64,000 nucleotides of DNA from Anatilimnocola floriformis (GTDB lineage: Bacteria > Planctomycetota > Planctomycetia > Pirellulales > Pirellulaceae), in NCBI RefSeq assembly GCF_024256385.1, contig NZ_JAMLFW010000001.1:930001-994000 (forward strand), written 5' to 3'. Made by a program: the position numbers and the translations under genes. The notes beneath the pieces are model-generated. The model saw only the letters and a list, made by a program, of their open reading frames with translations. It was not told where the DNA came from and did not search any database. Positions 1-64,000 of this stretch are shown one piece after another; within the stretch, counting starts at the first letter, position 1; the number at the start of each line of letters is the position of its first letter.

Positions 1-3000
1 TGGTCGTGACGTTGGTGAAGGTCCACGGAATGACCACGTCGACTGACGAAACCTTATCGAGCGTGACGGTGAAATCGAAATTGGTCGTGCCGCTATTACC
101 TTCGTTCAGCGTCTTGCTGTCGATGCTTGCGACGACCGTGGTCACATCGTTGATGGTGCCCGTGCCGACAGTGTTGGCGGCGGCGAGCACTGCACCCGTT
201 GTTTCCGGCGCTGCGAGCGTGACCGTAAACGTCTCCGGCGTTTCGCTGATCAAATCCCCCGCGACCGGAAACGCGCCGGTGATCTTGGCCGAAGTCGCAC
301 CGGCTGGAATCGTGACCTTGCCGCTCTTTGTCAGCCCTGCGCCGAAGTCGGCATCGCTGGAAGTGACGTTCGTGAACGTCCACGGCACGACGACATCGAT
401 ATCAGCGGCAGCGCTCAGCGTGACGGTGAAATCAAAGTTCTTCGTGTTGCCGTTGGCTGGCTCGACGTCATTCACACTGTTAATCGTGACGGTCACCTGG
501 TCGTCGTTGTTGATCGTGCCGGTGCCCGTCTTCGCATTCGCATTCACGCTGGCATTGGCTGTTTCGGGCGTGCCGAGCGTGACGGTGAAGTTCTCGTTCG
601 CTTCGAGCACCGTGTCGCCCACGACATTGAAGCTGATTTTGCCAGTGGTCGCGCCGGCGAGAATCGTCACCTTGCCGGTGGTCGCCAAGCCGCTGAAATC
701 GGTATTTGCCGTCGTGCCGTTGGCAAAAGTCCACGGAATGACAACGTCGACGGGGGAAGCCTTGTCGAGCGTGACGGTGAAGTCGAACGCCGTCGTGCCA
801 GAATTTCCTTCGGCTTGCGCTTTGTCTGTGATACTCGCAACGACCGCAGCCGCTTGATCGATGATCGTTCCCGTGCCGATCTTTTCCGCGTTAGCCAACA
901 CCGCGCCGGATGTTTCCGGCGTGCCGAGCGTGACCGTGAACGTCTCGTTGTTTTCAGCAAGCAAGTCGCCAGCCACTGGAAACGCGCCGGCGATCTTCGC
1001 CGATGTCGAACCGGCTGGAATCGTAACCTTGCCGCTCTTCGTCAAGCCAGCGCCGAAGTCCGCATCCACCGTGGTGATGTTAGTGAACGTCCACGGCACG
1101 ACGACATCGATATCAGCGGCTGCACTGAGCGTGACGGTGAAATCAAAGTTCTTCGTATTGCCGTTCGTCGGCTCGGTGTCGGTGACGTTATTGATGCTGA
1201 CAATTACAGAATCGTCGTTGCTGATCGTCCCCGTGGCTGTCTTGGCGTTGCCATTCACACTGGCGTTGGGAGTTTCGGGCGTGCCGAGCGTGACAGTGAA
1301 GGTCTCATCCCCTTCGAGCACCGTATCGCCGATGACATTGAAGCTGATCTTGCCGGTGGTCGCGCCGGCTGCGATCGTCACTTTGCCGGTGGTCGCCAGG
1401 CCGCTGAAATCGGTATTTGCCGTCGTGCCGTTGGCGAAGGTCCATGGAATGACCACATCGACGGGCGAAGCCTTGTCGAGCGTAACGGTGAAGTCGAACG
1501 CGGTGTTTCCCGAGTTGCCTTCGGCCAGCGTTTTGTTGGCGATGCTCGCGACTACCGCAGTGCTGGCATCGAGAACGGTGCCCGTGCCAACCTTCGAGGC
1601 GTCATTCAACACCGCGCCAGTCGTCTCCGGCGTGCCGAGCGTCACCGAGAAGGTCTCGTTGGTTTCGGTCAACAAATCGCCGGCGACCGGAAAGACGCCG
1701 GTAATTTGTGCCGACGTCGCACCGGCTGGAATTGTGACCTTGCCGCTCTTCGTCAGCCCGGCGCCGAAATCCGCATCGACGGTCGTGACATTGGTGAAGG
1801 TCCACGGCACGACGACATCGACCTCGGCGGCAGCACTCAGCGTGACCGTGAAATCGAAGTTCTTCGTATTGCCGTTGGCCGGTTCGGTATCGGTGACATT
1901 GTTGATGCTGACCGTCACCTGGTCGTCGTTGGTGATCGTGCCGGTGCCGACCTTGCTCTGGGCGAGTGTGACTTCGGTTTGCTCGGGCGTGCCGAGGGTT
2001 ACCGAGAACGTTTCGTTCTTCTCGAGCGTGGTGTCGCCATTCACTGGAAAGCTGGGAGTGATCTTGGCAGAAGTCGAGCCGGCAGGAATCGTGACCTTGC
2101 CGGTCTTTGTTAACGCCGCGCCAAAATCAGCGTCGTTCGTATCGATATGGCTGAACGACCAGGGAATGACCACGTCGAATGCAGCCGGGTGATCGATCGT
2201 CACTGTGAAATCGAAGTTCGTCGTGCCAGCGTTCCCTTCGACCTGCGTGACCGAATCGATGCTGGCCAGCGCAGTGTCGTCGTTGGTGATCGTGCCAATG
2301 GCTTCGCCATCGCGAATGATCGCGTTGCCATCGATCTTGGTGATCGAGAGCTTGAAGGTCTCGTCTTTCTCGACGAGCGTGTCGCCGTTGAGCTTCACGG
2401 TAACGGTCTGCGACGTCGTGTCCTTAGCAATCGTCACCACCTGGTTCGTGAACGCCGTGTAATCAACACCTGCGAGCGCAGTGACGTCTTGCGTCGAAAC
2501 TTCGAGTACTACGTCGGCCAGCGGATTGGACTTGTCGAGCGTGATCGTAAAGACCAGCAGCGTTTCGCCAGCGTTCCCTTCGAGAATCGCGACGTCGCCG
2601 ATGCTCGCCGCTGGCAGGTCGTTGTCGTCATCGAGAATCGTGCCGACGACGGGATTTCCCGCCGTCACATTGCGGCCAGCGGCTTGCACGTTACTCAGCG
2701 CAGCCGTGAACGATTCATCGGGCTCGACCGTTGTATCGCCAACAATCGGCACGCTGATGGTCTGCGTCAGCGGCCCACCGGCGGTGAAGGTGATAATTTG
2801 ATTGTTGGTCGCCGTGTAATCGTTGTTGGCCACCGTCGCGGTGCCATCAGCTGTATCGAAGACGACCGTCACGTTCACATCGACCGGATTGCTCAGCGTC
2901 GCCGTGAAGACCATGTTCGAAGTGCCGGCGTCACCTTCGTTTTGCGAGACCGGCGCGAGCGTGATCGTCGCCGAATCGTCGTTGGTGATCGTTCCGGTGA

Positions 3001-4675
3001 TGGGACCGGCCGGAAGCGTGACGGTGAACGGCCCCGAATTCAAATTGCTGAGGAGGACGTTGAAGACTTCATCGAGTTCAACGGTATTGTCGCCGTTGAT
3101 TGGCACTTCGAAATCGATCGGGCCGACGCTGTTGGCGGTGAAGGTAATCGTCTTGCTGGTCGCCGTGTAGTCGCTCCCCGCCGTGGCCGTGCCATCCTGC
3201 GTGTCGACTTGCAGCGAAACTTCGCCGGGTACCGGATTCGTCAGACCGATGCTGAACTTCAGATTCTTGGTGCCGGCGTTGCCTTCTTCGATCGAGACCG
3301 ACGTGATCGTGATGGCCGATGTATCGTCATCGTCGATGGTGGCGAGAGCGCTGTTTGTTTCGATCGTCACGTTGCGCGCAGGTGCACCGGCAACCAAGCC
3401 ATCGATCTGCACGACGAAAGACTCGTCCCCTTCGATGTTAGTGTCGCCAAGAATATTGACCGGAATCTTGATGGCGCTCGTGCTGCCCGCGTTGAACGTG
3501 ATCGTGCCAGAGGTCGGGGTATAGTCGTTGCCCGCCACCGTCGCCGTGTCGTCTTTGGTTTGATAGTTGACCGACACCGGCACATCGACCGGCGCCGAGA
3601 GCGTGACGGTGAACTCCACCGGCGTGTTGCCGGCGTTCCCTTCCGCCGTCGAAGCTGGGCCCGTGATGACGATGATCGCCGAGTCGTCGTTGGTGATCGT
3701 GCCCGTGCCGACGTTCTCGACCGACAGTCCCACGCCGGCAGTTTCTGGCGTGCCGAGCGTGACCGTGAAGGTTTCATCGCGTTCGACCGTCAGATCACCC
3801 AGCACGGCAAACGCCGGAATCACTGCCGAGAGTTGCCCGGCAGGGATGGTAACTTTGCCAGCCTTCGTCAGCCCCGCATCAAAATCGGCGTCGGTAGTTT
3901 CGCCGTGGGCAAAGGTCCAGGGAATGACAACATCGGTGGCGGCTGCGGCGTCGAGCGTGACGGTGAAGCTGTAGTTCGTTGTCCCCGCGTTCCCTTCGGC
4001 TTGCGTCACATCTTCGGTGATGCTGGCCTGAATGCCATCGGTAACCGTGATCGTTTGCTGCTCGATCGTCGCGCTATCGAGACTCGAGCCATCGGCAAAC
4101 GCGGCGCTGCCGGTACCGATGGTGATATTCAGCGGGCTGTTGACGACGGCCGATTCGGCGTTGAACTTCAGCAGGGCGAAACGCTCAAAACCAGCGACGC
4201 CGATTTCCTTGCCGTTGCCGTTGTTCGGCAAGGCCGCGCCACTCAGTTCATCAATGGTTCCCGCCGTGTTGTCGAGCGTGCCGTCGCGGAAAATCGGGAA
4301 ATCGGCCGTGATGATCGTCGGCGAGTTGACCGGATCAAAGGGATTATCGATCTCTTCGAAATTGGCTGCGCTGAAACCGATATCTAAGGACAGGTCGATC
4401 AGCCCCGAGGGAACTGCCGAAGTATCTTGCGCTTTGATCTCGACCCAAAAGTCCTGTCCGGCCGTGACCGTGTCATTGGCAATCAGTGCGCCCGGCACGC
4501 CGCCGTTGTCGGCATACAGATTGACTTGCAGCGCGAGGGTCGCGAGCAGGCTGCGGTTCTCGAGCGACTCGAGCAGGAGCTTCCGCCGCGCGAGTTTTTG
4601 GCGGCGCTCACGCTCGGCAACAGCAACAGGCAAACGGTGGCGGGACGAAGAGGAACGACGGTCCGCAAACTTCAC
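1..4675 (-). CDS. Calx-beta repeat surface protein, N-terminal part (3' end outside window)
   Basis: Reading frame open from a GTG at 4675 to the left edge (about 1558 codons, no stop seen). The N-terminus is basic and carries LESLENRSLLA at about residues 35-45, the leader motif typical of giant planctomycete surface proteins. Residues 50-190 resemble a cohesin-like domain (TVTAGQDFWVEIKAQD). The rest is a chain of roughly a dozen Calx-beta domains of 110-120 residues, each with the signature T-x-E-G-N-x-G...FTVTL...GTxTNDD. Calx-beta domains bind calcium and build long extracellular adhesin-like rods. The plus-strand ORFs over this region are antisense shadows: their 'VTVKSK' repeats are the complement of FDFTVTL. 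The start is GTG because an in-frame TGA lies just upstream. A TTG a few codons earlier is the only alternative. Confidence 0.9.
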   Translation of the reverse strand, partial: MKFADRRSSSSRHRLPVAVAERERRQKLARRKLLLESLENRSLLATLALQVNLYADNGGVPGALIANDTVTAGQDFWVEIKAQDTSAVPSGLIDLSLDIGFSAANFEEIDNPFDPVNSPTIITADFPIFRDGTLDNTAGTIDELSGAALPNNGNGKEIGVAGFERFALLKFNAESAVVNSPLNITIGTGSAAFADGSSLDSATIEQQTITVTDGIQASITEDVTQAEGNAGTTNYSFTVTLDAAAATDVVIPWTFAHGETTDADFDAGLTKAGKVTIPAGQLSAVIPAFAVLGDLTVERDETFTVTLGTPETAGVGLSVENVGTGTITNDDSAIIVITGPASTAEGNAGNTPVEFTVTLSAPVDVPVSVNYQTKDDTATVAGNDYTPTSGTITFNAGSTSAIKIPVNILGDTNIEGDESFVVQIDGLVAGAPARNVTIETNSALATIDDDDTSAITITSVSIEEGNAGTKNLKFSIGLTNPVPGEVSLQVDTQDGTATAGSDYTATSKTITFTANSVGPIDFEVPINGDNTVELDEVFNVLLSNLNSGPFTVTLPAGPITGTITNDDSATITLAPVSQNEGDAGTSNMVFTATLSNPVDVNVTVVFDTADGTATVANNDYTATNNQIITFTAGGPLTQTISVPIVGDTTVEPDESFTAALSNVQAAGRNVTAGNPVVGTILDDDNDLPAASIGDVAILEGNAGETLLVFTITLDKSNPLADVVLEVSTQDVTALAGVDYTAFTNQVVTIAKDTTSQTVTVKLNGDTLVEKDETFKLSITKIDGNAIIRDGEAIGTITNDDTALASIDSVTQVEGNAGTTNFDFTVTIDHPAAFDVVIPWSFSHIDTNDADFGAALTKTGKVTIPAGSTSAKITPSFPVNGDTTLEKNETFSVTLGTPEQTEVTLAQSKVGTGTITNDDQVTVSINNVTDTEPANGNTKNFDFTVTLSAAAEVDVVVPWTFTNVTTVDADFGAGLTKSGKVTIPAGATSAQITGVFPVAGDLLTETNETFSVTLGTPETTGAVLNDASKVGTGTVLDASTAVVASIANKTLAEGNSGNTAFDFTVTLDKASPVDVVIPWTFANGTTANTDFSGLATTGKVTIAAGATTGKISFNVIGDTVLEGDETFTVTLGTPETPNASVNGNAKTATGTISNDDSVIVSINNVTDTEPTNGNTKNFDFTVTLSAAADIDVVVPWTFTNITTVDADFGAGLTKSGKVTIPAGSTSAKIAGAFPVAGDLLAENNETFTVTLGTPETSGAVLANAEKIGTGTIIDQAAAVVASITDKAQAEGNSGTTAFDFTVTLDKASPVDVVIPWTFANGTTANTDFSGLATTGKVTILAGATTGKISFNVVGDTVLEANENFTVTLGTPETANASVNANAKTGTGTINNDDQVTVTINSVNDVEPANGNTKNFDFTVTLSAAADIDVVVPWTFTNVTSSDADFGAGLTKSGKVTIPAGATSAKITGAFPVAGDLISETPETFTVTLAAPETTGAVLAAANTVGTGTINDVTTVVASIDSKTLNEGNSGTTNFDFTVTLDKVSSVDVVIPWTFTNVTT
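350..2110 (-). repeat. 711 bp tandem two-domain repeat inside the Calx-beta gene
   Basis: The same block (for example CACGGCACGACGACATCG on the plus strand) starts at 381, 1092 and 1803, exactly 711 bp apart each time. This is 237 codons, i.e. two consecutive Calx-beta domains of alternating type (one with VDVVVPWTFTN, one with VDVVIPWTFANGTTA). DNA identity between copies is high by eye, which suggests recent duplication or ongoing gene conversion. The copies nearer the gene start are much more diverged. Confidence 0.85.
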
Positions 4676-5267
4676 GGCAAACCTCAATTCAGGAAATCAT
4701 CAGTACCACCGCGGCCAACAATGACGCGGCGCGTTTCATCCCTGAAAGCAGGTCGTTCGCCCCCGCAGTTCATTGCAGGGGAGCGGCCGGCGAGTTCTTC
4801 CCGCCGGCGATTCCCGGTCTGGAACCGGGTAAAAGTTCTTATCGTAGTTGGAACGGCCCGAATTGTTATCCCGCTAGGTCACCATTTGGCCTCGCAAAGA
4901 CGCTTCGAGCAGCAACTATTCCAGCCATGCCGACAGTGGCGAATAAACCGCCGCGACCTCCCGTCGCGCTGGATATTTTGCACGTTTTGGCATGTTTCAA
5001 GGCCCCAAACCCATCAACGGCAACCGTTCGCACGGGAACAGTCTGCCGGTTCGACGCGGCCGGCAGCCTGCGCGTTCCCGCCGGCTGGAAATTGGTGAGC
5101 ACTTCTTCAGAATGTTCAGAAATCTTAACAACCGCCGGCCTCGTTGAAAGATTGGGCGGAGTTCGCCCATCTGGATGGTGGGGATCGCGAAGGAAAAAGA
5201 GTACCCACAAACCTGGGAGCCATCTAGACTGACGGCAGTTTGAACCGCGGCAGGGCAGGGGAGGGGA
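4676..5267. other. Intergenic region between divergent Calx-beta and DUF1592 genes
   Basis: About 590 bp without a credible gene. It must hold the promoters of both divergent genes. It contains a small perfect hairpin (CCCGGT, 5-nt loop, ACCGGG, 4813-4829) and one CAGGGGAG copy of the dispersed polar motif at 4776-4783. I see no other structure I can name. Confidence 0.6.
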
Positions 5268-5268
5268 G
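5253..5268 (+). promoter_or_regulatory. Ribosome binding site made from the dispersed polar motif
   Basis: GGGCAGGGGAGGGGAG lies immediately before the ATG at 5271. It is the full-length form of the GGGCAGGG motif described in the findings, and its GGAGG core is at Shine-Dalgarno distance from the start. Confidence 0.6.
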
Positions 5269-5270
5269 TG

Positions 5271-7622
5271 ATGCATCGCCGGATTTGGATTTGGGGACTC
5301 GGTTGCCTGGCGCTGTTCGCTGCGCGCGTCACCGCCGCCGAGCTCGATGCTCCCACCACTGCGTTTCTCAAGCAGCACTGCGTGCGCTGCCACAACGACA
5401 AGAAGACCGAAGGCGAACTGCGGCTCGATCAACTCGGCGATGACCTGGCCGATGGCCGAACCTTTGAACAATGGCAAGCCGTTGTCGCGCGATTGCGCGC
5501 GGGAGACATGCCGCCCAAGGATCAGCCGAAACCGCCGGCTGCCGATGTCGCCACGGTCTTGCGGCGAGTTTCCAGTCGGCTCGATGCTGCCGCCCTCGCG
5601 CGGCGGGCCGAAGGGCGGACCACGTTGCGACGTTTGAATCGCACCGAGTATGAAAACACGGTCCGCGATCTGTTCGCTGTCGAAGTTGCCGTGAAAGAAC
5701 TCTTGCCCGAAGACACCATCGCCTTCGGCTTCGATAACGTTGGCTCGGCCCTTTCGGTTTCCCCGGTGCTCATCGAGCAATATCTGGAAGCTGCCGACGC
5801 GGTCATCACGGCTGCCCTCGCGCCGCTGGCCAAAGGCGCCTCCACGCAGGAGACGCATCTGCTGAAAGATACGATCCCCGAATACTTCAAGGGATGTCAT
5901 TTCATCGGCGACGAAACGTATCTCTTCCGCTCCGATGCCAATCCCACCCACCTCAGCAAGTGGCGAGCGAAAGAACCCGGGCTGTATCGCTTCAAGGTTC
6001 ACACGCGGGCGCATCAGTCAACGGTGCCCCTCACGCTCGCTGTGCTCGCGGGCAATTTCAACGGTGCTGCCGGCAGTGCCCGGCGGGTTGGTTACTACGA
6101 TGTGCTCCCCGGCAAGCCCGAGCCAATTGAAATCGTCATTCGCCTGGCAACGCGGGAAACATTCAAAGTCGAACCTACTGCGTTACCCAAGATCTATCTA
6201 AAGACCGAGGCTTTCGACGAGTACCCGGGGCCGATGGTTGTTGTCGGCGCGATCGATATCGAAGGACCGCTGCCGGAAGTCTGGCCGACCGAAAGCTACC
6301 TGCGCGTGATGGGCGAAGCCGATCCCAAGAAAGGGACTCTGGAAGATGCCAAGACCATCCTCGGCAAGCTCCTGCCGAAAGCCTTTCGCCGGCCAACGAC
6401 CGAAGAAGATCTGCAGCCGTATTTGAAACTCGTAAGCGACTCGCTGGAGAACAAGAAGCCGTTCGATGAATCGCTGCGTGTCGGCTTGAAGGCGATTCTC
6501 TGTTCGCCGCGGTTTCTGTATCTGAAAGAACCGGCCGGCGCGCTCGATGATTTCGCGCTTGCCTCGCGACTCTCCTATTTCCTCTGGAGCAGCATGCCGG
6601 ACCGGCAGTTGTTTCAAGCGGCATTCAAAGGTGAATTGAAACAGCCCGCTGTGCTCCGTGCGCAGACCGAACGGATGTTGCAGGATCCCAAAGCGCAACG
6701 CTTCGTCGAGAACTTCACCGGCCAATGGCTCGGCTTGCGCGACATCGATTTCACCACGCCCGACCCGCAGTTGTATCCCGAGTTCGACGACTCGCTGAAG
6801 TGGTCGATGGTCCGCGAGACGCAACTCTTTTTCGAAGAACTGCTGAAGAACGATCTCTCGACGCATAACTTCGTCGATTCCGATTTCACGATCGTCAACG
6901 ACCGTCTGGCCAAGCACTACGGCATTCCCAATATCACCGGCATCACACATCGCAAAGTACAACTGCTGCCCGAGTATCATCGTGGCGGCGTGCTCGCCCA
7001 CGGCAGCGTTTTGAAAGTGACCGCCAACGGCACGACGACCTCACCAGTGCTCCGCGGCGTGTGGGTGCTCGACCGCATCATGGGCGCCGCAGCCAAACCA
7101 CCGCCGGCAAGCGTCCCTGCGATCGAACCCGACATTCGCGGCGCGGTGACAATCCGCGATCAACTGGCCAAGCACCGGCAAATCGAAAGTTGCGCGGCCT
7201 GCCATGCCGACATCGACCCGCCCGGCTTTGCGCTCGAAAGCTACGACGTGATCGGCGGCTATCGCGAAAAATACCGTGCCGTCGGCACCCGTGAGAAAGT
7301 CCGCGTCCCTGACAGCAATATCCTGAAATACCTGGCCCGCCCCAACTACGGCTGGGGACCCACTGTCGAAGCCGGCGATCAACTAAAGGACGGCCGCAAA
7401 TTTGCGGACCTCGCCGAGTTCAAAAAACTCCTGCTCACCGATGCCGATCAGGTGCCACGCTGCGTAGCGCAAAAACTAATGGTCTACGCCACCGGCAGTC
7501 CGATACAATACGGCGACACGGCAGAGATCGAGAAGATTGTTTCGCAAATCAAAAACAAAAACTACGGCCTACGTTCGACCGTGCATGCGGTGGTGGCGAG
7601 TCCGTTGTTTCAGAGCAAGTAG
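5271..7622 (+). CDS. DUF1592-family secreted cytochrome c-like protein
   Basis: 783 residues. A signal peptide (about residues 1-23) is followed by a planctomycete-type cytochrome c segment with heme motif CVRCH near residue 37. Next come the DUF1587-like stretch (LRRLNRTEYENTVRDLF, about residue 118), the DUF1592 and DUF1588 regions (including CAACHADIDPPGFALESYD, a second CxxCH) and a C-terminal DUF1585 segment. This order is the standard one for the family. Such proteins are abundant in Planctomycetes and are exported. Their substrate is unknown, and a redox role in polymer breakdown is only a suggestion. The ATG at 5271 is preferred over the GTG at 5268 because of ribosome-binding-site spacing. 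The gene is followed after 44 bp by its usual partner, a DUF1552 gene, so the two probably form an operon. Confidence 0.93.
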   Translation: MHRRIWIWGLGCLALFAARVTAAELDAPTTAFLKQHCVRCHNDKKTEGELRLDQLGDDLADGRTFEQWQAVVARLRAGDMPPKDQPKPPAADVATVLRRVSSRLDAAALARRAEGRTTLRRLNRTEYENTVRDLFAVEVAVKELLPEDTIAFGFDNVGSALSVSPVLIEQYLEAADAVITAALAPLAKGASTQETHLLKDTIPEYFKGCHFIGDETYLFRSDANPTHLSKWRAKEPGLYRFKVHTRAHQSTVPLTLAVLAGNFNGAAGSARRVGYYDVLPGKPEPIEIVIRLATRETFKVEPTALPKIYLKTEAFDEYPGPMVVVGAIDIEGPLPEVWPTESYLRVMGEADPKKGTLEDAKTILGKLLPKAFRRPTTEEDLQPYLKLVSDSLENKKPFDESLRVGLKAILCSPRFLYLKEPAGALDDFALASRLSYFLWSSMPDRQLFQAAFKGELKQPAVLRAQTERMLQDPKAQRFVENFTGQWLGLRDIDFTTPDPQLYPEFDDSLKWSMVRETQLFFEELLKNDLSTHNFVDSDFTIVNDRLAKHYGIPNITGITHRKVQLLPEYHRGGVLAHGSVLKVTANGTTTSPVLRGVWVLDRIMGAAAKPPPASVPAIEPDIRGAVTIRDQLAKHRQIESCAACHADIDPPGFALESYDVIGGYREKYRAVGTREKVRVPDSNILKYLARPNYGWGPTVEAGDQLKDGRKFADLAEFKKLLLTDADQVPRCVAQKLMVYATGSPIQYGDTAEIEKIVSQIKNKNYGLRSTVHAVVASPLFQSK

Positions 7623-7666
7623 TGTCCGTCATAGCCCGTGGCGTCAGCCAGGGGGAAGCTGTACCG

Positions 7667-8947
7667 ATGAAGACATCTCAATCACGTCGACTCTTTCTTC
7701 GCGGCACTGGTGTCGCGCTCGCGCTGCCGCTGCTCGAGCAGTTTGCCTTCCGCAAGCCGTTGTTGTCGGCGGAGGAGAAGAAAGCCGAACCGCCGCGGCG
7801 GATGCTCTGCATTAACACCACGCTCGGCATTCACACCGAAAACCTGTTTCCAAAACAGACCGGCAAGGATTACGAAAACTCGCCATACCTCGAAGTCATC
7901 AAGCAGTTCCGCGACGACTTCACGGTCTTCTCGGGGCTGTCGCATCCCGATGTCGATGGTGGCCACTCAGCCGAGGCTTCGTATCTAACCGCCGCACCGC
8001 ATCCGCGGGCCGATAGTTTTAAGAACACAATTTCGCTCGATCAATTTGCCGTCGAGCGGCTCGCGCCGGATACGCGGTTTGCCTCGCTCTGTTTGTCTTC
8101 CTCGTCGAGTCGCGGTTTGTCTTACACGCGCAGCGGCGTGGCGATTCCCGCGCAAGAACGGCCGTCGGCGGTCTTCAAAAAGATGTTCGTCGAAGGCACA
8201 CCGGCTCAAGTTCGCACGCAAGTCGAGCGGCTTTCGCAGGGCGAGAGCATCATGGACACAATCCACTCCGAAGCGAAATCGCTCGAGCGCGACCTGGGCA
8301 AGCGCGACCGCGAAAAGCTCGCCGAATATTTCTCCGCCGTGCGCGAAGTCGAACAGCGACTGCAGAAAGCGCAGAGCTGGGCGAAGTTGCCCAAGCCCGT
8401 GGTCAATGCCAAGGTCCCCGCCGACATCGCCGACGGCAAGGAAGTCGCCGCTCGCGTGCGACTCATGACCGACTTGATGCACCTCGCATTTCAGACCGAC
8501 TCGACGCGATTCATCACCTTTGCTTTTTCAGGCATGAACGCGGTGCCGAAGATCGAAGGTGTGTCGCAGGATTGGCACAACCTGTCGCACCACGGTCAGG
8601 ATCCGGCGAAGCTCGCTGAGCTGAAAATCATCGAGCTTGAGCAGTTTAAGCTCTTCGGCGAACTGCTGGCGAAATTGAAGAGCACCAATGAAAACGGTCG
8701 CAGCTTGCTCGATCAAACGATCGTGATGTTTGGCAGCAACCTGGGCAACGCGAGCAGCCACAGCAACAGCAACATGCCGATCGTGGTCGCCGGCGGTGGT
8801 TTCCGCCACGGCCAGCATCTGGCGTTCGATCCGAAGAAGAATCCGCCGCTGAGCAACCTTTACGTGCAGTTCCTGCAGCGACTCGGCCTCGACATCGACA
8901 CCTTCGGCAGCAGCACCGGCACGATGCCAGGATTTTCGCTCGCCTAG
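7667..8947 (+). CDS. DUF1552-family secreted protein
   Basis: 426 residues. The start ATG at 7667 has a GGGGGAAG ribosome binding site and gives an N-terminus with a Tat-like signal (SRRLFLRGTG followed by a hydrophobic stretch). An in-frame GTG at 7622, overlapping the upstream stop, is less likely. The body shows the family pattern: RRMLCINTTLGIHTENLFP, a GLSHPDVDGGHSA segment with Asp and His that could bind metal, and a C-terminal DQTIVMFGSNLGNASSHS motif resembling alkaline-phosphatase-like or DUF1501 proteins. DUF1552 genes normally accompany DUF1592 genes, as here. The function is unknown, and the pair is presumed to act outside the cytoplasmic membrane. Confidence 0.92.
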   Translation: MKTSQSRRLFLRGTGVALALPLLEQFAFRKPLLSAEEKKAEPPRRMLCINTTLGIHTENLFPKQTGKDYENSPYLEVIKQFRDDFTVFSGLSHPDVDGGHSAEASYLTAAPHPRADSFKNTISLDQFAVERLAPDTRFASLCLSSSSSRGLSYTRSGVAIPAQERPSAVFKKMFVEGTPAQVRTQVERLSQGESIMDTIHSEAKSLERDLGKRDREKLAEYFSAVREVEQRLQKAQSWAKLPKPVVNAKVPADIADGKEVAARVRLMTDLMHLAFQTDSTRFITFAFSGMNAVPKIEGVSQDWHNLSHHGQDPAKLAELKIIELEQFKLFGELLAKLKSTNENGRSLLDQTIVMFGSNLGNASSHSNSNMPIVVAGGGFRHGQHLAFDPKKNPPLSNLYVQFLQRLGLDIDTFGSSTGTMPGFSLA

Positions 8948-8948
8948 C

Positions 8949-10502
8949 TCACGCCGCGCGCGTACGAACTGGTTTTTCTGCGAACGACGCTTCGATTCGT
9001 TCGCGCTCGGCAGGCGTGATTTCATACAGCTGATAAATCAGTTCGTCGAGCTGTTGATCGAGCGCAGCCGAGTGGCGTTGATGCAACTGCTGCGCGAGGT
9101 CGCTGATCGTTCGCTGCAATTTCTCGTTCCGATCACCAGCCATCGCAATCGGCAATTGCGCGAGCTGCCCTTTGTTGATCGCGAGATACCCACTGGCTAG
9201 TCGCTTGGCAGCAAACCGTTCGCGGAAGAGATAACTCAGCAATTTCGAATTGAGCGCGCCGAGCAGATAAAACGGATCGCACTTCATTTCCGCCGCGGCA
9301 TACACTTGCACGCCCAGTGCGCAGCCTTGTTCGTCGTAAGCCGCTTCGAGTCGCTGGCACATGCCGCTGAGGACGACCTTGGGTTCGCGATAGAGTTTTC
9401 GTTTGAGCGCGTTGAGTTGTGGAGAATCGAAGGTGAGAACCGGTCGCTGCCAGCTGCGATTTAAAAAGCGAACATTCCCAACCTGAATCTTATAGCGGTC
9501 GATGTTGCCACTCACGATGAAATCGGCAGCTTCGCAGGGCGTCGCACGAGCTTCTTGTAAAGCATCGCTCAGCTTCGTTGCGGAGTAGCCGGACGCGCCA
9601 CTGTGTAGCTTAGCGACAGCGTCGAAGGGAACCGTTGCGACGCGGTTTTCGACGTCGATCTCTTCTCCGAAAACGAAGGCACCGGGTTGCAGGTCAGCTT
9701 GCTGCACTTCGCGGCGAATCGAAGTCGTGTCGATTCCTTGCGCAATCCAAAACCGCTGATTGTTTGCTGCGGCCTTGCGTTGTAGCACGATGATTTGCGG
9801 ATAAGTTCCCGCCTGCGGAAACACCCGCAGCGCCGACAGATCGACGACTTGCTCGACCGACGTTTCCGCAAGCAACAGTTCGCGTAGCGCACGGGCGTAG
9901 TCAAGCGTTGCCCATTTATTCGGCACGATGAAACCCAGACGCCCGCCAGGCTGCAGCCATTGCAAGGCGCGCTCGATGAACAACACGTACAAATCAAAAT
10001 TACCTCGAGCAGTACGAAAGCGTTGCCGCAGTTCGGCGACTTGCTCCGGTGTGTGACTCTTGGCCAGTTCGCGAATGCTCACGTATGGCGGATTGCCGAC
10101 GACGACGGCGAATTCGTTTGCGGCAGCGACTGTCAAAGAATTGGCGCAAGTAATGTTTGCCGAGGATAGCTGCGTGTGTTCGCGCGCGATCAGCACCGAC
10201 GCCGGATCGATATCGATGCCGTGAATGCCATGCTCGACCGCGGCCACAGGATCAATTTGCAATTCGTGGCAACGAGCCTCGAGCGCTCGTCGCGCGGCGA
10301 GCAAGAATACTCCCGCGCCACAGGCGGGGTCGAGCAACCGCGGCGGCGGAGCGTGGCCATTCCACTCGGCCAGCGCTGGGCCGTAGGTTTGCGCGACGAT
10401 CCACTCCGCAATTTCCACCGGCGTATAGAACACGCCCCGCGCGCGGCGCTGTTCGCGCGCGAGGGCCGGTTCGTGCAGTGGATCGGAAAAAGGTCGCGGC
10501 AT
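8949..10502 (-). CDS. Class I N6-adenine DNA methyltransferase (Eco57I/TaqI type), orphan
   Basis: 517 residues. It has the AdoMet-binding motif I DPACGAGVFLLAA and the catalytic motif IV NPPYV typical of N6-adenine methyltransferases, preceded by the usual RGVFYTPVEIAEWIV entry. The C-terminal half (about residues 330-480) looks like a TaqI-type target-recognition domain. I chose the ATG at 10502 (MPRPFSDPLHEP). The longer open frame upstream would run through the neighbouring plus-strand gene. No restriction endonuclease, BREX or other defence gene is next to it, and no nuclease motif is visible, so it may be a solitary regulatory methylase or the remnant of a type IIG enzyme. Its stop lies one base beyond the stop of the DUF1552 gene, on the other strand. 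Confidence 0.88.
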   Translation of the reverse strand: MPRPFSDPLHEPALAREQRRARGVFYTPVEIAEWIVAQTYGPALAEWNGHAPPPRLLDPACGAGVFLLAARRALEARCHELQIDPVAAVEHGIHGIDIDPASVLIAREHTQLSSANITCANSLTVAAANEFAVVVGNPPYVSIRELAKSHTPEQVAELRQRFRTARGNFDLYVLFIERALQWLQPGGRLGFIVPNKWATLDYARALRELLLAETSVEQVVDLSALRVFPQAGTYPQIIVLQRKAAANNQRFWIAQGIDTTSIRREVQQADLQPGAFVFGEEIDVENRVATVPFDAVAKLHSGASGYSATKLSDALQEARATPCEAADFIVSGNIDRYKIQVGNVRFLNRSWQRPVLTFDSPQLNALKRKLYREPKVVLSGMCQRLEAAYDEQGCALGVQVYAAAEMKCDPFYLLGALNSKLLSYLFRERFAAKRLASGYLAINKGQLAQLPIAMAGDRNEKLQRTISDLAQQLHQRHSAALDQQLDELIYQLYEITPAERERIEASFAEKPVRTRAA

Positions 10503-10625
10503 GGTGCGACTTGTAGGGGTTTGCTGGCAACGACAGCAAGACAAACTGGGCAAACTGGCGGCAAAGAATCGGCGAGTTCTCGGTTTTTCTTCACTCCCTC
10601 TGCCAGCAACGTCGATATTTTTGGC

Positions 10626-11189
10626 ATGACGTCTCCTCTCTATTTCTTGCCTGTCGCGACGGCCGCTGTAACTGCGGGCGCGAGCATCTTGCAAGAAGCG
10701 GTCGGCAGCGCTGCGTCGGCTGGCTCCGCGTTTGCCGACATGCTCGCCGGCAAAACCGAGGAAGAGGACGACGACAAGAAGAAGATTGACGACAACGTCG
10801 ACAAGCCGGGCGATCCTTCGGCGATTCTCAATCTCGTCGATCAAATCCAGAACGGCATCCAAGCCAAGTTGCAGTCGATGGGCCTCAACCTCGACAGCGA
10901 TCTCACCCTGTCGATCGACAACGACGGCAAAGTGCAAATCGCCGGCGACTCCGACTCGGCTGCAATGCTCGAGCAGATCATCAATTCCGATCCGAAGCTC
11001 CAAAGCAAAATGGCTTCGCTCAAACGGGCCGCCAAAGGTTCCGGCCAGGCCGATCAGCTCGAAGCGAAACTCAAATACGAGCAAGGCCGCGTTCAGTTGC
11101 AGGTGCAACAGCCGGCCGATGACAACGCAGCGGCGGGCGCGAATGCAGCGAGCGCTGCAGGATCAGCCGGTGCTTTGCTCGCCGCCTAA
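10626..11189 (+). CDS. Hypothetical acidic/alanine-rich protein
   Basis: 187 residues starting at the ATG at 10626, divergent from the methyltransferase with 123 bp between them. The first 40 residues are hydrophobic and alanine-rich (possible signal or membrane anchor). They are followed by a strongly charged stretch (EEEDDDKKK), a central region with alternating polar and apolar residues (LTLSIDNDGKVQIAGDSD), and an alanine-rich tail. I do not recognise the family. Codon use and the clean frame support a real gene. Confidence 0.7.
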   Translation: MTSPLYFLPVATAAVTAGASILQEAVGSAASAGSAFADMLAGKTEEEDDDKKKIDDNVDKPGDPSAILNLVDQIQNGIQAKLQSMGLNLDSDLTLSIDNDGKVQIAGDSDSAAMLEQIINSDPKLQSKMASLKRAAKGSGQADQLEAKLKYEQGRVQLQVQQPADDNAAAGANAASAAGSAGALLAA

Positions 11190-11254
11190 CAAAGAGCCAC
11201 GCACGTAGTAATTGAGCTGCTCTCGACCGCTTTTTCTCAGGTCAACACACAGCC

Positions 11255-12169
11255 CTACGGCTGCTTCTTCTGTTCGACCTTCTCACCCGCCACGTTGATT
11301 TCGTAGAAACCTGTTTCGGCTCCATTTCGTTCAATGATCCGCGTTCCCGCAATCAGCGGAAGCTTGAACTTCTCGGCAGGAATCGTCTCGGCATACCTCA
11401 CCGTTCCAAATTGGTGAGTGGTGTTATAGCTGAGACTCCCTTCGCCGTTGAATTGATCGCAGCTCCAGCTCTTGGGAAATCGCGGATGTGTGGGATGGCC
11501 ATACTCGGCGACAATCCGTTCTCCGAGAATCATTCCCTCGCTATAGGTTTCCATTTGCAAGACATCTGCCGTCTTCGAATCGATCCAGATGATGCGGCAA
11601 TTCCGCCGCTTCAACTCCGGGGGTGGTGACTCCGTGAGCTTGAGGCACTTTGTCTTCAGGCGGGGCAGCACTTCTTCCACGATTTTGACTTGCACTGCCT
11701 CGCCAGTTGTCAGCACGCACGAGTTCGGTCGTAGTGCCCAGGCGAGCGGCAAGTCGTCGGACATGATTGGTTGAGAAGGTAGCGGCGCCGTAATGACCGC
11801 GATGAAAACTTCGGCCGGATCTGCAGTTCGGTCGATGGTGACATAACGCGTGCCATCGAAAAACCTTGTGGCGTCTTTCCCTAGGGGAATTAGGATCGAC
11901 TTCAAATATTCGCCCGTTTCGTATCGCCACATTTTCTCTCCATCCAATAACAGCGTACGCGTGCGCGGCAACGCTTTTGGCTTGAACGCCGCGTCGAGCA
12001 ATTCGATGTCGGGATCGCAAAGTGTGCTTGTCCCTTTCCACTGAATTTCTACTTGCTGGCCAGCCTTTTCACGCTCGTCCCACAGTTTGCGGATGTGGGG
12101 CGGCAATTCGTCAGCGCAGAGATTGGCAGACAAGAGCATCACAACAAGAAAGCTGTTCCAACGGACCAT
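11255..12169 (-). CDS. Secreted hypothetical protein (LolA-like fold suspected)
   Basis: 304 residues from the ATG at 12169, which has an AAGGGT ribosome binding site. The frame stays open further upstream, but that part would overlap the divergent promoter. A signal peptide (MVRWNSFLVVMLLSANLCA) is followed by DELPPHIRKLWDEREKAGQQ. Segments such as TLLLDGEKMWRYETGEY and TRYVTIDRT resemble planctomycete proteins of lipoprotein-sorting (LolA-like) character. The protein encoded at 13314 has a similar pattern, so the two may be distant paralogues. No catalytic motif is visible. Confidence 0.8.
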   Translation of the reverse strand: MVRWNSFLVVMLLSANLCADELPPHIRKLWDEREKAGQQVEIQWKGTSTLCDPDIELLDAAFKPKALPRTRTLLLDGEKMWRYETGEYLKSILIPLGKDATRFFDGTRYVTIDRTADPAEVFIAVITAPLPSQPIMSDDLPLAWALRPNSCVLTTGEAVQVKIVEEVLPRLKTKCLKLTESPPPELKRRNCRIIWIDSKTADVLQMETYSEGMILGERIVAEYGHPTHPRFPKSWSCDQFNGEGSLSYNTTHQFGTVRYAETIPAEKFKLPLIAGTRIIERNGAETGFYEINVAGEKVEQKKQP

Positions 12170-12339
12170 CGCACTACCCTTGAGAAAAGGCTGGAGAGAA
12201 GTAGGGCCGATGTTTGGAACATAAAACCTGCGCTGGGCAATTGCAATCAACTGAATTGCAGCATTTCGTTGAAACTTGCTGATGCACTCCGTAGAATCGA
12301 CCCGCGTTGCCTCACACATCTTCGCGGAGTCTCGCCCTC

Positions 12340-13278
12340 ATGTCCCGCCGCTGGTTTCTCTTGTTGTTGGCTGTTGTTTCACCCTCGTTCGCGCAGGAGT
12401 TGCCCGATCCGGCCGCGACCAAGACGGTCGAGCTATTCAAGGTGCCGAAGTATTGCGAAGGCGTGTGCTTTGATCACGACGGCAAGGGTTACATCAGCTG
12501 GGGCGAGACGATCACGCAATTCACGCTCGACGGCAAACATCAGCCGTGGGCCAAGACCGGTGCGCCGAATGGTCACAAGATTCTCGCCGATGGCACGCAC
12601 TTGGTTTGTGATGCCAGCCAGCACGCGGTGCTGCATCTGGCCGCCGATGGCAAGTTGCTGCCGCACGCTTCGAAGGAGTGCGACGGCAAGACACTGCGTG
12701 GGCCAAATGATCTGACGCTCGACACGGCGAATGGCGGCTTTTATTTCAGCGATCCCGGCGGCAGCAGCGTCGATAAGCCGATCGGCACGATTCATTACGT
12801 CGACAAGGCCGGCAAGACAACGCTGCTCGACGACGGCTTGGCCTTTCCCAATGGCATCGTCCTCGCACACGACGGCAAGCATCTCTATCTCGCCGAGAGC
12901 CAGAAGAATTGCGTTCACATTTACGAAGTGACCGGCCCGGGCAAACTAAGCAAACGCAAACTCTTCGCCGAACTGCCCCGCAAAAAAGAAGGGACGCCGC
13001 AGATCGACAACCAGCCCGACGGCATGTGCCTCGACGCAGCAGGCAATCTCTACGTCGCGCACTACGGCATGAAGCAAGTGCAAGTCCTCAGCCCCGAAGG
13101 CAAACTCATTCGCCAATTTGACGGCGGCAACGTCACCACCAGCAACGTCGCCTTCAGCGGTCCGAAGATGGACCAGCTCTTCATCACCGGCGGCATCGGC
13201 GCCGAGGCAGGGGAGGGAGGATTGTTTCGAATTGATTTGGGTGTGAAAGGGCTGGTGATATTGCCGGCGAAGAAGTAG
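12340..13278 (+). CDS. SMP-30/gluconolactonase-type secreted beta-propeller
   Basis: 312 residues from the ATG at 12340 (MSRRWFLLLL signal peptide, cleavage probably before QELPDP). It has the six-bladed propeller signature of the SMP-30/gluconolaconase/LRE family: GVCFDHDGKGYISWGE, GPNDLTLDTANGGFYFSDPGG (the conserved Asn-Asp region near the metal site), FPNGIVLAHDGKHLYLAES and PDGMCLDAAGNLYVAHYG. These residues match the metal-binding Glu, Asn and Asp positions of the family. It probably hydrolyses a sugar lactone in the periplasm, but the substrate cannot be told from sequence. A GGCAGGGGAGGG copy of the polar motif near its 3' end encodes AEAGEGG. Confidence 0.9.
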   Translation: MSRRWFLLLLAVVSPSFAQELPDPAATKTVELFKVPKYCEGVCFDHDGKGYISWGETITQFTLDGKHQPWAKTGAPNGHKILADGTHLVCDASQHAVLHLAADGKLLPHASKECDGKTLRGPNDLTLDTANGGFYFSDPGGSSVDKPIGTIHYVDKAGKTTLLDDGLAFPNGIVLAHDGKHLYLAESQKNCVHIYEVTGPGKLSKRKLFAELPRKKEGTPQIDNQPDGMCLDAAGNLYVAHYGMKQVQVLSPEGKLIRQFDGGNVTTSNVAFSGPKMDQLFITGGIGAEAGEGGLFRIDLGVKGLVILPAKK

Positions 13279-13313
13279 TTCGTTAGTTCCACGACGCACT
13301 TAGGTAGCGATCC

Positions 13314-14198
13314 ATGATCACTCGACTCACTTTCTGGGTATTGATCGGCCTCGGGCATGTCGCACTGTTCTGCGCGGCTGCCTCAGCCCAAGAGGAAGCA
13401 GCCGATTATCAAAAAGTCTTCGATAAAGTTGCGCAGCACAACGCGCAGATCAAGACCGGCGTATTTCATGCGCACGGTGAATTGAAAGGGAATCCCGCCT
13501 CGCCTTATCCACCGATTGCAAAGCTGGAGTTCTTTTGCGCGTTCGACTTCCACGCAAATAAGCTGCGGTTTGATCGACGGCTCGAAAGCGGCGAGACGCT
13601 TAAGATCGCGGAGTACGGTGGTGGCCAATATGTGCGAACGCCCGGACAGACCATCACTTTTCCCAGCTATTTGAGCGACATTCGGCTTGATCTCGCCAGC
13701 CGCAAGCCGCCAAGTTGGATCAAGATCATCGATATCCGCGCGCTGGGGCTTTGCGGGGAAGGCGATATCATGCAATCCGCATCGTTCGATGATGTACTAA
13801 TCAATTATCGCAAGATGGAGCGGCACTCGATCCGCGAACTGGGCGACGGACTTCTACAACTCGAGTGGATTCACGGCCGTTCAGTTCGTGTCGCGACGCT
13901 GGACAAGAACAAGTCGTACGCGGTGGTCCGCCACACACTCATGGAAGGGAAGAAGGTAGAAGAAGACCACCGCATCACTGTGGAAAAGAGGAACGATACG
14001 TGGGTTCCGGTTGGCTGGCACTCAGTCGATTCCACGGGTGAACACAGCGCGAAAATCGATTGGAAATCACTCAATGAAGAGGTCGATTCCAAGCATTTCA
14101 CCTGGGAGGATTTTGAGATCAAGCGCGCTCATCGCGTGATTGATTCGAGTCTTCCTCAACCAGTCGTTGTGAAGGAGTTCGCAACGGAGACGAAGTGA
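13314..14198 (+). CDS. Secreted hypothetical protein (LolA-like)
   Basis: 294 residues. The ATG at 13314 gives a clear signal peptide ending at about CAAASAQEE. The mature part contains GVFHAHGELKG, FFCAFDFHANKLRFDRRLESGE and YVRTPGQTITFPSYL, a beta-rich pattern seen in planctomycete proteins that resemble outer-membrane lipoprotein carrier folds. It lies 35 bp downstream of the SMP-30 gene on the same strand, so co-transcription is likely. There is no enzymatic motif. Confidence 0.82.
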   Translation: MITRLTFWVLIGLGHVALFCAAASAQEEAADYQKVFDKVAQHNAQIKTGVFHAHGELKGNPASPYPPIAKLEFFCAFDFHANKLRFDRRLESGETLKIAEYGGGQYVRTPGQTITFPSYLSDIRLDLASRKPPSWIKIIDIRALGLCGEGDIMQSASFDDVLINYRKMERHSIRELGDGLLQLEWIHGRSVRVATLDKNKSYAVVRHTLMEGKKVEEDHRITVEKRNDTWVPVGWHSVDSTGEHSAKIDWKSLNEEVDSKHFTWEDFEIKRAHRVIDSSLPQPVVVKEFATETK

Positions 14199-14233
14199 TG
14201 GTGGGCGACGTTTGTAGGCAGGGGCCAAGCTAG

Positions 14234-14590
14234 TCACTTGTTGCAACTGCGAAGGTACTCCCAATAGGCCCGCTGCTGCTCTTCCATTTCCACTCCAGCC
14301 TTCTGCTGCGCAGTTTGAATTCGCCGTTCCCAGAGTGATCGTTCACTCGGCGTAAAATCGGAACTAGCGGCCAGCAAGCTTGCGAGGGAACGCAGACGGT
14401 TGTCTCGCATAATTAGAGACTCTCGTTCAGTCCGGCGCAATTCGGCTTCCAAGTAGCGGTGTGGTCTCGTCCGTTGCCATTCATTTCGCCAACGCATGGC
14501 CATGCCCGTTCCAGCGCCGAGCATGGCAACGAGGATGAGGCATCTCGCCAACGAGATTCGCAACGATGAGCGCAGCATGTTGGTGTTCAT
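14234..14590 (-). CDS. Small membrane-anchored coiled-coil protein, hypothetical
   Basis: 118 residues from the ATG at 14590 (a GTG two codons earlier at 14596 is possible, and neither has a strong ribosome binding site). One transmembrane helix (about residues 12-32, CLILVAMLGAGTGMAM) is followed by an Arg/Glu-rich, probably helical tail (ELRRTERESLIMRDNRLRSLASLL). It is convergent with the preceding gene. The family is not recognised. Confidence 0.6.
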   Translation of the reverse strand: MNTNMLRSSLRISLARCLILVAMLGAGTGMAMRWRNEWQRTRPHRYLEAELRRTERESLIMRDNRLRSLASLLAASSDFTPSERSLWERRIQTAQQKAGVEMEEQQRAYWEYLRSCNK

Positions 14591-14874
14591 TTCCACTAAA
14601 GGAAACGGCTGATGCGGGTGTACCTTCCAGCTTCACCTACTACGAACCTGTTACCAAGGTAGGTGTGCTCAGGTTGGCGATGCAATTCCACTGACCTATT
14701 GTGATCCGACGATCAACGCAATCTAGCCGGGCGATGCGAAGGCTCGCAAGCGACGCTGGATTGCTGTGCAACCGTCTTAAAAGCCAGGAACGAATAAGGG
14801 GAAAAGATTGCCAACTGCGTACCCGCTTCTCCCTCGCTGACGCGTCGGGCTACCTTTTTGTCGCTGCGCTCTGC

Positions 14875-16314
14875 CTATTCTGGCGGTTTTGTTGCTGTGG
14901 AAGTGGCTTTAATCGCTGCGATTTGTCCTTGGCGGGCCAAGTCTGCCGCCTCAGCGAGAACGCGGGCCGCTTCTTGTGGGGCATGAAAGCCCATACTGTT
15001 TTCGGCAGCGATGAAGTCGAGACGCCATTGGGCCTGGCGTTGGAGTTCGAGGGAGTCTTTTAGTTGCTCCGCCGTCGCGCCGTTCTTTTTGGCAGCGGTG
15101 ATGGCATCGAGTTGGTCCATGAGGGCGGCGGCGCCGCGTTGCAGCAGATCGAAGTTGCGTTGCTGGATGGCGTCGACGCGCGACTTCATTTCTTCTTCGG
15201 GGAAGTGATGGCAGGTTTGGCAGGCGCGGTTGATGTTCAGCAGCGGACTGCGGACCCAGTGATCGGAGACCTTGGTCGCGCCGTCGCGCTGGTAGGGCAT
15301 GTGGCAGTCGGCACACGAGACACCGGACCGGGCGTGAATGCCCTGGCTCCAGAGTTCGAACTCAGGGTGCTGAGCCTTCAAGATTTCTGCGCCGGTTTCG
15401 GCGTGTTTGTAATCGTAGAAACGCTCGCCTTCGGGGAACTTCGTGTTGTTCCAGTGCTCTTCTATTTGCTGGACCTTCAGGCCTTTGCTCCAAGGGAACT
15501 CGAGCGGCATTTTGCTCGAGCAGTAGTACTCGACGTGGCATTGGCCGCAGACGAACGAACCCATCTCGGTGCGCGAGGCGAGTTGGTTCGGTTGATAGTC
15601 TTCCTTTTTGTCGGTCTTCCGCCAACGTTCGACGGACGGTAGGTGCGGTGTCGGCTCTTCACTTTTTGCCAAGGCTTGAATGCCTTTGATGAAACCGGGG
15701 CGCGTCACGCGCAGGGCCATCGTCGCGGGCTCGTGGCAATCGACGCACGAGACCGGATGAGCGTGTCCCATGTCGTGTACCATTTTGTCGAGTTCCTGAT
15801 ACGACATCTGGTGCGTCTTTTCGAAGCCGGCCATGGCGTTGCCGTCGCCGAGCTTGCGATAGACGGGCATGATCGAAGCGTGGCAATGGAGGCACGAACC
15901 GGATTGCGGTTTCGTGAGTCGCTTGGTCATCTCCTGATCGTCGAGCATGTAGGCATGGCCGCGGCGGTCACGATAGTCGATCGAAAAGGCATAGCCGGCG
16001 AACATTCGCTTCAGCCAAGGATCGCGCTCGATCTTCTCCTCGGGCAAAGCTTCGCTGCCGCCGTGTCCGCCGAAGCGGGTGCGCGTGGTTTGCGCGGTGA
16101 GCTTGTACGAATCGAATTGGCGCGGCCAATTGGTGCCCCATTTCGCGGGATCGGTGTCGTCTTCGCCGACCTCGACGAGGCGGATGAACGGTTTGCGGGC
16201 CTCGTCTTTGCGTTCGAAGATATTCACCAGCAACGCCGTGGCGAGCACCGCTACGGCTGCCGAGGCCAAGGCGACGAGCACATAGCCCCAGTTCAGTTTC
16301 CAGCGGTTATTCAT
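14875..16314 (-). CDS. nrfA: Ammonia-forming cytochrome c nitrite reductase, catalytic subunit
   Basis: 479 residues, with an N-terminal anchor/signal helix (about residues 9-30) and five heme motifs: CLHCH 141, CVDCH 190, CGQCH 256, CADCH 334 and CQTCH 365. It reduces nitrite to ammonium with six electrons in the periplasm. Family landmarks are present: RGHAY near 118 (catalytic Arg), CGQCHVEYY (catalytic Tyr, calcium region), FPWSKGL, and [16 protein letters not shown] (catalytic His). The first, catalytic heme motif is CxxCH, not the CxxCK of E. coli NrfA. CxxCH forms are known in other bacteria and do not by themselves mean loss of function. The ATG at 16314 overlaps the stop of nrfH by 8 bp, so translation is probably coupled. 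Confidence 0.94.
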
Positions 16315-16882
16315 GTGGTCCCCACGTTTTTTGGAGTTGCACGGAGAGAGGTTCGTAGCGGCCCATGCCCACCGAATCGCCATGGCCGACGGTGCGATGG
16401 CAGTGCGTGCAATTCAGTTCGCCTTGCTGATCGGGCACGCTCAAAATGTCGTGCACAAAATCGGCGTGGCAATGCAAACAGCTGTGATGCAAGATTCGGC
16501 GACTCACGTCGCGCATCACGATGGGCTCAGGAAAATCCTGCAGCGTGAAACCCTTGGAGTGCCAAAAGCCGTTCTCGGCTTTGGTGTAGTACTTGCCGAT
16601 CAGGTCATGCGGCAGATGGCAATCGATGCACTTGGCCACATTGTGATGGCTCCCCTTTTGCCAGCCGTCGTACTGCGGCTGCATGATGTGACAGTTGATG
16701 CAAGCCTTGGGATCGGAACTCAGATAGGACAGGCCTTCGGCATAGCGAAACGTGTAGGCCGATTGGCCGAGTGCGACACCGACGAGTGCAGCGAGCAACA
16801 TGCCGGCGACGGACATTCCGCGCCAGCGATGTTGCCACCAGCGGGGCAGGGGAGTTGCGGATTGTGCAGGATCCGATGTCAT
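16307..16882 (-). CDS. nrfH: Cytochrome c quinol dehydrogenase NrfH
   Basis: 191 residues. One membrane anchor (about residues 22-44) is followed by four heme motifs: CINCH 61, CIDCH 85, CLHCH 135 and CTHCH 158. This is the NapC/NirT layout that takes electrons from menaquinol and passes them to NrfA. CINCHIM has the Met two residues after the heme His that is typical of NrfH heme 1. The gene stands directly upstream of nrfA and overlaps it by 8 bp. A GGGCAGGGGAG polar-motif copy lies in its 5' coding region (16844-16854). Confidence 0.94.
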
Positions 16883-16990
16883 GATTTGTTGGCAAGTGGG
16901 AAGTGGAGTAATGACACTTTGATCCCAGTTTCGCTGCGCTGATTAGAGAGGTTTTTGTGAGCACGGGATAGCTGTGACAAGAAACGCCAA

Positions 16991-17016
16991 AGCCCACGAG
17001 TTTGAGCTCGTGGGCT
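16991..17016. terminator. Perfect inverted repeat between MORN-like gene and nrfH
   Basis: AGCCCACGAG (16991-17000), a 6-nt loop, then CTCGTGGGCT (17007-17016). It is a 10 bp perfect stem located after the stop of the minus-strand gene that ends at 17049 and before nrfH. There is no strong T-run, so it may be a processing or repeat element and not a classic terminator. Confidence 0.5.
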
Positions 17017-17048
17017 GAGGGTTGTCGGTGGGGACGTTTGTTGCTTGC

Positions 17049-18347
17049 TTACCGCCGGATGGTGCCTTCTTCGGCATCGGGCATAGGCGAGGGAATGTTG
17101 GCGACCTTGGCAGAGTTCAAGTTTGACTTCTGCGCGACTTTGCCGTCTTCCTTCCACCACTGCCATTTGCCAACAGCGACGCCGTCGTGATAGTCGCCGC
17201 TGATCTGCTTGATGCCGTTCTGGTGCCACCAGGTCCAGTTGCCTTCTTGCTTGCCGTCGACGTAAGTGCCTTCCATCTGCTTTTGGCCGTTGGCATAGAA
17301 CCAGCTGGCTTTGCCGACGGGCAGGTTGTAGCGGAATTCGCCTTGGCGGGCGAGTTGGCCGTTGGCGTGCCAGACGCGGAAGGCGCCGAACTTTTCGTCC
17401 TGGCCCCGCTGTTCAAACGTGGCCAGCGTGGCGGCGTGGAAGTTATCCGGAGTCTTCACCACCATCGGGGCGTGGAGGTAGAAGATTTCCGAACGCTTGT
17501 GCTCGGCATCGTAGAAGTCGACCTTCGGCGCGAGCTTGCGGCCGTGTGTGTACGACTCCTTGCCGAGCAGCGAGGCGTCGGGGCCCCACTTCATCACGTC
17601 GCCGTGCACACGGCCACGATCGTACGTAGCTTGCGACAACAGCGTGCCGTTGGGATAGAACCAGGCAGCTTTGCCGTGGCGCTGTCCGTTGACGAATTCG
17701 ATCTCGCTGATCTTCCGATTCTTGGCGTCGAAGATCGTCCACTTGCCGTCGATCTGGCCGTCGGAGAAATTCGCCTGGCTGATGTAGGGGCCTTGGAAAT
17801 CCTTGTAAGGAGCCGTGCCGAACAGCGGGGCCGAGGTGGCGCTGTAGTAGCGCTTCCAAATGCCGTCGGGCTGACCTTGTTCGTTTACGCCTTCGCAAAT
17901 CAGCGCGCCACGTTCATCGAACTGGCGATACACGCCGTGCAACACAAAGTTGCCGTCGCGGTCCTGGGCCACTTCGCGTTCGACCTTGATCGTGCCGTTG
18001 GGGTAGCGCTCCTTGACGAGCTCGGTCACCACGTCGGTGGCCTTCGGTTCCGACGTAGCCGTTTGTTCCTTGGGCTCTTCGGCCGCTTCGTCGGTGATCC
18101 GCACTTTCGAGAGGCGGCTGGAGGTCGACGGCGGCGCGGCCAGCGGCGGTGCTAGTTCCACGGCTTGCAGAGGTTCAGCTGCAGTTGGCTCCGCCGCAGT
18201 TGGATCCGCCACCGGAATGACGGCTTCCACGGCGGGAACCGGCACGGGTACGACAATCGGCTCTTCGGCCGACAAGTGCTGCGCGAGGGAACCGGCAGCG
18301 AGGCAAGACAGCAGCGCGTAACGCCGCCAAGGTGAGGTGACTTTCAT
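17049..18347 (-). CDS. Secreted MORN-repeat (YwqK-like) protein
   Basis: 432 residues from the ATG at 18347, which has an AAGGAG ribosome binding site 8 bp upstream. A signal peptide ends near LSAEE. A Pro/Ala/Val-rich linker (about residues 28-75) leads into a series of MORN-type repeats, for example GQRHGKAAWFYPNGTLLSQATY, GKASWFYANGQKQMEGTY and GNWTWWHQNGIKQISGDY. These match the 'toxin-antitoxin system YwqK family antitoxin' (MORN_2) family. In planctomycetes such proteins are usually not next to toxins, and none is seen here. MORN repeats may bind membranes or proteins, and the role is unknown. Confidence 0.88.
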   Translation of the reverse strand: MKVTSPWRRYALLSCLAAGSLAQHLSAEEPIVVPVPVPAVEAVIPVADPTAAEPTAAEPLQAVELAPPLAAPPSTSSRLSKVRITDEAAEEPKEQTATSEPKATDVVTELVKERYPNGTIKVEREVAQDRDGNFVLHGVYRQFDERGALICEGVNEQGQPDGIWKRYYSATSAPLFGTAPYKDFQGPYISQANFSDGQIDGKWTIFDAKNRKISEIEFVNGQRHGKAAWFYPNGTLLSQATYDRGRVHGDVMKWGPDASLLGKESYTHGRKLAPKVDFYDAEHKRSEIFYLHAPMVVKTPDNFHAATLATFEQRGQDEKFGAFRVWHANGQLARQGEFRYNLPVGKASWFYANGQKQMEGTYVDGKQEGNWTWWHQNGIKQISGDYHDGVAVGKWQWWKEDGKVAQKSNLNSAKVANIPSPMPDAEEGTIRR

Positions 18348-18807
18348 GAGGCACTCCTTTGCCAAACGTGTATGGCGGGAATAGCGGTGGCCGGACCGAC
18401 AGGTGACCGGCAACTGGCTTCGCAAATCGGCGGGATCAACCAAGCGAGCAGGTGGGCTTTGACAGCATTCTCGGAACAGACAGCACTTCAGGTGCAGCCC
18501 CGAGAATCCATACTCCCGTATTCGACGGTCGCCGTAGAACAATCAAGACTTTTGCGACTTACCGGCAGGAGCGGAACGAGCGGCACAGTTTGCCACGCTA
18601 GCGGGGAACTTTGAGAAGTTTGGCGCGAGGTCGCCGGAGAAAAACTGGGGCGGGAGGTGAGAGACGAGGGTGGGAGAAAAACTGTAGGCCGGAACAAGCT
18701 GTACTCAGCGCAGTTCCCGCGGGATTGGCGAACCAACGTCGCGCTGCCAATCCTGCCGGAACGGCGCAGGGCTTGTTCCGGCCTACATCAAGATCGTGAT
18801 TAGCTGC
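18348..18807. other. Intergenic region with a heptamer array and a long palindromic element
   Basis: No gene is supported. It contains a purine-rich array with 7-nt period (18647-18676) and the palindromic element at 18683-18787. The short direct repeat GGAGAAAAACTG occurs on both sides of the array (about 18636 and 18673). Confidence 0.6.
18683..18787. repeat. 105 bp palindromic REP/MITE-like element
   Basis: TGTAGGCCGGAACAAGC (18683-18699) is repeated in inverted orientation at 18771-18787. Inside it, GATTGGC (18723-18729) pairs with GCCAATC (18746-18752). The nested hairpin layout is typical of non-autonomous repeats mobilised by RAYT-type enzymes. Only one copy lies in the window. Confidence 0.7.
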
Positions 18808-19134
18808 TTACCAGCCCATGACCATGTTCGACTCGATCACCTTGCGGGCATGTTCCAGGTCGGTGCCCGTTTCGTGCATGTAGAGGCGAATGGCGTGAAC
18901 CTTGTCGCCCGAGCTCTTCGAGAGGCAATCGCGGGCCGTGGCGCAGACGTCGACCTTCTTGGCCGACAAGCCGAGCGCGCCCTTGCTGATGACCCACGTA
19001 TCGCGAGGCCGCTTGGTCATGCGAATGACCCGATCACCTGGGTAGGCCTCGCGTACGACGTTCCCAGCGGAACTCTCGTCAGCAGCCCAAGTGATGATGA
19101 TGTGTGCGTCCGTCTCAATCTCAAACAGTGGCAT
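18808..19134 (-). CDS. Small conserved-looking hypothetical protein
   Basis: 108 residues starting MPLFEIETDAHI from the ATG at 19134, with a good AAGGAG ribosome binding site. The longer open frame upstream is not used. It has a beta-rich N-terminal half (HIIITWAADESSAGNVVREAYPGD) and a helical C-terminal part (LYMHETGTDLEHARKVIESN). The domain is not recognised. Strong initiation signals and normal codon use argue that it is expressed. Confidence 0.72.
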   Translation of the reverse strand: MPLFEIETDAHIIITWAADESSAGNVVREAYPGDRVIRMTKRPRDTWVISKGALGLSAKKVDVCATARDCLSKSSGDKVHAIRLYMHETGTDLEHARKVIESNMVMGW

Positions 19135-19494
19135 GACAATCTCCTTCCCTTCACAAAGAACGCCGGGAAGTGTCGCCCCGTTGGCCCACGTCATTTTGGA
19201 AACGCGCGAGCCAATCAGAGTCAGGCACCCAAATGCAGGCCTTTTCGAATCGGTTGCAACTGCTGAACGTCGGCAGGCAACAACCGGGATTCTACCACAT
19301 TCAACCGGTTGGGCGGCAAGACAGTGTCGCGTTGCTCGCCCATCATTCGCCAAGATTGGCTGATAAAGAGTTCGTTTTCAAGACCCTGTGCGAAAATAGG
19401 AAATGGCCGTCCTCCGCGAACGAGCTGTTTGCTTTTGCTAACTGCAAGGTGCAAAATCCAACATTCGTTGCTACAACCGCCGGGGAAAGTTTTC
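19135..19494. other. Intergenic region between divergent genes, nothing recognised
   Basis: 360 bp between the minus-strand gene starting at 19134 and the LRR gene starting at 19495. It must hold two promoters. I see no repeat, hairpin or small gene that I can support. Confidence 0.5.
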
Positions 19495-20481
19495 ATGACC
19501 GCGCAGCCAGTAAGTCATCCACAGGCTTGGCGGTGGTGGTTGCAATTCAACTTGCGGACGTTGTTGCTGTTGACGACGGCAATCGCCGTTGGTCTGGCTT
19601 GGTGGTACCGAATTCGGGAACGCATGCAGGTCCGCGAAGCCGCAGTCGCACAGCTTGTGTCGCTCGGATTTCGCTTTGAATATGACCCGAAGCAACGTCC
19701 TTCTGATTTGGTCCGCATACTGACTGGCGATCGACTGCGCGGTGAGCCAGTGGCCACCGTGAGAGTTAGGGGCGAGCGAGCGGTCAATAATGAGCACCTG
19801 GCCCTGCTCGCTAACTTTCCAAAACTGCAACACTTGCATCTTGATTCTGCCCAGCTACCCAATGACTTGCGCATTCCCACTGTGCAACTCCGCTGGCTAG
19901 TTCTGAATTGCGACGGATTGAACGATGAAGGACTACGTTGCTTGCAGCAGATGCCGGAATTGGAAACGCTGGTGCTCATAAGCCGCCAGCTGAACGGCGA
20001 TGGGCTGCGGTATGTGTCGGAGTGCAAAAAACTGCGCAGTCTGCAGTTGCATTTTCCCATTGGGAACGGTCCGCTCAAACATTTACAGTCGCTCCCCGCT
20101 CTGGAGCATCTCAGTCTCTACCTCAGCAATGTTGATGACGATGGCTTGTCGCAAGTCGCGAAAATGACGAATCTTCGCGAGTTGTATTTGAATGGATTGG
20201 ATATCAGCAACGAGGGGATTGCCCAACTCCTGCCGCTGGGAAAGCTCACCGTGCTATCGATTACCGAGTGCCCACGAATCACAGATGAGGTGATGCCGCA
20301 TCTCGAGCAATTTGAGCGCCTGGAGCATTTGGGACTTGCTCCCTATATCACGGACGACTCAATCCTTGCATTGAGCCGAATCAGCACACTGCAAAGTCTG
20401 CATCTACCGAATTCGGCCATTACACCGAAAGGACGCGCTGAACTCAAATCACTACGGCCCAAGCTTTTTTTCACGCGGTAG
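19495..20481 (+). CDS. Membrane-anchored leucine-rich repeat protein
   Basis: 328 residues from the ATG at 19495 (GGGGAAAG ribosome binding site). It begins with WRWWLQFNLRTLLLLTTAIAV, the N-terminal membrane segment shared by many planctomycete proteins. From about residue 110 it contains leucine-rich repeats of about 24 residues (LRWLVLNCDGLNDEGLRCLQQMP, LEHLSLYLSNVDDDGLSQVAKM, LRELYLNGLDISNEGIAQLLPL). The fold suggests protein binding at the membrane, and the partner is unknown. Confidence 0.85.
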   Translation: MTAQPVSHPQAWRWWLQFNLRTLLLLTTAIAVGLAWWYRIRERMQVREAAVAQLVSLGFRFEYDPKQRPSDLVRILTGDRLRGEPVATVRVRGERAVNNEHLALLANFPKLQHLHLDSAQLPNDLRIPTVQLRWLVLNCDGLNDEGLRCLQQMPELETLVLISRQLNGDGLRYVSECKKLRSLQLHFPIGNGPLKHLQSLPALEHLSLYLSNVDDDGLSQVAKMTNLRELYLNGLDISNEGIAQLLPLGKLTVLSITECPRITDEVMPHLEQFERLEHLGLAPYITDDSILALSRISTLQSLHLPNSAITPKGRAELKSLRPKLFFTR

Positions 20482-20530
20482 CAGGAATACAGGAGCCGCA
20501 TGGCATTTTCCGCTCGGTTACGTTTCTCGG

Positions 20531-20842
20531 ATGTGCCGTAACAATGGTGGTCAGATCACGGTGGGGTCGGACTATTGGTTTCTGCATCCCATCTTTGATG
20601 ACAGCGACCGTGCGCGACTGAAGCGAACTTGCAACGATATCGTCCGCGAGACCGCTGCGGCCCGCGACCGGCCAGACTTCCCTGCCGCGGCGCTCACCAT
20701 TGGCAATAACGGCTGCGGTGACGAATTGATTCTGCTGCCCGACGATGACTCCGGCCGCTATGCCGAAGTGGTGTATTGGTGGGATCACGAAACGGGCGAG
20801 CTTGAGAAAGTCGCCGATGCTTTCGATGAGCTAACGCAGTAG
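20531..20842 (+). CDS. SMI1/KNR4 (SUKH)-like protein, probably 5'-truncated
   Basis: 103 residues if the ATG at 20531 is used. It contains NNGGQITVGSDYWFL and LTIGNNGCGDELILLPDDDSGRYAEVVYWWDHETGEL, which fit the SUKH immunity/SMI1 fold. The frame stays open upstream and reads FPLGYVSRMCRNNGG, which matches the usual 'LPxxYxxFLxxxNGG' of the family. No start codon is available there before the frame enters the LRR gene. A separate ATG at 20500 with an AGGAG signal is in another frame and stops after 13 codons. I infer a truncated gene or one broken by a frameshift. SUKH proteins are often immunity proteins, but no toxin gene is nearby. Confidence 0.55.
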   Translation: MCRNNGGQITVGSDYWFLHPIFDDSDRARLKRTCNDIVRETAAARDRPDFPAAALTIGNNGCGDELILLPDDDSGRYAEVVYWWDHETGELEKVADAFDELTQ

Positions 20843-22279
20843 CCTGCGAGTCGCGGAGTGACTTGGCGCGTAGGACGGACCACTGGTCCGTTCAGGGCGG
20901 CGAGTTTCGCCAACCGAGCTTGATACCCGCTTCGAGACGGACCATTGGTCCGTCCTACGACCTGCTGCCTTTCCCCCCCGCCCCAGATCCCAACTCCTAG
21001 TTCCCAGCCCCCACCCCAAATTCCTCCCAATGCAATACAGCGCCTCATTCGACCTGAGCAACATCTTGCCATCCGCCACGGCGGGGCTGCCGTTGCTGGT
21101 GGTGCGATCGAGCGGCGGATTGTGCGCAACCAGCTGAAACTGCGGCTTGGCGGCGACGACATACGTGCCGTTGTTGCGGCTCACGTAATAGATGTTGCCG
21201 CCGGCGAGAACAGGCGAGGCATAGATCGTGTCGGGGCGCGGCTCGAGGCGTTGCTCGTAAACGATTTCGCCAGTCTTGGCATCGGCGCAATAGGCCACGC
21301 CGCGGCTCTCATGGGTCCAGTACAAATAGCCTTCGTGAAAAACGGGCGAGCAAACGTTCGAGCCCTTTTTCATTTCCCAGATTGGTTGCACCTCGCCGCG
21401 GCCGCCGGCTTTAACTGCCACACCCATTCCGGAGCGAGCGCCGATGGCATACACAATTCCATCGTGAGCAATCACGCTGGGGCACACATAATCTTGAATC
21501 CCCGGCGCTCGCCACAGCGGCTTGCCGGTGTCGGGATCGTAGCCTTGCAGTTCACCCTGGCTGCTCAGCACCAGCTCGACTTTATTCCCCGGCGCCTTCA
21601 CCAGGATCGGCGAGTTCCACGCCTCGCGCACGCCGCGCTGCGACCAGGCCTTGCTGCCGTTCCGTTTGTTGAGCGCGACGAGTTCGCCACTCTCGACGCT
21701 GGCATTCACGATCACGGTGTTCTTGTAGAGGACCGGCGAGGTCGCCGAGCCCCAGCTGTGCGTCTTGTCGCCGACTTTTTGTCCCCAGCGCGGCTTCCCC
21801 TTCAAATCCATGCAGCCGACGCCCGACTTGCCGAAGAAAACGTACACCGAGTCGTTGTCGAGGCAGGGCGTGCTCGATGCGTAACCGTGCAAGGCTTGAA
21901 AACCCTGGAACCGCTCCTCGGGAACGAGGGCTTTGGCCGGAAACGACCACTGCTGCTTGCCGGTTTTCAAATCGAAACACAGAACATGCCGCGACAACTC
22001 GCTTTGCTCGGCGTTGTCACCCTCGCGCAGGCCGTAGCCCGAGTAACACGTGAGATAAACCTTGCCAGCCGCAATCACCGGGCTGCTGCCGCCAGGCCCG
22101 GGCAAGTCGACCTTCCACAGCAGGTTCTCACTCGCGCTCCAGCGCGTCGGCAGCGCCGTCGCTGGCGAGCTGCCATCCTGAGCAATGCCGCGAAATTGCG
22201 GCCAGTCCTCGGCCTGCAGAGCAGGGCAGGGGAGGGCGGTAAGGATCAAGACCAGCGACAGTTTTCCGAGACGATTCAT
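20831..22279 (-). CDS. Secreted PQQ-like beta-propeller protein with repeat-derived tail
   Basis: 482 residues. A signal peptide (about 1-22, ending PALQAE) is followed by AEDWPQFRG, the standard opening of planctomycete PQQ-like outer-membrane/BamB-type propellers. Blade motifs follow (KTGKQQWSF, DTGKPLWRAP, KTGEIVYEQRL). It probably acts as an exported scaffold or quinoprotein-like dehydrogenase, and no cofactor-binding residues can be confirmed. The normal end of the family would be near EALYCIGRN (about residue 415). Here about 65 extra residues follow, encoded first by a 7-nt-period array and then by a palindromic repeat (20869-20959). The gene overlaps the convergent SUKH gene by 12 bp. 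Confidence 0.85.
   Translation of the reverse strand: MNRLGKLSLVLILTALPCPALQAEDWPQFRGIAQDGSSPATALPTRWSASENLLWKVDLPGPGGSSPVIAAGKVYLTCYSGYGLREGDNAEQSELSRHVLCFDLKTGKQQWSFPAKALVPEERFQGFQALHGYASSTPCLDNDSVYVFFGKSGVGCMDLKGKPRWGQKVGDKTHSWGSATSPVLYKNTVIVNASVESGELVALNKRNGSKAWSQRGVREAWNSPILVKAPGNKVELVLSSQGELQGYDPDTGKPLWRAPGIQDYVCPSVIAHDGIVYAIGARSGMGVAVKAGGRGEVQPIWEMKKGSNVCSPVFHEGYLYWTHESRGVAYCADAKTGEIVYEQRLEPRPDTIYASPVLAGGNIYYVSRNNGTYVVAAKPQFQLVAHNPPLDRTTSNGSPAVADGKMLLRSNEALYCIGRNLGWGLGTRSWDLGRGGKAAGRRTDQWSVSKRVSSSVGETRRPERTSGPSYAPSHSATRRLLR
20869..20959. repeat. Paired-hairpin REP element, copy 1 (GGACCAxTGGTCC family)
   Basis: GTAGGACGGACCACTGGTCC at the left end and GGACCATTGGTCCGTCCTAC at the right end are inverted copies around a spacer of about 47 bp. 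Each end also contains its own GGACCA/TGGTCC palindrome. Related copies lie at 41105-41196 and 56064-56155. This copy is translated as the C-terminal tail of the PQQ-propeller protein. Confidence 0.8.
20970..21016 (+). repeat. Degenerate heptamer (7-nt period) array
   Basis: Pyrimidine-rich on the plus strand, it divides into seven-base units such as ATCCCAA, CTCCTAG, TTCCCAG, CCCCCAC. It is read through as coding sequence (GWGLGTRSWDLGRGG) near the end of the PQQ-propeller gene. Confidence 0.55.
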
Positions 22280-22423
22280 AGAAGCTACCCGCGGCGAACA
22301 AACTCAGTGCGCAATCTCACCCCATATTGAATGGACGTGAAGCGGCAATATCTTTCAAGCTTTTGTCAGATTTTTGGCGCCGACCGGTTTCGAGCTTGAT
22401 CGGCGACCGAGTTCCGCTCCCAA

Positions 22424-22819
22424 TCACTGCCGGGCGCGAATGATGAACACCGGAACTTTCATCACCTCCGACGATTCGGCATCTTCTACAACCTCAACAC
22501 CCTCGCCGAACAACTGCTCATAGGCCTCCTTGGCAGTGTCAGCTTGGATCGACTTGGTGACTTTGGTCCCGCTGTTGAGCCCCAGCGGCTTCAGGCTCGG
22601 CCAATCGACTTTCGCTTGTGCGCCGTATCGGAAATAAGTAAAGAAACTCGCTTCGTCCAGGTTGGCGTTGAGGAAGTGGAGCGGTTGCTCAACCCCAGCC
22701 AGCTCGCGGATTTCACCGGCCAGCAAACTTTGCAGCCGCCATTCCCAGCCGAGCCAGCCCAACAGAAATAGAGCGATGATCAGCCACAGGGCATCGCGTA
22801 TATCGAGCTTCTTTTTCAT
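22424..22819 (-). CDS. Small membrane-anchored protein, STN-like, gene B of pair
   Basis: 131 residues. One N-terminal transmembrane helix (DALWLIIALFLLGWLGW) is followed by a coiled region and a C-terminal segment with VDWPSLKPLG...TAKEAYEQLF. This parallels the upstream gene product, so the two look like paralogues. The ATG overlaps the upstream stop by 4 bp (ATGA), which indicates translational coupling. Confidence 0.72.
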   Translation of the reverse strand: MKKKLDIRDALWLIIALFLLGWLGWEWRLQSLLAGEIRELAGVEQPLHFLNANLDEASFFTYFRYGAQAKVDWPSLKPLGLNSGTKVTKSIQADTAKEAYEQLFGEGVEVVEDAESSEVMKVPVFIIRARQ

Positions 22820-23295
22820 GGCTGCTCCTTTTGAGCGGCTCGCTTCTGGCGATCTGCTTCCTGCATCTTCAGAAAGTGTGGACTTCGCCGATAATCCCAG
22901 GGCTGGTTGGCGGGACCATCGCGTTCGATGTTGCGGGCCCGGACGCGAATTCCCCGGTCGGTCCCTTCGGCAATCGCCATGTTGAAAAACAGACGCTCGA
23001 CCGCATGGACGAGCGAACCATCGACCAGATTTTGAGTCACGGGCATGCGCGGAGTCAGCTCAGTCACCTTGGTGACGCTGGGCCAATCGACCTCGATTTT
23101 CACGCCATGAGCCTGTTCGAGCGTGGCGATCGCGTCCTCCAGCGGCATGTCGATCAGCGCAATGGGCGGAGCGATAGAGTGATAATAGCGAGCTTCGCTG
23201 GCCAACCGCTGCGTGCGCGTCCGTTCCCGCCACAGCAGGCACGCGAGCCCGACGATCAAGATCAACCAAAAGACGTCGCGCAGTCGAAACGTCAT
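22816..23295 (-). CDS. Small membrane-anchored protein with STN-like domain, gene A of pair
   Basis: 159 residues from the ATG at 23295 (GGAGAAAGG ribosome binding site). One membrane helix (about residues 8-24) is followed by a domain with IDMPLEDAIATLEQAHGVKIEVDWPSV and HAVERLFF. This resembles the short 'secretin and TonB N-terminal' (STN) module, in which 'PLxxALxxLxxxxGxxxxxD' is conserved. It could be part of an envelope assembly, but there are no secretin genes nearby. The 560 bp region upstream carries an unusual phased repeat array that may regulate this pair. Confidence 0.72.
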   Translation of the reverse strand: MTFRLRDVFWLILIVGLACLLWRERTRTQRLASEARYYHSIAPPIALIDMPLEDAIATLEQAHGVKIEVDWPSVTKVTELTPRMPVTQNLVDGSLVHAVERLFFNMAIAEGTDRGIRVRARNIERDGPANQPWDYRRSPHFLKMQEADRQKRAAQKEQP

Positions 23296-23507
23296 GCGCC
23301 TTTCTCCCAGCCCCGCGGCACATCTTGGCATGCAGCGATTGGAATCTCAATCAGTGATTTTTGCCGTGACGTCCTGAATGAAACTCATTTGACGAAATAG
23401 TGTTCAATTGTACAATTCACGTTCGCGACGACGCAAGCCTTGATCCTTGGCAAACTGGTGGACATTGAACGACGGCAAGGGAGTCGTGCGCGCTTCGCCG
23501 TGGGTGA

Positions 23508-23529
23508 AATGACTCGGCAGCGAGTCATT
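23508..23529. promoter_or_regulatory. Perfect hairpin AATGACTCG / CGAGTCATT
   Basis: A 9 bp stem with a four-base GCAG loop, placed 5 bp before the first GTTATA element. There is no T-run, so it is not a typical terminator. It could be an operator or an RNA structure. Confidence 0.5.
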
Positions 23530-23534
23530 GCGAG

Positions 23535-23572
23535 GTTATATGGTGTTATACGGGAGTTATCGGGCTGTTATA
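23535..23572 (+). promoter_or_regulatory. Four GTTATA/GTTATC direct repeats at 10-11 bp spacing
   Basis: Elements start at 23535, 23545, 23556 and 23567, so all four face the same side of the helix. Two more are 10 bp apart at 23692 and 23702, and one lies at 23781. This geometry is typical of tandem sites for OmpR/PhoB-type response regulators, but the regulator is unknown. Confidence 0.55.
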
Positions 23573-23858
23573 TCCGACTGGGAGCGAATTAAGGGTTTGC
23601 GGTGCGGCCGGCTGCGGCAAGGTGTTAGCCTTGAGTGTCTTGCGGCGACGGAGAGTTGCGCAACATCTGAAAACGACACGGTGAGTCAGTGGTTATAAAG
23701 TGTTATATTGGTTTGTCGTGTGTTTTTCGTAAGTGCTGACGTAGTTGGCGTTTTCAGTCGATTCGCAAATCACGCGCGCTGTTATAAACCTCGTGAGCGA
23801 AGCGTTTCCAAGGGAAGATCACCGCGAACTTGCGGCGGAGAATAGCTCACCGAATGAG

Positions 23859-25523
23859 CTACGAAGAAGATGCCATCCGCTTCAGCTGATCCGGCAAAGT
23901 GTCGAGTGGATGCAGCACGAAGCTGAATTCGCGGCTGCCGAGGATCTTGGCCGTGTGCAGATCGCGCTCGCGATCCTTCAGTTCGTCACGGAGACGGATT
24001 TCGACATCGGTGAGAAGCAGTTGCAACTGGCGGTTGAGATCGTCAAGCGCCCGGAACTGTTCGGGCGCCGCGCCGCGAAAATGGAATTGATGCTGCCGGA
24101 GGAGTTCGGCTTTTTTGCTCGCAAACTCGGTAGCCGCGGTCCGCAGGGCAGGGGAGGCATCGCCGGCGAACTTCTCTGGGTGGAATCGGATCTCGCGAAT
24201 CAGTTGCTTCGCATTCAGCACATCGGCGGCAGAAACATCGGGCCGAGGAATCGGTAACTTCACGGTGCCCGTGACGGTCATGTACGTCGGCGGCTCGCTG
24301 TCAAAGTAGCGCCGAATGATCGCATCGGTCAGCTCATCGTACTTGGCCCCGCCGATGCCGTGGATGAAGAGATCGCTGAGGTAGAGGCGGGCGTACATCG
24401 TGGTGATGAGGGCCCGCGGGCGGATCTTGATGCCGCGAGATTCCAAGTCTTGCAGTTGCTCGACCAGTGTTTCTGGATCGTACAAGCTGCAGTGCAAATC
24501 GAAATTCGTCGCAGCCCGATCCGTGAACTGCAAAAAGAGGTCGCCACTCGCTACGAAGACGTTGCGCACGAACAGACGTCTGCGAAACGGACCCTCTTTC
24601 GTCCAGATCCAAAATGGCGCCTCGAGCCAATCTCCTTCGGCAACTAGTTCGGGTACGGGATGGCTAGCACTCCGGATTTTATTGACCGCGCGATACTCGG
24701 CGAGCGAGCGGTTGTAGATTTCCTGAAAGTGAGGCAGCTGCGAAAAGATATCGAGGGCGAACTTGCGAAAGCTTTCGGTCTGAGCAACATGACTGAGTGG
24801 CAACTCCAGCGTCTGCAGCCCGAGCTCTGCTTCGAGACGATGCCGGGTTTGAGCCAGCAGCAATCCCAGCGGCAGCGACTTGTGGAGGATCTTCTCTGCC
24901 TCGTGGTTGTGCCAAAGCTTCTCAACCAGGAGCGAGGTATCGCGCTGAAACCATTTGCGGGAGTCGAATGCCTTGCGCAGGCGACTGTCGAAAGAGTTCA
25001 GCACATCCGGCGAAGCGATTTGTCGTTCTTCGAAGGGAATTGCTGGCGCCGGCGCATCAATGGCTAATTCTTCGGTGAGTGGCCGATGCAAATCTCCGGT
25101 GGGAATACGAATCGACGTATGGAGCGCAACGTCGTTGTCGATTACCAAGTTGATAGTGGTAGCTTGGTGCTCGGTTTGATTAGGAATCTCTCGGCAGCGG
25201 TCCAGCACAAAGTTCTTCAACCAGACACCTGGGTGAAACAGCTCTGGCTGATGGCCTGCCAAGACGATCGGAGTCTCACTGGAAAAGTCGAGCGAGCTCG
25301 GGGAGAAATCGCGGTAGCTTCGCGAATATTCGTTGGCCGCTTTGAGGAATTCGTAACGAGTGAAGTTGTAGGCAGCCCCGCGGCGGTTGCGGTTGGCTTC
25401 AAGCGTTGGGTGGGCGCTGGCCAGCGGTGGCGTGATTAGAGTTTCGCCATCGCCGCGCGGTGCGCGGATGTGATGGCGGCGGATGGGGACTTCGGCGGGA
25501 AGCGGATTCGATGGCTGAGTCAT
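23859..25523 (-). CDS. Conserved hypothetical protein, about 550 residues, GHQPELFHPGVW motif
   Basis: 554 residues from the ATG at 25523. The open frame continues upstream through a dispersed repeat and is not trusted. The protein is soluble, with no signal peptide. It contains IVLAGHQPELFHPGVWLKNF (about residues 75-95), LVIDNDVALHTS, a long central alpha-helical region, and GGAKYDELTDAIIRRYF. The 'GHQPxLFxxGxW' stretch is faintly like that of BshC (bacillithiol ligase), but length and other motifs do not convince me, so I give no function. A polar-motif copy (24146-24156) encodes SPALR in its C-terminal part. Confidence 0.75.
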   Translation of the reverse strand: MTQPSNPLPAEVPIRRHHIRAPRGDGETLITPPLASAHPTLEANRNRRGAAYNFTRYEFLKAANEYSRSYRDFSPSSLDFSSETPIVLAGHQPELFHPGVWLKNFVLDRCREIPNQTEHQATTINLVIDNDVALHTSIRIPTGDLHRPLTEELAIDAPAPAIPFEERQIASPDVLNSFDSRLRKAFDSRKWFQRDTSLLVEKLWHNHEAEKILHKSLPLGLLLAQTRHRLEAELGLQTLELPLSHVAQTESFRKFALDIFSQLPHFQEIYNRSLAEYRAVNKIRSASHPVPELVAEGDWLEAPFWIWTKEGPFRRRLFVRNVFVASGDLFLQFTDRAATNFDLHCSLYDPETLVEQLQDLESRGIKIRPRALITTMYARLYLSDLFIHGIGGAKYDELTDAIIRRYFDSEPPTYMTVTGTVKLPIPRPDVSAADVLNAKQLIREIRFHPEKFAGDASPALRTAATEFASKKAELLRQHQFHFRGAAPEQFRALDDLNRQLQLLLTDVEIRLRDELKDRERDLHTAKILGSREFSFVLHPLDTLPDQLKRMASSS

Positions 25524-25536
25524 TTTGCGGGGTTGG

Positions 25537-25594
25537 CCCCTCACCCCAACCCTCTCCCCGGTGTTGCTACTCGGAGAGTACCGGGGCGAGGGAG
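25537..25594. repeat. Dispersed repeat CCCCTCACCCCAACCCTC...GGGGCGAGGGAG, copy 1
   Basis: The CCCTCTCCCC and GGGGCGAGGG ends are imperfect inverted repeats. Related copies lie at 41420-41462 and 43912-43953. It lies in the spacer between the 554-residue protein gene and the glycosyltransferase gene. Confidence 0.65.
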
Positions 25595-25633
25595 TTGTCA
25601 TCTCGCTGAAGCAAGATCTGCAGAAGAAGCAGA

Positions 25634-26383
25634 CTACATCAAGCACTCACCCGACAGCATCTGATCGCGGGCCAGTTCCAGTGCTTCGGCAGCGGCGATG
25701 GCGCGGTTCATGGTCAGGTGGTAATACTGCAGCCGCACGTCGCCGTCGTCGAGGTTGCCGCCGAACGAGCGTTTTTCGTCGAGATAGATCAGCGGCACCG
25801 GCATCTCTTTGATCCGCAGTCGAGCGTAGGCCGCTTGCACCCAAAACTCGAGCGGCATCGAGTAGCCGGTTTCGGTGATGGCTAGTTTCTTCAGGGCGCT
25901 CACGCGGTAGCACTTGAAGCCGCAGAAAGCGTCGGTCAGTTCCAGACCGAGCCGTTGATTCACTTCAGCGGTAATCGTTTCATTAATCCGGCGGCGGGTT
26001 TCCGGCGGCAGGCTGTCGCCCGAAAACTGCCGCAGGTAACGGCTGCCCGAGACGATGTCGATGTCGGGCGTACACTGCTCGAAGAAGAGCGGAATCCGCT
26101 TCGGCTCGTGCTGGCCATCGCAATCGATGGTCACCAGCTTGTCGAAGTGATGAACGCGGGCGTAATTGAATGCCGAGATCAAGCCGCCGCCGTAACCCCG
26201 GTTTTGCGGATGGGTCAGGACGCGGACATCTTTGCGGCGGGCGAGGACCTCGGCAGTGCCGTCGCTCGAACCATCGTCGACGACGAGTACCTCTTTACAG
26301 TACTTCAGCACTTCATCGAGGACCCCATCGACGTGTTTCACCTCGTTAAAAACGGGCAAGGCAACCAACCAACGTTCCGACAT
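25634..26383 (-). CDS. Family 2 glycosyltransferase (dolichyl-phosphate mannosyltransferase-like)
   Basis: 249 residues. GT-A fold motifs: VALPVFNEVKHVDGVL at the N-terminus, VLVVDDGSSDGT (nucleotide-sugar site), and TIDCDGQHEPKRIP with the metal-binding DxD-type DCDGQH. There are no transmembrane segments at the C-terminus, unlike many DPM1 relatives, so it is probably a soluble or peripheral enzyme that transfers a sugar to a polyprenyl phosphate or similar acceptor. Stand-alone gene with no surrounding polysaccharide cluster. Confidence 0.9.
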   Translation of the reverse strand: MSERWLVALPVFNEVKHVDGVLDEVLKYCKEVLVVDDGSSDGTAEVLARRKDVRVLTHPQNRGYGGGLISAFNYARVHHFDKLVTIDCDGQHEPKRIPLFFEQCTPDIDIVSGSRYLRQFSGDSLPPETRRRINETITAEVNQRLGLELTDAFCGFKCYRVSALKKLAITETGYSMPLEFWVQAAYARLRIKEMPVPLIYLDEKRSFGGNLDDGDVRLQYYHLTMNRAIAAAEALELARDQMLSGECLM

Positions 26384-26960
26384 GTGAGGGCCTTTGGCGT
26401 AAGGGGTGAAGCAGCCGCCTGTTGCATTCTAAGTACACACGTACAGCAGTCAATGTTCCGCAGCCGCCAGGTGTCCGCAACCCGCCAATCTGTCGCCAGT
26501 TGTGACGATAGGGCGGAGATTGTGAACTAGGTTTGATTGCAGGCTGCTCGGGCGAGCAGAATCGGGACATCAGGAAATACCGGCGACAATCGGCGGTCTT
26601 ACAGCTTTTTTGCGAAATGCTTTGGGCAAGCTGCGTAAGCCCGCAGAAGTAGCATTTTGCTGAACCTGTTTGTTCCGTTTGTATCCTTTTCAACCAGAGT
26701 GCTTGTTGGCGCGATTTGGACGGATGAGTCCGCCCAACCTGCGTATCATTCCAGAAGTTGGCCCCTCAAGAAAAGCCGCTGAAAAGCGACTTACTCGCTG
26801 GGCTGTGAAGAGTTACGGCAATTCCCAAAGGACTTTGGCCCAAATATTGCAAAGACGTCAGCTCACCGCCGAGGAATGATCGAGGCTAGCAAATATGCTG
26901 GCGACGACTTTCCTCGAACAGCGATGGGCAACCAAGGAAACAGAGAAGAGGAGAGTTCAC
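26384..26960. other. Intergenic region, possibly with one very small ORF
   Basis: 577 bp between the glycosyltransferase start and the small gene at 26961. The only coding candidate is a 51-codon plus-strand ORF at 26724-26879 (MSPPNLRIIPEVGP start, Lys/Arg-rich, weak ribosome binding site), for which I have no further support. No repeats are recognised. Confidence 0.45.
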
Positions 26961-27257
26961 ATGCCGAAGCAATTTCACGTGCAGCTGATCGAAACCCCGG
27001 TCGACGGCGACAACTATACGGCTAATGAGCTCCTTCCCTGGGCCGATCCCTACATCGCCCAGCTGATGGGTCAGCTCGAGCACGAAGACGAGACTTGGGA
27101 TTTCGAAGGAAAAGACGACGAAGCCGAGGACGGCTTCCTCAACGACGAGCTGCCGGAAGACTGGCACCTCGATCGCGAAGCCCGTTTTCCGCCGGTGTAT
27201 GGCGGTTGGCCGCTACTGAACGACTTGACCCCGGAGGGTCGTCATGAAGTCGCCTAA
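26961..27257 (+). CDS. Small acidic hypothetical protein
   Basis: 98 residues from the ATG at 26961, preceded by a strong GAGGAGAG ribosome binding site. It is very acidic in the middle (EHEDETWDFEGKDDEAEDGF) and ends in PPVYGGWPLLNDLTPEG. The family is not known to me. The last 14 bp overlap the next gene, so the two form a small operon. Confidence 0.68.
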   Translation: MPKQFHVQLIETPVDGDNYTANELLPWADPYIAQLMGQLEHEDETWDFEGKDDEAEDGFLNDELPEDWHLDREARFPPVYGGWPLLNDLTPEGRHEVA

Positions 27258-27462
27258 CGCTGCTGTTCTGTCGCAAACTGCCGTTGTTCGCGCTCGCCAT
27301 GCGGGCGCTGCCGCGAAGAGGGACTGCCGGCCGGTTGATTTTCATATCACGGCCGAAGAAATCCAAAACCGCCAAACCGTCGACTACGCGGCGGGCGGCG
27401 TGGTGGTGATGTTCAAGTCGCATCATCCCATTAGCGTGCAACAAGCCGTGACCAAGTCGTAG
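27244..27462 (+). CDS. Small hypothetical protein, second gene of operon
   Basis: 72 residues. The ATG at 27244 lies inside the end of the preceding gene, with GGAGGGTC as ribosome binding site. It is basic and soluble, with VDFHITAEEIQNRQTVDYAAGGVVVMFKSHHPIS. The function is unknown. Confidence 0.6.
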   Translation: MKSPNAAVLSQTAVVRARHAGAAAKRDCRPVDFHITAEEIQNRQTVDYAAGGVVVMFKSHHPISVQQAVTKS

Positions 27463-27465
27463 TTC

Positions 27466-28743
27466 TTACCAGAACTTCCACCACGGCTTTTTTGGTTTAC
27501 GCGCCGCACGAGACTCTTCGATCATCTTATTGAGGACTTCCCACGCAGCGTCCATCGTCTGCTGGCCGGTCTCGCGGTCTGGAATGATCAGTGGGAATAA
27601 CTGCAACCGACTTAGGTCGACCTGATCTCCTTCTTTTTCCAGCACCTGCGCCAGCGCATGCGATTCTGCGTTGTAGAGCGCCAAGGCTTGAAAATCTTCG
27701 AGCGGCATCGCGCTACCAATCTGCGGAATGAGAGCCCGCGCTCGAGTGTAAGCCGGGATCGTCATCAACGGCACATCGGTCTCCACGCGGCCATCACGGC
27801 GAGCACGGATCACGGTTGCGGGATAGGCTGCACCCAACGGTCCGAACAGCGCGCGACCGAAGGCGATGGTGGAAAATGATTCGACCTCGTGTAACAGATC
27901 AGGATCAAAGCCGGCTTGTTCCAGGGCGACTATCATTTCGTCGACTTGGTCATACTTCCCATAGTTTGCGGCGAAGTGCAGGATCGTCCGCTCGAGTTCT
28001 TTCCTGCGCGCGATCTCGCGCGAGTTGCGGGGAAATTCAAATACAGCGAACCGCGTGATGTAGCCAACATCCGGAGGCGCGATTCCCGCCGGCCAGTTGG
28101 AATCGCTGTACGAAACGTCGTGGCCATCGACCTCCATTTCGCGACGCCAGCCTTGCCCTGGCTCATGCAGGATGATCACTTTCACAAGGTGGACATGTCG
28201 CGGTGCCGCCGATTCAGCCGCATAACGAAACCACGGCTTGTGATCGTTGAGCGCCGCCATGAAACAACTGTCGTCAAAGCCGCGGACAATCGCCGGCCCG
28301 ACAAAAGCTCGCAATCCCGGCAAGCCGTAGTCCCCCTCGGAATATCCTTGCGATTGATCGCCGCCCATCACGCCGGCCTGACAACTCATGCAGACGGGCC
28401 TGTTGTCAAGAAACGAACGGATCGGCCCGGCGACGCTGGTCATCCAAATCACCGCGGCCTGCTGCAAGCCCTCGTCGCGGTTGTTTCCCAAACCGAACAG
28501 ACAAGCGTCGAGCACTTCATCGTCGTGCTCATGCAGTGTGGTCAGCACATGGGCATGCACAAATCCGGGCTGCGCGTTCGAACCGGCTTCGTTCTCGGTA
28601 ATGCTCGCGCGCAGCGTCACCCGGCCATCGAACAACTGCAGCGTGTCGCCGTCGCGCCGCGTCCAGCCGCCAAGATCACCACCGTGCTCGGCGATGCCGT
28701 CTTCAATCAGTTCGAGTAGATGTTCGGCTTCCGCTTCGGACAT
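27466..28743 (-). CDS. DUF6348-like protein
   Basis: 425 residues, cytoplasmic, convergent with the small operon (3 bp apart). The N-terminal half has the pattern HAHVLTTLHEHDDEVLDACLFGLG and EGLQQAAVIWMTSVAGPIRSFLDN, which I associate with DUF6348. Another conserved part is CMSCQAGVMG. The C-terminal half (IPAYTRARALIPQIGSAMPLEDF) looks like a second, separate domain. The function is unknown. The C-terminus is strongly basic and aromatic (KPKKPWWKFW). Confidence 0.75.
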   Translation of the reverse strand: MSEAEAEHLLELIEDGIAEHGGDLGGWTRRDGDTLQLFDGRVTLRASITENEAGSNAQPGFVHAHVLTTLHEHDDEVLDACLFGLGNNRDEGLQQAAVIWMTSVAGPIRSFLDNRPVCMSCQAGVMGGDQSQGYSEGDYGLPGLRAFVGPAIVRGFDDSCFMAALNDHKPWFRYAAESAAPRHVHLVKVIILHEPGQGWRREMEVDGHDVSYSDSNWPAGIAPPDVGYITRFAVFEFPRNSREIARRKELERTILHFAANYGKYDQVDEMIVALEQAGFDPDLLHEVESFSTIAFGRALFGPLGAAYPATVIRARRDGRVETDVPLMTIPAYTRARALIPQIGSAMPLEDFQALALYNAESHALAQVLEKEGDQVDLSRLQLFPLIIPDRETGQQTMDAAWEVLNKMIEESRAARKPKKPWWKFW

Positions 28744-28761
28744 GGCAGGACCTGCGGCAGG

Positions 28762-29487
28762 CTAGGGCTTGGTCGGAAAGTAAGGCTGCAGTTCTGGCTC
28801 GGCTTTAAGCAACTCGGCGACAACCAGCGGCGCGATGGCTGCGGCGCCTTCGTCGTTCAAGTGCGTGCCGTCGAACTTACCGGCCTGCGTTGGATGCGGA
28901 GGGCCAAACCGTTGCGATTTCTCGACGCCCAGTTTCTCCGCGAGCTCCTTACTGCGTTCGTGCAGATCAATGACGGGCGTTTTCGTTTCGGCGGCAACGG
29001 CTTTCACAGCTTCGGCGTACGGAGTAAGACTGGAGTTGATCTTGCCGTCGGCAGTGAAGATTCTGCGCACCAGCGAAGTGACCAAGATCGGTTTAGCGCC
29101 GGCAGCACGGGCTTCGCTGATGTACTTCTTCAGTTGATCGCGATACGTGTTGGCCGGATCGGTTTCGCGCTCCGGCCCTTTGCCAGGCTGATCGTTGTGG
29201 CCGAACTGAATCAGCACGTACGTCGGCTTCGCAGCGAGTGCACGCTTCCACAATCCGCTGTCGTAATAACTCTTCGAACTCGCGCCGCCCTTCGCATGGT
29301 TCACGCACTCCGCATTCGGGCCGACGAGTTTTATGAACGCCGCGCCCCAGCCTGCTTTGTCGGTGACCGTCGAATCGCCAACGAGGGTGATCTTCACCGT
29401 CGCTGGTTTGGGCTCTTCGGCGATGGAAGTGATTGTGCTGCAGCAAACGAGCGCAACACAGAAGACGAAACGAAGCAACGTTGACAT
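28762..29487 (-). CDS. Secreted SGNH/GDSL hydrolase (rhamnogalacturonan acetylesterase-like)
   Basis: 241 residues with a signal peptide (about 1-23). The SGNH blocks are present: I LVGDSTV (Ser nucleophile), II HAKGGASSKSY, III IQFGHND, V FDGTHLNDEG (Asp/His). The order and the QFGHND form match the CE12 rhamnogalacturonan acetylesterases, which remove acetyl groups from pectin-type polysaccharides. This fits the polysaccharide-degrading life style of planctomycetes. Confidence 0.9.
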   Translation of the reverse strand: MSTLLRFVFCVALVCCSTITSIAEEPKPATVKITLVGDSTVTDKAGWGAAFIKLVGPNAECVNHAKGGASSKSYYDSGLWKRALAAKPTYVLIQFGHNDQPGKGPERETDPANTYRDQLKKYISEARAAGAKPILVTSLVRRIFTADGKINSSLTPYAEAVKAVAAETKTPVIDLHERSKELAEKLGVEKSQRFGPPHPTQAGKFDGTHLNDEGAAAIAPLVVAELLKAEPELQPYFPTKP

Positions 29488-29529
29488 GGAGATGGTCCCT
29501 GCAAAGAGTTCATTGCAGGAACTATCTTA

Positions 29530-30312
29530 TCACCGCCGTTTACTCATTTGCTCGCTGAGCAAATCAAGTTGCCCCTTGAGATCGGCGAGGAGCAGATTCG
29601 GACTGGCTCCTTCGGCGAGGTGCAGATAGAAAGACTGCGCCGGGTTGCTGCGGCTGTTGGTGAGGAGCGTTGTGGAATGCCGGAGCTCGTGGATTTCGCC
29701 GTCGAGGTTTTGCAGCGTTTGCGAAGTGGCTCGGTTGGTTTGCCAGAGCGTTTCGAGTTGCAGTACGAGACCGACGATCAAGCCGGCCTGGCCCGCGAGA
29801 GTGAGCGGCAAACCGAGCGACCACAGATCCTGGCGACCGGCGAGTGCGGACCAGCCTAAGAGAACACCGCCGCAGACAAACGCCATCACACCCAGCGACA
29901 ACGACGCCCAAGCCAGTCCGGCGAAGCGCGGTTTATTGGCGATCTGCTCAGTGCTTGGCGTTTCACGAACTCGGTCGTTCGCGGTGACTTCGTGCGATTC
30001 CTCACCAGCTGACAGCGCGAACGAATCTTTCAGAGGTGGCGCTTCTCGCCAGGCCGCCGCGAGTCGTTCGACATACCGCAGTTCGGCTTCGAGTTGCCAG
30101 TCTTCCTGCGGCATGGGCGGCAGCTGAGTGGCAACCGGCTGCGATTTCAACGCCTCCAGCAATTCGCTATCGGCCGGTGCGGTGGGTTCCGCTGGTTCGG
30201 GCTTTGGCTCTTCGCCGCGCGCCAGCACATGCTGACAGCGAACGCACTGCAGCATCGCGGGCCGATCGCCCGGTACGGCAGGAACATCTTGCTGGCAGCG
30301 CGAGCACCACAT
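29530..30312 (-). CDS. Zinc-ribbon membrane protein, hypothetical
   Basis: 260 residues. The N-terminus carries two CxxC pairs (C3/C6 and C23/C26) like a zinc ribbon. A Pro/Glu-rich linker and two adjacent transmembrane helices (about residues 130-185) follow, then a coiled-coil tail (QTLQNLDGEIHELRHSTT, LLADLKGQLDLLSEQM). The layout suggests a membrane protein with cytoplasmic ends, and the partner is unknown. Confidence 0.75.
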   Translation of the reverse strand: MWCSRCQQDVPAVPGDRPAMLQCVRCQHVLARGEEPKPEPAEPTAPADSELLEALKSQPVATQLPPMPQEDWQLEAELRYVERLAAAWREAPPLKDSFALSAGEESHEVTANDRVRETPSTEQIANKPRFAGLAWASLSLGVMAFVCGGVLLGWSALAGRQDLWSLGLPLTLAGQAGLIVGLVLQLETLWQTNRATSQTLQNLDGEIHELRHSTTLLTNSRSNPAQSFYLHLAEGASPNLLLADLKGQLDLLSEQMSKRR

Positions 30313-30400
30313 GAAGGCGATTTACCAAGAAGGCCGGGGGAATGGAGTTCTCTCCGTTCATCGGCGTTCTGGCTGTGAAACTCTAACGATTTTGCGGCTC

Positions 30401-30429
30401 AAGTAGGATAGGCTTCCAGCCTGTCCGTC
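30401..30429 (+). repeat. REP sequence upstream of the RAYT gene
   Basis: GTAGGATAGGCTTCCAGCCT followed by GTCC contains the small hairpin AGGCT/AGCCT with a TCC loop. The same sequence recurs at 31125-31147 and, inverted, at 31173-31196, so the transposase gene is bracketed by its presumed REP substrates. Confidence 0.85.
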
Positions 30430-30499
30430 AAAAGTGATTGTTCTATCTCGCATGGTTTCGCATACTGCTACCAACCATTTTCTCCTGTGAGAAGTCGCC

Positions 30500-31132
30500 A
30501 TGAACGGTTTCTTTCGTCGCCGGCATCTGCCTCATTGGGACGTTGAGGATGCCCCTTACTTCATTACCTTCTGTCTTGATGGCAGCATTCCGGCAAATGG
30601 CATGCGTGAGTTGGTCAAGTACGGCGATCACTTAAAGTTAAGACCTAAGCCGCAAGGAATCTCGCTGGCCGAATGGGAACGCAGGCTACATAAACTTTGG
30701 TTTGCGCGAATGGATGAAATGCTCGACTTCCAGCCAGCCGTCCGTCATTTTGAGCAAGCAGACATCGCCAAAATTGTGATGGATTCGCTCTCTCATTTCG
30801 CTGACGTGCGATACCTATCGATCGCGTGGGTCGTGATGCCCAGCCACGTGCACTGGCTCTTTCAGCCTTTGCCTGAATTTAGCGCAACCGTTCCCCAAGG
30901 AAAGTCGCCGTGTGAAGTGATCATGCACAGCTTGAAGAGCTTTACGGCCAATGAATGCAACAAGGCTCTTGAACTCGAAGGACAATTCTGGCAGCAGGAG
31001 TCCTACGACCATTGGATTCGCGATGACGACGAATTGGAACGCGTGATCGCGTATATCTTGCACAACCCCGTTCGTGCAGGACTCGCCGCCGCCCCGGAGA
31101 AATACCGTTATTCATCTGCTTACGCAGGATAG
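30500..31132 (+). CDS. REP-associated tyrosine transposase (RAYT)
   Basis: 210 residues of the Y1/IS200-like family. It begins MNGFFRRRHLPHWDVEDAPYFITF, the usual RAYT start, and has the HUH metal site in VVMPSHVHWLF (about residue 115). The catalytic tyrosine region is FWQQESYDHWIRDDDELERV (about residues 160-180). RAYTs are domesticated single-strand nucleases that cut and move REP sequences. Flanking REPs on both sides support that role here. The stop codon (31130-31132) is part of the downstream REP (GGATAG), so gene and repeat overlap. Confidence 0.94.
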   Translation: MNGFFRRRHLPHWDVEDAPYFITFCLDGSIPANGMRELVKYGDHLKLRPKPQGISLAEWERRLHKLWFARMDEMLDFQPAVRHFEQADIAKIVMDSLSHFADVRYLSIAWVVMPSHVHWLFQPLPEFSATVPQGKSPCEVIMHSLKSFTANECNKALELEGQFWQQESYDHWIRDDDELERVIAYILHNPVRAGLAAAPEKYRYSSAYAG

Positions 31133-31196
31133 GCTTCCAGCCTGTCCATGCTTGCTCCCGAAATAAGATGACGGACAGGCTGGAAGCCTATCCTAC
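31125..31196. repeat. Inverted REP pair between convergent genes
   Basis: AGGATAGGCTTCCAGCCTGTCC runs forward from 31126 and inverted at 31173-31194, with a 25 bp spacer. The pair can fold into one long hairpin and may end transcription from both sides. The forward copy supplies the TAG of the RAYT gene and the inverted copy supplies the TAG of the DUF1501 gene. Confidence 0.88.
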
Positions 31197-32624
31197 GAAA
31201 AGCTCCGTACGTGCTTTCCCCTTGCCGTCTTCCGTCGCATAGAACGGTCGATTTTCAACGTCGAATGCTGTCGCAGGGCTGATGCCCATCGCGTTGAAGA
31301 TCGTGGCGTGGAGGTCCATCACGCTGAGCGGATCTTTGGTCGCGAGGAACGGTCGAGCCTTCGCGGTCTCACCGTAGAGTTGCCCTTTCCGCACGCCGCC
31401 GCCCCACAGCATGACGCACGAGCCGCCGGTGAAGTGCCGATGCTGGCCGTAGTGCTTCAGCTCTTTCATCACGTCGACTTTTTCGGTGGCTTGGTCACCG
31501 GCGTTGCTGCCGGGGCGGCCTTCCATGAGCATGTCGCGGCTGAACTCACTGGCGAGAATCACCAGAGTGCGGTCGAGCAAACCGCGCGACTCCAGATCGA
31601 GAATCAGCTGCGCGATTGGTAGATCGATCTGCTTCTTCATGTCGCGCAGCGTCGTGTGACCATTCGCGTGCGTATCCCAATTGAGAAATGGCACGTACTC
31701 GGTCGTGACTTCAACGAACCGCGCGCCGGATTCCACAAGCCGCCGAGCGAGCAAACAGCCACGGCCAAATCGGCCCGTGTCGTACTTCTCGTAACTCTCT
31801 TTTGGCTCGAGCGAAATATCAAACGCCGAACGCTCTTTCGCGCTGAGCAGACGATGAGCGTTGTCGAGCGAACGAAGCATCGACTGCTGCTGATAATCGG
31901 AAACGAAATCCTTTCGCGGCGATTCCTTGATCAATTTTTGCAGCAGTCGATTGCGACTTTCAAACCGATCGCCGGCCATTCCTTTCGGCGGCCGCACCGA
32001 TTGCGCGGCGTCTTCGGGATGCGGCAAGTTCATCGGGCCGAATTCGCTACCGAAGAACCCTGCCGTGGTGAAGGCTTTCAGCTCTTCCTGCTCGCCGACC
32101 CCTTCAAGACGCTGGCCGATGTTGATGAAGGCGGGGATGACCGGATTCTTCGGGCCCAGGACCTTGGCGATCCACGCGCCGATATGAGGGCAAGCGACCG
32201 TCTGCGGCGGCACGTAACCGGTGTGCCAATGATATTGATGCCGCGAATGCAGAATGTGGCCGAGGTCAGGCAGCACATGCGAACGCACGAGTGTGCCGCG
32301 ATCCATCACCCGAGCGATGTTCTCCAGGCCCTGCGTGATCTTGATGTTGTCGACGACTGTGTCGATGGCTGGAAAGGTGCTCTCGATATCGGCAACCTTC
32401 ACGCCCGGCTCGAACGCGACGTACTTCTTCGGATCAAACGTATCCGGCGCCGCCATGCCGCCACCCATCCACAGCAGGATGACAGAATCGGCCGTGGCCT
32501 TCGGCTGCACGATTTTCTTTTCGTCAGCCCACAACCGGCGCGGTTCACCGCTGAGCATGGCAGCGGTAGACATCGCAGCGAGGGACTGAAGGAAACGCCG
32601 GCGTTCGAGTTGTTCGTTTTGCAT
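31188..32624 (-). CDS. DUF1501-family secreted sulfatase-like protein
   Basis: 478 residues from the ATG at 32624 (AGGAAC ribosome binding site), with a Tat-type signal (ERRRFLQSLAAMSTAAML). Family landmarks: ILLWMGGGMAAPDTFDPK, HSRHQYHWHTGY, NWDTHANGHTTLRDMKKQID and LVILASEFSRD. DUF1501 has an alkaline-phosphatase-like fold, and its Asp/His residues could hold metal. The substrate is unknown. It follows the DUF1549/DUF1553 gene by 59 bp, the usual pairing in planctomycetes. Its last two codons and stop lie in a REP element. Confidence 0.93.
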   Translation of the reverse strand: MQNEQLERRRFLQSLAAMSTAAMLSGEPRRLWADEKKIVQPKATADSVILLWMGGGMAAPDTFDPKKYVAFEPGVKVADIESTFPAIDTVVDNIKITQGLENIARVMDRGTLVRSHVLPDLGHILHSRHQYHWHTGYVPPQTVACPHIGAWIAKVLGPKNPVIPAFINIGQRLEGVGEQEELKAFTTAGFFGSEFGPMNLPHPEDAAQSVRPPKGMAGDRFESRNRLLQKLIKESPRKDFVSDYQQQSMLRSLDNAHRLLSAKERSAFDISLEPKESYEKYDTGRFGRGCLLARRLVESGARFVEVTTEYVPFLNWDTHANGHTTLRDMKKQIDLPIAQLILDLESRGLLDRTLVILASEFSRDMLMEGRPGSNAGDQATEKVDVMKELKHYGQHRHFTGGSCVMLWGGGVRKGQLYGETAKARPFLATKDPLSVMDLHATIFNAMGISPATAFDVENRPFYATEDGKGKARTELFVG

Positions 32625-32683
32625 TTGTTTGTTCCTGTGCCCTCTCCTCGGTACTCCAGGGAGAGGGTTCTCTTCGTACTGTC

Positions 32684-35101
32684 CTACCGTACCAACTGAA
32701 ACTCCGGCAACATCAACACGCTCCACAACGCATCTTCAATCCCTTGGGGTGTGATCTTTGCTCCCAGTTCTTCTTTCATCGTAGCCAGTTCCGCCGGCGA
32801 AGGCTCGCGCGCGAGAGTGCTGCGGAATAACCATTGCGAAAATGTATCGGGAGTCCACCCGCGAGCCGCCAGTTTCACACTGCCGCGCTGTAAGCTATCA
32901 GCGAGTGACTGACCGTTGGCGAGATCAATCGCTTCGAGCGTGGTCAGGCTATCGGGACGCACCGTCACGATTTGATCGCGATTCGGCCGGCCGAGAGCCC
33001 GCATCAGGAAGTCGCTCTTCACGAGCGAGGCCCGCACTTTCAGCCCCACCGATTGCCCGCCGGCACTGAGTGCCGCCAGCAACTGCGGATGCACACCTTG
33101 CCACACGGCGGCGCCTTTGACTGCGGCGGCTGCTTGCCAATCGGTGGGTTCGGTTTTGAATTTGCCTTTGCCGTCGGGCAGAGTCTTGGTCCATTGCCAC
33201 GATTCGTCTGTGGCGATCGTGGTCGCGCTCTTGTCCGCCTGCCAGGCAACAATCTCGCAGAAGAGGCCAGCCGGGTTCGGACCGCTGCCGCCGTTCTTGG
33301 CGACGATTACGATTTCATTTTCGCCGGCCTTCAACTTGCCTGTGAGAATGACCGCGTCGGGGGCTTCCCAATTTTCACCAGACTGCAACTTCTGGCCGTT
33401 GGCGTAGAGCGAGTAGCTGTTGTCGCAAGTAATCGCAGCGATGGCTTGGACCGGCGTGGCTTTTAGATCGAATTTCTTCCGCACGACAACCGTTTCACCG
33501 GCGGCAGCATTTGACGAATCGGCACTCGACCAGATCCACTTGCCGGTGAGTTCTTTCGGTCCAGTCGCGGGAGATTTTGCTGACGAAGAGCCGGCGCGAA
33601 TCACCGGCGCGTCGAACTTGCCCGGCGCGGTGTCGGTCAGTTGCCAAACGGCATCGATGAACTGTTCCGCCGTCAGTCGCCGAGCACGCGGGCCGCGATA
33701 GGTATAGCCCGCGTCATCGGTGTTCTTGTCGACGACTTCCATCTGGCTCTGATAAGCGGCCGAAGTCGTGATGAGCGACAGAGTGCGTTTCAGATCGAAG
33801 CCATGCTGAGCAAAATCTTCGGCGAGGAAGTCGAGCAGGTCGGCGTTCCACGGCTCGGTTTGCATTGCATCGGGCGGATGAACGATGCCGCGGCCCATGG
33901 TGCGATGCCACAGCCGGTTGACAATCGTTCGCGTGAAGCGGCCGTTGTCGCGATGCGTGACGAGCGCGGCGAGTTGCTTCAATCGCTCCGGCTGAGCGGC
34001 CTTGGCGTCGACTTGGCCGAGTTCAGGAAAGAGCCACGACGCCGCGGCTTGCTGATTGATCGGCTTGTCGCAGCGATGGATCTCGAGAGGCCGCTTGGAG
34101 TAGATCGCTGCCAGGCCGTACGACTCTTGCAGCGTCCAGCGATCGATGAAACTATCGTGGCACGACGCACACTTCAGATTGATGCCTAGCAGCGCCTGAC
34201 CAACACTCTGCGCAAACTGAATTTCGACGGTTTGCCCTGCGCTCACATCGCCGCGCCACAGAATGCCGTCGATGAAACCCGCGCTGTCTTGATTCGGCGG
34301 CGAGATCAACTCGCGGGCCATCACGTCATAAGGCTTGTTCGTCGCTAGCGATTGATACAACCATTTTGAAATCTGCTTGCGACCACCAGTGATGAAACCG
34401 GTGCCACTGTAATCGTTCCGCAGCAGATCATTCCAAAACGTCAGCCAGTGTTCGGCGTAGTCAACATCGCGGGCGAGGAGCTTTTCGACGTAGCGCTGCC
34501 GCTTGTCGCTGCTCTTGTCGTTCAACAGCGAGTCGAGTTCTTCGACCGTCGGCAGCAGACCGATGAGATCGAGCGACGCGCGGCGGGCGAAGGTGGCATC
34601 ATCAACGGCTGCCGGCGTGGCGAGCTTTTTCTGCGCGAGATACTCATCCAGAATGCGATCGACCGGATTCTCGCGACCGTTGCGCGGAGAGGGCAGGGCA
34701 GGGGAGCGCGGTTTCAGCGGTGGTTCGTAACTGCTCTTGGCGAATTGAAAGCCTTCTTCCCACCTTGCCCCTTCGTCGATCCAGCGCGCGAGCTTCGCGA
34801 TTTGCTCGGCTGGCACGCGCGGTCCCTCGGGTGGCATGCGCAATTCTTTGTCAGTCGATTTCAAGCGTTCGATGAGATCGCTAGCCGCCGACTTGCCGGG
34901 CGAGACTACTTTGCCGGAGTCGCCGCCGACGAACAGAGCTTCGCGGGTGTTCAGCGACAGCCCCCCTTTTTTCTGCTCACCGAGGTGGCACTTGCCGCAG
35001 TGCTGCTTGAGCAGCGGCGCGACCTCGTGGGCGAAATCGATCTCGGCGGCCAGGGCAGGGGAAGCGCAGAGGAGTAGCAGTGAGAAGGAGAGAAACTTCA
35101 T
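32684..35101 (-). CDS. DUF1549/DUF1553 secreted cytochrome c-like protein with inserted sugar-binding-like domain
   Basis: 805 residues. Signal peptide (1-18), cytochrome-type segment with CGKCH (about residue 35), DUF1549 (DDATFARRASLDLIGLLPT, about 165-370) with a second heme-like CASCH, and DUF1553 (FTRTIVNRLWHRTMGRGIVHPPD onward). Between residues about 520 and 665, inside DUF1553, lies an inserted beta-sandwich-like part (KWIWSSADSSNAAAGETVVVRKKFDL, YSLYANGQKL), resembling the galactose-binding domains of rhamnosidases. This suggests polysaccharide binding. Two polar-motif copies are in its coding sequence. It is transcribed together with the DUF1501 gene. Confidence 0.92.
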   Translation of the reverse strand: MKFLSFSLLLLCASPALAAEIDFAHEVAPLLKQHCGKCHLGEQKKGGLSLNTREALFVGGDSGKVVSPGKSAASDLIERLKSTDKELRMPPEGPRVPAEQIAKLARWIDEGARWEEGFQFAKSSYEPPLKPRSPALPSPRNGRENPVDRILDEYLAQKKLATPAAVDDATFARRASLDLIGLLPTVEELDSLLNDKSSDKRQRYVEKLLARDVDYAEHWLTFWNDLLRNDYSGTGFITGGRKQISKWLYQSLATNKPYDVMARELISPPNQDSAGFIDGILWRGDVSAGQTVEIQFAQSVGQALLGINLKCASCHDSFIDRWTLQESYGLAAIYSKRPLEIHRCDKPINQQAAASWLFPELGQVDAKAAQPERLKQLAALVTHRDNGRFTRTIVNRLWHRTMGRGIVHPPDAMQTEPWNADLLDFLAEDFAQHGFDLKRTLSLITTSAAYQSQMEVVDKNTDDAGYTYRGPRARRLTAEQFIDAVWQLTDTAPGKFDAPVIRAGSSSAKSPATGPKELTGKWIWSSADSSNAAAGETVVVRKKFDLKATPVQAIAAITCDNSYSLYANGQKLQSGENWEAPDAVILTGKLKAGENEIVIVAKNGGSGPNPAGLFCEIVAWQADKSATTIATDESWQWTKTLPDGKGKFKTEPTDWQAAAAVKGAAVWQGVHPQLLAALSAGGQSVGLKVRASLVKSDFLMRALGRPNRDQIVTVRPDSLTTLEAIDLANGQSLADSLQRGSVKLAARGWTPDTFSQWLFRSTLAREPSPAELATMKEELGAKITPQGIEDALWSVLMLPEFQLVR

Positions 35102-35184
35102 CGCGCATGAGACCTGTGAGAGCGGGGAATCCTGGGCAGGTCACCTTATTCTAATGCGCCGCCGCGGCAATTACTTCCAAATGC

Positions 35185-36573
35185 CTATTTCCCAATGCAA
35201 AAGCGGCTGAACACTCGATCGAGAATATCATCGGTGTAGACCGCGCCGATCACCTGGCCGAGCTCGTCGAGGGCGAGGCGAAGTTCAGCGGCAATCCATT
35301 CGTCGCTGGCACCATTGGTCGTCAGATCGGCGGCCGAGGCGAGAGCGGTGGCGGCGGCTTGTAGGCTGGCTGTGCAACGCAAGGCTGTCGTGGCGACGAC
35401 GGGGATTTCGCCAGTCGACTTGCGCAAGGCAGTGATGATTGCGCCGCGGAGTTCGTCGAGACCATGGCCGGTGACAACGCTGGTGAGCAGGGCAGGGGAG
35501 GGGAGGTCAAATGAATGGCCGCCCGTTTGATCGAACTTTGTTCCGATGATGAGTCGGGGAGTCAGCGAATTTCGTTGCAGCTCGGCGTGCGACCACGGCG
35601 ACATCGGCTGCGAGGAATCAATGCAGAGGAGTTGCAGGTCAGCTTGTTGGTGTTGCGATTGACCAAGTGACTGCGCATCGGCAGCGATCGCGTTGGTACT
35701 CGAAACTTCTTCCACGCCGGCCGTGTCGATCAGTTGCAGCTGTTGATTGTCGATGGTCACGAGTCGCACCAGATAGTCACGCGTGGTGCCGGCAACGGGC
35801 GAAACAATCGCGGCAGCCGTTCCGGCGAGGGCATTCAAGAGACTGCTCTTTCCCGCGTTAGGTTCGCCGTAAAGAACAACTCGCGGTGCTGACGTGCTGG
35901 TTTCGCTGCGCGAGTTCAACTGATCGGCGATCGATTGCACTTTCGTCGCCGCGGCGGTTACTTGCTGCTGTAGTTCGGCTCGGCTGATGAACTCAATGTC
36001 TTCGTCAACGAAGTCGAGCCCTGCCTCGAGATGGGCGAGAAGATCGAGCAACTGATTCCGCAAGCTGGCTAGCGGATGCGACAAACCGCCCGAGAGCTGC
36101 GTGAGCGCCGACTGCAGCGACGCGGCGTCTTGCGCATCGATCACCCCCAGAACTGCTTCGGCCTGCGTTAGATCGAGTCGCCCGGCCAGAAACGCCCGCA
36201 ACGTGAATTCCCCCGGCCCGGCCAATCTTGCACCGCATTTGCACAGGGAGCGAATCGCCAAATCGAGCAGCGGCGGCGAACCGGGAAGATAGATTTCCGC
36301 CAGTGGTTGCCGCGTGTAACTGCGCGAGGTCGGCCAAAGATAGACCAGCGCTGGAAGGTGAACTTCCTGAGCTCGCGTGTCGCTCGCGAGACGCAAGCGA
36401 CCGTTCAAAACGAGCGGGCGTTTGGATTGCAAATCGCCTGAACCAGTCTCGCCGTCGAAGATCTTTTTCAAGACTTCGACAACCGCCGGCCCACTGACAC
36501 GAATGATCCCTTCGTAGCTGCCGCCGGCAGCCGACGCGAGGGCGACGATCGTGTCGTCGATGGCCAGCGACAT
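35185..36573 (-). CDS. mnmE: tRNA-modification GTPase MnmE
   Basis: 462 residues. N-terminal tetrahydrofolate-binding domain (IIRVSGP, YTRQPLAEIYLPGSP), helical domain, and an inserted G domain with G1 GEPNAGKS (236-243), G2 GTTRD (262-266), G3 DTAG (283-286) and G4 TKFD. The C-terminal motif FCIGK contains the conserved cysteine. It acts with MnmG to make the cmnm5 modification at U34 of tRNAs. mnmG is not in the window. The gene follows yidC with 3 bp between them. Confidence 0.96.
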   Translation of the reverse strand: MSLAIDDTIVALASAAGGSYEGIIRVSGPAVVEVLKKIFDGETGSGDLQSKRPLVLNGRLRLASDTRAQEVHLPALVYLWPTSRSYTRQPLAEIYLPGSPPLLDLAIRSLCKCGARLAGPGEFTLRAFLAGRLDLTQAEAVLGVIDAQDAASLQSALTQLSGGLSHPLASLRNQLLDLLAHLEAGLDFVDEDIEFISRAELQQQVTAAATKVQSIADQLNSRSETSTSAPRVVLYGEPNAGKSSLLNALAGTAAAIVSPVAGTTRDYLVRLVTIDNQQLQLIDTAGVEEVSSTNAIAADAQSLGQSQHQQADLQLLCIDSSQPMSPWSHAELQRNSLTPRLIIGTKFDQTGGHSFDLPSPALLTSVVTGHGLDELRGAIITALRKSTGEIPVVATTALRCTASLQAAATALASAADLTTNGASDEWIAAELRLALDELGQVIGAVYTDDILDRVFSRFCIGK

Positions 36574-36576
36574 TGC

Positions 36577-39021
36577 TTAGCGCTTCTTCTTTTCGCGCCG
36601 CGCGGTGCGAGCGGACATTTTCTCTTTGTTCTCGGCCACGACCTTACTGTCAATCGTGTTCGGATCGACAGGCTTCGACTTCGGCAGCAAGGTCCGTTCG
36701 GCGACGCTCCACAGGCTCGACGTGATGAAGTACAAGCAGAGGCCGGCGGGCACCTTGTAGAAGAAGACGCCCATCATAAGGCTCATCATGAACATCATTT
36801 GCTGCTGCATTTCTTGCTGCTCATCGGTCGGTGGCGGCGTGAAGAGCTTTTGCTGCAGAATGAAGAGCGCGATGGTGATCAGCGGGAAGACGTTGAAGAA
36901 CGGTCCCAGCCAACCATCGGCAGGATCGGCGATGAACGACGGCATGCTGTTCTGCCAATAGAACAACTTGTCAGGGCCGGCGAGGTTCGAAGCCCACTCC
37001 CACGTCGAGAAGAGGTTCGCATCGCGGAGGTTGATATCGACGCTCAAGCAGCGATACAAACCGACGAACACTGGCAGCTGAAAGAAGACCAGCAAGCAAC
37101 CCGCCATGGGGTTCGGCATGCCGTGCTTCTTCATCAGCTCGCTGGTGGCTTGATGTTGCTTGAGGGGATCGTCTTTGTATTTTTCCTTCAGAGCGTTGAG
37201 CTCTGGCTTGAGCTTTGCTGAAATCTCTTGCATCAGCTTGGCAGAGCGAGCCTGGCGGATGCTGAATGGCAACATGCAGGTTCGCACGAGAACCGTCAGC
37301 AGCACAATCGACACGCCGTAGTTGCCGGTGATGGCATACAGCCAATGCAACAGACCGGCGAGCATCTTGGCGGGATAGGCGGCGTATTGCCAGCCGTACT
37401 CGATGATCGACTCGAGGCCGTAGGGCTTGAGAATCTCTGGATCTTTCGGCCCGAGAAAAACCTGATAGTGATGTTTGAGCGATTGGCCGGCATCGACGCT
37501 TTCGCGCGCTGTCACGAGCCGGACGCTGGTGTTCGTGGTGCGGATCCGCGTCTTGGTGAGTTGCTCGACATTGTGCATCGGCAGTGCGGCAGCACGAGCA
37601 AAATGGATCGGCTTGTCGCTGGGCGCTTCACCGGTTCCCTTGGGAATGATCATGGCCGCGAAGAACTGTGCATCGACGCCGGTGAAGGTCATCGGCTCGG
37701 TGTTGGCTTGATCGATCAGCGGATACTCGATCGACGTTTTGCCTTTGATCGCTTTCTTGGCGTGATCGTAAATCAACGGCGTGCCGACGAGGTGATGTGG
37801 TTGCTTGCCGAGCTGAAAGAGCACGTCGCGGGCACCAGCGCCCTTGAACATGTCGCGGTGCATCTTCGTGCTGTACCACCAACCTTCGAGCGGAATGCCG
37901 TTTGGTCCGTCGAGGCGATAGGCCACGGCGAGTTGCTCGTCGCCGGTGTTTTCCACGCCGACCGCAAGGTCGAGGTGATACTTCTGCGCCGGCGTCTTCG
38001 TGCCTTCAGCTGCTTGCGGCACGGAATAACGCTTGGTCACTTTCAGCGAACCGGTGCGGCCGATCTTTTTCAGGTCGTCTGCCGTCAGTGTCTTGGTAAA
38101 GACGACGCTGCTCTCGCTTTGTTCGCCGAGTTCCCAGTTGCTTTCGTGGAACGACGGCAGGCCGCGAATTTCGTCCTGATTGCCCTTCACCGTCACTCCC
38201 TGCAGCGTCTCGAGCGAGAGCAGGAACGACAGTGGGTCGGTGACTTGCGATTTGTTGACCGTGGTCCGTGTTTCGGGGCGGATCATTTCGAGCGGGCGGC
38301 GGATCAGCGAGAGCTTGTAAACCAGCGACTCCACTTTGCCGGCGTTGACGCGGTCGACCGTCACTTCGACGGATTGGCCCGGCTTGGTTTTGTCGTGCAG
38401 CCATTTTTCAAACTGCTCGCCGCGCTCGATCGGCGTGCCGTTGGCATCGCGAATGACATCGCCGGGCTTCAAGCCGACCGGCTTGGTGCTATCGACCGGC
38501 ACCGCGCTAGCCGCCGGTGTGCCCGGGCCGACGGTTTGAATGACGTTGTCCTTGGTGCTGCGGCCGATCACTTCAAAGCCGAGATGACCGCAATAACCGC
38601 CGAGGTCTTCGATGTCTTTGTAGCGGGGGTCGGTCAGTTCGACCCGTTCGACCGCGGCACCCTGGCTATCGAGCGTGACGAGCATGCCGTACGGGCTCTT
38701 GGGATCGAGCGAACCGATCATCACGCGCTGGCGTGGAATGATGGCGGGGCGCGGCTCGGTATCGGCGGGGGCGACCTTAGGATCGCTCGGATTCTCGGTC
38801 GCTGGCGGATCGGTGGGCGTTTTCTCCGGCGCAGTTTTCTCTGGATCGCCAATTTTGGCGTCAGGATCGGCGGGTTTCTCGGCCGGATCATCGGCTGGCT
38901 GGACGGCTTTGGGCTGATTTTTGGCGATGGGCTTAGGCGGGGCAAACATTTGTTTGCCGGCCAAAAACGCCGTCCAAATCAGGAAGGTGACGACCAGAAA
39001 AGTAACAAAACGTCGATCCAC
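36577..39021 (-). CDS. yidC: Membrane protein insertase YidC with periplasmic PDZ domain
   Basis: 814 residues from the GTG at 39021 (MDRRFVTFLVVTFLIW), preceded by GAGAGGG. A TTG ten codons earlier is possible. After the first helix comes a long Pro/Asp/Lys-rich linker (residues about 30-90), then the large periplasmic beta domain. Inside it lies a PDZ-like part (VGLKPGDVIRDANGTPIERGEQFEKWL, about residues 180-230), not found in E. coli YidC. The C-terminal five-helix insertase core is normal: GNYGVSIVLLTVLVR with the conserved Arg, KPELNALKEKYKDD, PVFVGLYRCL, and a basic tail. It inserts membrane proteins with or without SecYEG. Confidence 0.95.
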   Translation of the reverse strand: MDRRFVTFLVVTFLIWTAFLAGKQMFAPPKPIAKNQPKAVQPADDPAEKPADPDAKIGDPEKTAPEKTPTDPPATENPSDPKVAPADTEPRPAIIPRQRVMIGSLDPKSPYGMLVTLDSQGAAVERVELTDPRYKDIEDLGGYCGHLGFEVIGRSTKDNVIQTVGPGTPAASAVPVDSTKPVGLKPGDVIRDANGTPIERGEQFEKWLHDKTKPGQSVEVTVDRVNAGKVESLVYKLSLIRRPLEMIRPETRTTVNKSQVTDPLSFLLSLETLQGVTVKGNQDEIRGLPSFHESNWELGEQSESSVVFTKTLTADDLKKIGRTGSLKVTKRYSVPQAAEGTKTPAQKYHLDLAVGVENTGDEQLAVAYRLDGPNGIPLEGWWYSTKMHRDMFKGAGARDVLFQLGKQPHHLVGTPLIYDHAKKAIKGKTSIEYPLIDQANTEPMTFTGVDAQFFAAMIIPKGTGEAPSDKPIHFARAAALPMHNVEQLTKTRIRTTNTSVRLVTARESVDAGQSLKHHYQVFLGPKDPEILKPYGLESIIEYGWQYAAYPAKMLAGLLHWLYAITGNYGVSIVLLTVLVRTCMLPFSIRQARSAKLMQEISAKLKPELNALKEKYKDDPLKQHQATSELMKKHGMPNPMAGCLLVFFQLPVFVGLYRCLSVDINLRDANLFSTWEWASNLAGPDKLFYWQNSMPSFIADPADGWLGPFFNVFPLITIALFILQQKLFTPPPTDEQQEMQQQMMFMMSLMMGVFFYKVPAGLCLYFITSSLWSVAERTLLPKSKPVDPNTIDSKVVAENKEKMSARTARREKKKR

Positions 39022-39155
39022 AGGGAAAAACCCTCTCGCGGCGGGCAACAACGGGCGAATCGCCCCCGCCCCGAAAGGGGAGGCCGGCGGCTAATTATAA
39101 GGCACAACCGCCAAGACAGTATTCTCGGTTTGGGGGCGTTTCTTGCAAGGGGAAA

Positions 39156-39235
39156 CGGGGGAGGGGAGGCGGGAGGCGGGAGACGGGATGCGAGGGAGGC
39201 AGTTCTGAGTTCTGAGTATTTAGTTCCGAGACAGC
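39156..39235. repeat. Left arm of a 70-80 bp inverted repeat (heptamer array)
   Basis: The reverse complement of this purine-rich tract closely matches 39445-39520. Both arms are built from seven-base units (TCAGAAC, TCAAAAC, TCCCGCC). The arms enclose the small ORF at 39251-39397. Confidence 0.65.
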
Positions 39236-39250
39236 AGGGCAAACTCCTTA

Positions 39251-39397
39251 TCAGTGGGCTCTATCGTGCTCGTCTGCCAAAAAATTCGCTAGGACTTCGG
39301 AGGCTTCTTCGGCAATCAGGGGCGACCACATCTCGAAGGTTCTGTTTTCCCAGTCTGCGGCGAGACTTTCGATACGATTCAAATTTGCAAACGACAT
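39251..39397 (-). CDS. Candidate 48-residue protein inside the inverted repeat
   Basis: An ATG at 39397 opens 48 codons to a TGA at 39251: MSFANLNRIESLAADWENR at the start and NFLADEHDRAH at the end. It is acidic with amphipathic helix character. The sequence just upstream (TTGAGGGCC) gives a modest ribosome binding site. It sits between yidC and the redoxin gene, enclosed by inverted heptamer arrays, which makes it look like a small cassette. I do not recognise the sequence. Confidence 0.45.
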   Translation of the reverse strand: MSFANLNRIESLAADWENRTFEMWSPLIAEEASEVLANFLADEHDRAH

Positions 39398-39444
39398 GAG
39401 GCCCTCAACTTCCACTCACGACTCCAAGCTACTTCTTCACATCC

Positions 39445-39520
39445 CTGTCTCAGAACTCAAAACTCAGAACTCAAAACTTCTTCCTCCCGCCTCTCGTCCC
39501 TCGCCTCCCGCCTCCGTCTC
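39445..39520. repeat. Right arm of the inverted heptamer repeat
   Basis: It begins with CAGAACT-type units in exact seven-base period (TCAGAAC TCAAAAC twice) and continues with CTCCCGCC-type units up to the stop codon of the redoxin gene. It matches the inverted left arm at 39156-39235 at roughly four bases in five by eye. Confidence 0.65.
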
Positions 39521-40655
39521 ACTTCCTTCCCGCATACGTCCGCCCCAAGTAATCCACCACCGCCCGTTTCACCGTCAGCGGTTCCAGCGGGCCCGCTTTG
39601 CGGTAAATCACTTTGCCGCCGGGGGCGATCAGCAGCGTGAAGGGCACCGGGCCTTGCCATTCTTTGTCGAGGAGGTCGGCGAATTTGTCTTTGCTGCCGA
39701 CGGCGGAGATGTAGTTGGTCGTGGCGACCTTTTTCTCGGTGAGAACTTTTTGGGCCGCGGCTTTGTTCTCGGGCTCGTCGAGGCTGATGGTGATCATTTG
39801 AAAATCGCGTTTGCGATACATGCGATTGATGGTGACCAGCTCGGGCAACTCAGCGACGCACGGGCCGCACCAAGTGGCCCAGACGTTGACGACGAGTAAT
39901 TTGTCGGTGTCGTTCTTGGCGAGTTTGGTGAGAGCCGCTTCGTCGAGTTCGGTGAGCTTCACTTCTTCGGCTTCGGCTTTTTCGAGCCACTTGCGGGCTT
40001 CTTCGCGCTTGTCGGACCATTTGGTCGAGCAGCCGAAGACCCGCGTCGTCTCAACCGGTACCGGTTTGCCAGCGAGCAGAGCATCGAGCGCGTTGCGCGT
40101 GTCGTGGCTGGTCACGGTCTTCACATCGGAGTCATCGATTCGCCCGACGTACCGCAGCTTGCGCTCGGCATCAAAGATCAACACCTGCGGCGTAGCGAGC
40201 ACGCCATAGGCTCGCGACACATCCTGCTTCTCGCCGTCGTAGAGATAGGGAAATTGAAAGTCGCGTTCCTTGGCCCGTAACTTCATATCGGCGAGTGAAT
40301 CGCTGACATCGGTGTAGCCCAGCTCGTCGAGGCGCACGGCGGCGTCGTCGTTGGGCGAGATGGCGACCAGCGTCACGCCTTTGTCTTTGTAGTCCTTGTG
40401 CAGATCGATAATTCGCTGCTCATAAGCCTGCGCAGTAGGGCAGTGATTGCAGGTGAACACCACCAGCAACCACTTCGCCGATTTGAAATCGGCCAGCGTG
40501 TGCGTCTTGCCATCGACGCCGGGCAACGCAAAATCCGGCGCGGGCGTGCCGATGGCGAGGAGCTTGGTGGGATTGTCGGCGGCTGGCGAGAGAGCGACCA
40601 GCGACGAACTCACTAGAGCCAAGCCAACTGCTTGCAATAAATAGGAACGAATCAT
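39519..40655 (-). CDS. Secreted protein with two thioredoxin-fold domains
   Basis: 378 residues with a signal peptide (about 1-26). Domain 1 (residues about 35-190) is peroxiredoxin/AhpC-TSA-like with FTCNHCPTAQAYEQR, the planctomycete 'redoxin' form with CxxC. Domain 2 (about 235-375) is TlpA-like with NVWATWCGPCVAELPEL. It is likely to act in periplasmic thiol-disulfide exchange, for example keeping heme-binding cysteines of the many c-type cytochromes reduced (inference from gene content). A 190-230 bp upstream region has phased TCACAAC repeats that may control it. Confidence 0.9.
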   Translation of the reverse strand: MIRSYLLQAVGLALVSSSLVALSPAADNPTKLLAIGTPAPDFALPGVDGKTHTLADFKSAKWLLVVFTCNHCPTAQAYEQRIIDLHKDYKDKGVTLVAISPNDDAAVRLDELGYTDVSDSLADMKLRAKERDFQFPYLYDGEKQDVSRAYGVLATPQVLIFDAERKLRYVGRIDDSDVKTVTSHDTRNALDALLAGKPVPVETTRVFGCSTKWSDKREEARKWLEKAEAEEVKLTELDEAALTKLAKNDTDKLLVVNVWATWCGPCVAELPELVTINRMYRKRDFQMITISLDEPENKAAAQKVLTEKKVATTNYISAVGSKDKFADLLDKEWQGPVPFTLLIAPGGKVIYRKAGPLEPLTVKRAVVDYLGRTYAGRK

Positions 40656-40844
40656 GTCTCACCCGGAGAGGTGTTCGTGGAAAATACAACTCGCCGCCAG
40701 TGTAGGCCTGCCAGGCAAGCGGCCACAACAGCCAGTGCCGGAAACTACAGTTGTTGTCTCGATGTTCACAACAGTTGTTTTCGTTTTTTAAATCTAGTTA
40801 ACTCATTTATCCGCATTGCTTTAGGTTAATTCGTCTGCAGTTTA

Positions 40845-40883
40845 TCACAACATTTCACAACAGATTACAACGATTTCACAATA
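40845..40883. promoter_or_regulatory. Four TCACAACA-type direct repeats at 10-11 bp spacing
   Basis: TCACAACA at 40845 and 40855, TTACAACG at 40865, TCACAATA at 40876. Additional single copies lie at 40766 and 40923, plus CCACAACA at 40732. The phased part is about 190 bp upstream of the redoxin start. It is probably a tandem binding site for one regulator. Confidence 0.55.
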
Positions 40884-41104
40884 GTCTGACCACGATTCGC
40901 ACACCACTTGATCACCGATGGGTCACAACAAACAACGGAATCAGCCCTTTGCATTTCTACTTGCTGGCGAACTTCGTCGGGGGACCGCGAAGCAGCGACC
41001 GGCTCCCGATGAGAAGCCATCGAAGGGGTGCGAACATTATTAGTGTTCAATTGTATATTATGTGCTTCTGTCTGTCAAGCACCGCGATTTCTGATAGGCC
41101 CCTG

Positions 41105-41196
41105 CGTAGGTCGGACCACTGGTCCGCCCAGACAGCGCGAGTTGAGTTGGTTGGCTCGTTCACGCTTGCAGGAGCGGACCAATGGTCCGTCCTACG
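41105..41196. repeat. Paired-hairpin REP element, copy 2 (GGACCAxTGGTCC family)
   Basis: CGTAGGTCGGACCACTGGTCC at the left and GGACCAATGGTCCGTCCTAC at the right, inverted around about 50 bp. Same family as 20869-20959 and 56064-56155, with conserved ends and a variable middle. Confidence 0.8.
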
Positions 41197-41419
41197 TGTT
41201 GAGGATGGCAGATTGCAGATTGGAAGACAGGTAGAATGTTGTAGGTACGTGGGACTGCCGTAGCGAGCGAGAGACTACTTTCACTTCGCCCTCGTACGCA
41301 TCAACCGTGGTACTGGCGCGTAAATCTAATGGCCGAGAAAGCCGGAAAGACTCACAGGGGCGAACGCTGAAGAAAATTCAAGAATCACAAGCGAGTGGAT
41401 AATTTACTCGCCGCGACGG

Positions 41420-41462
41420 CCCCTCACCCCGACCCTCTCCCCTGAGTACAGGGGCGAGGGAG
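41420..41462. repeat. Dispersed repeat CCCCTCACCCC...GGGGCGAGGG, copy 2
   Basis: CTCTCCCCTG and CAGGGGCGAG form an inverted repeat with GAGTA between them. Same family as 25537-25594 and 43912-43953. Confidence 0.7.
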
Positions 41463-41465
41463 CAA

Positions 41466-41521
41466 GACTTCCAAATTCAAGCTTCCAATCCCTAACCTCT
41501 AACCTCTTCCTCTCTTCATCC
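41466..41521 (+). repeat. Degenerate heptamer array
   Basis: Seven-base units such as GACTTCC, AGCTTCC, AATCCCT, AACCTCT, AACCTCT. It ends just before the stop of the DUF11 protein gene. Confidence 0.55.
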
Positions 41522-41526
41522 TTTGC

Positions 41527-42906
41527 TTACCGCACCCGGCAGCGGAAGCGAATAATGCCGCCTTGGCCGACTTCGAGCGGGTCGGTGATTTCCCAGCGGA
41601 GGACCAAGGTCTCGGGGTTTTCTTGGATCTTGAATTCGGCTTTCACAGTCGAGGACTGGCTTTCCTTCACGTATTCGAGGCGGGGCGTGAGGTGGTCGAT
41701 GACGGTCACGTTGCCGATCTTTTGATCGCCTGTGTTGTCGAAGCGGAGCGTGAACTCGACGATGTCGCCAGGCACTGCGTCGCAGTTGCTTGCCACCTTG
41801 CAGATGCGGAGGCGCGGCTTGCCTTGCAGTTCGTACGTGTAGATCATCTCTGGCTTGTCGGTCCCCTTCGACTCGTGAGCCATTTGGCCGTCGATGATCG
41901 CTTGAACCATTTGATTGCTCTGCCAGATCACAGCAGCTTGCGTCCGTTCGGCGAGGACGGCCTTTTCGCGGGCGTCGTATTCGCCGCGCTGAATCATCTT
42001 CAGATTCTCATGCAGCATCGTGCCGCGGCGGGCCAGCACCATTTGATTGACGTTGTCGACACCGATGCCGCGAGTCTGTTCGCGGAATGTCGAAGCCGGA
42101 TCGAGATGGAGTTCCGACGCGACCTTCTCAGGCTGAATGGCTGCCGTGGGCAAACCGAGATCGAGGTGCTGATTGACGCGCGTCGGCTTTTCAACGCCGG
42201 CCATCCGTTCATGACCTTCGTACAAAATCGGGTTGATCACTTTCCGCACGGCAGCGAACCGCGGAGCGTAGATGCAGACTTTGTTGCTTTCAGTGACTTC
42301 GGTTTTGCCATCGAGCGTATCGAAGTGAGCGACGGTATCTTCGGGGTCGAGACCGACAACGTCCCAGTTGGCTTTCACGCGCACGTTGCCGTCGAGATCG
42401 CCGCCGTCGCAAATGTATTCATCCGCGGGCCAAGGCTTCTTGATGCCGTCGGGCATCCAGCCGCCGTAGGGATCGGGATTCACGGCCGTGCCGTCCTGCG
42501 TGAAGCGAAAGGCTTCGCGATTGCCGCCGCAGCAAGGGCAACCAGTGCCGTGGCCTGGTTGATGACCTATCGGCTGACCGGTGTAAGCGTTATCGGGCAA
42601 CGTCATCGCCGGCGAGTTTACGCCGGGATAGTAACCGACTGGCTGCACAAGTCGCGGCGGTTTGTAGGCAGCTGGCCCACGAACAGCGATTTCAGCTTCT
42701 TGGATTTTGGTCGGCGCGAGCGGCGCGCTCGTCACCGGGGCAGGGGAGGGGGCCGACTTCGCCGTCGTATTCGACGCGGCAGTGGCCGGCGTCTCGCCTG
42801 CCGGCAAGAGCGAGCGGAACGGCACGTGCATGGATTTGCACGAGCAGAATGTCAGCAGCGGCAGCGCGAGGAGCGACAGGAGTGCGCGATGGATGTTGGT
42901 TTTCAT
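41527..42906 (-). CDS. Secreted DUF11-domain protein of a cell-envelope cluster
   Basis: 459 residues from the ATG at 42906. The hydrophobic leader ends in LTFCSCKS (cysteine-rich, but not a standard lipobox). A Pro/Ala/Thr-rich linker is followed by a region with GTGCPCCGGNREAF. The C-terminus (about residues 370-459) is a DUF11 domain: PGDIVEFTLRFDNTGDQKIGNV and TVIDHLTPRLEYVKESQSS. DUF11 domains occur in bacterial surface proteins and resemble immunoglobulin-like folds. It is first of three adjacent minus-strand envelope genes (by position, last transcribed). Confidence 0.83.
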   Translation of the reverse strand: MKTNIHRALLSLLALPLLTFCSCKSMHVPFRSLLPAGETPATAASNTTAKSAPSPAPVTSAPLAPTKIQEAEIAVRGPAAYKPPRLVQPVGYYPGVNSPAMTLPDNAYTGQPIGHQPGHGTGCPCCGGNREAFRFTQDGTAVNPDPYGGWMPDGIKKPWPADEYICDGGDLDGNVRVKANWDVVGLDPEDTVAHFDTLDGKTEVTESNKVCIYAPRFAAVRKVINPILYEGHERMAGVEKPTRVNQHLDLGLPTAAIQPEKVASELHLDPASTFREQTRGIGVDNVNQMVLARRGTMLHENLKMIQRGEYDAREKAVLAERTQAAVIWQSNQMVQAIIDGQMAHESKGTDKPEMIYTYELQGKPRLRICKVASNCDAVPGDIVEFTLRFDNTGDQKIGNVTVIDHLTPRLEYVKESQSSTVKAEFKIQENPETLVLRWEITDPLEVGQGGIIRFRCRVR

Positions 42907-42957
42907 GAGGACCTCTGTCGGGCGCTGACTCTGATTTGGTGGTGACCGCGAAGACGA

Positions 42958-42980
42958 GGCCTTTCGCGGAGCGAAAGGCG
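42958..42980. repeat. Small hairpin repeat GCCTTTCGC/GCGAAAGGC, copy 1
   Basis: A 9 bp stem with a GGA loop, preceded by CGAAGACG. The same arrangement recurs at 50813-50846 (CTTTCGC GGA GCGAAAG), so it is a dispersed element. It lies between two minus-strand genes and could act as a transcript stabiliser or attenuator. Confidence 0.55.
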
Positions 42981-42989
42981 ACAATGGAG

Positions 42990-43805
42990 TTAATCGCGGA
43001 TTTGATTCGCTGGCAGACGCGGGATGATGTAGTTCTTTTTCGGAGCTTCATCTTTCTTGGCCGGCAGCGGATGCCATTCGATTGGCGGCTCGAGGCCGTC
43101 GCGACGATGAACGCGCGGCGGCGGTTCTTCGTATTTCACATACGGCGGATTCAAGTAGACGAACTTGCCATCGACCACTTCCGGCGTCGCGGTGCGCGAG
43201 CCCATGCGGAGAATCGCCACCGGCCGGCCGAGGCGATCGGCTTCGTGCAGCGGATCATCGCCTGGAGCCACTTCGTAGTAACGCTGCGCCGGTTCTTCGC
43301 GGCGGGGCAGGGCGGTCTTCGGCTCTTCGATATAGATGACGCGCGTGACGTATTTCCCGGTGAGCGCCATTTCGAGTTCTTCGGCCGTCAGTTCGACGGG
43401 AATGGGAAATCGCGGCGCTTGTCCCGGCGGTGGATAGAGGCGATCGATGACTTCCACCGAGGGGAAGACTTCTTCACCCTGATGAAACTCAATGCCCGTC
43501 ACTTTCAGGCGATAGACCTGGCCGATCAGCATACCGGCCATCGCGACGTTCTTGGTGGTGACCGGAAAGCCGCCGTCTTCGGCGAGCGCGACCGAACTTC
43601 CCTTCGGCCCCATGACTTTCACCGGCTGATAGTAGCCAGGCCGAGGACCGCCGCGTTGCAATTGCATCTGCCCGATCCACCCGGGCGGCGCATCGCCGTT
43701 GTCCATGAAGTGCGGCGTGTTATTGAGCGGCTGATTCTGTGCCAACGAATGGCTACAGATCAGCAGCGTCGCGACAAGCGCGAGGACGGTGGAAGTACTT
43801 CGCAT
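42990..43805 (-). CDS. Secreted envelope protein, paralogue of the neighbouring lipoprotein
   Basis: 271 residues from the ATG at 43805, with a signal peptide ending near SLAQN. It shares with the protein at 43968-45122 the core YRLKVTGIEFHQGEEVFPSVEVIDR, PIPVELTAEELEMALTGKYVTRVIYIEEP, and DPLHEADRLGRPVAILRMG. The C-terminus is Pro/Arg-rich. The repeated core suggests a family of planctomycete envelope proteins produced by tandem duplication. The function is unknown. Confidence 0.82.
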   Translation of the reverse strand: MRSTSTVLALVATLLICSHSLAQNQPLNNTPHFMDNGDAPPGWIGQMQLQRGGPRPGYYQPVKVMGPKGSSVALAEDGGFPVTTKNVAMAGMLIGQVYRLKVTGIEFHQGEEVFPSVEVIDRLYPPPGQAPRFPIPVELTAEELEMALTGKYVTRVIYIEEPKTALPRREEPAQRYYEVAPGDDPLHEADRLGRPVAILRMGSRTATPEVVDGKFVYLNPPYVKYEEPPPRVHRRDGLEPPIEWHPLPAKKDEAPKKNYIIPRLPANQIRD

Positions 43806-43849
43806 GGTTGAGCAGCCGATGCTAGGTGATTGTGTTGATTCGCAAAAAT

Positions 43850-43887
43850 GCCGGAACATCGCGAAGGATGTTCCGGCTGTTTTTTTT
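43850..43887. terminator. Strong bidirectional intrinsic terminator
   Basis: An 11 bp perfect stem, GCCGGAACATC/GATGTTCCGGC, with a six-base loop. It is followed by a run of eight T on the plus strand (43880-43887) and flanked by five A on the other side, so it can work in both directions. On the minus strand it ends transcription of the lipoprotein gene at 43968. Confidence 0.75.
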
Positions 43888-43911
43888 GATCTGAGTCTTT
43901 TTAAGTGTCAG

Positions 43912-43953
43912 CCCCTCACCCCAACCCTCTCCCCTGAATACAGGGGCGAGGGA
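43912..43953. repeat. Dispersed repeat CCCCTCACCCC...GGGGCGAGGG, copy 3
   Basis: Nearly the same sequence as 41420-41462, with CTCTCCCCTG and CAGGGGCGAG as inverted ends. It lies directly after the stop of the lipoprotein gene. Confidence 0.7.
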
Positions 43954-43967
43954 GTGAGGAAGAGAAC

Positions 43968-45122
43968 TTACTGGCCAGGAGTGGCACCAGGCGGGCAGTA
44001 GGCGCCACCACCGTACGGTGTGCTGGCGTCGTTGTAGTAAGCACCGCTGCCAGGGCCGCCACCAGGAATCCGTTCGTGCTTGTCGTAGTGCGGTTGGCCG
44101 AACTGATAAGCAGCGTGGATGTTCTGTTCGCGGATGTTCACCCGATTGACCGGCTTCGGATAGCTGAAGCCAGGTTGCTGGCGAACGTTAATCTTGAAGT
44201 GTTCGGTCGGACCAGGGATCGCGTAGTGCGTGTGGTTCTTGATGGTGTGCGTTTGCAAACCAGCCGGACCACCCAGCGGAATGTGCGGCGGGCCAGGCAA
44301 GCCAATCGGCGTGCCGCTCGTCGTCATGCCGTACTGCGGAGCAGTCACGCCAGCGACATAGTTCGGCGGCAAGCTGCCAGGGAAACCACCCATGCCCGGC
44401 GGGCAATAAGCACCCATGTCGCCACCACCCATGCCGTAACCGAATTCCGGACCAGCGATGCTGCCCGGCATTTCGATGTCCTTGTTACCGACGCGGATCA
44501 CGGCGAGGATCGCACCACGGCGATCGGCTTCGACGATGGGATCCACACCCGGATCAAGCCGCGTGCTGACGAGGGTTTCGACACCCGCGAGAGCCAGCTC
44601 TTGGAACTCCGGATCCGGCAGGTAGATGACCTTGGTCACAAAGTTGCCGGCGAGGACTTGATCGAAGTCTTCTTCGGTGAACTGAATCGGAATCGCGTTG
44701 TGGGCGAGGAAGGCTTCGCTCCGTGGCGTGGTCGGAGCGAGCTCGACCGACGGATAAAGTTCCACACCTTCGCGACCACCGATGTTGGTGATCTTCAAAC
44801 GGTAGATGCCGTCCTGCGGAAAGTTCTGGCGGCCCGGCACCGTGAGAGGTGTCGAGTCGAAGGCATTCTGACCGCTCACATCCCACCGCACTTGCATCCC
44901 CTCGGGTTTAGCGAAGAGAAGCTGCACGGTCGGCATGGTGACGGGAATCATCGCCGGCGGCAACGAGGGAGGCAGCACGCCTGGCCCTGGTCCACCGACA
45001 CCCGGCCCCGGTTCGAGCAATGTCGAAGCCGGCGGCAAGTTATGCGCCTTGGGGAATACACACCCCGTAGCCGTGATCGCCACGGCCAGCGACATGATGC
45101 AAAGCAACAGACGGATTTTCAT
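43968..45122 (-). CDS. Envelope lipoprotein, Gly/Pro-rich
   Basis: 384 residues with a type II signal peptide (lipobox TATGC at about residues 17-21). A Pro/Gly-rich linker is followed by the core shared with its neighbour: YRLKITNIGGREGVELYPSVEL, PIQFTEEDFDQVLAGNFVTKVIYLPDPE and DPIVEADRRGAILAVIRVG. The C-terminal 150 residues are Gly/Pro/Tyr-rich (YCPPGMGGFPGSLPP). It is probably anchored in a membrane and exposed to the periplasm or the surface. Confidence 0.84.
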   Translation of the reverse strand: MKIRLLLCIMSLAVAITATGCVFPKAHNLPPASTLLEPGPGVGGPGPGVLPPSLPPAMIPVTMPTVQLLFAKPEGMQVRWDVSGQNAFDSTPLTVPGRQNFPQDGIYRLKITNIGGREGVELYPSVELAPTTPRSEAFLAHNAIPIQFTEEDFDQVLAGNFVTKVIYLPDPEFQELALAGVETLVSTRLDPGVDPIVEADRRGAILAVIRVGNKDIEMPGSIAGPEFGYGMGGGDMGAYCPPGMGGFPGSLPPNYVAGVTAPQYGMTTSGTPIGLPGPPHIPLGGPAGLQTHTIKNHTHYAIPGPTEHFKINVRQQPGFSYPKPVNRVNIREQNIHAAYQFGQPHYDKHERIPGGGPGSGAYYNDASTPYGGGAYCPPGATPGQ

Positions 45123-45440
45123 GGTGTCCCCCCTGACATTCGCTACTGGCAGCAGACGTCCTCGTCTGTCCCGGCGGCGTTCTCATCCGTGATTCGTTAG
45201 TGCTAGCAACGGCTTAGCCCAAGCCATTGCCAGCGAAACTGGGTGCTCCCAGCTGAAACACTGCCGTGGACCCGGACGAAGCATTCGGCCTATCATCCGT
45301 GCAGAAAACTCCGACCAATCTTCGGAGCCTTCTCTGAATCGCACGTATAAACCGAGGCAACGTCCGCACGCGGCGTGTCCCTAGGTAGTTGTTCGGCGCG
45401 GCACAGAACGAATCTTTGGCAAAATCCGCACGACTCTCCA
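45123..45440. other. Divergent promoter region, nothing recognised
   Basis: 318 bp between the lipoprotein gene and the plus-strand gene at 45441. I find no repeat or hairpin to report. Confidence 0.45.
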
Positions 45441-46655
45441 ATGACGTATAAATTGCCCCGCTTACTAAGTGGCCTGTTGCTGATGCTGGCAGTCGCCGGC
45501 ATCGGTTATTTCAGCGGCAGCCGCGGCGCGGGAATGTTCGCGCGAGCGCTGGCCCAAGCTGGGTACGGCCAGCCGGGCTATGGCCAAAACGTTTCGGGCC
45601 CGCCTGGCAATGGTCAGCCTGGTTATCGCGAGGTCGTGCCGTTTAGCGGGGCAGGGCAGGGGAGAGGCGCGCCGGCGCCGTATGCTCCGCCGCTCAATCC
45701 AGCTCAGTTGCCGCAGCCTCAAGCCCAATTGCCGCAAACGCCGCTGAACTATCGCGAGGATCGCGTTGCCAGCAATCCGCCCAGCCAGCCTCTTGCGAGC
45801 GTCGACGGCAATGCGCTCGTCGCGCAAGCCGCCCGGCGCGTGCAGACAGAGTCCTCGGTTCAAGCCGCGATTCGTTTTCGCATTGATGTCGCCGGCCAGA
45901 ATCTCGTCGGCAATGGCCAGTACGTACAGCTCGGCGATGGCCCGGAGAAATTGCTCCGTTTCGATCTCAAACTACAAGTCGGCCAACGCGTCGCCGCGCT
46001 GCAGCAGATCAGCGGACAGCAGTACTATTGGATTCGGCGCGATCTGCCGCCGGCGAATTTCAAAGTCTCGCGCGTCAACTTACTCTCCATCCGCAACGCC
46101 GTCGCGAAGCGCCACCTTGCTGCTGACCGCGACTCCGATATGCACGGCGTGACTTCCCCCGCCGACGACGCCTGGCTGTTGCTTGGTGGTTTGCCGGCGC
46201 TGCTCGAATCGCTGTCGCAAGATTTTGAATTTGGCGAAGCTCGCCAAGGAGAAATCGAACTCCCCGGCGGCAACTCGCTTCCCACGCGTGTGCCCGTGTG
46301 GGCCGTGAGCGGCACTTGGAAAAAAGAACGTTGGAAAGAGCTGACGACCGTCACTGGCAAAAAGAAAAAAGATGCCCCGCCGCCGCTGCTGCCCAAGCGG
46401 GTCGATCTCGTGCTCAATCGCTCGGAGCGCGCCTTCGGACTCTTCCCTTATCGCGTGCTGTACTACGCCGCCGCCGATGACGGCAGGGGAGGGCAGGGGA
46501 CCTCGATCAGCATGCGCCCCGTCGTGAGCATGGAACTCTTCAACCTTGCCACGGCAGCCAACCTCGACCCGCGCGACTTCGACTACAACCCGGGTGAACA
46601 AGAAGTCGAAGATCTAACCGCCGTGTATCTGCAGCGACTGGGCTTGGGAAAGTAA
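45441..46655 (+). CDS. Secreted hypothetical protein, LolA-like body
   Basis: 404 residues from the ATG at 45441 (an earlier in-frame start at 45375 is less likely). The N-terminal helix (LLSGLLLMLAVAGIGYFSGS) is followed by a Gly/Gln/Pro-rich linker (about residues 45-110). The main domain has AARRVQTESSVQAAIRFRIDVAGQNLVGNGQYVQLG and LLRFDLKLQVGQRVAALQQISG, a beta-rich pattern of lipoprotein-carrier type. Polar-motif copies in the coding strand encode GAGQGRG and DGRGGQG in different reading frames. The function is unknown. Confidence 0.8.
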   Translation: MTYKLPRLLSGLLLMLAVAGIGYFSGSRGAGMFARALAQAGYGQPGYGQNVSGPPGNGQPGYREVVPFSGAGQGRGAPAPYAPPLNPAQLPQPQAQLPQTPLNYREDRVASNPPSQPLASVDGNALVAQAARRVQTESSVQAAIRFRIDVAGQNLVGNGQYVQLGDGPEKLLRFDLKLQVGQRVAALQQISGQQYYWIRRDLPPANFKVSRVNLLSIRNAVAKRHLAADRDSDMHGVTSPADDAWLLLGGLPALLESLSQDFEFGEARQGEIELPGGNSLPTRVPVWAVSGTWKKERWKELTTVTGKKKKDAPPPLLPKRVDLVLNRSERAFGLFPYRVLYYAAADDGRGGQGTSISMRPVVSMELFNLATAANLDPRDFDYNPGEQEVEDLTAVYLQRLGLGK

Positions 46656-46684
46656 CTCGCCATTCGCTCCGACTCTGAAAGCTT

Positions 46685-47374
46685 TCACTTGATGTGCCAG
46701 GTCGAATTAATCGTCCGCACATTCATCACGCCGTCTTGCCACACGAGCACATTCACGCAGCAGTTGTCTTGCGCCAGACCGCGATAGTCTCGCAGCGGAA
46801 TGCCGAGCAACCGCGCGAAATAAGATCGCAGCAAAATATTGTGCGCGACGACGATGATCGTCTTTCCCAAATTCTGCTCCGCCAAGGATTCAAAAATCGG
46901 CTGCACGCGATTGGCAACAGCGGTGATGGTCTCACCCTCGGGATAACCATAGGTTGCCGCATCGTCGATGAACTGCTGATGCGCTTCCACGTCGTTGAAG
47001 CGAACGTCGTCGTAGTCGCGACCTTCCCAGCGACCCACATCGACCTCGTGCAGCCCGGCGATCTGCGTTACCTCATCGTCGCCGTTCGCTCCATGAGCGG
47101 CTGATGGTCGGCGGAGTAAAAGGCGACTCCGAATCTTCTCCGCCGTTTCGACAGCGCGCTTCAACTGACTGCTGAACAGGGCAGGGGAGGGGCGGTCGAC
47201 AAACAACTCACCCAAAAACTCCGCCACTTGCTCGGCTTGCTTCACGCCGATCTCGCACAGGCTCAAATCCAAACCGCAACCTTGCAACACATGTGGCACG
47301 GCGAGGTTCGCCGCCGTAGCGCCATGTCGCACGAGCACCAGCACACAAGTATTCGGGGCAGGGGAGGGGAGCAT
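46685..47374 (-). CDS. Histidine phosphatase family protein (phosphoglycerate mutase-like)
   Basis: 229 residues. The catalytic LVRHGATAANL (RHG motif) is near the N-terminus. SSQLKRAVETAEKI, the acid residue region HEVDVGRWEGRDYDDV, and VAHNILLRSYFARLLG (second histidine) complete the active site of the branch 1 family. Possible substrates include phosphoglycerate, alpha-ribazole phosphate or sugar phosphates. The start ATG at 47374 is inside a polar-motif copy that encodes LPSPAP, and no ribosome binding site is visible. Confidence 0.88.
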   Translation of the reverse strand: MLPSPAPNTCVLVLVRHGATAANLAVPHVLQGCGLDLSLCEIGVKQAEQVAEFLGELFVDRPSPALFSSQLKRAVETAEKIRSRLLLRRPSAAHGANGDDEVTQIAGLHEVDVGRWEGRDYDDVRFNDVEAHQQFIDDAATYGYPEGETITAVANRVQPIFESLAEQNLGKTIIVVAHNILLRSYFARLLGIPLRDYRGLAQDNCCVNVLVWQDGVMNVRTINSTWHIK

Positions 47375-47448
47375 GGTTGAGCGAATGAGAGGCTGGGGCG
47401 GCAGCAGTACATTAGTGGAGTGTGTCGACGATCGCCGATCATAAGCGA

Positions 47449-48255
47449 ATGGCCGCAATTCACGAAGATGGCACTCATGCACCCTTGTCTCCCGCCTCCC
47501 GTCCCGCGCCTCCTCGTCCTAAACTACTCCCTAGCCTCGAATCCCTCGCCCCTGGCCCCTTACCTCCCGTGGTTCGCATCTTCATCGTTCTCGCTTGTCT
47601 CGCCTGGCTGTCCCTCGTCGCCAATTTCGCAGCCGGTCTGTGGATCGGAGATTTCAACGCCGTCGCGAAGACGTATCGCGAAGCCTACAACAAAGACCTG
47701 ATCGCAGGCCGTGACCATTCGCTGAGCGATGAACAAAAGCAAACAGCGCGAGCCGAATACACCCAAGCGTCAAAAGATCTCGTCGCGCCGCGCAAGCGGA
47801 TGACCATCCACTTTTATCTCGGCGTGGCCGCCTGCATCCTGGTAATTCTCGTCAACAGCATCACCGTGACCTACTTCGTCGGCACGAGTCGCTGGTGCAA
47901 AGAAGTTGGCGAGACCTACGATCTCTCGAATGAGTTGCAGTTGCGCAGCACGGCGATCAAGCGTCGCACATTCCCCTGGGCGTTCGCGGGCATGCTCGCG
48001 ATGGTCGGCCTCGCGCTCCTCGGCGGTCTGTCTGATCCTTCGATCCCCATCAACCAGGCCCAGCCCGAACGCAGCGCTGGCATGGTCATGTGGCACTACA
48101 TGGCCGCGATGACAGCGCTCGCCTTCATCGCGCTGACGTTCACCATTCAAGCCATCCGCATGTCGGAGAATTTTCAAGCGATCCAAGACATCCTCGCCGA
48201 GGTCCATCGCATCCGCGTCGAGAAGGGTTTGCCGACGAAAGAGGAAGTGGTCTAA
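47449..48255 (+). CDS. Four-helix membrane protein, hypothetical
   Basis: 268 residues from the ATG at 47449 (an upstream GTG at 47422 is possible, and neither has a clear ribosome binding site). The N-terminal Pro/Ser-rich part (about residues 10-40) is encoded by a heptamer array. Four hydrophobic segments follow: [57 protein letters not shown] and [16 protein letters not shown]. The C-terminus is charged. The role is unknown. It is followed after 26 bp by dtd. Confidence 0.78.
47483..47575 (+). repeat. Degenerate heptamer array, translated
   Basis: Pyrimidine-rich, seven-base units (TCCCGCC, TCCCGTC, GAATCCC, TCGCCCC, TGGCCCC). It codes for the Pro/Leu/Ser-rich N-terminus of the membrane protein ([16 protein letters not shown]). 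Confidence 0.55.
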
Positions 48256-48260
48256 CGAGA

Positions 48261-48276
48261 GGGCAGGGGAGGGGAG
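48261..48276 (+). promoter_or_regulatory. Polar motif serving as ribosome binding site of dtd
   Basis: GGGCAGGGGAGGGGAG ends 5 bp before the dtd ATG. This is the second gene in the window (after 5271) whose Shine-Dalgarno sequence is a full copy of the dispersed motif. Confidence 0.6.
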
Positions 48277-48281
48277 TCGCT

Positions 48282-48731
48282 ATGAGAGCCGTCCTGCAAC
48301 GAGTCACTCGCGCGCAAGTTTCCGTCGCTGGCGAAATCGTCGGCCAAATCGGCGCGGGACTGCTCGTGCTACTGGGCGTGGAAAACGACGACACCGAACA
48401 AGATGCTCGCACACTCGCCGAGCGCACGATTGGCCTCCGCATCTTCGACGATCCCGACGGCAAGATGAACCTCAGCGTCCGCGACATCGGCGGCAGCGTG
48501 CTGGTCGTCAGCCAGTTCACGCTCCTGGGCGATTGTCGCAAAGGTCGCCGCCCCAGCTTCATCGACGCGGCGCCGCCCGAGCACGCCGATGAACTCTACA
48601 AACTTTACGTCGCCGCGATCGCCGCCGAGAACATTCCAACCGCGACCGGTCGCTTTCGCACGACGATGGCCGTCGAACTCGTCAACGATGGACCTGTGAC
48701 GTTACTACTGGATAGTCGAAAGCGTTTTTAG
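48282..48731 (+). CDS. dtd: D-aminoacyl-tRNA deacylase
   Basis: 149 residues, full length for the family. It starts [21 protein letters not shown] and contains GLLVLLGV, the catalytic-site [17 protein letters not shown] (Ser-Gln-x-Thr motif), and the end motif [13 protein letters not shown] (the Gly-cisPro-like 'NxGPxT' motif). It removes D-amino acids and glycine mischarged on tRNA. The open frame extends upstream, but the ATG at 48282 with its strong ribosome binding site is clearly right. Confidence 0.96.
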
Positions 48732-48746
48732 CTCGGAAAGATTTGC

Positions 48747-49109
48747 ATGCCTCCCTATTGGAAGTCGTTCATCGAGAAGCACAGCCTGGTTGGTCGCGAG
48801 TTCTCCATCCCCGATGATCGCGATGCGTCCGGCGTCGGCGCGGTTCTCGAGATCCTCGATGAGCAAAGTAGCGAGTCGGAGGAGACGGACGTTTATCCGG
48901 GCATCGCGGTCCGCAAGGATGGCTTCGTTCCGGTTGGCAGCTGTTGCTTGGGGAGTGGCGATCCCTACTTCATCTGTGAGCGCGACGGTGAAGGCGGGCC
49001 ACTCTACCGCATCTACCACGACCAGGTCAGCGAAGCCGGCTACGAAGCCAGTCGCGCCATTGCGATCGTCTTGAATGACTATCGAGACCTGCTAAGGTTC
49101 GCCGACTGA
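48747..49109 (+). CDS. SMI1/KNR4 (SUKH)-like protein
   Basis: 120 residues starting 15 bp after dtd. VPVGSCCLGSGDPYFICERDGEGGPLYRIYHD and the ending AIAIVLNDYRDLLRF fit the SUKH superfamily, whose members often serve as immunity proteins to contact-dependent toxins. No toxin or secretion gene is adjacent. Two overlapping GGGCAGGG copies follow its stop codon (49112-49124). Confidence 0.7.
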   Translation: MPPYWKSFIEKHSLVGREFSIPDDRDASGVGAVLEILDEQSSESEETDVYPGIAVRKDGFVPVGSCCLGSGDPYFICERDGEGGPLYRIYHDQVSEAGYEASRAIAIVLNDYRDLLRFAD

Positions 49110-49157
49110 CAGGGCAGGGCAGGGGTTTAGGTCGCCACGTTGCTGCCAGACAGTCCG

Positions 49158-49700
49158 TTACCAATAGTTCGTATTCGTATAGAGCTGAAAATCTACGAGC
49201 GAGTCGGTGAGAGAATAAATCTCAGTGGTCTTCATGCGTTCGATCCAGCCATCTTGAAATGCAAAGTTAAATATTGCCAGGTGATAGTCGAGATCTTGCG
49301 GATCAAGAGAATCGACGGAACTTGTCACGACAAACCAGAGATACCGATAAGCGGGCACCTTAAGTTCGGAGGGCGTCGCGTGAAGCAGGCGCTCAAAGCC
49401 TCGTTCAACATTCATCACGTGACATGCAGTGGCGCAGCGATGCCAAAGGTCATTTGCTGCGGGGCTTTGTTGGAGTGCGGCAACCGCTGATCGATAGGCA
49501 ATGTAGTGATCGAAATAAGTTTCAGACTTGATCGGCTCGAACCTTCCCATGTAGGTCAGGCCAAACCACACCCCGAATATCGACAGAACGATATTCGCTT
49601 CCTCGGAGTCTCGAATCTTATCGACGTAGTCAATCGCTCGTTGTGAAATGTTTCCGCCGAATGATGTATTGGCCATCGACTTAGAATAACCGCAATTCAC
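49158..49700 (-). CDS. Hypothetical soluble protein
   Basis: 180 residues if it starts at the GTG at 49700, which overlaps the stop of the upstream YdjM-like gene as GTGA and suggests translational coupling. An internal ATG at 49676 (MANTSFGGNIS) would give 172 residues. The sequence is helical, with RAIDYVDKIRDSEEANIVLSI and HRCATACHVMNVERGFERLL. No domain is recognised. Base composition appears lower in GC than in neighbours. Confidence 0.6.
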   Translation of the reverse strand: MNCGYSKSMANTSFGGNISQRAIDYVDKIRDSEEANIVLSIFGVWFGLTYMGRFEPIKSETYFDHYIAYRSAVAALQQSPAANDLWHRCATACHVMNVERGFERLLHATPSELKVPAYRYLWFVVTSSVDSLDPQDLDYHLAIFNFAFQDGWIERMKTTEIYSLTDSLVDFQLYTNTNYW

Positions 49701-50641
49701 CGCTGATACGGATACACCGGTTGCTGTTGCTGCGGCGCGTAGCCGGGATTGGCATAGTTGTTCGGATCGCCGTACCCCTGCTGCGGATACGCCGGTTGCT
49801 GATAGCCGGGCGGCGGCTGTGTGTTGTTGTAACCCGGCTGGTTATACGTGGGGTTGCCACCATCGAGATGCGATTGCCCCAGACGTCGCGCTTCTTCTTC
49901 GATCGCTCGTTCCGTGATTTGTTCGGCTTGGATCACGCGCTGGTTGGTGTTGCGAATCACGCCTTGCACAACCTGGTTGCCGAAGTAGGTATCCTGGCCG
50001 AAGAATCGCATCAGCATCGGATCGCCGACGGCGAAGAGCGACAGGATGACGAGCTTGCCGTAGACGCTGAAGTTGCCCCAGCTATCCTTGCCGAAGAATT
50101 TGATCGCCGTACCGGACGACTTCTTCACGTTCAGCCGGCCGGAGCGAACGCTGAGACTCCAGACCTCGTCGAGAAACAGGTGTGAGAAGAAACCCAGCAT
50201 CACGGCGGCCGCTTTGAAGAATCGCACTTCCAGATGGTTGTCGGCCACGATCAAGAACGTGATGAGCCCGCAGACCACGCACGCGGGAATGCTGTGCCAC
50301 ATGCCGCGGTGCACGGTGTAACGTTTGAAAACCTCGACCACGCCAAAGCGGATGATGCAGTACATGACCGCCGCCATCAGCACCATCATCTCGTGGCAGC
50401 ACGCAAAGGCTTCGAACCGCGGCAGCATGAGCATCGGAATGACCGATGCCGCAAACGTCGACATTTCGCGGACGGGTGTTCCCGAGTCGCTATCGAGATC
50501 GGGCAACATGCCGCTGACGCTGCACAAACCGAAACCGAGCAAGCTCGTTTCGATCGGCATGTTGAAATAGAAATGACCAGCCACGCCGTAGACAACACCG
50601 AGTCCGGTGCTGAAGGTGATGTGAGTTTTGAAATCCGCCAT
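49697..50641 (-). CDS. YdjM/DUF457-like membrane metal-dependent hydrolase with Tyr/Pro/Gln-rich tail
   Basis: 314 residues. Membrane protein with the family metal-site pattern: THITFSTGLG (His), GMLPDLDSDSGTP (Asp cluster), HRGMWHSIP and HLFLDEV. In E. coli the relative YdjM is LexA-regulated. The last 75 residues are low complexity (NPTYNQPGYNNTQPPPGY, QQPAYPQQGYGDPNNY), an unusual addition. A similar tail is present on the divergently encoded CvpA-like protein. Confidence 0.85.
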   Translation of the reverse strand: MADFKTHITFSTGLGVVYGVAGHFYFNMPIETSLLGFGLCSVSGMLPDLDSDSGTPVREMSTFAASVIPMLMLPRFEAFACCHEMMVLMAAVMYCIIRFGVVEVFKRYTVHRGMWHSIPACVVCGLITFLIVADNHLEVRFFKAAAVMLGFFSHLFLDEVWSLSVRSGRLNVKKSSGTAIKFFGKDSWGNFSVYGKLVILSLFAVGDPMLMRFFGQDTYFGNQVVQGVIRNTNQRVIQAEQITERAIEEEARRLGQSHLDGGNPTYNQPGYNNTQPPPGYQQPAYPQQGYGDPNNYANPGYAPQQQQPVYPYQR

Positions 50642-50812
50642 GATTTCCTCTCGACTACGCTAGCAGCGCGCGCACCGCCCTACCCTTGCCTGCCGCGCGC
50701 GAACTCTACCGAGTTCATGCAATCACTCCAAGATCAAATCAGCTGGAACTGCTCTTCGGGTTTCTCGCGGGCCTCCGCTATACTCTCGCGGCGATAATTT
50801 TTTCGCCGAATC

Positions 50813-50846
50813 GAAGACGCGTGCTTTCGCGGAGCGAAAGACGCAC
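50813..50846. repeat. Small hairpin repeat CTTTCGC/GCGAAAG, copy 2
   Basis: Begins with CGAAGACG and contains a 7 bp stem with a GGA loop, like 42951-42980. It lies in the divergent promoter region, about 20 bp before the CvpA-like start. Confidence 0.5.
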
Positions 50847-50866
50847 TGCCGGACTGAGGTGCAAGG

Positions 50867-51703
50867 ATGCAAGGCTACGACTTTGTGATGATCGGTGTGC
50901 TGATCGGCGCCGTGGCTTGGGGCGCGTGGAAAGGCTTTGCCTGGCAAGTCGCTTCGACGGCTTCGATGGTCCTCAGCTACTTCGTGGCTCTCAACTTTCG
51001 CACGCCGCTGTCGCAAGCGATCAAGACCGATCCACCATGGAATGTCTTCGTCGCCATGCTCATTCTCTTTCTGGGCACGTCGCTCGTCGTGTGGCTCTGC
51101 TTCAACTTCGTCAGCCAAGCCATCGAGCGGATGAAGCTCAAGGAGTTCGATCGTCAGGTCGGCGCGCTCCTCGGCCTCGCCAAGGGCGTGATCCTGTGCG
51201 TCATCATCACGCTCTTTGCGATGAGCTTGCTCGATCAAGCGCGTCGCCAGGCCATCATCAACAGCCGCAGCGGCTACTACATCTCGCAGCTCCTCGCCAA
51301 AGCCGACGCCATCATGCCGCGCGAGCTCCGACAAGTGCTGGCGCCGTATGTCGACGGCCTGGAACAAAACATGCAGACCAGCGGCTACTACGCGCCGCCG
51401 CCTGGTTACCAGAACAACCGCTTGCCCGGTTTGATCAACAACGCCATCAACGCCGTGGAGCAACAGTTCGAAAACATGCAGGGGCAAAACCCGAACCAAG
51501 GGAGCTACTACGGTGGCCAGGCCGGTTACAACAACCAGCCCAACAACGGCTACAACACTCAGCCGAACAACGGTGGCTACAACCAGCCCGCCATGAATCC
51601 TGGTTACAACAACGGCCAGCAACCGTACATCGATCCGCAGATGGCCGACCGCTATCGTCAGCCAACACAACCTCAGCGGCCGCTGAACAACGGCAACTAC
51701 TAA
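50867..51703 (+). CDS. CvpA-family membrane protein with Asn/Gln/Tyr-rich tail
   Basis: 278 residues. Four hydrophobic helices in the first 130 residues follow the CvpA pattern (GYDFVMIGVLIGAVAWGAWKG, DRQVGALLGLAKGVILCVII). CvpA proteins are linked to colicin V production, envelope stress and biofilm in other bacteria. The C-terminal 110 residues are prion-like: repeated GGYNQP, GYNNQPNNGYN and PGYNN units. It is divergent from the YdjM-like gene and followed after 11 bp by a small gene. Confidence 0.87.
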   Translation: MQGYDFVMIGVLIGAVAWGAWKGFAWQVASTASMVLSYFVALNFRTPLSQAIKTDPPWNVFVAMLILFLGTSLVVWLCFNFVSQAIERMKLKEFDRQVGALLGLAKGVILCVIITLFAMSLLDQARRQAIINSRSGYYISQLLAKADAIMPRELRQVLAPYVDGLEQNMQTSGYYAPPPGYQNNRLPGLINNAINAVEQQFENMQGQNPNQGSYYGGQAGYNNQPNNGYNTQPNNGGYNQPAMNPGYNNGQQPYIDPQMADRYRQPTQPQRPLNNGNY

Positions 51704-51714
51704 GAGGTCAGGCG

Positions 51715-52041
51715 ATGAGGTTCATGAGCACCTTAGTCCGCAGTTGCCTGACGATGCTAGTGACCGTCTTTTGTCTGGTCTGTCTTTGTCAATTCGCGGG
51801 AATGGCTATGTGGTGGTACGCCCCTCCATTTGGCAACCGTGTGGTCCCAGGCCAGGCCAACATGCGAGCAGGCAACCCCAATCTGGGACCGTACGAGCAT
51901 TGGGCTTGGGAGATGGAAAACTCGGATCGTGACGAGCCGCGTCCAGTTCCCCAGATCCACTTCGTCGAGCAGGATCCCAACCGTTCATCGCCATTCGCGC
52001 GAGTCTTGGAACTGGCGGAACCACCGCAACCGAAACGCTAA
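51715..52041 (+). CDS. Small membrane-anchored hypothetical protein
   Basis: 108 residues from the ATG at 51715 (AGAGG ribosome binding site), co-transcribed with the CvpA-like gene. The N-terminal helix (MLVTVFCLVCLCQFAGMAMWW) is followed by a polar tail (PNLGPYEHWAWEMENSDRDE). It is the last gene before the 720 bp gap. Confidence 0.68.
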   Translation: MRFMSTLVRSCLTMLVTVFCLVCLCQFAGMAMWWYAPPFGNRVVPGQANMRAGNPNLGPYEHWAWEMENSDRDEPRPVPQIHFVEQDPNRSSPFARVLELAEPPQPKR

Positions 52042-52473
52042 GCAACAGAGGCTGCAGGTCCACATGCGCTGCCTGTTCTGGTTGATCCAAGAGACCGTAT
52101 TTTGCCTCCAGGTCAGCTCGAAAAATGAGCCCGAATGAGCCGGTCGAACAGCCGGGTAATTAGGCTGGCTTAGAGCAACTTTGGACGCGATTTTTTGGCG
52201 CCAAATTCGGTCGCCAAATCAGACGCTGAAAAACCAGAAATGAACCTCCGAAACGCAGCTCGTTTTTTTGTTCGGTAGAGCAGGGGAGAACGGCAGGTTT
52301 TTCGATCGAAATTCGGCGTCGTTTTTTTTCACGCGACGGCGACGAATCGGCAAGAGATCGAAGGCAAAGCGGCACCAGAATCAGCCGTGCCAAAAGGGGC
52401 CAAAACGCAACGTCCAAACCCGCCGCAGCGAAAACGCGAATATGCGTATTTCTAGCGGAAAACGACCATCTCA

Positions 52474-52501
52474 ACCGAACATAACAAACATTATCGGACG
52501 T
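52474..52501 (-). other. Candidate XerCD dif site
   Basis: Read on the minus strand it has an 11 bp arm ACGTCCGATAA, a 6 bp centre TGTTTG and an 11 bp arm TTATGTTCGGT. The second arm matches the E. coli XerD arm (TTATGTTAAAT) at 8 of 11 positions, including all of TTATGTT. The first arm matches the B. subtilis dif arm (ACTTCCTAGAA) at 8 of 11. The 11-6-11 layout is the dif layout. It lies inside the interval where the polar motif changes strand (52288-52736). Confidence 0.55.
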
Positions 52502-52735
52502 TGGGCACAGGGTAAAACGATAGGATAAACGGACCTCGTTGGCCCTGCTTGGCGGCTGGTTGTTCCAGCATTTCGGCACGCTCGATTTGCCTCAGAAATC
52601 GCTGGCGATTCGAGCTGCTGCGAAGCTCAGAAATCAGTCGCTGTTGCGACCGAGAATCGGGCTGAAAATCAGCGCCAAAAATCGCGCTGATTCTGACTCA
52701 GAATTGGGCGGTCCAAACTCCTTGTTTTGAACACG

Positions 52736-52743
52736 CCCTGCCC
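52736..52743 (-). other. First minus-strand GGGCAGGG copy after the switch
   Basis: CCCTGCCC on the plus strand. All further copies to the right (56047, 56551, 58242, 58863, 59216, 59221, 63616) have this orientation, whereas all 18 copies to the left are on the plus strand. Confidence 0.7.
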
Positions 52744-52761
52744 TCACGCTCCGGGCAATCT

Positions 52762-53805
52762 TTAGGCTGCTTTGGCCGGCGACGAATCGCCTTGCGGCAA
52801 GTCATCGTCGATGACCGTTTTGGTCGCGCTGCTAGTCGCTCCGACGACCGCTTCGGCCTTCGCGCCGTCGGCCTTGGTCCAGGCCCGCGGTAAGACCACG
52901 TCCTTGGCCAAACCGAGTCGCACCAGGATCCTGATCACGGCGTACGTGGCATCGAATTCCCACCACTTGTGACCGTGGGCGGCCGACCGCTGATCGGCGT
53001 GATGGTTGTTGTGCCAACCCTCGCCGTGAGCCCAGATGGCGACCGGCCAGTAGTTGCGACTCTTGTCCTTGGTGTCGTAATTGCGATAGCCGAAGACATG
53101 GGTCAGCGAGTTCACGCTCCAGCTGCCATTCCACACAATGATGGTCCGGACGAAGACACCCCAGACGACGATGCTGGAACCAAACTGCACAGCGCCCATC
53201 ACGTCGCGAGTCATCACATAGCCAGCCGCGAAGCCGACCAGGTAATAGGCAACCACGTGCGCGGCATAGACCCAGAACCAGGCCAGCTTGCGTTCGAGCC
53301 AAAGGTAGTAGGGGTCTCGCAGAATGTCGCGAGCATATTTCTCATAGAAGAAGATCGTGCTGTGCTCGCGATGTTCGATCAGCAACCAGCCGATGTGCGA
53401 CCACCAGAAGTTGACCAGTGGCGTGTGGGGATCGTCGCGCTCATCAGAATGCTTGTGATGCATCCGGTGAATGGCGACCCAACGGGCCGGGGTGTCTTCA
53501 AGGCACAGCACCCCCAACGTGGCGAAGATTCGCTCGAGCCACTTGGGCACGACGAGACCTTGGTGCGTGAGCAACCGATGGTAGCCCAGCGTGATGCCAA
53601 ACAGCCCGTAGGTGAGAACGCCAACAAAGCCGACGACAACGCCGGTCCAGCTGAAGTACCACGGGTTGAAAGCAAGGAGGCTGAGCAGATGAATCGATGT
53701 AATGCTGATCAGATAGCCCCAGGCAATTCTGACTGGCAACACCGGCTCGGGTACGGCGAGGCGCGCATCAGCGCGTCGACCAAAAAGTCGTTGAAAAATT
53801 GTCAT
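52762..53805 (-). CDS. Acyl-CoA/acyl-lipid fatty acid desaturase
   Basis: 347 residues. It has the three histidine boxes of membrane di-iron desaturases: HRLLTH (about 76), HRMHHKHSD (about 113) and HGEGWHNNHH (about 260), with four hydrophobic segments in pairs. The order and spacing match delta-9 stearoyl-CoA-type desaturases, which add a double bond to acyl chains to adjust membrane fluidity. The C-terminal tail (about residues 305-347) is Ala/Asp/Ser-rich and probably disordered. It shares orientation with the next gene, accA (45 bp apart), which fits a lipid-synthesis operon. Confidence 0.93.
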   Translation of the reverse strand: MTIFQRLFGRRADARLAVPEPVLPVRIAWGYLISITSIHLLSLLAFNPWYFSWTGVVVGFVGVLTYGLFGITLGYHRLLTHQGLVVPKWLERIFATLGVLCLEDTPARWVAIHRMHHKHSDERDDPHTPLVNFWWSHIGWLLIEHREHSTIFFYEKYARDILRDPYYLWLERKLAWFWVYAAHVVAYYLVGFAAGYVMTRDVMGAVQFGSSIVVWGVFVRTIIVWNGSWSVNSLTHVFGYRNYDTKDKSRNYWPVAIWAHGEGWHNNHHADQRSAAHGHKWWEFDATYAVIRILVRLGLAKDVVLPRAWTKADGAKAEAVVGATSSATKTVIDDDLPQGDSSPAKAA

Positions 53806-53850
53806 ACAACCTCGCTTCCGTGCGCAGGATGCAGTGGCCTGGCAAAGTGA

Positions 53851-54894
53851 TTAAGCAGTGGATTCTTCCAAGAACATGCCCATCCGTCGGAATTTATCAT
53901 ACCGTGCATCGGTAAGCTGTGCGCCGTTCTTGCTAGCGAGTTCGCGTAACGAACGGAGCAAATATTGTTTCACTCGGGCTGCGGTCTGCACGTGATCGCG
54001 ATGCGCGCCACCGAGTGGTTCCTCGATCACATGATCGATGACACCCAGGCGATGCAGATCGCTCGACGTGAACTTCAGCGCGGTCGCGGCCTTCTCGGCG
54101 AACTGGTGGCTCTTCCAGAGAATGCCGGCGCAACCTTCAGGACTGATGACAGAGTAATAGGAGTACTGCAGCATTGCTACTCGATCGCCCACCCCAATAC
54201 CAAGGGCGCCGCCGCTGCCGCCTTCGCCGATCACGATGCAGACGATCGGGGTGTTGAGACGGCTCATCTCATACATGTTTTCGGCGATGGCTTGCGATTG
54301 GCCCCGTTCTTCGGCGCCGATGCCCGGATAAGCCCCGGGAGTATCGATCAAGCAAACGATCGGAATGCCGTATTTCTCGGCCATCTTCATCTTCAGCAGG
54401 GCTTTGCGATAACCCTCGGGATGGGCGCAGCCGAAGTAGCATGCGCTGCGTTCTTTGTAGGTGCGGCCTTTCTGATGGCCGACGACGAGCACTTTGTGTT
54501 GATCGAGCCGGGCGAAACCGGTCAGCAGCGCGCGGTCGTCGCCAAAGCGGCGGTCGCCGTGGAGCTCTACGAAATCTTCGAAAACGAGCGACACATAATC
54601 GGCCGTGTACGGGCGATCTTTGTGGCGCGACACTTGGACAATCTGCCAGGGAGTGAGCGTGCTGTAGATCTGCCGGGTGACATCGTTCACCTCGCGGCGG
54701 ACCCGGCGGAGTTCTTCTTCTTGCTCGGGAGTGCGCGCCGGCGTTTGCTCGAGCGAGCGCAGTTGCGCCTCGAGCGTCAGGATCGGTTGTTCAAAGTCGA
54801 GGCCGGCCGGCGTGGCGCTGCTGGCGCCATTGGTGGAACCATTCGCTGCGCCGTTGCTCGAGCCATTGGCTGCCGTGGTTGTCGTATCGCTCAT
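53851..54894 (-). CDS. accA: Acetyl-CoA carboxylase carboxyltransferase subunit alpha
   Basis: 347 residues. After an unusual 30-residue Ser/Thr/Asn/Gly-rich N-terminal extension, the AccA domain is complete: FEQPILTLEAQLRSLE, VSRHKDRPYTADYVS, LIDTPGAYPGIGAEERGQS and IGEGGSGGALGIGVGDRVAML with SPEGCAGILWK. It forms the alpha half of the carboxyltransferase making malonyl-CoA. accD and accBC are not in the window. It lies directly upstream of the desaturase gene on the same strand. Confidence 0.96.
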   Translation of the reverse strand: MSDTTTTAANGSSNGAANGSTNGASSATPAGLDFEQPILTLEAQLRSLEQTPARTPEQEEELRRVRREVNDVTRQIYSTLTPWQIVQVSRHKDRPYTADYVSLVFEDFVELHGDRRFGDDRALLTGFARLDQHKVLVVGHQKGRTYKERSACYFGCAHPEGYRKALLKMKMAEKYGIPIVCLIDTPGAYPGIGAEERGQSQAIAENMYEMSRLNTPIVCIVIGEGGSGGALGIGVGDRVAMLQYSYYSVISPEGCAGILWKSHQFAEKAATALKFTSSDLHRLGVIDHVIEEPLGGAHRDHVQTAARVKQYLLRSLRELASKNGAQLTDARYDKFRRMGMFLEESTA

Positions 54895-54975
54895 TGTCTA
54901 TCACTCATCATTCAAAAACGAAGTCAGAAATCAGCCAGCTGATGGCAGCAGCAGCTGGCGGTAGCAACACCAGCA

Positions 54976-55884
54976 CTACACAAATCCCTTGCGGTCATCA
55001 CTTAGCTTGGGCGGGACCGTTGGCGGTTTGGGCACAACCTTGAACGCCCGCATCGCCTTGTACTCTTTCAAAAAATCCCACAGGGTTGGCGGACGATCTT
55101 CCTTGCGTTTCGCCATCATCCGTCGAATAAGATCACTGAATTCTTGCGAGACGTTCTGATTGAATACCAGCACTGATGGCACGGCGGCATTCAAATGCTT
55201 GTTGAGCAGATCGTCGGCGTTGTCGCCGGTGTAGGGAGGTTTGCCGCTGATCAGTTCGAACAGCACGCACCCGAAGCTATAGATATCGGCTCGCGCGTCG
55301 AGGTTTTGTTTGCGAATCTGCTCGGGCGACATGTAGCTGCGAGTGCCAGCAACGGTTCGGCCGCCGCCAAACATGCCACCGAGCAGGGCCGAGAAGCCGG
55401 ATTTCATCTTTTCGGAGATGGCGAAGTCGATCAGTTTGACGTGAGCTTCGTTGCTGATCAAAAAGTTGTCGGGCTTTACGTCGCGATGCACCCAGCCCTT
55501 GGTGTGCAAGTGAAACAGTGCGTTGGCGCCTTGCTCGACGAAGTTCGGAGCAAAGTAGGCAATTTGCTGAGGACCGCCGCGGAGCCACAGCTTGAGGTTG
55601 GGGTGCTCGAAATATTCCATCACCAGAAACGGCGTTTCACCCTCGGTGGTGAATTCGTGGATCTGAATGATGTTGCGGTGACCTTTGCAATCGGCGCCGA
55701 CCTCCTGCTCCCGCTTGAGTTCGTTGATGATCGAACGGTCCTTGCGCTTCTCCGGAACCGGCACTTTTAGCGCATAGCGCGTGGTGTCGTCCGATTTGGC
55801 GGCTTCCCAGATCTGGCAGGTCTGGCCGACGCGAATCAGCCGCACCAGGCGGTAAGGACCAAGAAAATCGCGGGCGCGTGTCAA
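54976..55884 (-). CDS. Serine/threonine protein kinase, single domain
   Basis: 302 residues, starting with a TTG at 55884 (no ATG or GTG is available before the upstream stop). It has a Hanks-type kinase domain: YALKVPVPEK (ATP-binding Lys), HRDVKPDNFL (catalytic loop), RSYMSPEQI and DIYSFGCVLFELISGKPPY. Two key spots are unusual: the glycine loop is degenerate (RLIRVGQTCQIW), and the metal-binding DFG reads DFA (KLIDFAISEK). No transmembrane helix or sensor domain. It may be active, since the catalytic Asp and Lys are present, or have altered regulation. Confidence 0.9.
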   Translation of the reverse strand: MTRARDFLGPYRLVRLIRVGQTCQIWEAAKSDDTTRYALKVPVPEKRKDRSIINELKREQEVGADCKGHRNIIQIHEFTTEGETPFLVMEYFEHPNLKLWLRGGPQQIAYFAPNFVEQGANALFHLHTKGWVHRDVKPDNFLISNEAHVKLIDFAISEKMKSGFSALLGGMFGGGRTVAGTRSYMSPEQIRKQNLDARADIYSFGCVLFELISGKPPYTGDNADDLLNKHLNAAVPSVLVFNQNVSQEFSDLIRRMMAKRKEDRPPTLWDFLKEYKAMRAFKVVPKPPTVPPKLSDDRKGFV

Positions 55885-56063
55885 AGGGGGAGCTCGCTTG
55901 CAAGGAGGGGCTGCGTATTCGCAGACGCTAGACTGTAGCTATTGTAACGGTTTTGCCGGTTTTGCGGCTAAACCTTGCCTTAGTGTAATTGGCCCCCCCA
56001 AACGGCAAAAGCCCAGCCGGACGGCATCTGCGACGTGTTCCCCTCCCCTGCCCCGCCTTTCCC

Positions 56064-56155
56064 GTAGATCGGACCATGGTCCGGCTGGCACTGTTAAGTG
56101 ACTCTCTTGGCTCGGTACCCCGCTTCTTGCCCGGACCAATGGTCCGGTCCTACGC
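56064..56155. repeat. Paired-hairpin REP element, copy 3 (GGACCAxTGGTCC family)
   Basis: CGTAGATCGGACCATGGTCC at the left and GGACCAATGGTCCGGTCCTA at the right, inverted around about 45 bp. A minus-strand polar-motif copy (56047-56054) lies just outside it. Confidence 0.78.
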
Positions 56156-56164
56156 AAAAGACGA

Positions 56165-59104
56165 CTACTGTCCTTGCCCACGCGACAGATAGCCGACCAG
56201 GTCGCGTACTTCTTCGTCGCTCAGCCGTTGAAAAATCCCTTCGGGCATCATCGAGAGCTTCGACTGTTTGCGCTCGTCGATGGTGGCCAGCGGAATGGTG
56301 AGGAGTTCGTTCGGCGTTTGCACGTTCACGGCTTGGGCCGTTTCGCGAAGGATGATGCCTTGCACCACGCGGCCGTTGTCGAGGAGGAACGTAGTCACTT
56401 GATATTCGCGGGGGACAACAGCGGAGGGGTCGAGCGCGTTCTCGAGGATGTAGTCGAGATTGGCTCGCTGCGAGCCAGTGAGATCGGGGCCCATCTTGCC
56501 ACCTTCGCCGAAGAGGCGATGGCAACTCGCGCAGTTTTTCGTGAACACTCCCCTGCCCTTCCCTAGATCGGCTTTGGCGAGCGTGTCGGCCGTCAGCATC
56601 GCTTTGTATTTGGCGGCGAGCTCCTTCTTGTCTTCGGCGGCAGGACGAATGGTGCCCCAGATCGCATCGAGCTGTTTGGCGACTTGCGGATTGCTGAGCG
56701 CTTGCAACTGTCGCAGCATGCCGGCTGAGATGTCGCTGCGAGGGACGGTTTTTGCTTCCACTGCGTTCAGCAACGAAACGGCGTAGCTGACGCGCGAGGC
56801 CAGAGTCTGAATGACATCGGCCCGCTCTTCCGGTGAGAGTTTGTCATAGATATGCAGCAAGGCGGCCGGCGTTTCGTGGTGCTGATACGCGGCAAGCGCT
56901 TTGATCGCGACGGCTCGCATCTTGGGTTCATTCAAAAGCGGAAACAACGCCGGCGGCAAATCGGCGGGTTGCTTGGTGAGAAGCAATTGCAGTGCTCGCT
57001 CGCGCGTCGGCACATCCTGGCCGACGTTGCCGAGTTGCTCGCGCAGCCTGGCGATGATTTTTGCATCGTCAAATTTCACCGCAAGCGCGATGGCTTGGTC
57101 CTGCACATCCAAGCTGCGACTGGCGCTGAGTGTTTTGAAGATCGCGTTCCAGTTTGCCGGCGGTGGAACACTTCGGCGACCTTCGAGCGCGAGGAGAATG
57201 CCGCGGCAGAGATCGAGTTGCACTTCGGCATCGCGGGCGGCGCCGAGCGAGTCGAGTACGGTCGTTAGTTTCTTCTCGCCAGGGTCAGACTCGAGGTAGC
57301 AGCGCACCAGATGCTGGCGAACTAGAGGGATGCGGCAGTCTGTCAGCAACTTGGCCGCATCGGCTGGTTGCTGATCGACGAGCGGCTCGATGCCGTACCA
57401 AATCATCAGCGGAATGTGATGATCTTCGGCATCTTCCTCGTGCGCGACCAGCCGCTGCGCGACCGCGAGTCGTTCCTTCAGCGATAACCGCTGCAGCGCA
57501 CAGGCGAGCGCCAGCCGAACTTGCGGCGCGCGATCTTCCGCGGCGAGTCGCAACAGTGCATCGAGGTGAACGTTCTTCGGTTTGATCGAATCGACGGTGA
57601 GTGTTACTCCCCACGCGCGGACATGCTCGCTCGGATCACGAAGCGCGGCCCGCAGATCGGTGTCGGTGATCATCTTGGCGGCTTGCAGTGTCCAGAGTGC
57701 TCGCAGGCGAGCGTGTTCTGCTTCACCCGTCACCAACGTCGTGACCAGCGTTTCGCGGGCAGCGACGGCGTCGAGTTTTTCGGTGAAGGCCAGCTCTTGG
57801 ATCTTCCGCCGAGCATGGCGCGACAGCCATTCGTTGTTGCTGCCGACGAGCTTGAGGAGTTCTGGTTGCGAGAGCTTCACCAGATCAACGGCTGGCGACT
57901 TTTTTTCGCCATGAGTCACTTTGAAGATGCGGCCGTTGTCGCGCTCGACGTCGACGTAGTCATGGCATTCACCGGTGTCGCACCAATCGGTGACGTAGAC
58001 ACTCCCGTCGGGACCTTGCTTCACGGCAAGACCGCGGAACCAGCTGTCATTGGCAAACAGAAAGTCCGGCTCGTGCTTGGCGACGTAACCGCTGCCGTGC
58101 GGTTCGAGGCGATCTTGATTCACGCGACCGCCGTGAATGTTGCAGGCATAGACGCGGTTGCGAAACTGCTCTGGCAGGCCTTCGCCTTGATAAATCAGGC
58201 AGCCGCTGTGAGCATGACCGCCGCCGGCTTCGCTGTGGACCCCCTGCCCTCCCCTGCTGTTCGTCCAGTGACCGCCGCCCCAGTGAAGATGGTCCGCACA
58301 ACTTTGAATAAGACCATACGACCGCGGCATGAGATCCTGGCCGAACATCCGCTCGTAGTGGCCGCCGGGGACAACGTGGAAGAGATGCTTGATCACGCAG
58401 TTGGTGATGAACAGCTGGCCGTGTTCGTTCCAATCGATGCCCCACGGATTTGTCGTGCCGTAAGCGAACGGCTCGAACTCATGCGTTTGCGGATGCACGC
58501 GCCACACGCCGCAGTTGATTGGCTTGCGGTCTTCGGGTTTGCAGCCCGGCTTGCCGACCTTGCTGTTCGAGAGAATGCCGTTCAGGCCGTAGAGGTAACC
58601 GTCGGGGCCCCAAGCGAGACCGTTGACGACGTTGTGCTTCGCGGCCAGATCCCAACCGTCGAGAATGACAACCGGTTCGCCGTCGGGTTGGTCATCACCA
58701 TCGCGATCGGGAATGAAAATGAGATTCGGTACAGCCGTGAGCCACACGCCGCCATGGCCCCATTCAATGCCGGAGAGATTCACGCCCTTGTTGTAGAAAA
58801 CCTTCTTCTCATCGAACTTACCGTCGCCGTCGCGATCCTCCAGGATCGTCACGCGGTCACTCCCCTGCCCTGCCTTGTTCCACTCGGGATACGACAAACA
58901 TTCGACCACCCACAGTCGGCCGCGATCGTCGAAGGTGAACGCGATCGGTTGCACGATATCGGGTTCGCCGGCGAAGAGCGAGACTTTGAAACCCTTAGGG
59001 AGTTTCATCGCCGCTGGTGCGTCCTTCGGCGGGATCGGCGCAGGGGCATCGGCGGCGAAGATGGTTGTGGATAGAAGAGCGAGGAAGAGGAAGTATCGTT
59101 TCAT
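56165..59104 (-). CDS. PVC-type membrane-bound dehydrogenase with HEAT repeats and C-terminal cytochrome c
   Basis: 979 residues with a signal peptide (1-18). Residues about 35-410 form a propeller of the 'putative membrane-bound dehydrogenase' type (LPKGFKVSLFAGEPDIVQPIAF, RGRLWVVECLSYPEW, DRDGDGKFDE, GPDGSVYVTDWCDTGECHD). Residues about 415-790 are HEAT-like helical repeats, and the C-terminal part has GVFTKNCASCHRLFGEGGKMGPDL, a heme c motif with a distal Met. The architecture is characteristic of planctomycetes and Verrucomicrobia. It probably oxidises a sugar or similar substrate and passes electrons to its own heme. Three minus-strand polar-motif copies lie in its coding sequence, in three different reading frames. 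Confidence 0.93.
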   Translation of the reverse strand: MKRYFLFLALLSTTIFAADAPAPIPPKDAPAAMKLPKGFKVSLFAGEPDIVQPIAFTFDDRGRLWVVECLSYPEWNKAGQGSDRVTILEDRDGDGKFDEKKVFYNKGVNLSGIEWGHGGVWLTAVPNLIFIPDRDGDDQPDGEPVVILDGWDLAAKHNVVNGLAWGPDGYLYGLNGILSNSKVGKPGCKPEDRKPINCGVWRVHPQTHEFEPFAYGTTNPWGIDWNEHGQLFITNCVIKHLFHVVPGGHYERMFGQDLMPRSYGLIQSCADHLHWGGGHWTNSRGGQGVHSEAGGGHAHSGCLIYQGEGLPEQFRNRVYACNIHGGRVNQDRLEPHGSGYVAKHEPDFLFANDSWFRGLAVKQGPDGSVYVTDWCDTGECHDYVDVERDNGRIFKVTHGEKKSPAVDLVKLSQPELLKLVGSNNEWLSRHARRKIQELAFTEKLDAVAARETLVTTLVTGEAEHARLRALWTLQAAKMITDTDLRAALRDPSEHVRAWGVTLTVDSIKPKNVHLDALLRLAAEDRAPQVRLALACALQRLSLKERLAVAQRLVAHEEDAEDHHIPLMIWYGIEPLVDQQPADAAKLLTDCRIPLVRQHLVRCYLESDPGEKKLTTVLDSLGAARDAEVQLDLCRGILLALEGRRSVPPPANWNAIFKTLSASRSLDVQDQAIALAVKFDDAKIIARLREQLGNVGQDVPTRERALQLLLTKQPADLPPALFPLLNEPKMRAVAIKALAAYQHHETPAALLHIYDKLSPEERADVIQTLASRVSYAVSLLNAVEAKTVPRSDISAGMLRQLQALSNPQVAKQLDAIWGTIRPAAEDKKELAAKYKAMLTADTLAKADLGKGRGVFTKNCASCHRLFGEGGKMGPDLTGSQRANLDYILENALDPSAVVPREYQVTTFLLDNGRVVQGIILRETAQAVNVQTPNELLTIPLATIDERKQSKLSMMPEGIFQRLSDEEVRDLVGYLSRGQGQ

Positions 59105-59231
59105 GATTGGATTCTCGTTTGATTCTGGTTCCCTCGCCTCGGTACCTCGGGGAGAGGATTAGGTAGAGAGGCTGAAGCGGAATGAAAGATCCGCTCGCAG
59201 ATCGCCCACTCACTCCCCTGCCCTGCCCTGC

Positions 59232-60527
59232 TTAGTTGTGTCTCGATGCCATCAAGTGCTCGATCTCATCTGCTTCTACCGGCGTGCCTGCCATTAAGTC
59301 GATCGGTCCGCTCTCAGTGACGACGATATCGTTTTCGAGTCGCACGCCAAAGCCTTCGTCGGGAATGTAAATGCCCGGCTCGACAGTCAGCACCCAACCC
59401 GGCGCAAAGGCTTCGCTCAAATGGCCGACGTCGTGCACGTCGAGCCCGAGTGGATGGCCCAAGCCGTGCATGAAGTACTTGCGGCAGGCGAGCTCGTCGT
59501 CGGTTTGCTTGTCGATATCTTCCTGCTTGATCAAGCCGAGCTTCAGTAATTCTTCATTCATGTGCAGCTGCGATTCCTTGGTCCAGTCGCGGTGCTTCTT
59601 GCCGACGACGGCACCCTTGATGCTCGCGCGCATGACGCGGAGCACGGCGTCGTAGACATCGCGCTGTCGCGGCGTGAAGCGGCCGCTGATCGGAATGGTT
59701 CGTGTCAGATCGGCGTTGTAATTGGCGTACGACGCGGCGACGTCGAGCAGCAGCAGGTCGCCGTCGTTGCAGGGCAAGTCGTTGGAGTTGTAATGCAGAA
59801 TGCAACTGTTCTTGCCGGCTGCAATGATTGGGTTGTACGCAAACTTTCCGCGCTGACGAATGAACTCGTGCGCGAACTCGGCTTCCACTTCGTTTTCGTA
59901 AACACCCGGCTTGGTGAATGACAACACGCGCAGAAAGCCGGCCTTGGTGATCTCGACCGCCTTCTTCAGCAGCTCGATTTCGGTCGGTGTCTTGATCACG
60001 CGCAAGTGATGCAGCAGTGGCGCCAGGCGGCGATAGTCGTGCAGCGGATATTTATCGCGAGTCGATTTCACGAATCGTTCATCGCGTGAAGGAACGGCCA
60101 ACGACGCGGCTCGGTGTTCGTTCGTATTCAAATAGACATGCTCTACCTCAACCATCAGCCGATGGAAGATGCCGCGAAATTCGCTCAGCCATTTGATGGT
60201 CTTCACGCCGCTGATTTCGGTCCCCTGCTCTTTCGTGTGTTTGTGCCCCTCCCACACTTTCAAATGGTCGTTGGGCTCGCGCAGAAACAGGATCTCGCGT
60301 TGCTTCTCGTCATCGGCATCGGGAAAGATCAGCAGGATGCTCTCTTCCTGTTCGATGCCGCTGAGGAAGAAGAGGTCGGAGTTGGGATGAATTAGAAACG
60401 AGCCGTCGGCGTTCGTCGGCAGTACGTCGTTGGCCTGTACGATGGCCAGCGATTTTGGCGGCAGCAGCGCGCGGAGCCGATCGCGGTTTTCGGTGAAGAG
60501 TTTCGAGTCGATCGCTTCGTGACGCAT
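59232..60527 (-). CDS. Xaa-Pro aminopeptidase (M24B)
   Basis: 431 residues from the ATG at 60527 (AGGGAACAGG ribosome binding site). Longer frames upstream overlap the neighbouring promoter. AMP_N domain (about residues 1-150) followed by the creatinase-like M24 domain. Metal ligands: LLLDVAASYANYNADLTRT (two Asp), GLGHPLGLDVHDVG (His), LTVEPGIYIPDEG (Glu), RLENDIVVTE (Glu). It cleaves N-terminal residues before proline, in the cytoplasm. Confidence 0.94.
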   Translation of the reverse strand: MRHEAIDSKLFTENRDRLRALLPPKSLAIVQANDVLPTNADGSFLIHPNSDLFFLSGIEQEESILLIFPDADDEKQREILFLREPNDHLKVWEGHKHTKEQGTEISGVKTIKWLSEFRGIFHRLMVEVEHVYLNTNEHRAASLAVPSRDERFVKSTRDKYPLHDYRRLAPLLHHLRVIKTPTEIELLKKAVEITKAGFLRVLSFTKPGVYENEVEAEFAHEFIRQRGKFAYNPIIAAGKNSCILHYNSNDLPCNDGDLLLLDVAASYANYNADLTRTIPISGRFTPRQRDVYDAVLRVMRASIKGAVVGKKHRDWTKESQLHMNEELLKLGLIKQEDIDKQTDDELACRKYFMHGLGHPLGLDVHDVGHLSEAFAPGWVLTVEPGIYIPDEGFGVRLENDIVVTESGPIDLMAGTPVEADEIEHLMASRHN

Positions 60528-60645
60528 TCCTGTTCCCTTGCAGCCATTCAATCCTGAAATGAATGGCTGTATGGTAGCGGGTGAAGCAGTGGGCCGGAAC
60601 ACGCGACGGGGCGTGACTCCGGCAAGTCGCAGCGAGGAGGACAAC

Positions 60646-61506
60646 ATGGGCGCTTGGGGAGCGGGTTTGTATGCCAATGATCTCGCTATGGATTTGAAGG
60701 CGACGATCGCGTCGGTGGTCCGTCTGCCGTTGGGAACCGATGAGCTCATCAAACTACTAGAGGACACGTACAGCGAGGTCATTGAGGACGAAGACGACGA
60801 CTCCTATACGTCATTCTGGCTGGTCACTGCCGATCAGTTTCACAAACGAGGTATTCCCTCCGCGCGGCTCTTTCAACGAGCGTTCGAGATTGTCGACAGC
60901 GGCCTGGATTTAAAGATTCTTGAAGAGCTGGAGATGTCGCCAGGCGATCTCCGCAAGCGGGGTAAAGTGTTGCAGGAATTGCGGACGAGGCTGGCTGAGC
61001 CCGTGGCTGAGAAGAAACGCAAGACGCTGAAGAAGCCAGAGTCATTCGTGGTGCAAGCCGGCGACGTGTTCTTGATTCCGCTGTTTGCCCACAATAACTG
61101 CATCAATCCCTACTTTGCTGAGTGGAGCGAACCGCAAGAGCAATGGGGAGCGGCCTGCATTGTGAAGAGCACGCACATCTTTGATTACCTCGCTGTCTAT
61201 CAACCGCTGCTGCTCACCACGAACTTCCCCTTGAAGAAGAAACCCGGGTTCGACGAAGTTCTGCAGGCGACCCCGTGGGGGCTGCAGCGGCCGGGGACTT
61301 GCTCGAAGACTCACTTCGCGCGCATGAAGTTTGAGAAGATCGGGCAAATCAAAGTGGACGAGGTAAAACTTGCCAAGGCCTTTCCGGAGATGGACGACGG
61401 GCGTAGCGAAGCCATTAGCGATGTCTCGATCGCCAATGCGTTTGGCCACAGCACGAATCGAGGGACGCTGAACGAACTGACGAACATTGTGGCGAAGACG
61501 AAGTGA
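60646..61506 (+). CDS. DUF4259-like protein
   Basis: 286 residues from the ATG at 60646, which has a strong GAGGAGG ribosome binding site. The opening MGAWGAGLYANDLAMDLKATI is like that of DUF4259 proteins (usually MGAWGTGxFxND). The rest contains RLAEPVAEKKRKTLKKPESFVVQAGDVFLIPL and NPYFAEWSEPQEQWGAACIV. The function is unknown. It is divergent from the peptidase gene. Confidence 0.78.
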   Translation: MGAWGAGLYANDLAMDLKATIASVVRLPLGTDELIKLLEDTYSEVIEDEDDDSYTSFWLVTADQFHKRGIPSARLFQRAFEIVDSGLDLKILEELEMSPGDLRKRGKVLQELRTRLAEPVAEKKRKTLKKPESFVVQAGDVFLIPLFAHNNCINPYFAEWSEPQEQWGAACIVKSTHIFDYLAVYQPLLLTTNFPLKKKPGFDEVLQATPWGLQRPGTCSKTHFARMKFEKIGQIKVDEVKLAKAFPEMDDGRSEAISDVSIANAFGHSTNRGTLNELTNIVAKTK

Positions 61507-61537
61507 AGATGGCGGAACGTCCCCGCGCAGTCTCGGC

Positions 61538-62488
61538 CTACGATTTCAGCTTCGTCATCTCAAACAAGTTTGTCGCCTGCGGTCCGAGGAAACCTTCAAA
61601 GCGAACTCGCTTGCCAGTTGCGGCGTCGGTGATTTCATTGCGCTCGGCGAGTTCGAAATAGGCGTACGACCAAGGCATGGTCGAGTCTTGTTCGCCGTCG
61701 CGCACGTTGACGTCGATCTTCACCGCTTCGGTGGCACTTTGGCGAAGCTTGCTGCCGCGCTCTCCTTCGATCTCGGGTTTGATCGGCACGCCCGCGGCTG
61801 TGAGGGCGGTCATCGTCTTTTCGAGATCGTTCAGCTGGGGCACGCCGTGTGAGTTCACCAGCGAGGTGAAGTGGTTGACGTTATAGCCATGCACGAGCGT
61901 CCACGCGCCGTATTGGCTGGTCTTGTTGAGTTCAAGCACGTCATGTTTCTGCGGTGGTTGCCAGGGCAGCGTTTGAAAATGAGCCACGACTTCGGCGAGC
62001 AGTTCGGTCGTGTTCAAAGCGGGATTCGAATCGAGCCCGGCGAGTGTGGCGAGTGGCTCTGCGCGAAACGCGGGCCGGTGATTGACCAACGTTTGCTCGA
62101 TCATTCGTCGGGCGCTCGTGGGGAGTTCCCAGGTTTTTAGTTCCGAGACAAATAGCTTGGGGAACTGCGGATTGGTGTGCTGAAAGTGAATCGCGCTCAG
62201 CTGCTTGTCTTCGAAGTGGTAACTGCCGGCGGCCCGGTAACCGAGGGCTTCGAAGACTCGCGAGACGCTAGCAATGCCGGCCTGCGGCTGCTGCACCGCG
62301 AGCGTGCGGAAGGCGATATGATCGTTGAAAAACGTCGCTCCCGCGGCGGCTACCATTTTTTCGTAGTCCCGCACGTACGACACGCGCGAGCGATAGCCAT
62401 CCCAGAGAGCATCGAAAACGGCGGCCAAAAACTGCTCGCGACGAGAGTCGGTCGCCAACCGCTGGTGCGGACCCAAAATGGCAGTCAT
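61538..62488 (-). CDS. DUF1338-family protein (2-oxoadipate dioxygenase/decarboxylase-like)
   Basis: 316 residues from the ATG at 62488. Family landmarks: AGATFFNDHIAFRTLA (first metal His), GYRAAGSYHFEDKQLSAIHFQH, and QYGAWTLVHGYNVNHFTSLVN. Members such as HglS are iron enzymes that convert 2-oxoadipate to 2-hydroxyglutarate in lysine breakdown. Whether this protein has the same substrate is not certain, because no lysine catabolism genes are nearby. Confidence 0.87.
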   Translation of the reverse strand: MTAILGPHQRLATDSRREQFLAAVFDALWDGYRSRVSYVRDYEKMVAAAGATFFNDHIAFRTLAVQQPQAGIASVSRVFEALGYRAAGSYHFEDKQLSAIHFQHTNPQFPKLFVSELKTWELPTSARRMIEQTLVNHRPAFRAEPLATLAGLDSNPALNTTELLAEVVAHFQTLPWQPPQKHDVLELNKTSQYGAWTLVHGYNVNHFTSLVNSHGVPQLNDLEKTMTALTAAGVPIKPEIEGERGSKLRQSATEAVKIDVNVRDGEQDSTMPWSYAYFELAERNEITDAATGKRVRFEGFLGPQATNLFEMTKLKS

Positions 62489-62576
62489 GGTAAGATCCGG
62501 AGAGAAGGCAGAACGAAGAAGGCAGAAGTAATGCCTCTTCAATTATACGTCGTGCACCGATTTGGAAATCCGTGTA

Positions 62577-62620
62577 TTTTCCCCTCGCTCCCAGTTCTTA
62601 GCCCCTAGCCCCCTGCTCCT
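62577..62620 (+). repeat. Degenerate heptamer array directly before ugd
   Basis: Pyrimidine-only units of seven bases (CAGTTCT, TAGCCCC, TAGCCCC, CTGCTCC). It ends 3 bp before the ugd ATG and occupies the place where a Shine-Dalgarno sequence would stand. Confidence 0.55.
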
Positions 62621-62623
62621 CCC

Positions 62624-63934
62624 ATGAAAATTGCCATGATCGGCGCTGGTTACGTTGGCCTTGTCTCCGGCACTTGCCTGGCGGACAGCGGCAACGACGT
62701 GGTGTGCGTCGACATCGATCAAGCCAAAGTCGAACGCCTCGAACAGGGGCAGATTCCGATCTACGAGCCCGGACTCTCGGAACTGGTGGTGCGAAACGCC
62801 GCGAACGGCCGATTGCGGTTCACCACCGACACTGCCGAGGCGGTGCGCAATGCTCACTTGGTCTTCATCGCGGTCGGCACGCCGAGCTCAGAAGATGGCT
62901 CAGCCAACCTGTCGTACATCTGGCAGGCTGTGGAGAAGTTTGCCCAGCACCTGCGGCCCGATGCCGTCGTGGTCGTGAAGAGCACCGCGCCGGTGGGCAC
63001 CAACAAAGCGATCGCCGAGATGCTGAAGAAGCTGACGCACCGCGACTGCGATGTCGCCAGCAATCCGGAGTTCCTCAAAGAGGGCGCCGCGCTCAACGAC
63101 TTCCAATATCCCGATCGAGTTGTCGTCGGCGTGCGTTCGCAGTATGCCGAAGAACGGCTGCGCGAACTGTACGGTCCTTACCTGCGCACCGACAAGCCGT
63201 TCCTATCGATGACACCGGAAAGTGCCGAGCTGACGAAGTACGTAGCCAACGCACTTCTCTCGACGAAGATCAGCTTCATCAATGAGATGGCCAATCTATG
63301 TGAGCGTCTCGGCGGCGACATCAACGACGTTCGCCGCGGCATCGGCCATGATCGGCGGATCGGTTTTCAGTTTCTCTTTCCCGGTGTCGGTTACGGCGGC
63401 AGTTGCTTTCCGAAAGACGTGCGGGCTCTTGCCGAAATGGCGCGCAAGGTGGGTGTCGAACCGCGTATGCTCGACGCCGTCGATGAAGTGAACAATCAGC
63501 AGAAGCACGTGCTGATCAATAAGCTGCAGCAGCAATTCGGCGATAAGCTCTCGGGCCTGACGCTGGCCGTGTGGGGACTCGCCTTCAAGCCGCGGACCGA
63601 CGACATTCGCGAGGCCCCTGCCCTGGTGCTGATCGATCACATGCTCGCGGCGGGTTGCCAGCTGCAGGTGCACGATCCTGAAGCGATGAAAAACGTGCAA
63701 GCCATTTATGGCGACAAGCTCCGCTATGCCAACACGCCCGTCGACGCACTCGAAGGGGCCGATGCTCTCTGCATCAACACCGAGTGGGGCGACTTCCGGA
63801 ATCCCGATTTCGACGAAATGAAGGGCCGTATGCGGCTGCCGATTATTTTCGACGGCCGGAATCTCTACGAACCCGAAACGCTGCGGAGCTACGGTTTTGT
63901 CTATCACAGCATCGGCCGGGTGCCAGTGACGTAG
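62624..63934 (+). CDS. ugd: UDP-glucose 6-dehydrogenase
   Basis: 436 residues, full length. The N-terminal Rossmann fold has [15 protein letters not shown]. The central domain has [15 protein letters not shown] and [22 protein letters not shown]. The catalytic cysteine is in [18 protein letters not shown], and the C-terminal NAD/UDP domain has [18 protein letters not shown]. It oxidises UDP-glucose to UDP-glucuronate for polysaccharides. There is no purine-rich ribosome binding site; a heptamer array abuts the start. One minus-strand polar-motif copy (63616-63623) lies in the coding region. Confidence 0.95.
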
Positions 63935-64000
63935 TCAAATCGAACGCCGCTGTGTTTCCGCCAGGTAAACTCTGCCCGAAAATGCGATTTTCGCGTGATC

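Follow-up and report, generated by a model that had tools for sequence, protein, structure and literature searches.

Does the window, the whole 64-kb stretch of DNA analysed here from the Pirellulaceae planctomycete Anatilimnocola floriformis, hold a planctomycete dif region together with the signs that guide FtsK to it? Planctomycetes are described in papers as being without the division protein FtsZ, and a review of division in the superphylum calls it "intriguing" that ftsK is totally conserved while the division gene cluster decays (PMC5147048). According to published accounts, ftsK is apparently essential in Planctopirus limnophila and ftsI and ftsW are not (PMC6952346, PMC10632474), and most Gemmata FtsK was observed in the nuclear body and riboplasm, the bud neck not being its exclusive location (PMC3954628). 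Dif prediction failed in two phyla of a 2011 survey, Planctomycetes among them (0 of 1 genome; PMC3025954), and we found no report of KOPS or dif in Planctomycetes in the open-access texts consulted (PMC3025954, PMC7901474, PMC10591338, PMC11975371). The short polar motifs of this window, which converge on one site, suggest that planctomycetes keep the FtsK guide signs known from E. coli.

Polar octamer and dif-like site in the window

The octamer GGGCAGGG occurs 26 times in the window against 1.9 copies expected by chance, a count reached by none of 100 shuffles, and its strand order is 18 plus-strand copies followed by 8 minus-strand copies, without exception. All 26 had been listed on these strands by the initial annotation, whose coordinates are exact save for one copy that was off by one (56046, not 56047). 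Among all window octamers with at least 10 copies, GGGCAGGG has the best single-switch score (26/26), and ranks 2 to 4 go to this word in shifted register. The degenerate form GGGNAGGG yields 40 copies (4.7 expected), 28 on the plus strand and then 12 on the minus strand, and 15 overlapping pairs lie at a 5-base offset in the 64 kb. The features are given below in window coordinates.

5253..5265, plus: overlapping double KOPS-like GGGCAGGG + GGGGAGGG
13210..13217, plus: GGGGAGGG variant
16844..16851, plus: GGGCAGGG
22224..22236, plus: overlapping double KOPS-like
24146..24153, plus: GGGCAGGG
34691..34703, plus: two overlapping GGGCAGGG
35053..35060, plus: GGGCAGGG
35490..35502, plus: overlapping double KOPS-like
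39158..39165, plus: GGGGAGGG variant
42738..42750, plus: overlapping double KOPS-like
43305..43312, plus: GGGCAGGG
45649..45661, plus: two overlapping GGGCAGGG
46486..46498, plus: overlapping double KOPS-like
47179..47191, plus: overlapping double KOPS-like
47356..47368, plus: overlapping double KOPS-like
48261..48273, plus: overlapping double KOPS-like
49112..49124, plus: two overlapping GGGCAGGG, final plus-strand octamers ahead of dif
50678..50685, minus: GGGTAGGG, degenerate, discordant (left of dif)
52280..52287, plus: GCAGGGGA, shorter core, final plus-strand register ahead of dif; GCAGGGGA change point
52474..52501, minus: dif-like site, 11-6-11 bp, ACGTCCGATAA TGTTTG TTATGTTCGGT, single-copy in the genome
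52736..52743, minus: GGGCAGGG, first minus-strand copy past dif
53851..54894, minus: accA (acetyl-CoA carboxylase alpha; PF03255, E 8e-138), transcribed toward dif
56041..56053, minus: overlapping double KOPS-like
56551..56563, minus: overlapping double KOPS-like
58242..58254, minus: overlapping double KOPS-like
58863..58870, minus: GGGCAGGG
59216..59228, minus: two overlapping GGGCAGGG
63616..63623, minus: GGGCAGGG

The 450-bp switch interval proposed at the outset is obtained with the shorter GCAGGGGA at 52280, whereas the strict octamer GGGCAGGG switches within 3.6 kb (49124-52736). In the 450-bp interval lies a 28-mer resembling dif, which is found once in the 8.93-Mb genome at up to 3 mismatches, with no match to the reversed control. 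Convergence of a KOPS array on 52.29-52.74 kb, as initially claimed, is supported by the position of this site, by the turn of polarity there and by the same arrangement in relatives. The accompanying claim that no copy faces the wrong way holds for the strict octamer in the window; it fails for the degenerate GGGTAGGG at 50678, a minus-strand copy left of the dif-like site, and beyond the window, where 4 of 64 GGGCAGGG copies within 200 kb are misoriented, all left of dif. By a rough prediction of genes from codon usage, 18 of the 26 GGGCAGGG copies are genic (6 sense, 12 antisense; 5, 4 and 9 in frames 0, 1 and 2) and 8 lie in spacers or gene overlaps, in agreement with the earlier description of a motif in spacers and in genes of both strands and in different frames.

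Polarity across the genome and in relatives

In the 400 kb around dif, the best GGGCAGGG change point (979117-982736) leaves 60 of 64 copies concordant, a score that 0 of 20000 label shuffles reached, and this turn within 3.6 kb around dif upholds the single turn predicted at 52.3-52.7 kb. When 6601 octamers of the same region were ranked by polarity, AGGGCAGG came first (48:0) and GGGCAGGG second (60:4). Density rises toward dif, with 25 GGGCAGGG copies in the two flanking 20-kb bins versus 0-7 in each of the 18 other bins. The extended motif GGGCAGGGGAG has 38 copies genome-wide, 37 of them at most 376 kb from the dif-like site (C1:854922-1358028), and 37 of these 37 point at it; its reversed control has none. 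For GGGNAGGGNAGGG, 33 of 34 copies lie in C1:820012-1311969, all 33 directed toward dif (reversed control, 1). Extended and doubled forms span ~130-160 kb to the left of dif and 330-376 kb to the right.

Counted over the 53 named contigs that have a single dif-like site (locus L099, which has two, was excluded), GGGCAGGG is directed toward the site 296 times and away from it 17 times, GGGNAGGG is concordant in 402 copies and discordant in 27, and three control octamers gave 10:8, 12:6 and 64:46. Polarity in these contigs is weakest less than 2 kb from dif (GGGNAGGG 45:12), and the result was likewise weak within 1.5 kb of dif in 43 short loci (GGGNAGGG, 26 concordant and 11 discordant). De novo octamer ranking placed GGGCAGGG first of 9736 in G007 (72:3) and first of 10506 in G012 (47:1). 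The motif's plus-to-minus interval contains the dif-like site in five single-contig relatives, and the site lies within the switch interval of the extended motif in all 6 genomes compared. An opposite turn half a genome away, also predicted, finds support in the complete relative G018, where 7 of 38 copies are discordant and all 7 lie at 5.48-6.03 Mb, on either side of the antipode (5.75 Mb), but not in the complete congener G001, where polarity fades without a sharp turn (40 samples far from dif; GGGNAGGG, 22 plus and 12 minus on the left, 13 and 13 on the right). Whole-genome excess of GGGCAGGG was tried as a phylum-wide test on 195 genomes and rejected; since some genomes fall below the reversed control (G305, 160 vs 248; G065, 302 vs 389), enrichment alone is not such a test, and polarity was used.

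Of 146 genomes sampled from the order, 112 have the dif-like site, and 108 of the 112 have exactly one. At the settings used there was no dif match in 34 of the 146, nor in 86 of 195 genomes of the phylum; a looser dif pattern matched in 13 of 13 chosen genomes. A frequent neighbour of dif in relatives is accA: of 80 named accA loci, 54 have the dif-like site and 26, including 4 non-planctomycete loci, have no recognisable dif. The density of GGGCAGGG is 0.168 per kb at accA loci without dif versus 0.353 per kb at those with it. Because the former are still strand-biased (55 plus and 8 minus GGGCAGGG copies), they are not a clean negative; perhaps their dif lies beyond the contig or is divergent in sequence. 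What is new here are candidates for planctomycete KOPS and dif and a putative linkage of accA with dif.

FtsK, the Xer recombinases and competing explanations

The genome encodes an FtsK with a gamma domain (PF09397, E 1e-25) in addition to FtsK_alpha and FtsK_SpoIIIE, and one gamma-domain match was found in 18 of 20 genomes. It also encodes XerD (334 bits, NCBIfam cut-off 329.6) and XerC (339 bits, NCBIfam cut-off 335.15), and six genomes each have one match above the XerD cut-off and a second of at least 314 bits. E. coli FtsK is reported to read KOPS through N1296, R1300 and E1303 (PMC2533119). In an alignment of 18 gamma-domain frames, R1300 is kept in 18/18, while N1296 is replaced by glycine and E1303 by aspartate in 18/18.

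G-rich leading strands are common and KOPS-like words are G-rich, so the polarity might be a by-product of strand composition, with leading-strand mutation bias polarising a functionless word. Samples of G018 show a weak skew of the sign that this would require (+0.015 left, -0.006 right, p 0.18). The initial annotation had anticipated a GC-skew turn at the strand switch, and this was contradicted: none was found in the window, in the 400 kb around dif, or in G007 and G012, and this absence argues against such a by-product. The sign of the skew is the same on both sides of dif in G007 (+0.070, +0.053), G012 (-0.037, -0.057) and G000, and a replichore difference is absent in G001 (40 samples, p 0.66). 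Also against strand composition are the far lower polarity of the three control octamers and the rarity of the reversed words, which number 100 (51 + 49) genome-wide vs 231 (112 + 119) for GGGCAGGG, and 0 vs 38 for GGGCAGGGGAG. Already strongly weakened, this explanation is in our judgement very improbable. GC skew was rejected as a dif marker, given the absence of a turn in the window, the 400 kb, G007 and G012 and of a difference between the G001 halves. Nor was dnaA used to mark the opposite pole, its best match lying opposite dif only in G001 (49.6% of the circle) and at 10-35% in G007, G012, G017 and G018.

A dispersed repeat, a ribosome-binding motif or a peptide-coding preference of the window's genes would be another source of GGGCAGGG. 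Just downstream of the copies at 48261, 5253 and 47356 are candidate start codons, and these copies might also serve as ribosome-binding sites. Sense and antisense copies in all three frames speak against a peptide-coding preference, however, and an alignment of 60 sites shows no more than 0.12 bits at any flanking position outside -5 to +15, so GGGCAGGG is not a copied repeat. Genome-wide polarity refutes this as a general account, and we give it practically no weight. Somewhat less remote, though unlikely, is an AIMS-type polar sequence with a reader other than FtsK, a sequence that, for instance, organises the terminus, signals recombination as chi does or guides the unloading of SMC at dif. 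B. subtilis XerD is reported to unload SMC at dif (cited in PMC13342612), and two of the three E. coli gamma residues are changed here, both of which would suit such a reader; against it, GGGCAGGG is the exact word read by E. coli and V. cholerae FtsK (PMC2533119), the switch is confined to 3.6 kb around dif with no GC-skew turn there, and a gamma-domain FtsK is present in 18 of the 20 genomes.

Proposed system and its known counterparts

Very probably, the window holds a planctomycete dif region in which GGGCAGGG is the KOPS read by FtsK gamma and the 28-mer is the dif used by XerC and XerD. The sequences themselves show a polar motif that is concentrated near a single dif-like site, they show the two coinciding in relatives, and they show that FtsK with a gamma domain, XerC and XerD are encoded. 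KOPS would be GGGCAGGG, often doubled at a 5-base offset as GGGCAGGGGAGGG. If each step proceeds as in the E. coli and Vibrio systems, the FtsK gamma domain would recognise GGGCAGGG and load the FtsK hexamer in an oriented way, and the loaded FtsK would pump DNA toward the 28-bp site at 52474-52501, where its arrival would lead XerC and XerD to resolve chromosome dimers. More tentatively, FtsZ-less budding planctomycetes may have kept an essential FtsK for KOPS-guided delivery and resolution of the last part of the chromosome between mother and bud; the altered recognition helix (G, R, D for N, R, E) may read the proteobacterial word, and selection in the window's genus may maintain the strong word in roughly the final 6% of the chromosome alone, unaided by GC skew. 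A conserved KOPS-dif system, if true, would provide a concrete reason for ftsK retention, namely directed pumping of chromosome ends and dimer resolution. Candidates would then be at hand for the planctomycete gap in the 2011 survey, the dif region could be marked by sequence where GC skew is of no use, and nature would provide an example of an altered recognition helix that apparently reads the same DNA word.

The closest counterpart is GGGNAGGG, the KOPS that FtsK gamma reads in E. coli and V. cholerae, with which the planctomycete array shares the octamer, its polarity, convergence on dif and rise toward dif. In a 50-kb E. coli K-12 control, GGGNAGGG occurs 7 times on the plus strand left of dif and 3 times on the minus strand right of it, with no exceptions. 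Unlike in E. coli, the word here is mainly GGGCAGGG with the preferred extension GGGCAGGGGAG, the gamma residues are changed from N to G and from E to D, and GC skew does not turn; pairs at a 5-base offset number 15 in 64 kb here vs 0 in 50 kb of E. coli, two sequences of different base composition. With the dif sites predicted by Kono et al. 2011 (PMC3025954), the dif-like site has in common its 28 bp, the 11-6-11 layout, its single copy and its place where the motif changes strand. It shares the TTATGTT half-site with E. coli dif and is identical at 17 of 28 positions, whereas the other half-site here is ACGTCCGATAA. SpoIIIE/SRS of Bacillus and the KOPS of Lactococcus are likewise polar words guiding an FtsK-family pump (PMC5357621), but the planctomycete word is the proteobacterial GGGCAGGG. 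The AIMS of Hendrickson and colleagues are leading-strand octamers whose number and bias increase toward the terminus (PMC5993296); they form a statistical class, whereas here a single word is dominant, accompanied by a dif-like site and by a protein that probably reads it. Judged from these sequence comparisons, the system appears to be of a known kind, in a phylum that is new to it.

Octamer polarity around a dif-like site

The window contains 26 copies of the KOPS-like octamer GGGCAGGG, versus 1.9 expected; none of 100 shuffles reached 26. Eighteen plus-strand copies (5253 to 49117) are followed by eight on the minus strand (52736 to 63616), and the 40 copies of the degenerate form GGGNAGGG comprise 28 plus, then 12 minus. 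When octamers found 10 or more times in the window were scored for a single strand switch, GGGCAGGG came first, and ranks 2 to 4 were shifted registers of it. The copies and strands listed in the initial annotation were correct, except for one coordinate that was off by one. It had also placed the point of convergence at 52.29-52.74 kb, and we found that this interval contains a two-armed, single-copy dif-like site, identified by eye in the spacer that separates the last plus from the first minus copy:

52474-52501, minus strand: dif-like 28-mer, ACGTCCGATAA TGTTTG TTATGTTCGGT

This 28-mer is identical to E. coli dif, as present in a K-12 control region, at 17 of 28 positions, including the blocks ATAATGT and TTATGTT. 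Allowing up to 3 mismatches, the genome holds one copy of it and none of its reversed control. The window corresponds to C1:930001-994000 in a genome of 8,932,131 bases on 17 contigs, in which the extended motif GGGCAGGGGAG occurs 38 times (reversed control, 0).

Genomic distribution of the extended motif
C1:854922-978261, plus strand: 16 copies
C1:986043-1358028, minus strand: 21 copies
C2, minus strand: 1 outlying copy

Similarly, 33 of the 34 copies of the overlapping double word GGGNAGGGNAGGG (control, 1) fall in C1:820012-1311969, and all 33 are aimed at dif. Plain GGGCAGGG totals 231 copies, with places listed for the first 100 of the 231. The 400 kb centred on dif represent 4.5% of the genome yet hold 64 copies (28%), of which 60 are aimed at dif; the best change point in this region was 979117-982736, and none of 20000 shuffles reached 60. 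When 6601 octamers with at least 20 copies were ranked there for polarity in the dif-pointing sense, without prior choice, the top two were AGGGCAGG (48:0) and GGGCAGGG (60:4).

Some extended motifs (window 48261, 47356 and 5253) directly precede potential start codons, where they could also act as ribosome-binding sites.

Conservation in relatives and the accA neighbourhood

Within the order, 146 genomes were sampled, and 112 of them carry the 28-mer with at most 3 mismatches, as a single copy in 108 of the 112; its reversed control was absent among the matches listed. A looser dif pattern occurred once each in 13 of 13 chosen genomes, including ones missed by the 28-mer search. In a phylum-wide sample of 195 genomes it matched 109, among them 20/20 from a different family of the same class, and its reversed control matched in 9 of the 195. 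In all five single-contig relatives, the interval over which GGGCAGGGGAG turns from plus to minus contains the dif-like site.

Switch intervals of the extended motif holding the dif-like site
G001 (complete congener): 7 kb
G007: 18 kb
G018: 51 kb
G017: 87 kb
G012: 106 kb (3 copies only)

Across these five genomes, 104 of 116 extended copies were concordant, pointing at dif, when assessed at half-genome scale; within 600 kb, all 75 of 75 were. De novo ranking of octamers with at least 15 copies around dif, run on G007 and G012, placed GGGCAGGG first in both (72:3, of 9736 octamers, and 47:1, of 10506).

Two related genomes carry an additional dif-like site that differs slightly from the first and has the same orientation, 14.2 kb away in G208 (C1:3561729, 3575899) and 8.7 kb away in G324 (C1:2849513, 2840802), an arrangement that Xer-mediated integration of an element at dif might produce.

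The window's acetyl-CoA carboxylase alpha gene reads in the direction of dif, and a fatty-acid desaturase gene lies between the two:

53851-54894, minus strand: accA

Its best-matching relatives are in Pirellulaceae and Planctomycetaceae metagenome-assembled genomes, which identifies the source as a planctomycete, most likely of the Pirellulaceae. In the best 80 of 198 accA loci (L027-L106), 76 of them titled as planctomycetes, a dif-like site was found in 54, lying 73 to 2737 bp past the end of the accA match and on the accA strand in 51 of the 54; among the 57 loci with at least 4 kb available after accA, 42 had the site. In the 53 accA loci with exactly one dif-like site, GGGCAGGG was concordant in 296 copies versus 17 discordant and GGGNAGGG in 402 versus 27, the latter being less clean within 2 kb of dif (45:12); three control octamers gave 10:8, 12:6 and 64:46. 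accA might serve as an anchor gene marking the dif region. On a Gemmataceae contig (L099:2307-2399), two dif-like sites in opposite orientation lie ~70 bp apart beside accA.

Far polarity, GC skew and dnaA

As checks, the initial annotation had suggested looking for an opposite turn half a genome away and comparing the switch with GC skew. In G018, GGGNAGGG stayed polar along most of the chromosome (30:6 on the left, 5:19 on the right), and the 7 discordant extended copies all lie at 5.48-6.03 Mb, around the antipode, whereas in G001 polarity weakened far from dif (left 22 plus/12 minus, right 13/13). A skew turn was absent, with no sign change at dif in the window's own genome, G007 or G012, and no replichore difference in G001 (+0.0006 versus +0.0038, p 0.66, 40 samples around the genome). 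The replichores of G018 differed weakly, in the expected direction (p 0.18, 20 samples). Since the skew keeps its sign at dif and no replichore difference was seen in G001, we reasoned that strand composition is not what maintains the octamer's polarity.

Only in G001 is the best dnaA match opposite dif; in G007, G012, G017 and G018 it is 10-35% of the circle away, so the gene may not be an origin marker in these bacteria. G001 also encodes 17 frames of 213-284 residues with a weak DnaA-type match of identical E-value, which may all be copies of a single transposon ATPase.

Comparison with known KOPS-dif systems

This kind of system, KOPS with dif, is already known. The accessible text of PMC13342612 describes a KOPS switch at dif in most replicons of its own panel and does not mention planctomycetes, and that of a 2011 survey notes that dif prediction failed in its one Planctomycetes genome (PMC3025954). 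No KOPS or dif report for Planctomycetes was found in the accessible text of the open-access literature searched. According to the portions available, planctomycetes lack FtsZ (PMC5147048, PMC6952346, PMC10632474, PMC3954628), and our data bear on why they retain an apparently essential ftsK (PMC5147048, PMC6952346, PMC10632474).

One FtsK gamma domain per genome was found in 18 of 20 genomes, including that of the window, whose FtsK combines an alpha, a motor and a gamma domain, the last resembling by sequence the solved FtsK gamma structures 2j5o, 2ve8, 2j5p and others. XerD and XerC both score above NCBIfam cut-offs in this genome. The words are present, polar and co-located with a dif-like site; taking E. 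coli and V. cholerae as models, we infer that FtsK would bind and load on them, oriented so as to pump its way to dif, where XerCD recombination would resolve dimers.

The window contains 15 pairs of overlapping double words, versus none in a 50-kb E. coli control. They are similar to the triple overlapping KOPS with which assays have been run, as described in the available parts of PMC2680272 and PMC2533119, and this likeness suggests that they may be strong loading sites. The accessible portion of PMC2533119 names N1296, R1300 and E1303 as residues through which E. coli FtsK reads KOPS. R1300 is retained in 18/18 aligned planctomycete FtsK frames, whereas E1303 is replaced by aspartate and N1296 by glycine in all 18. 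In these frames (L009-L026), gamma is followed by 36-284 more residues, often acidic (14-53% D+E), unlike E. coli FtsK, in which gamma is the protein end.
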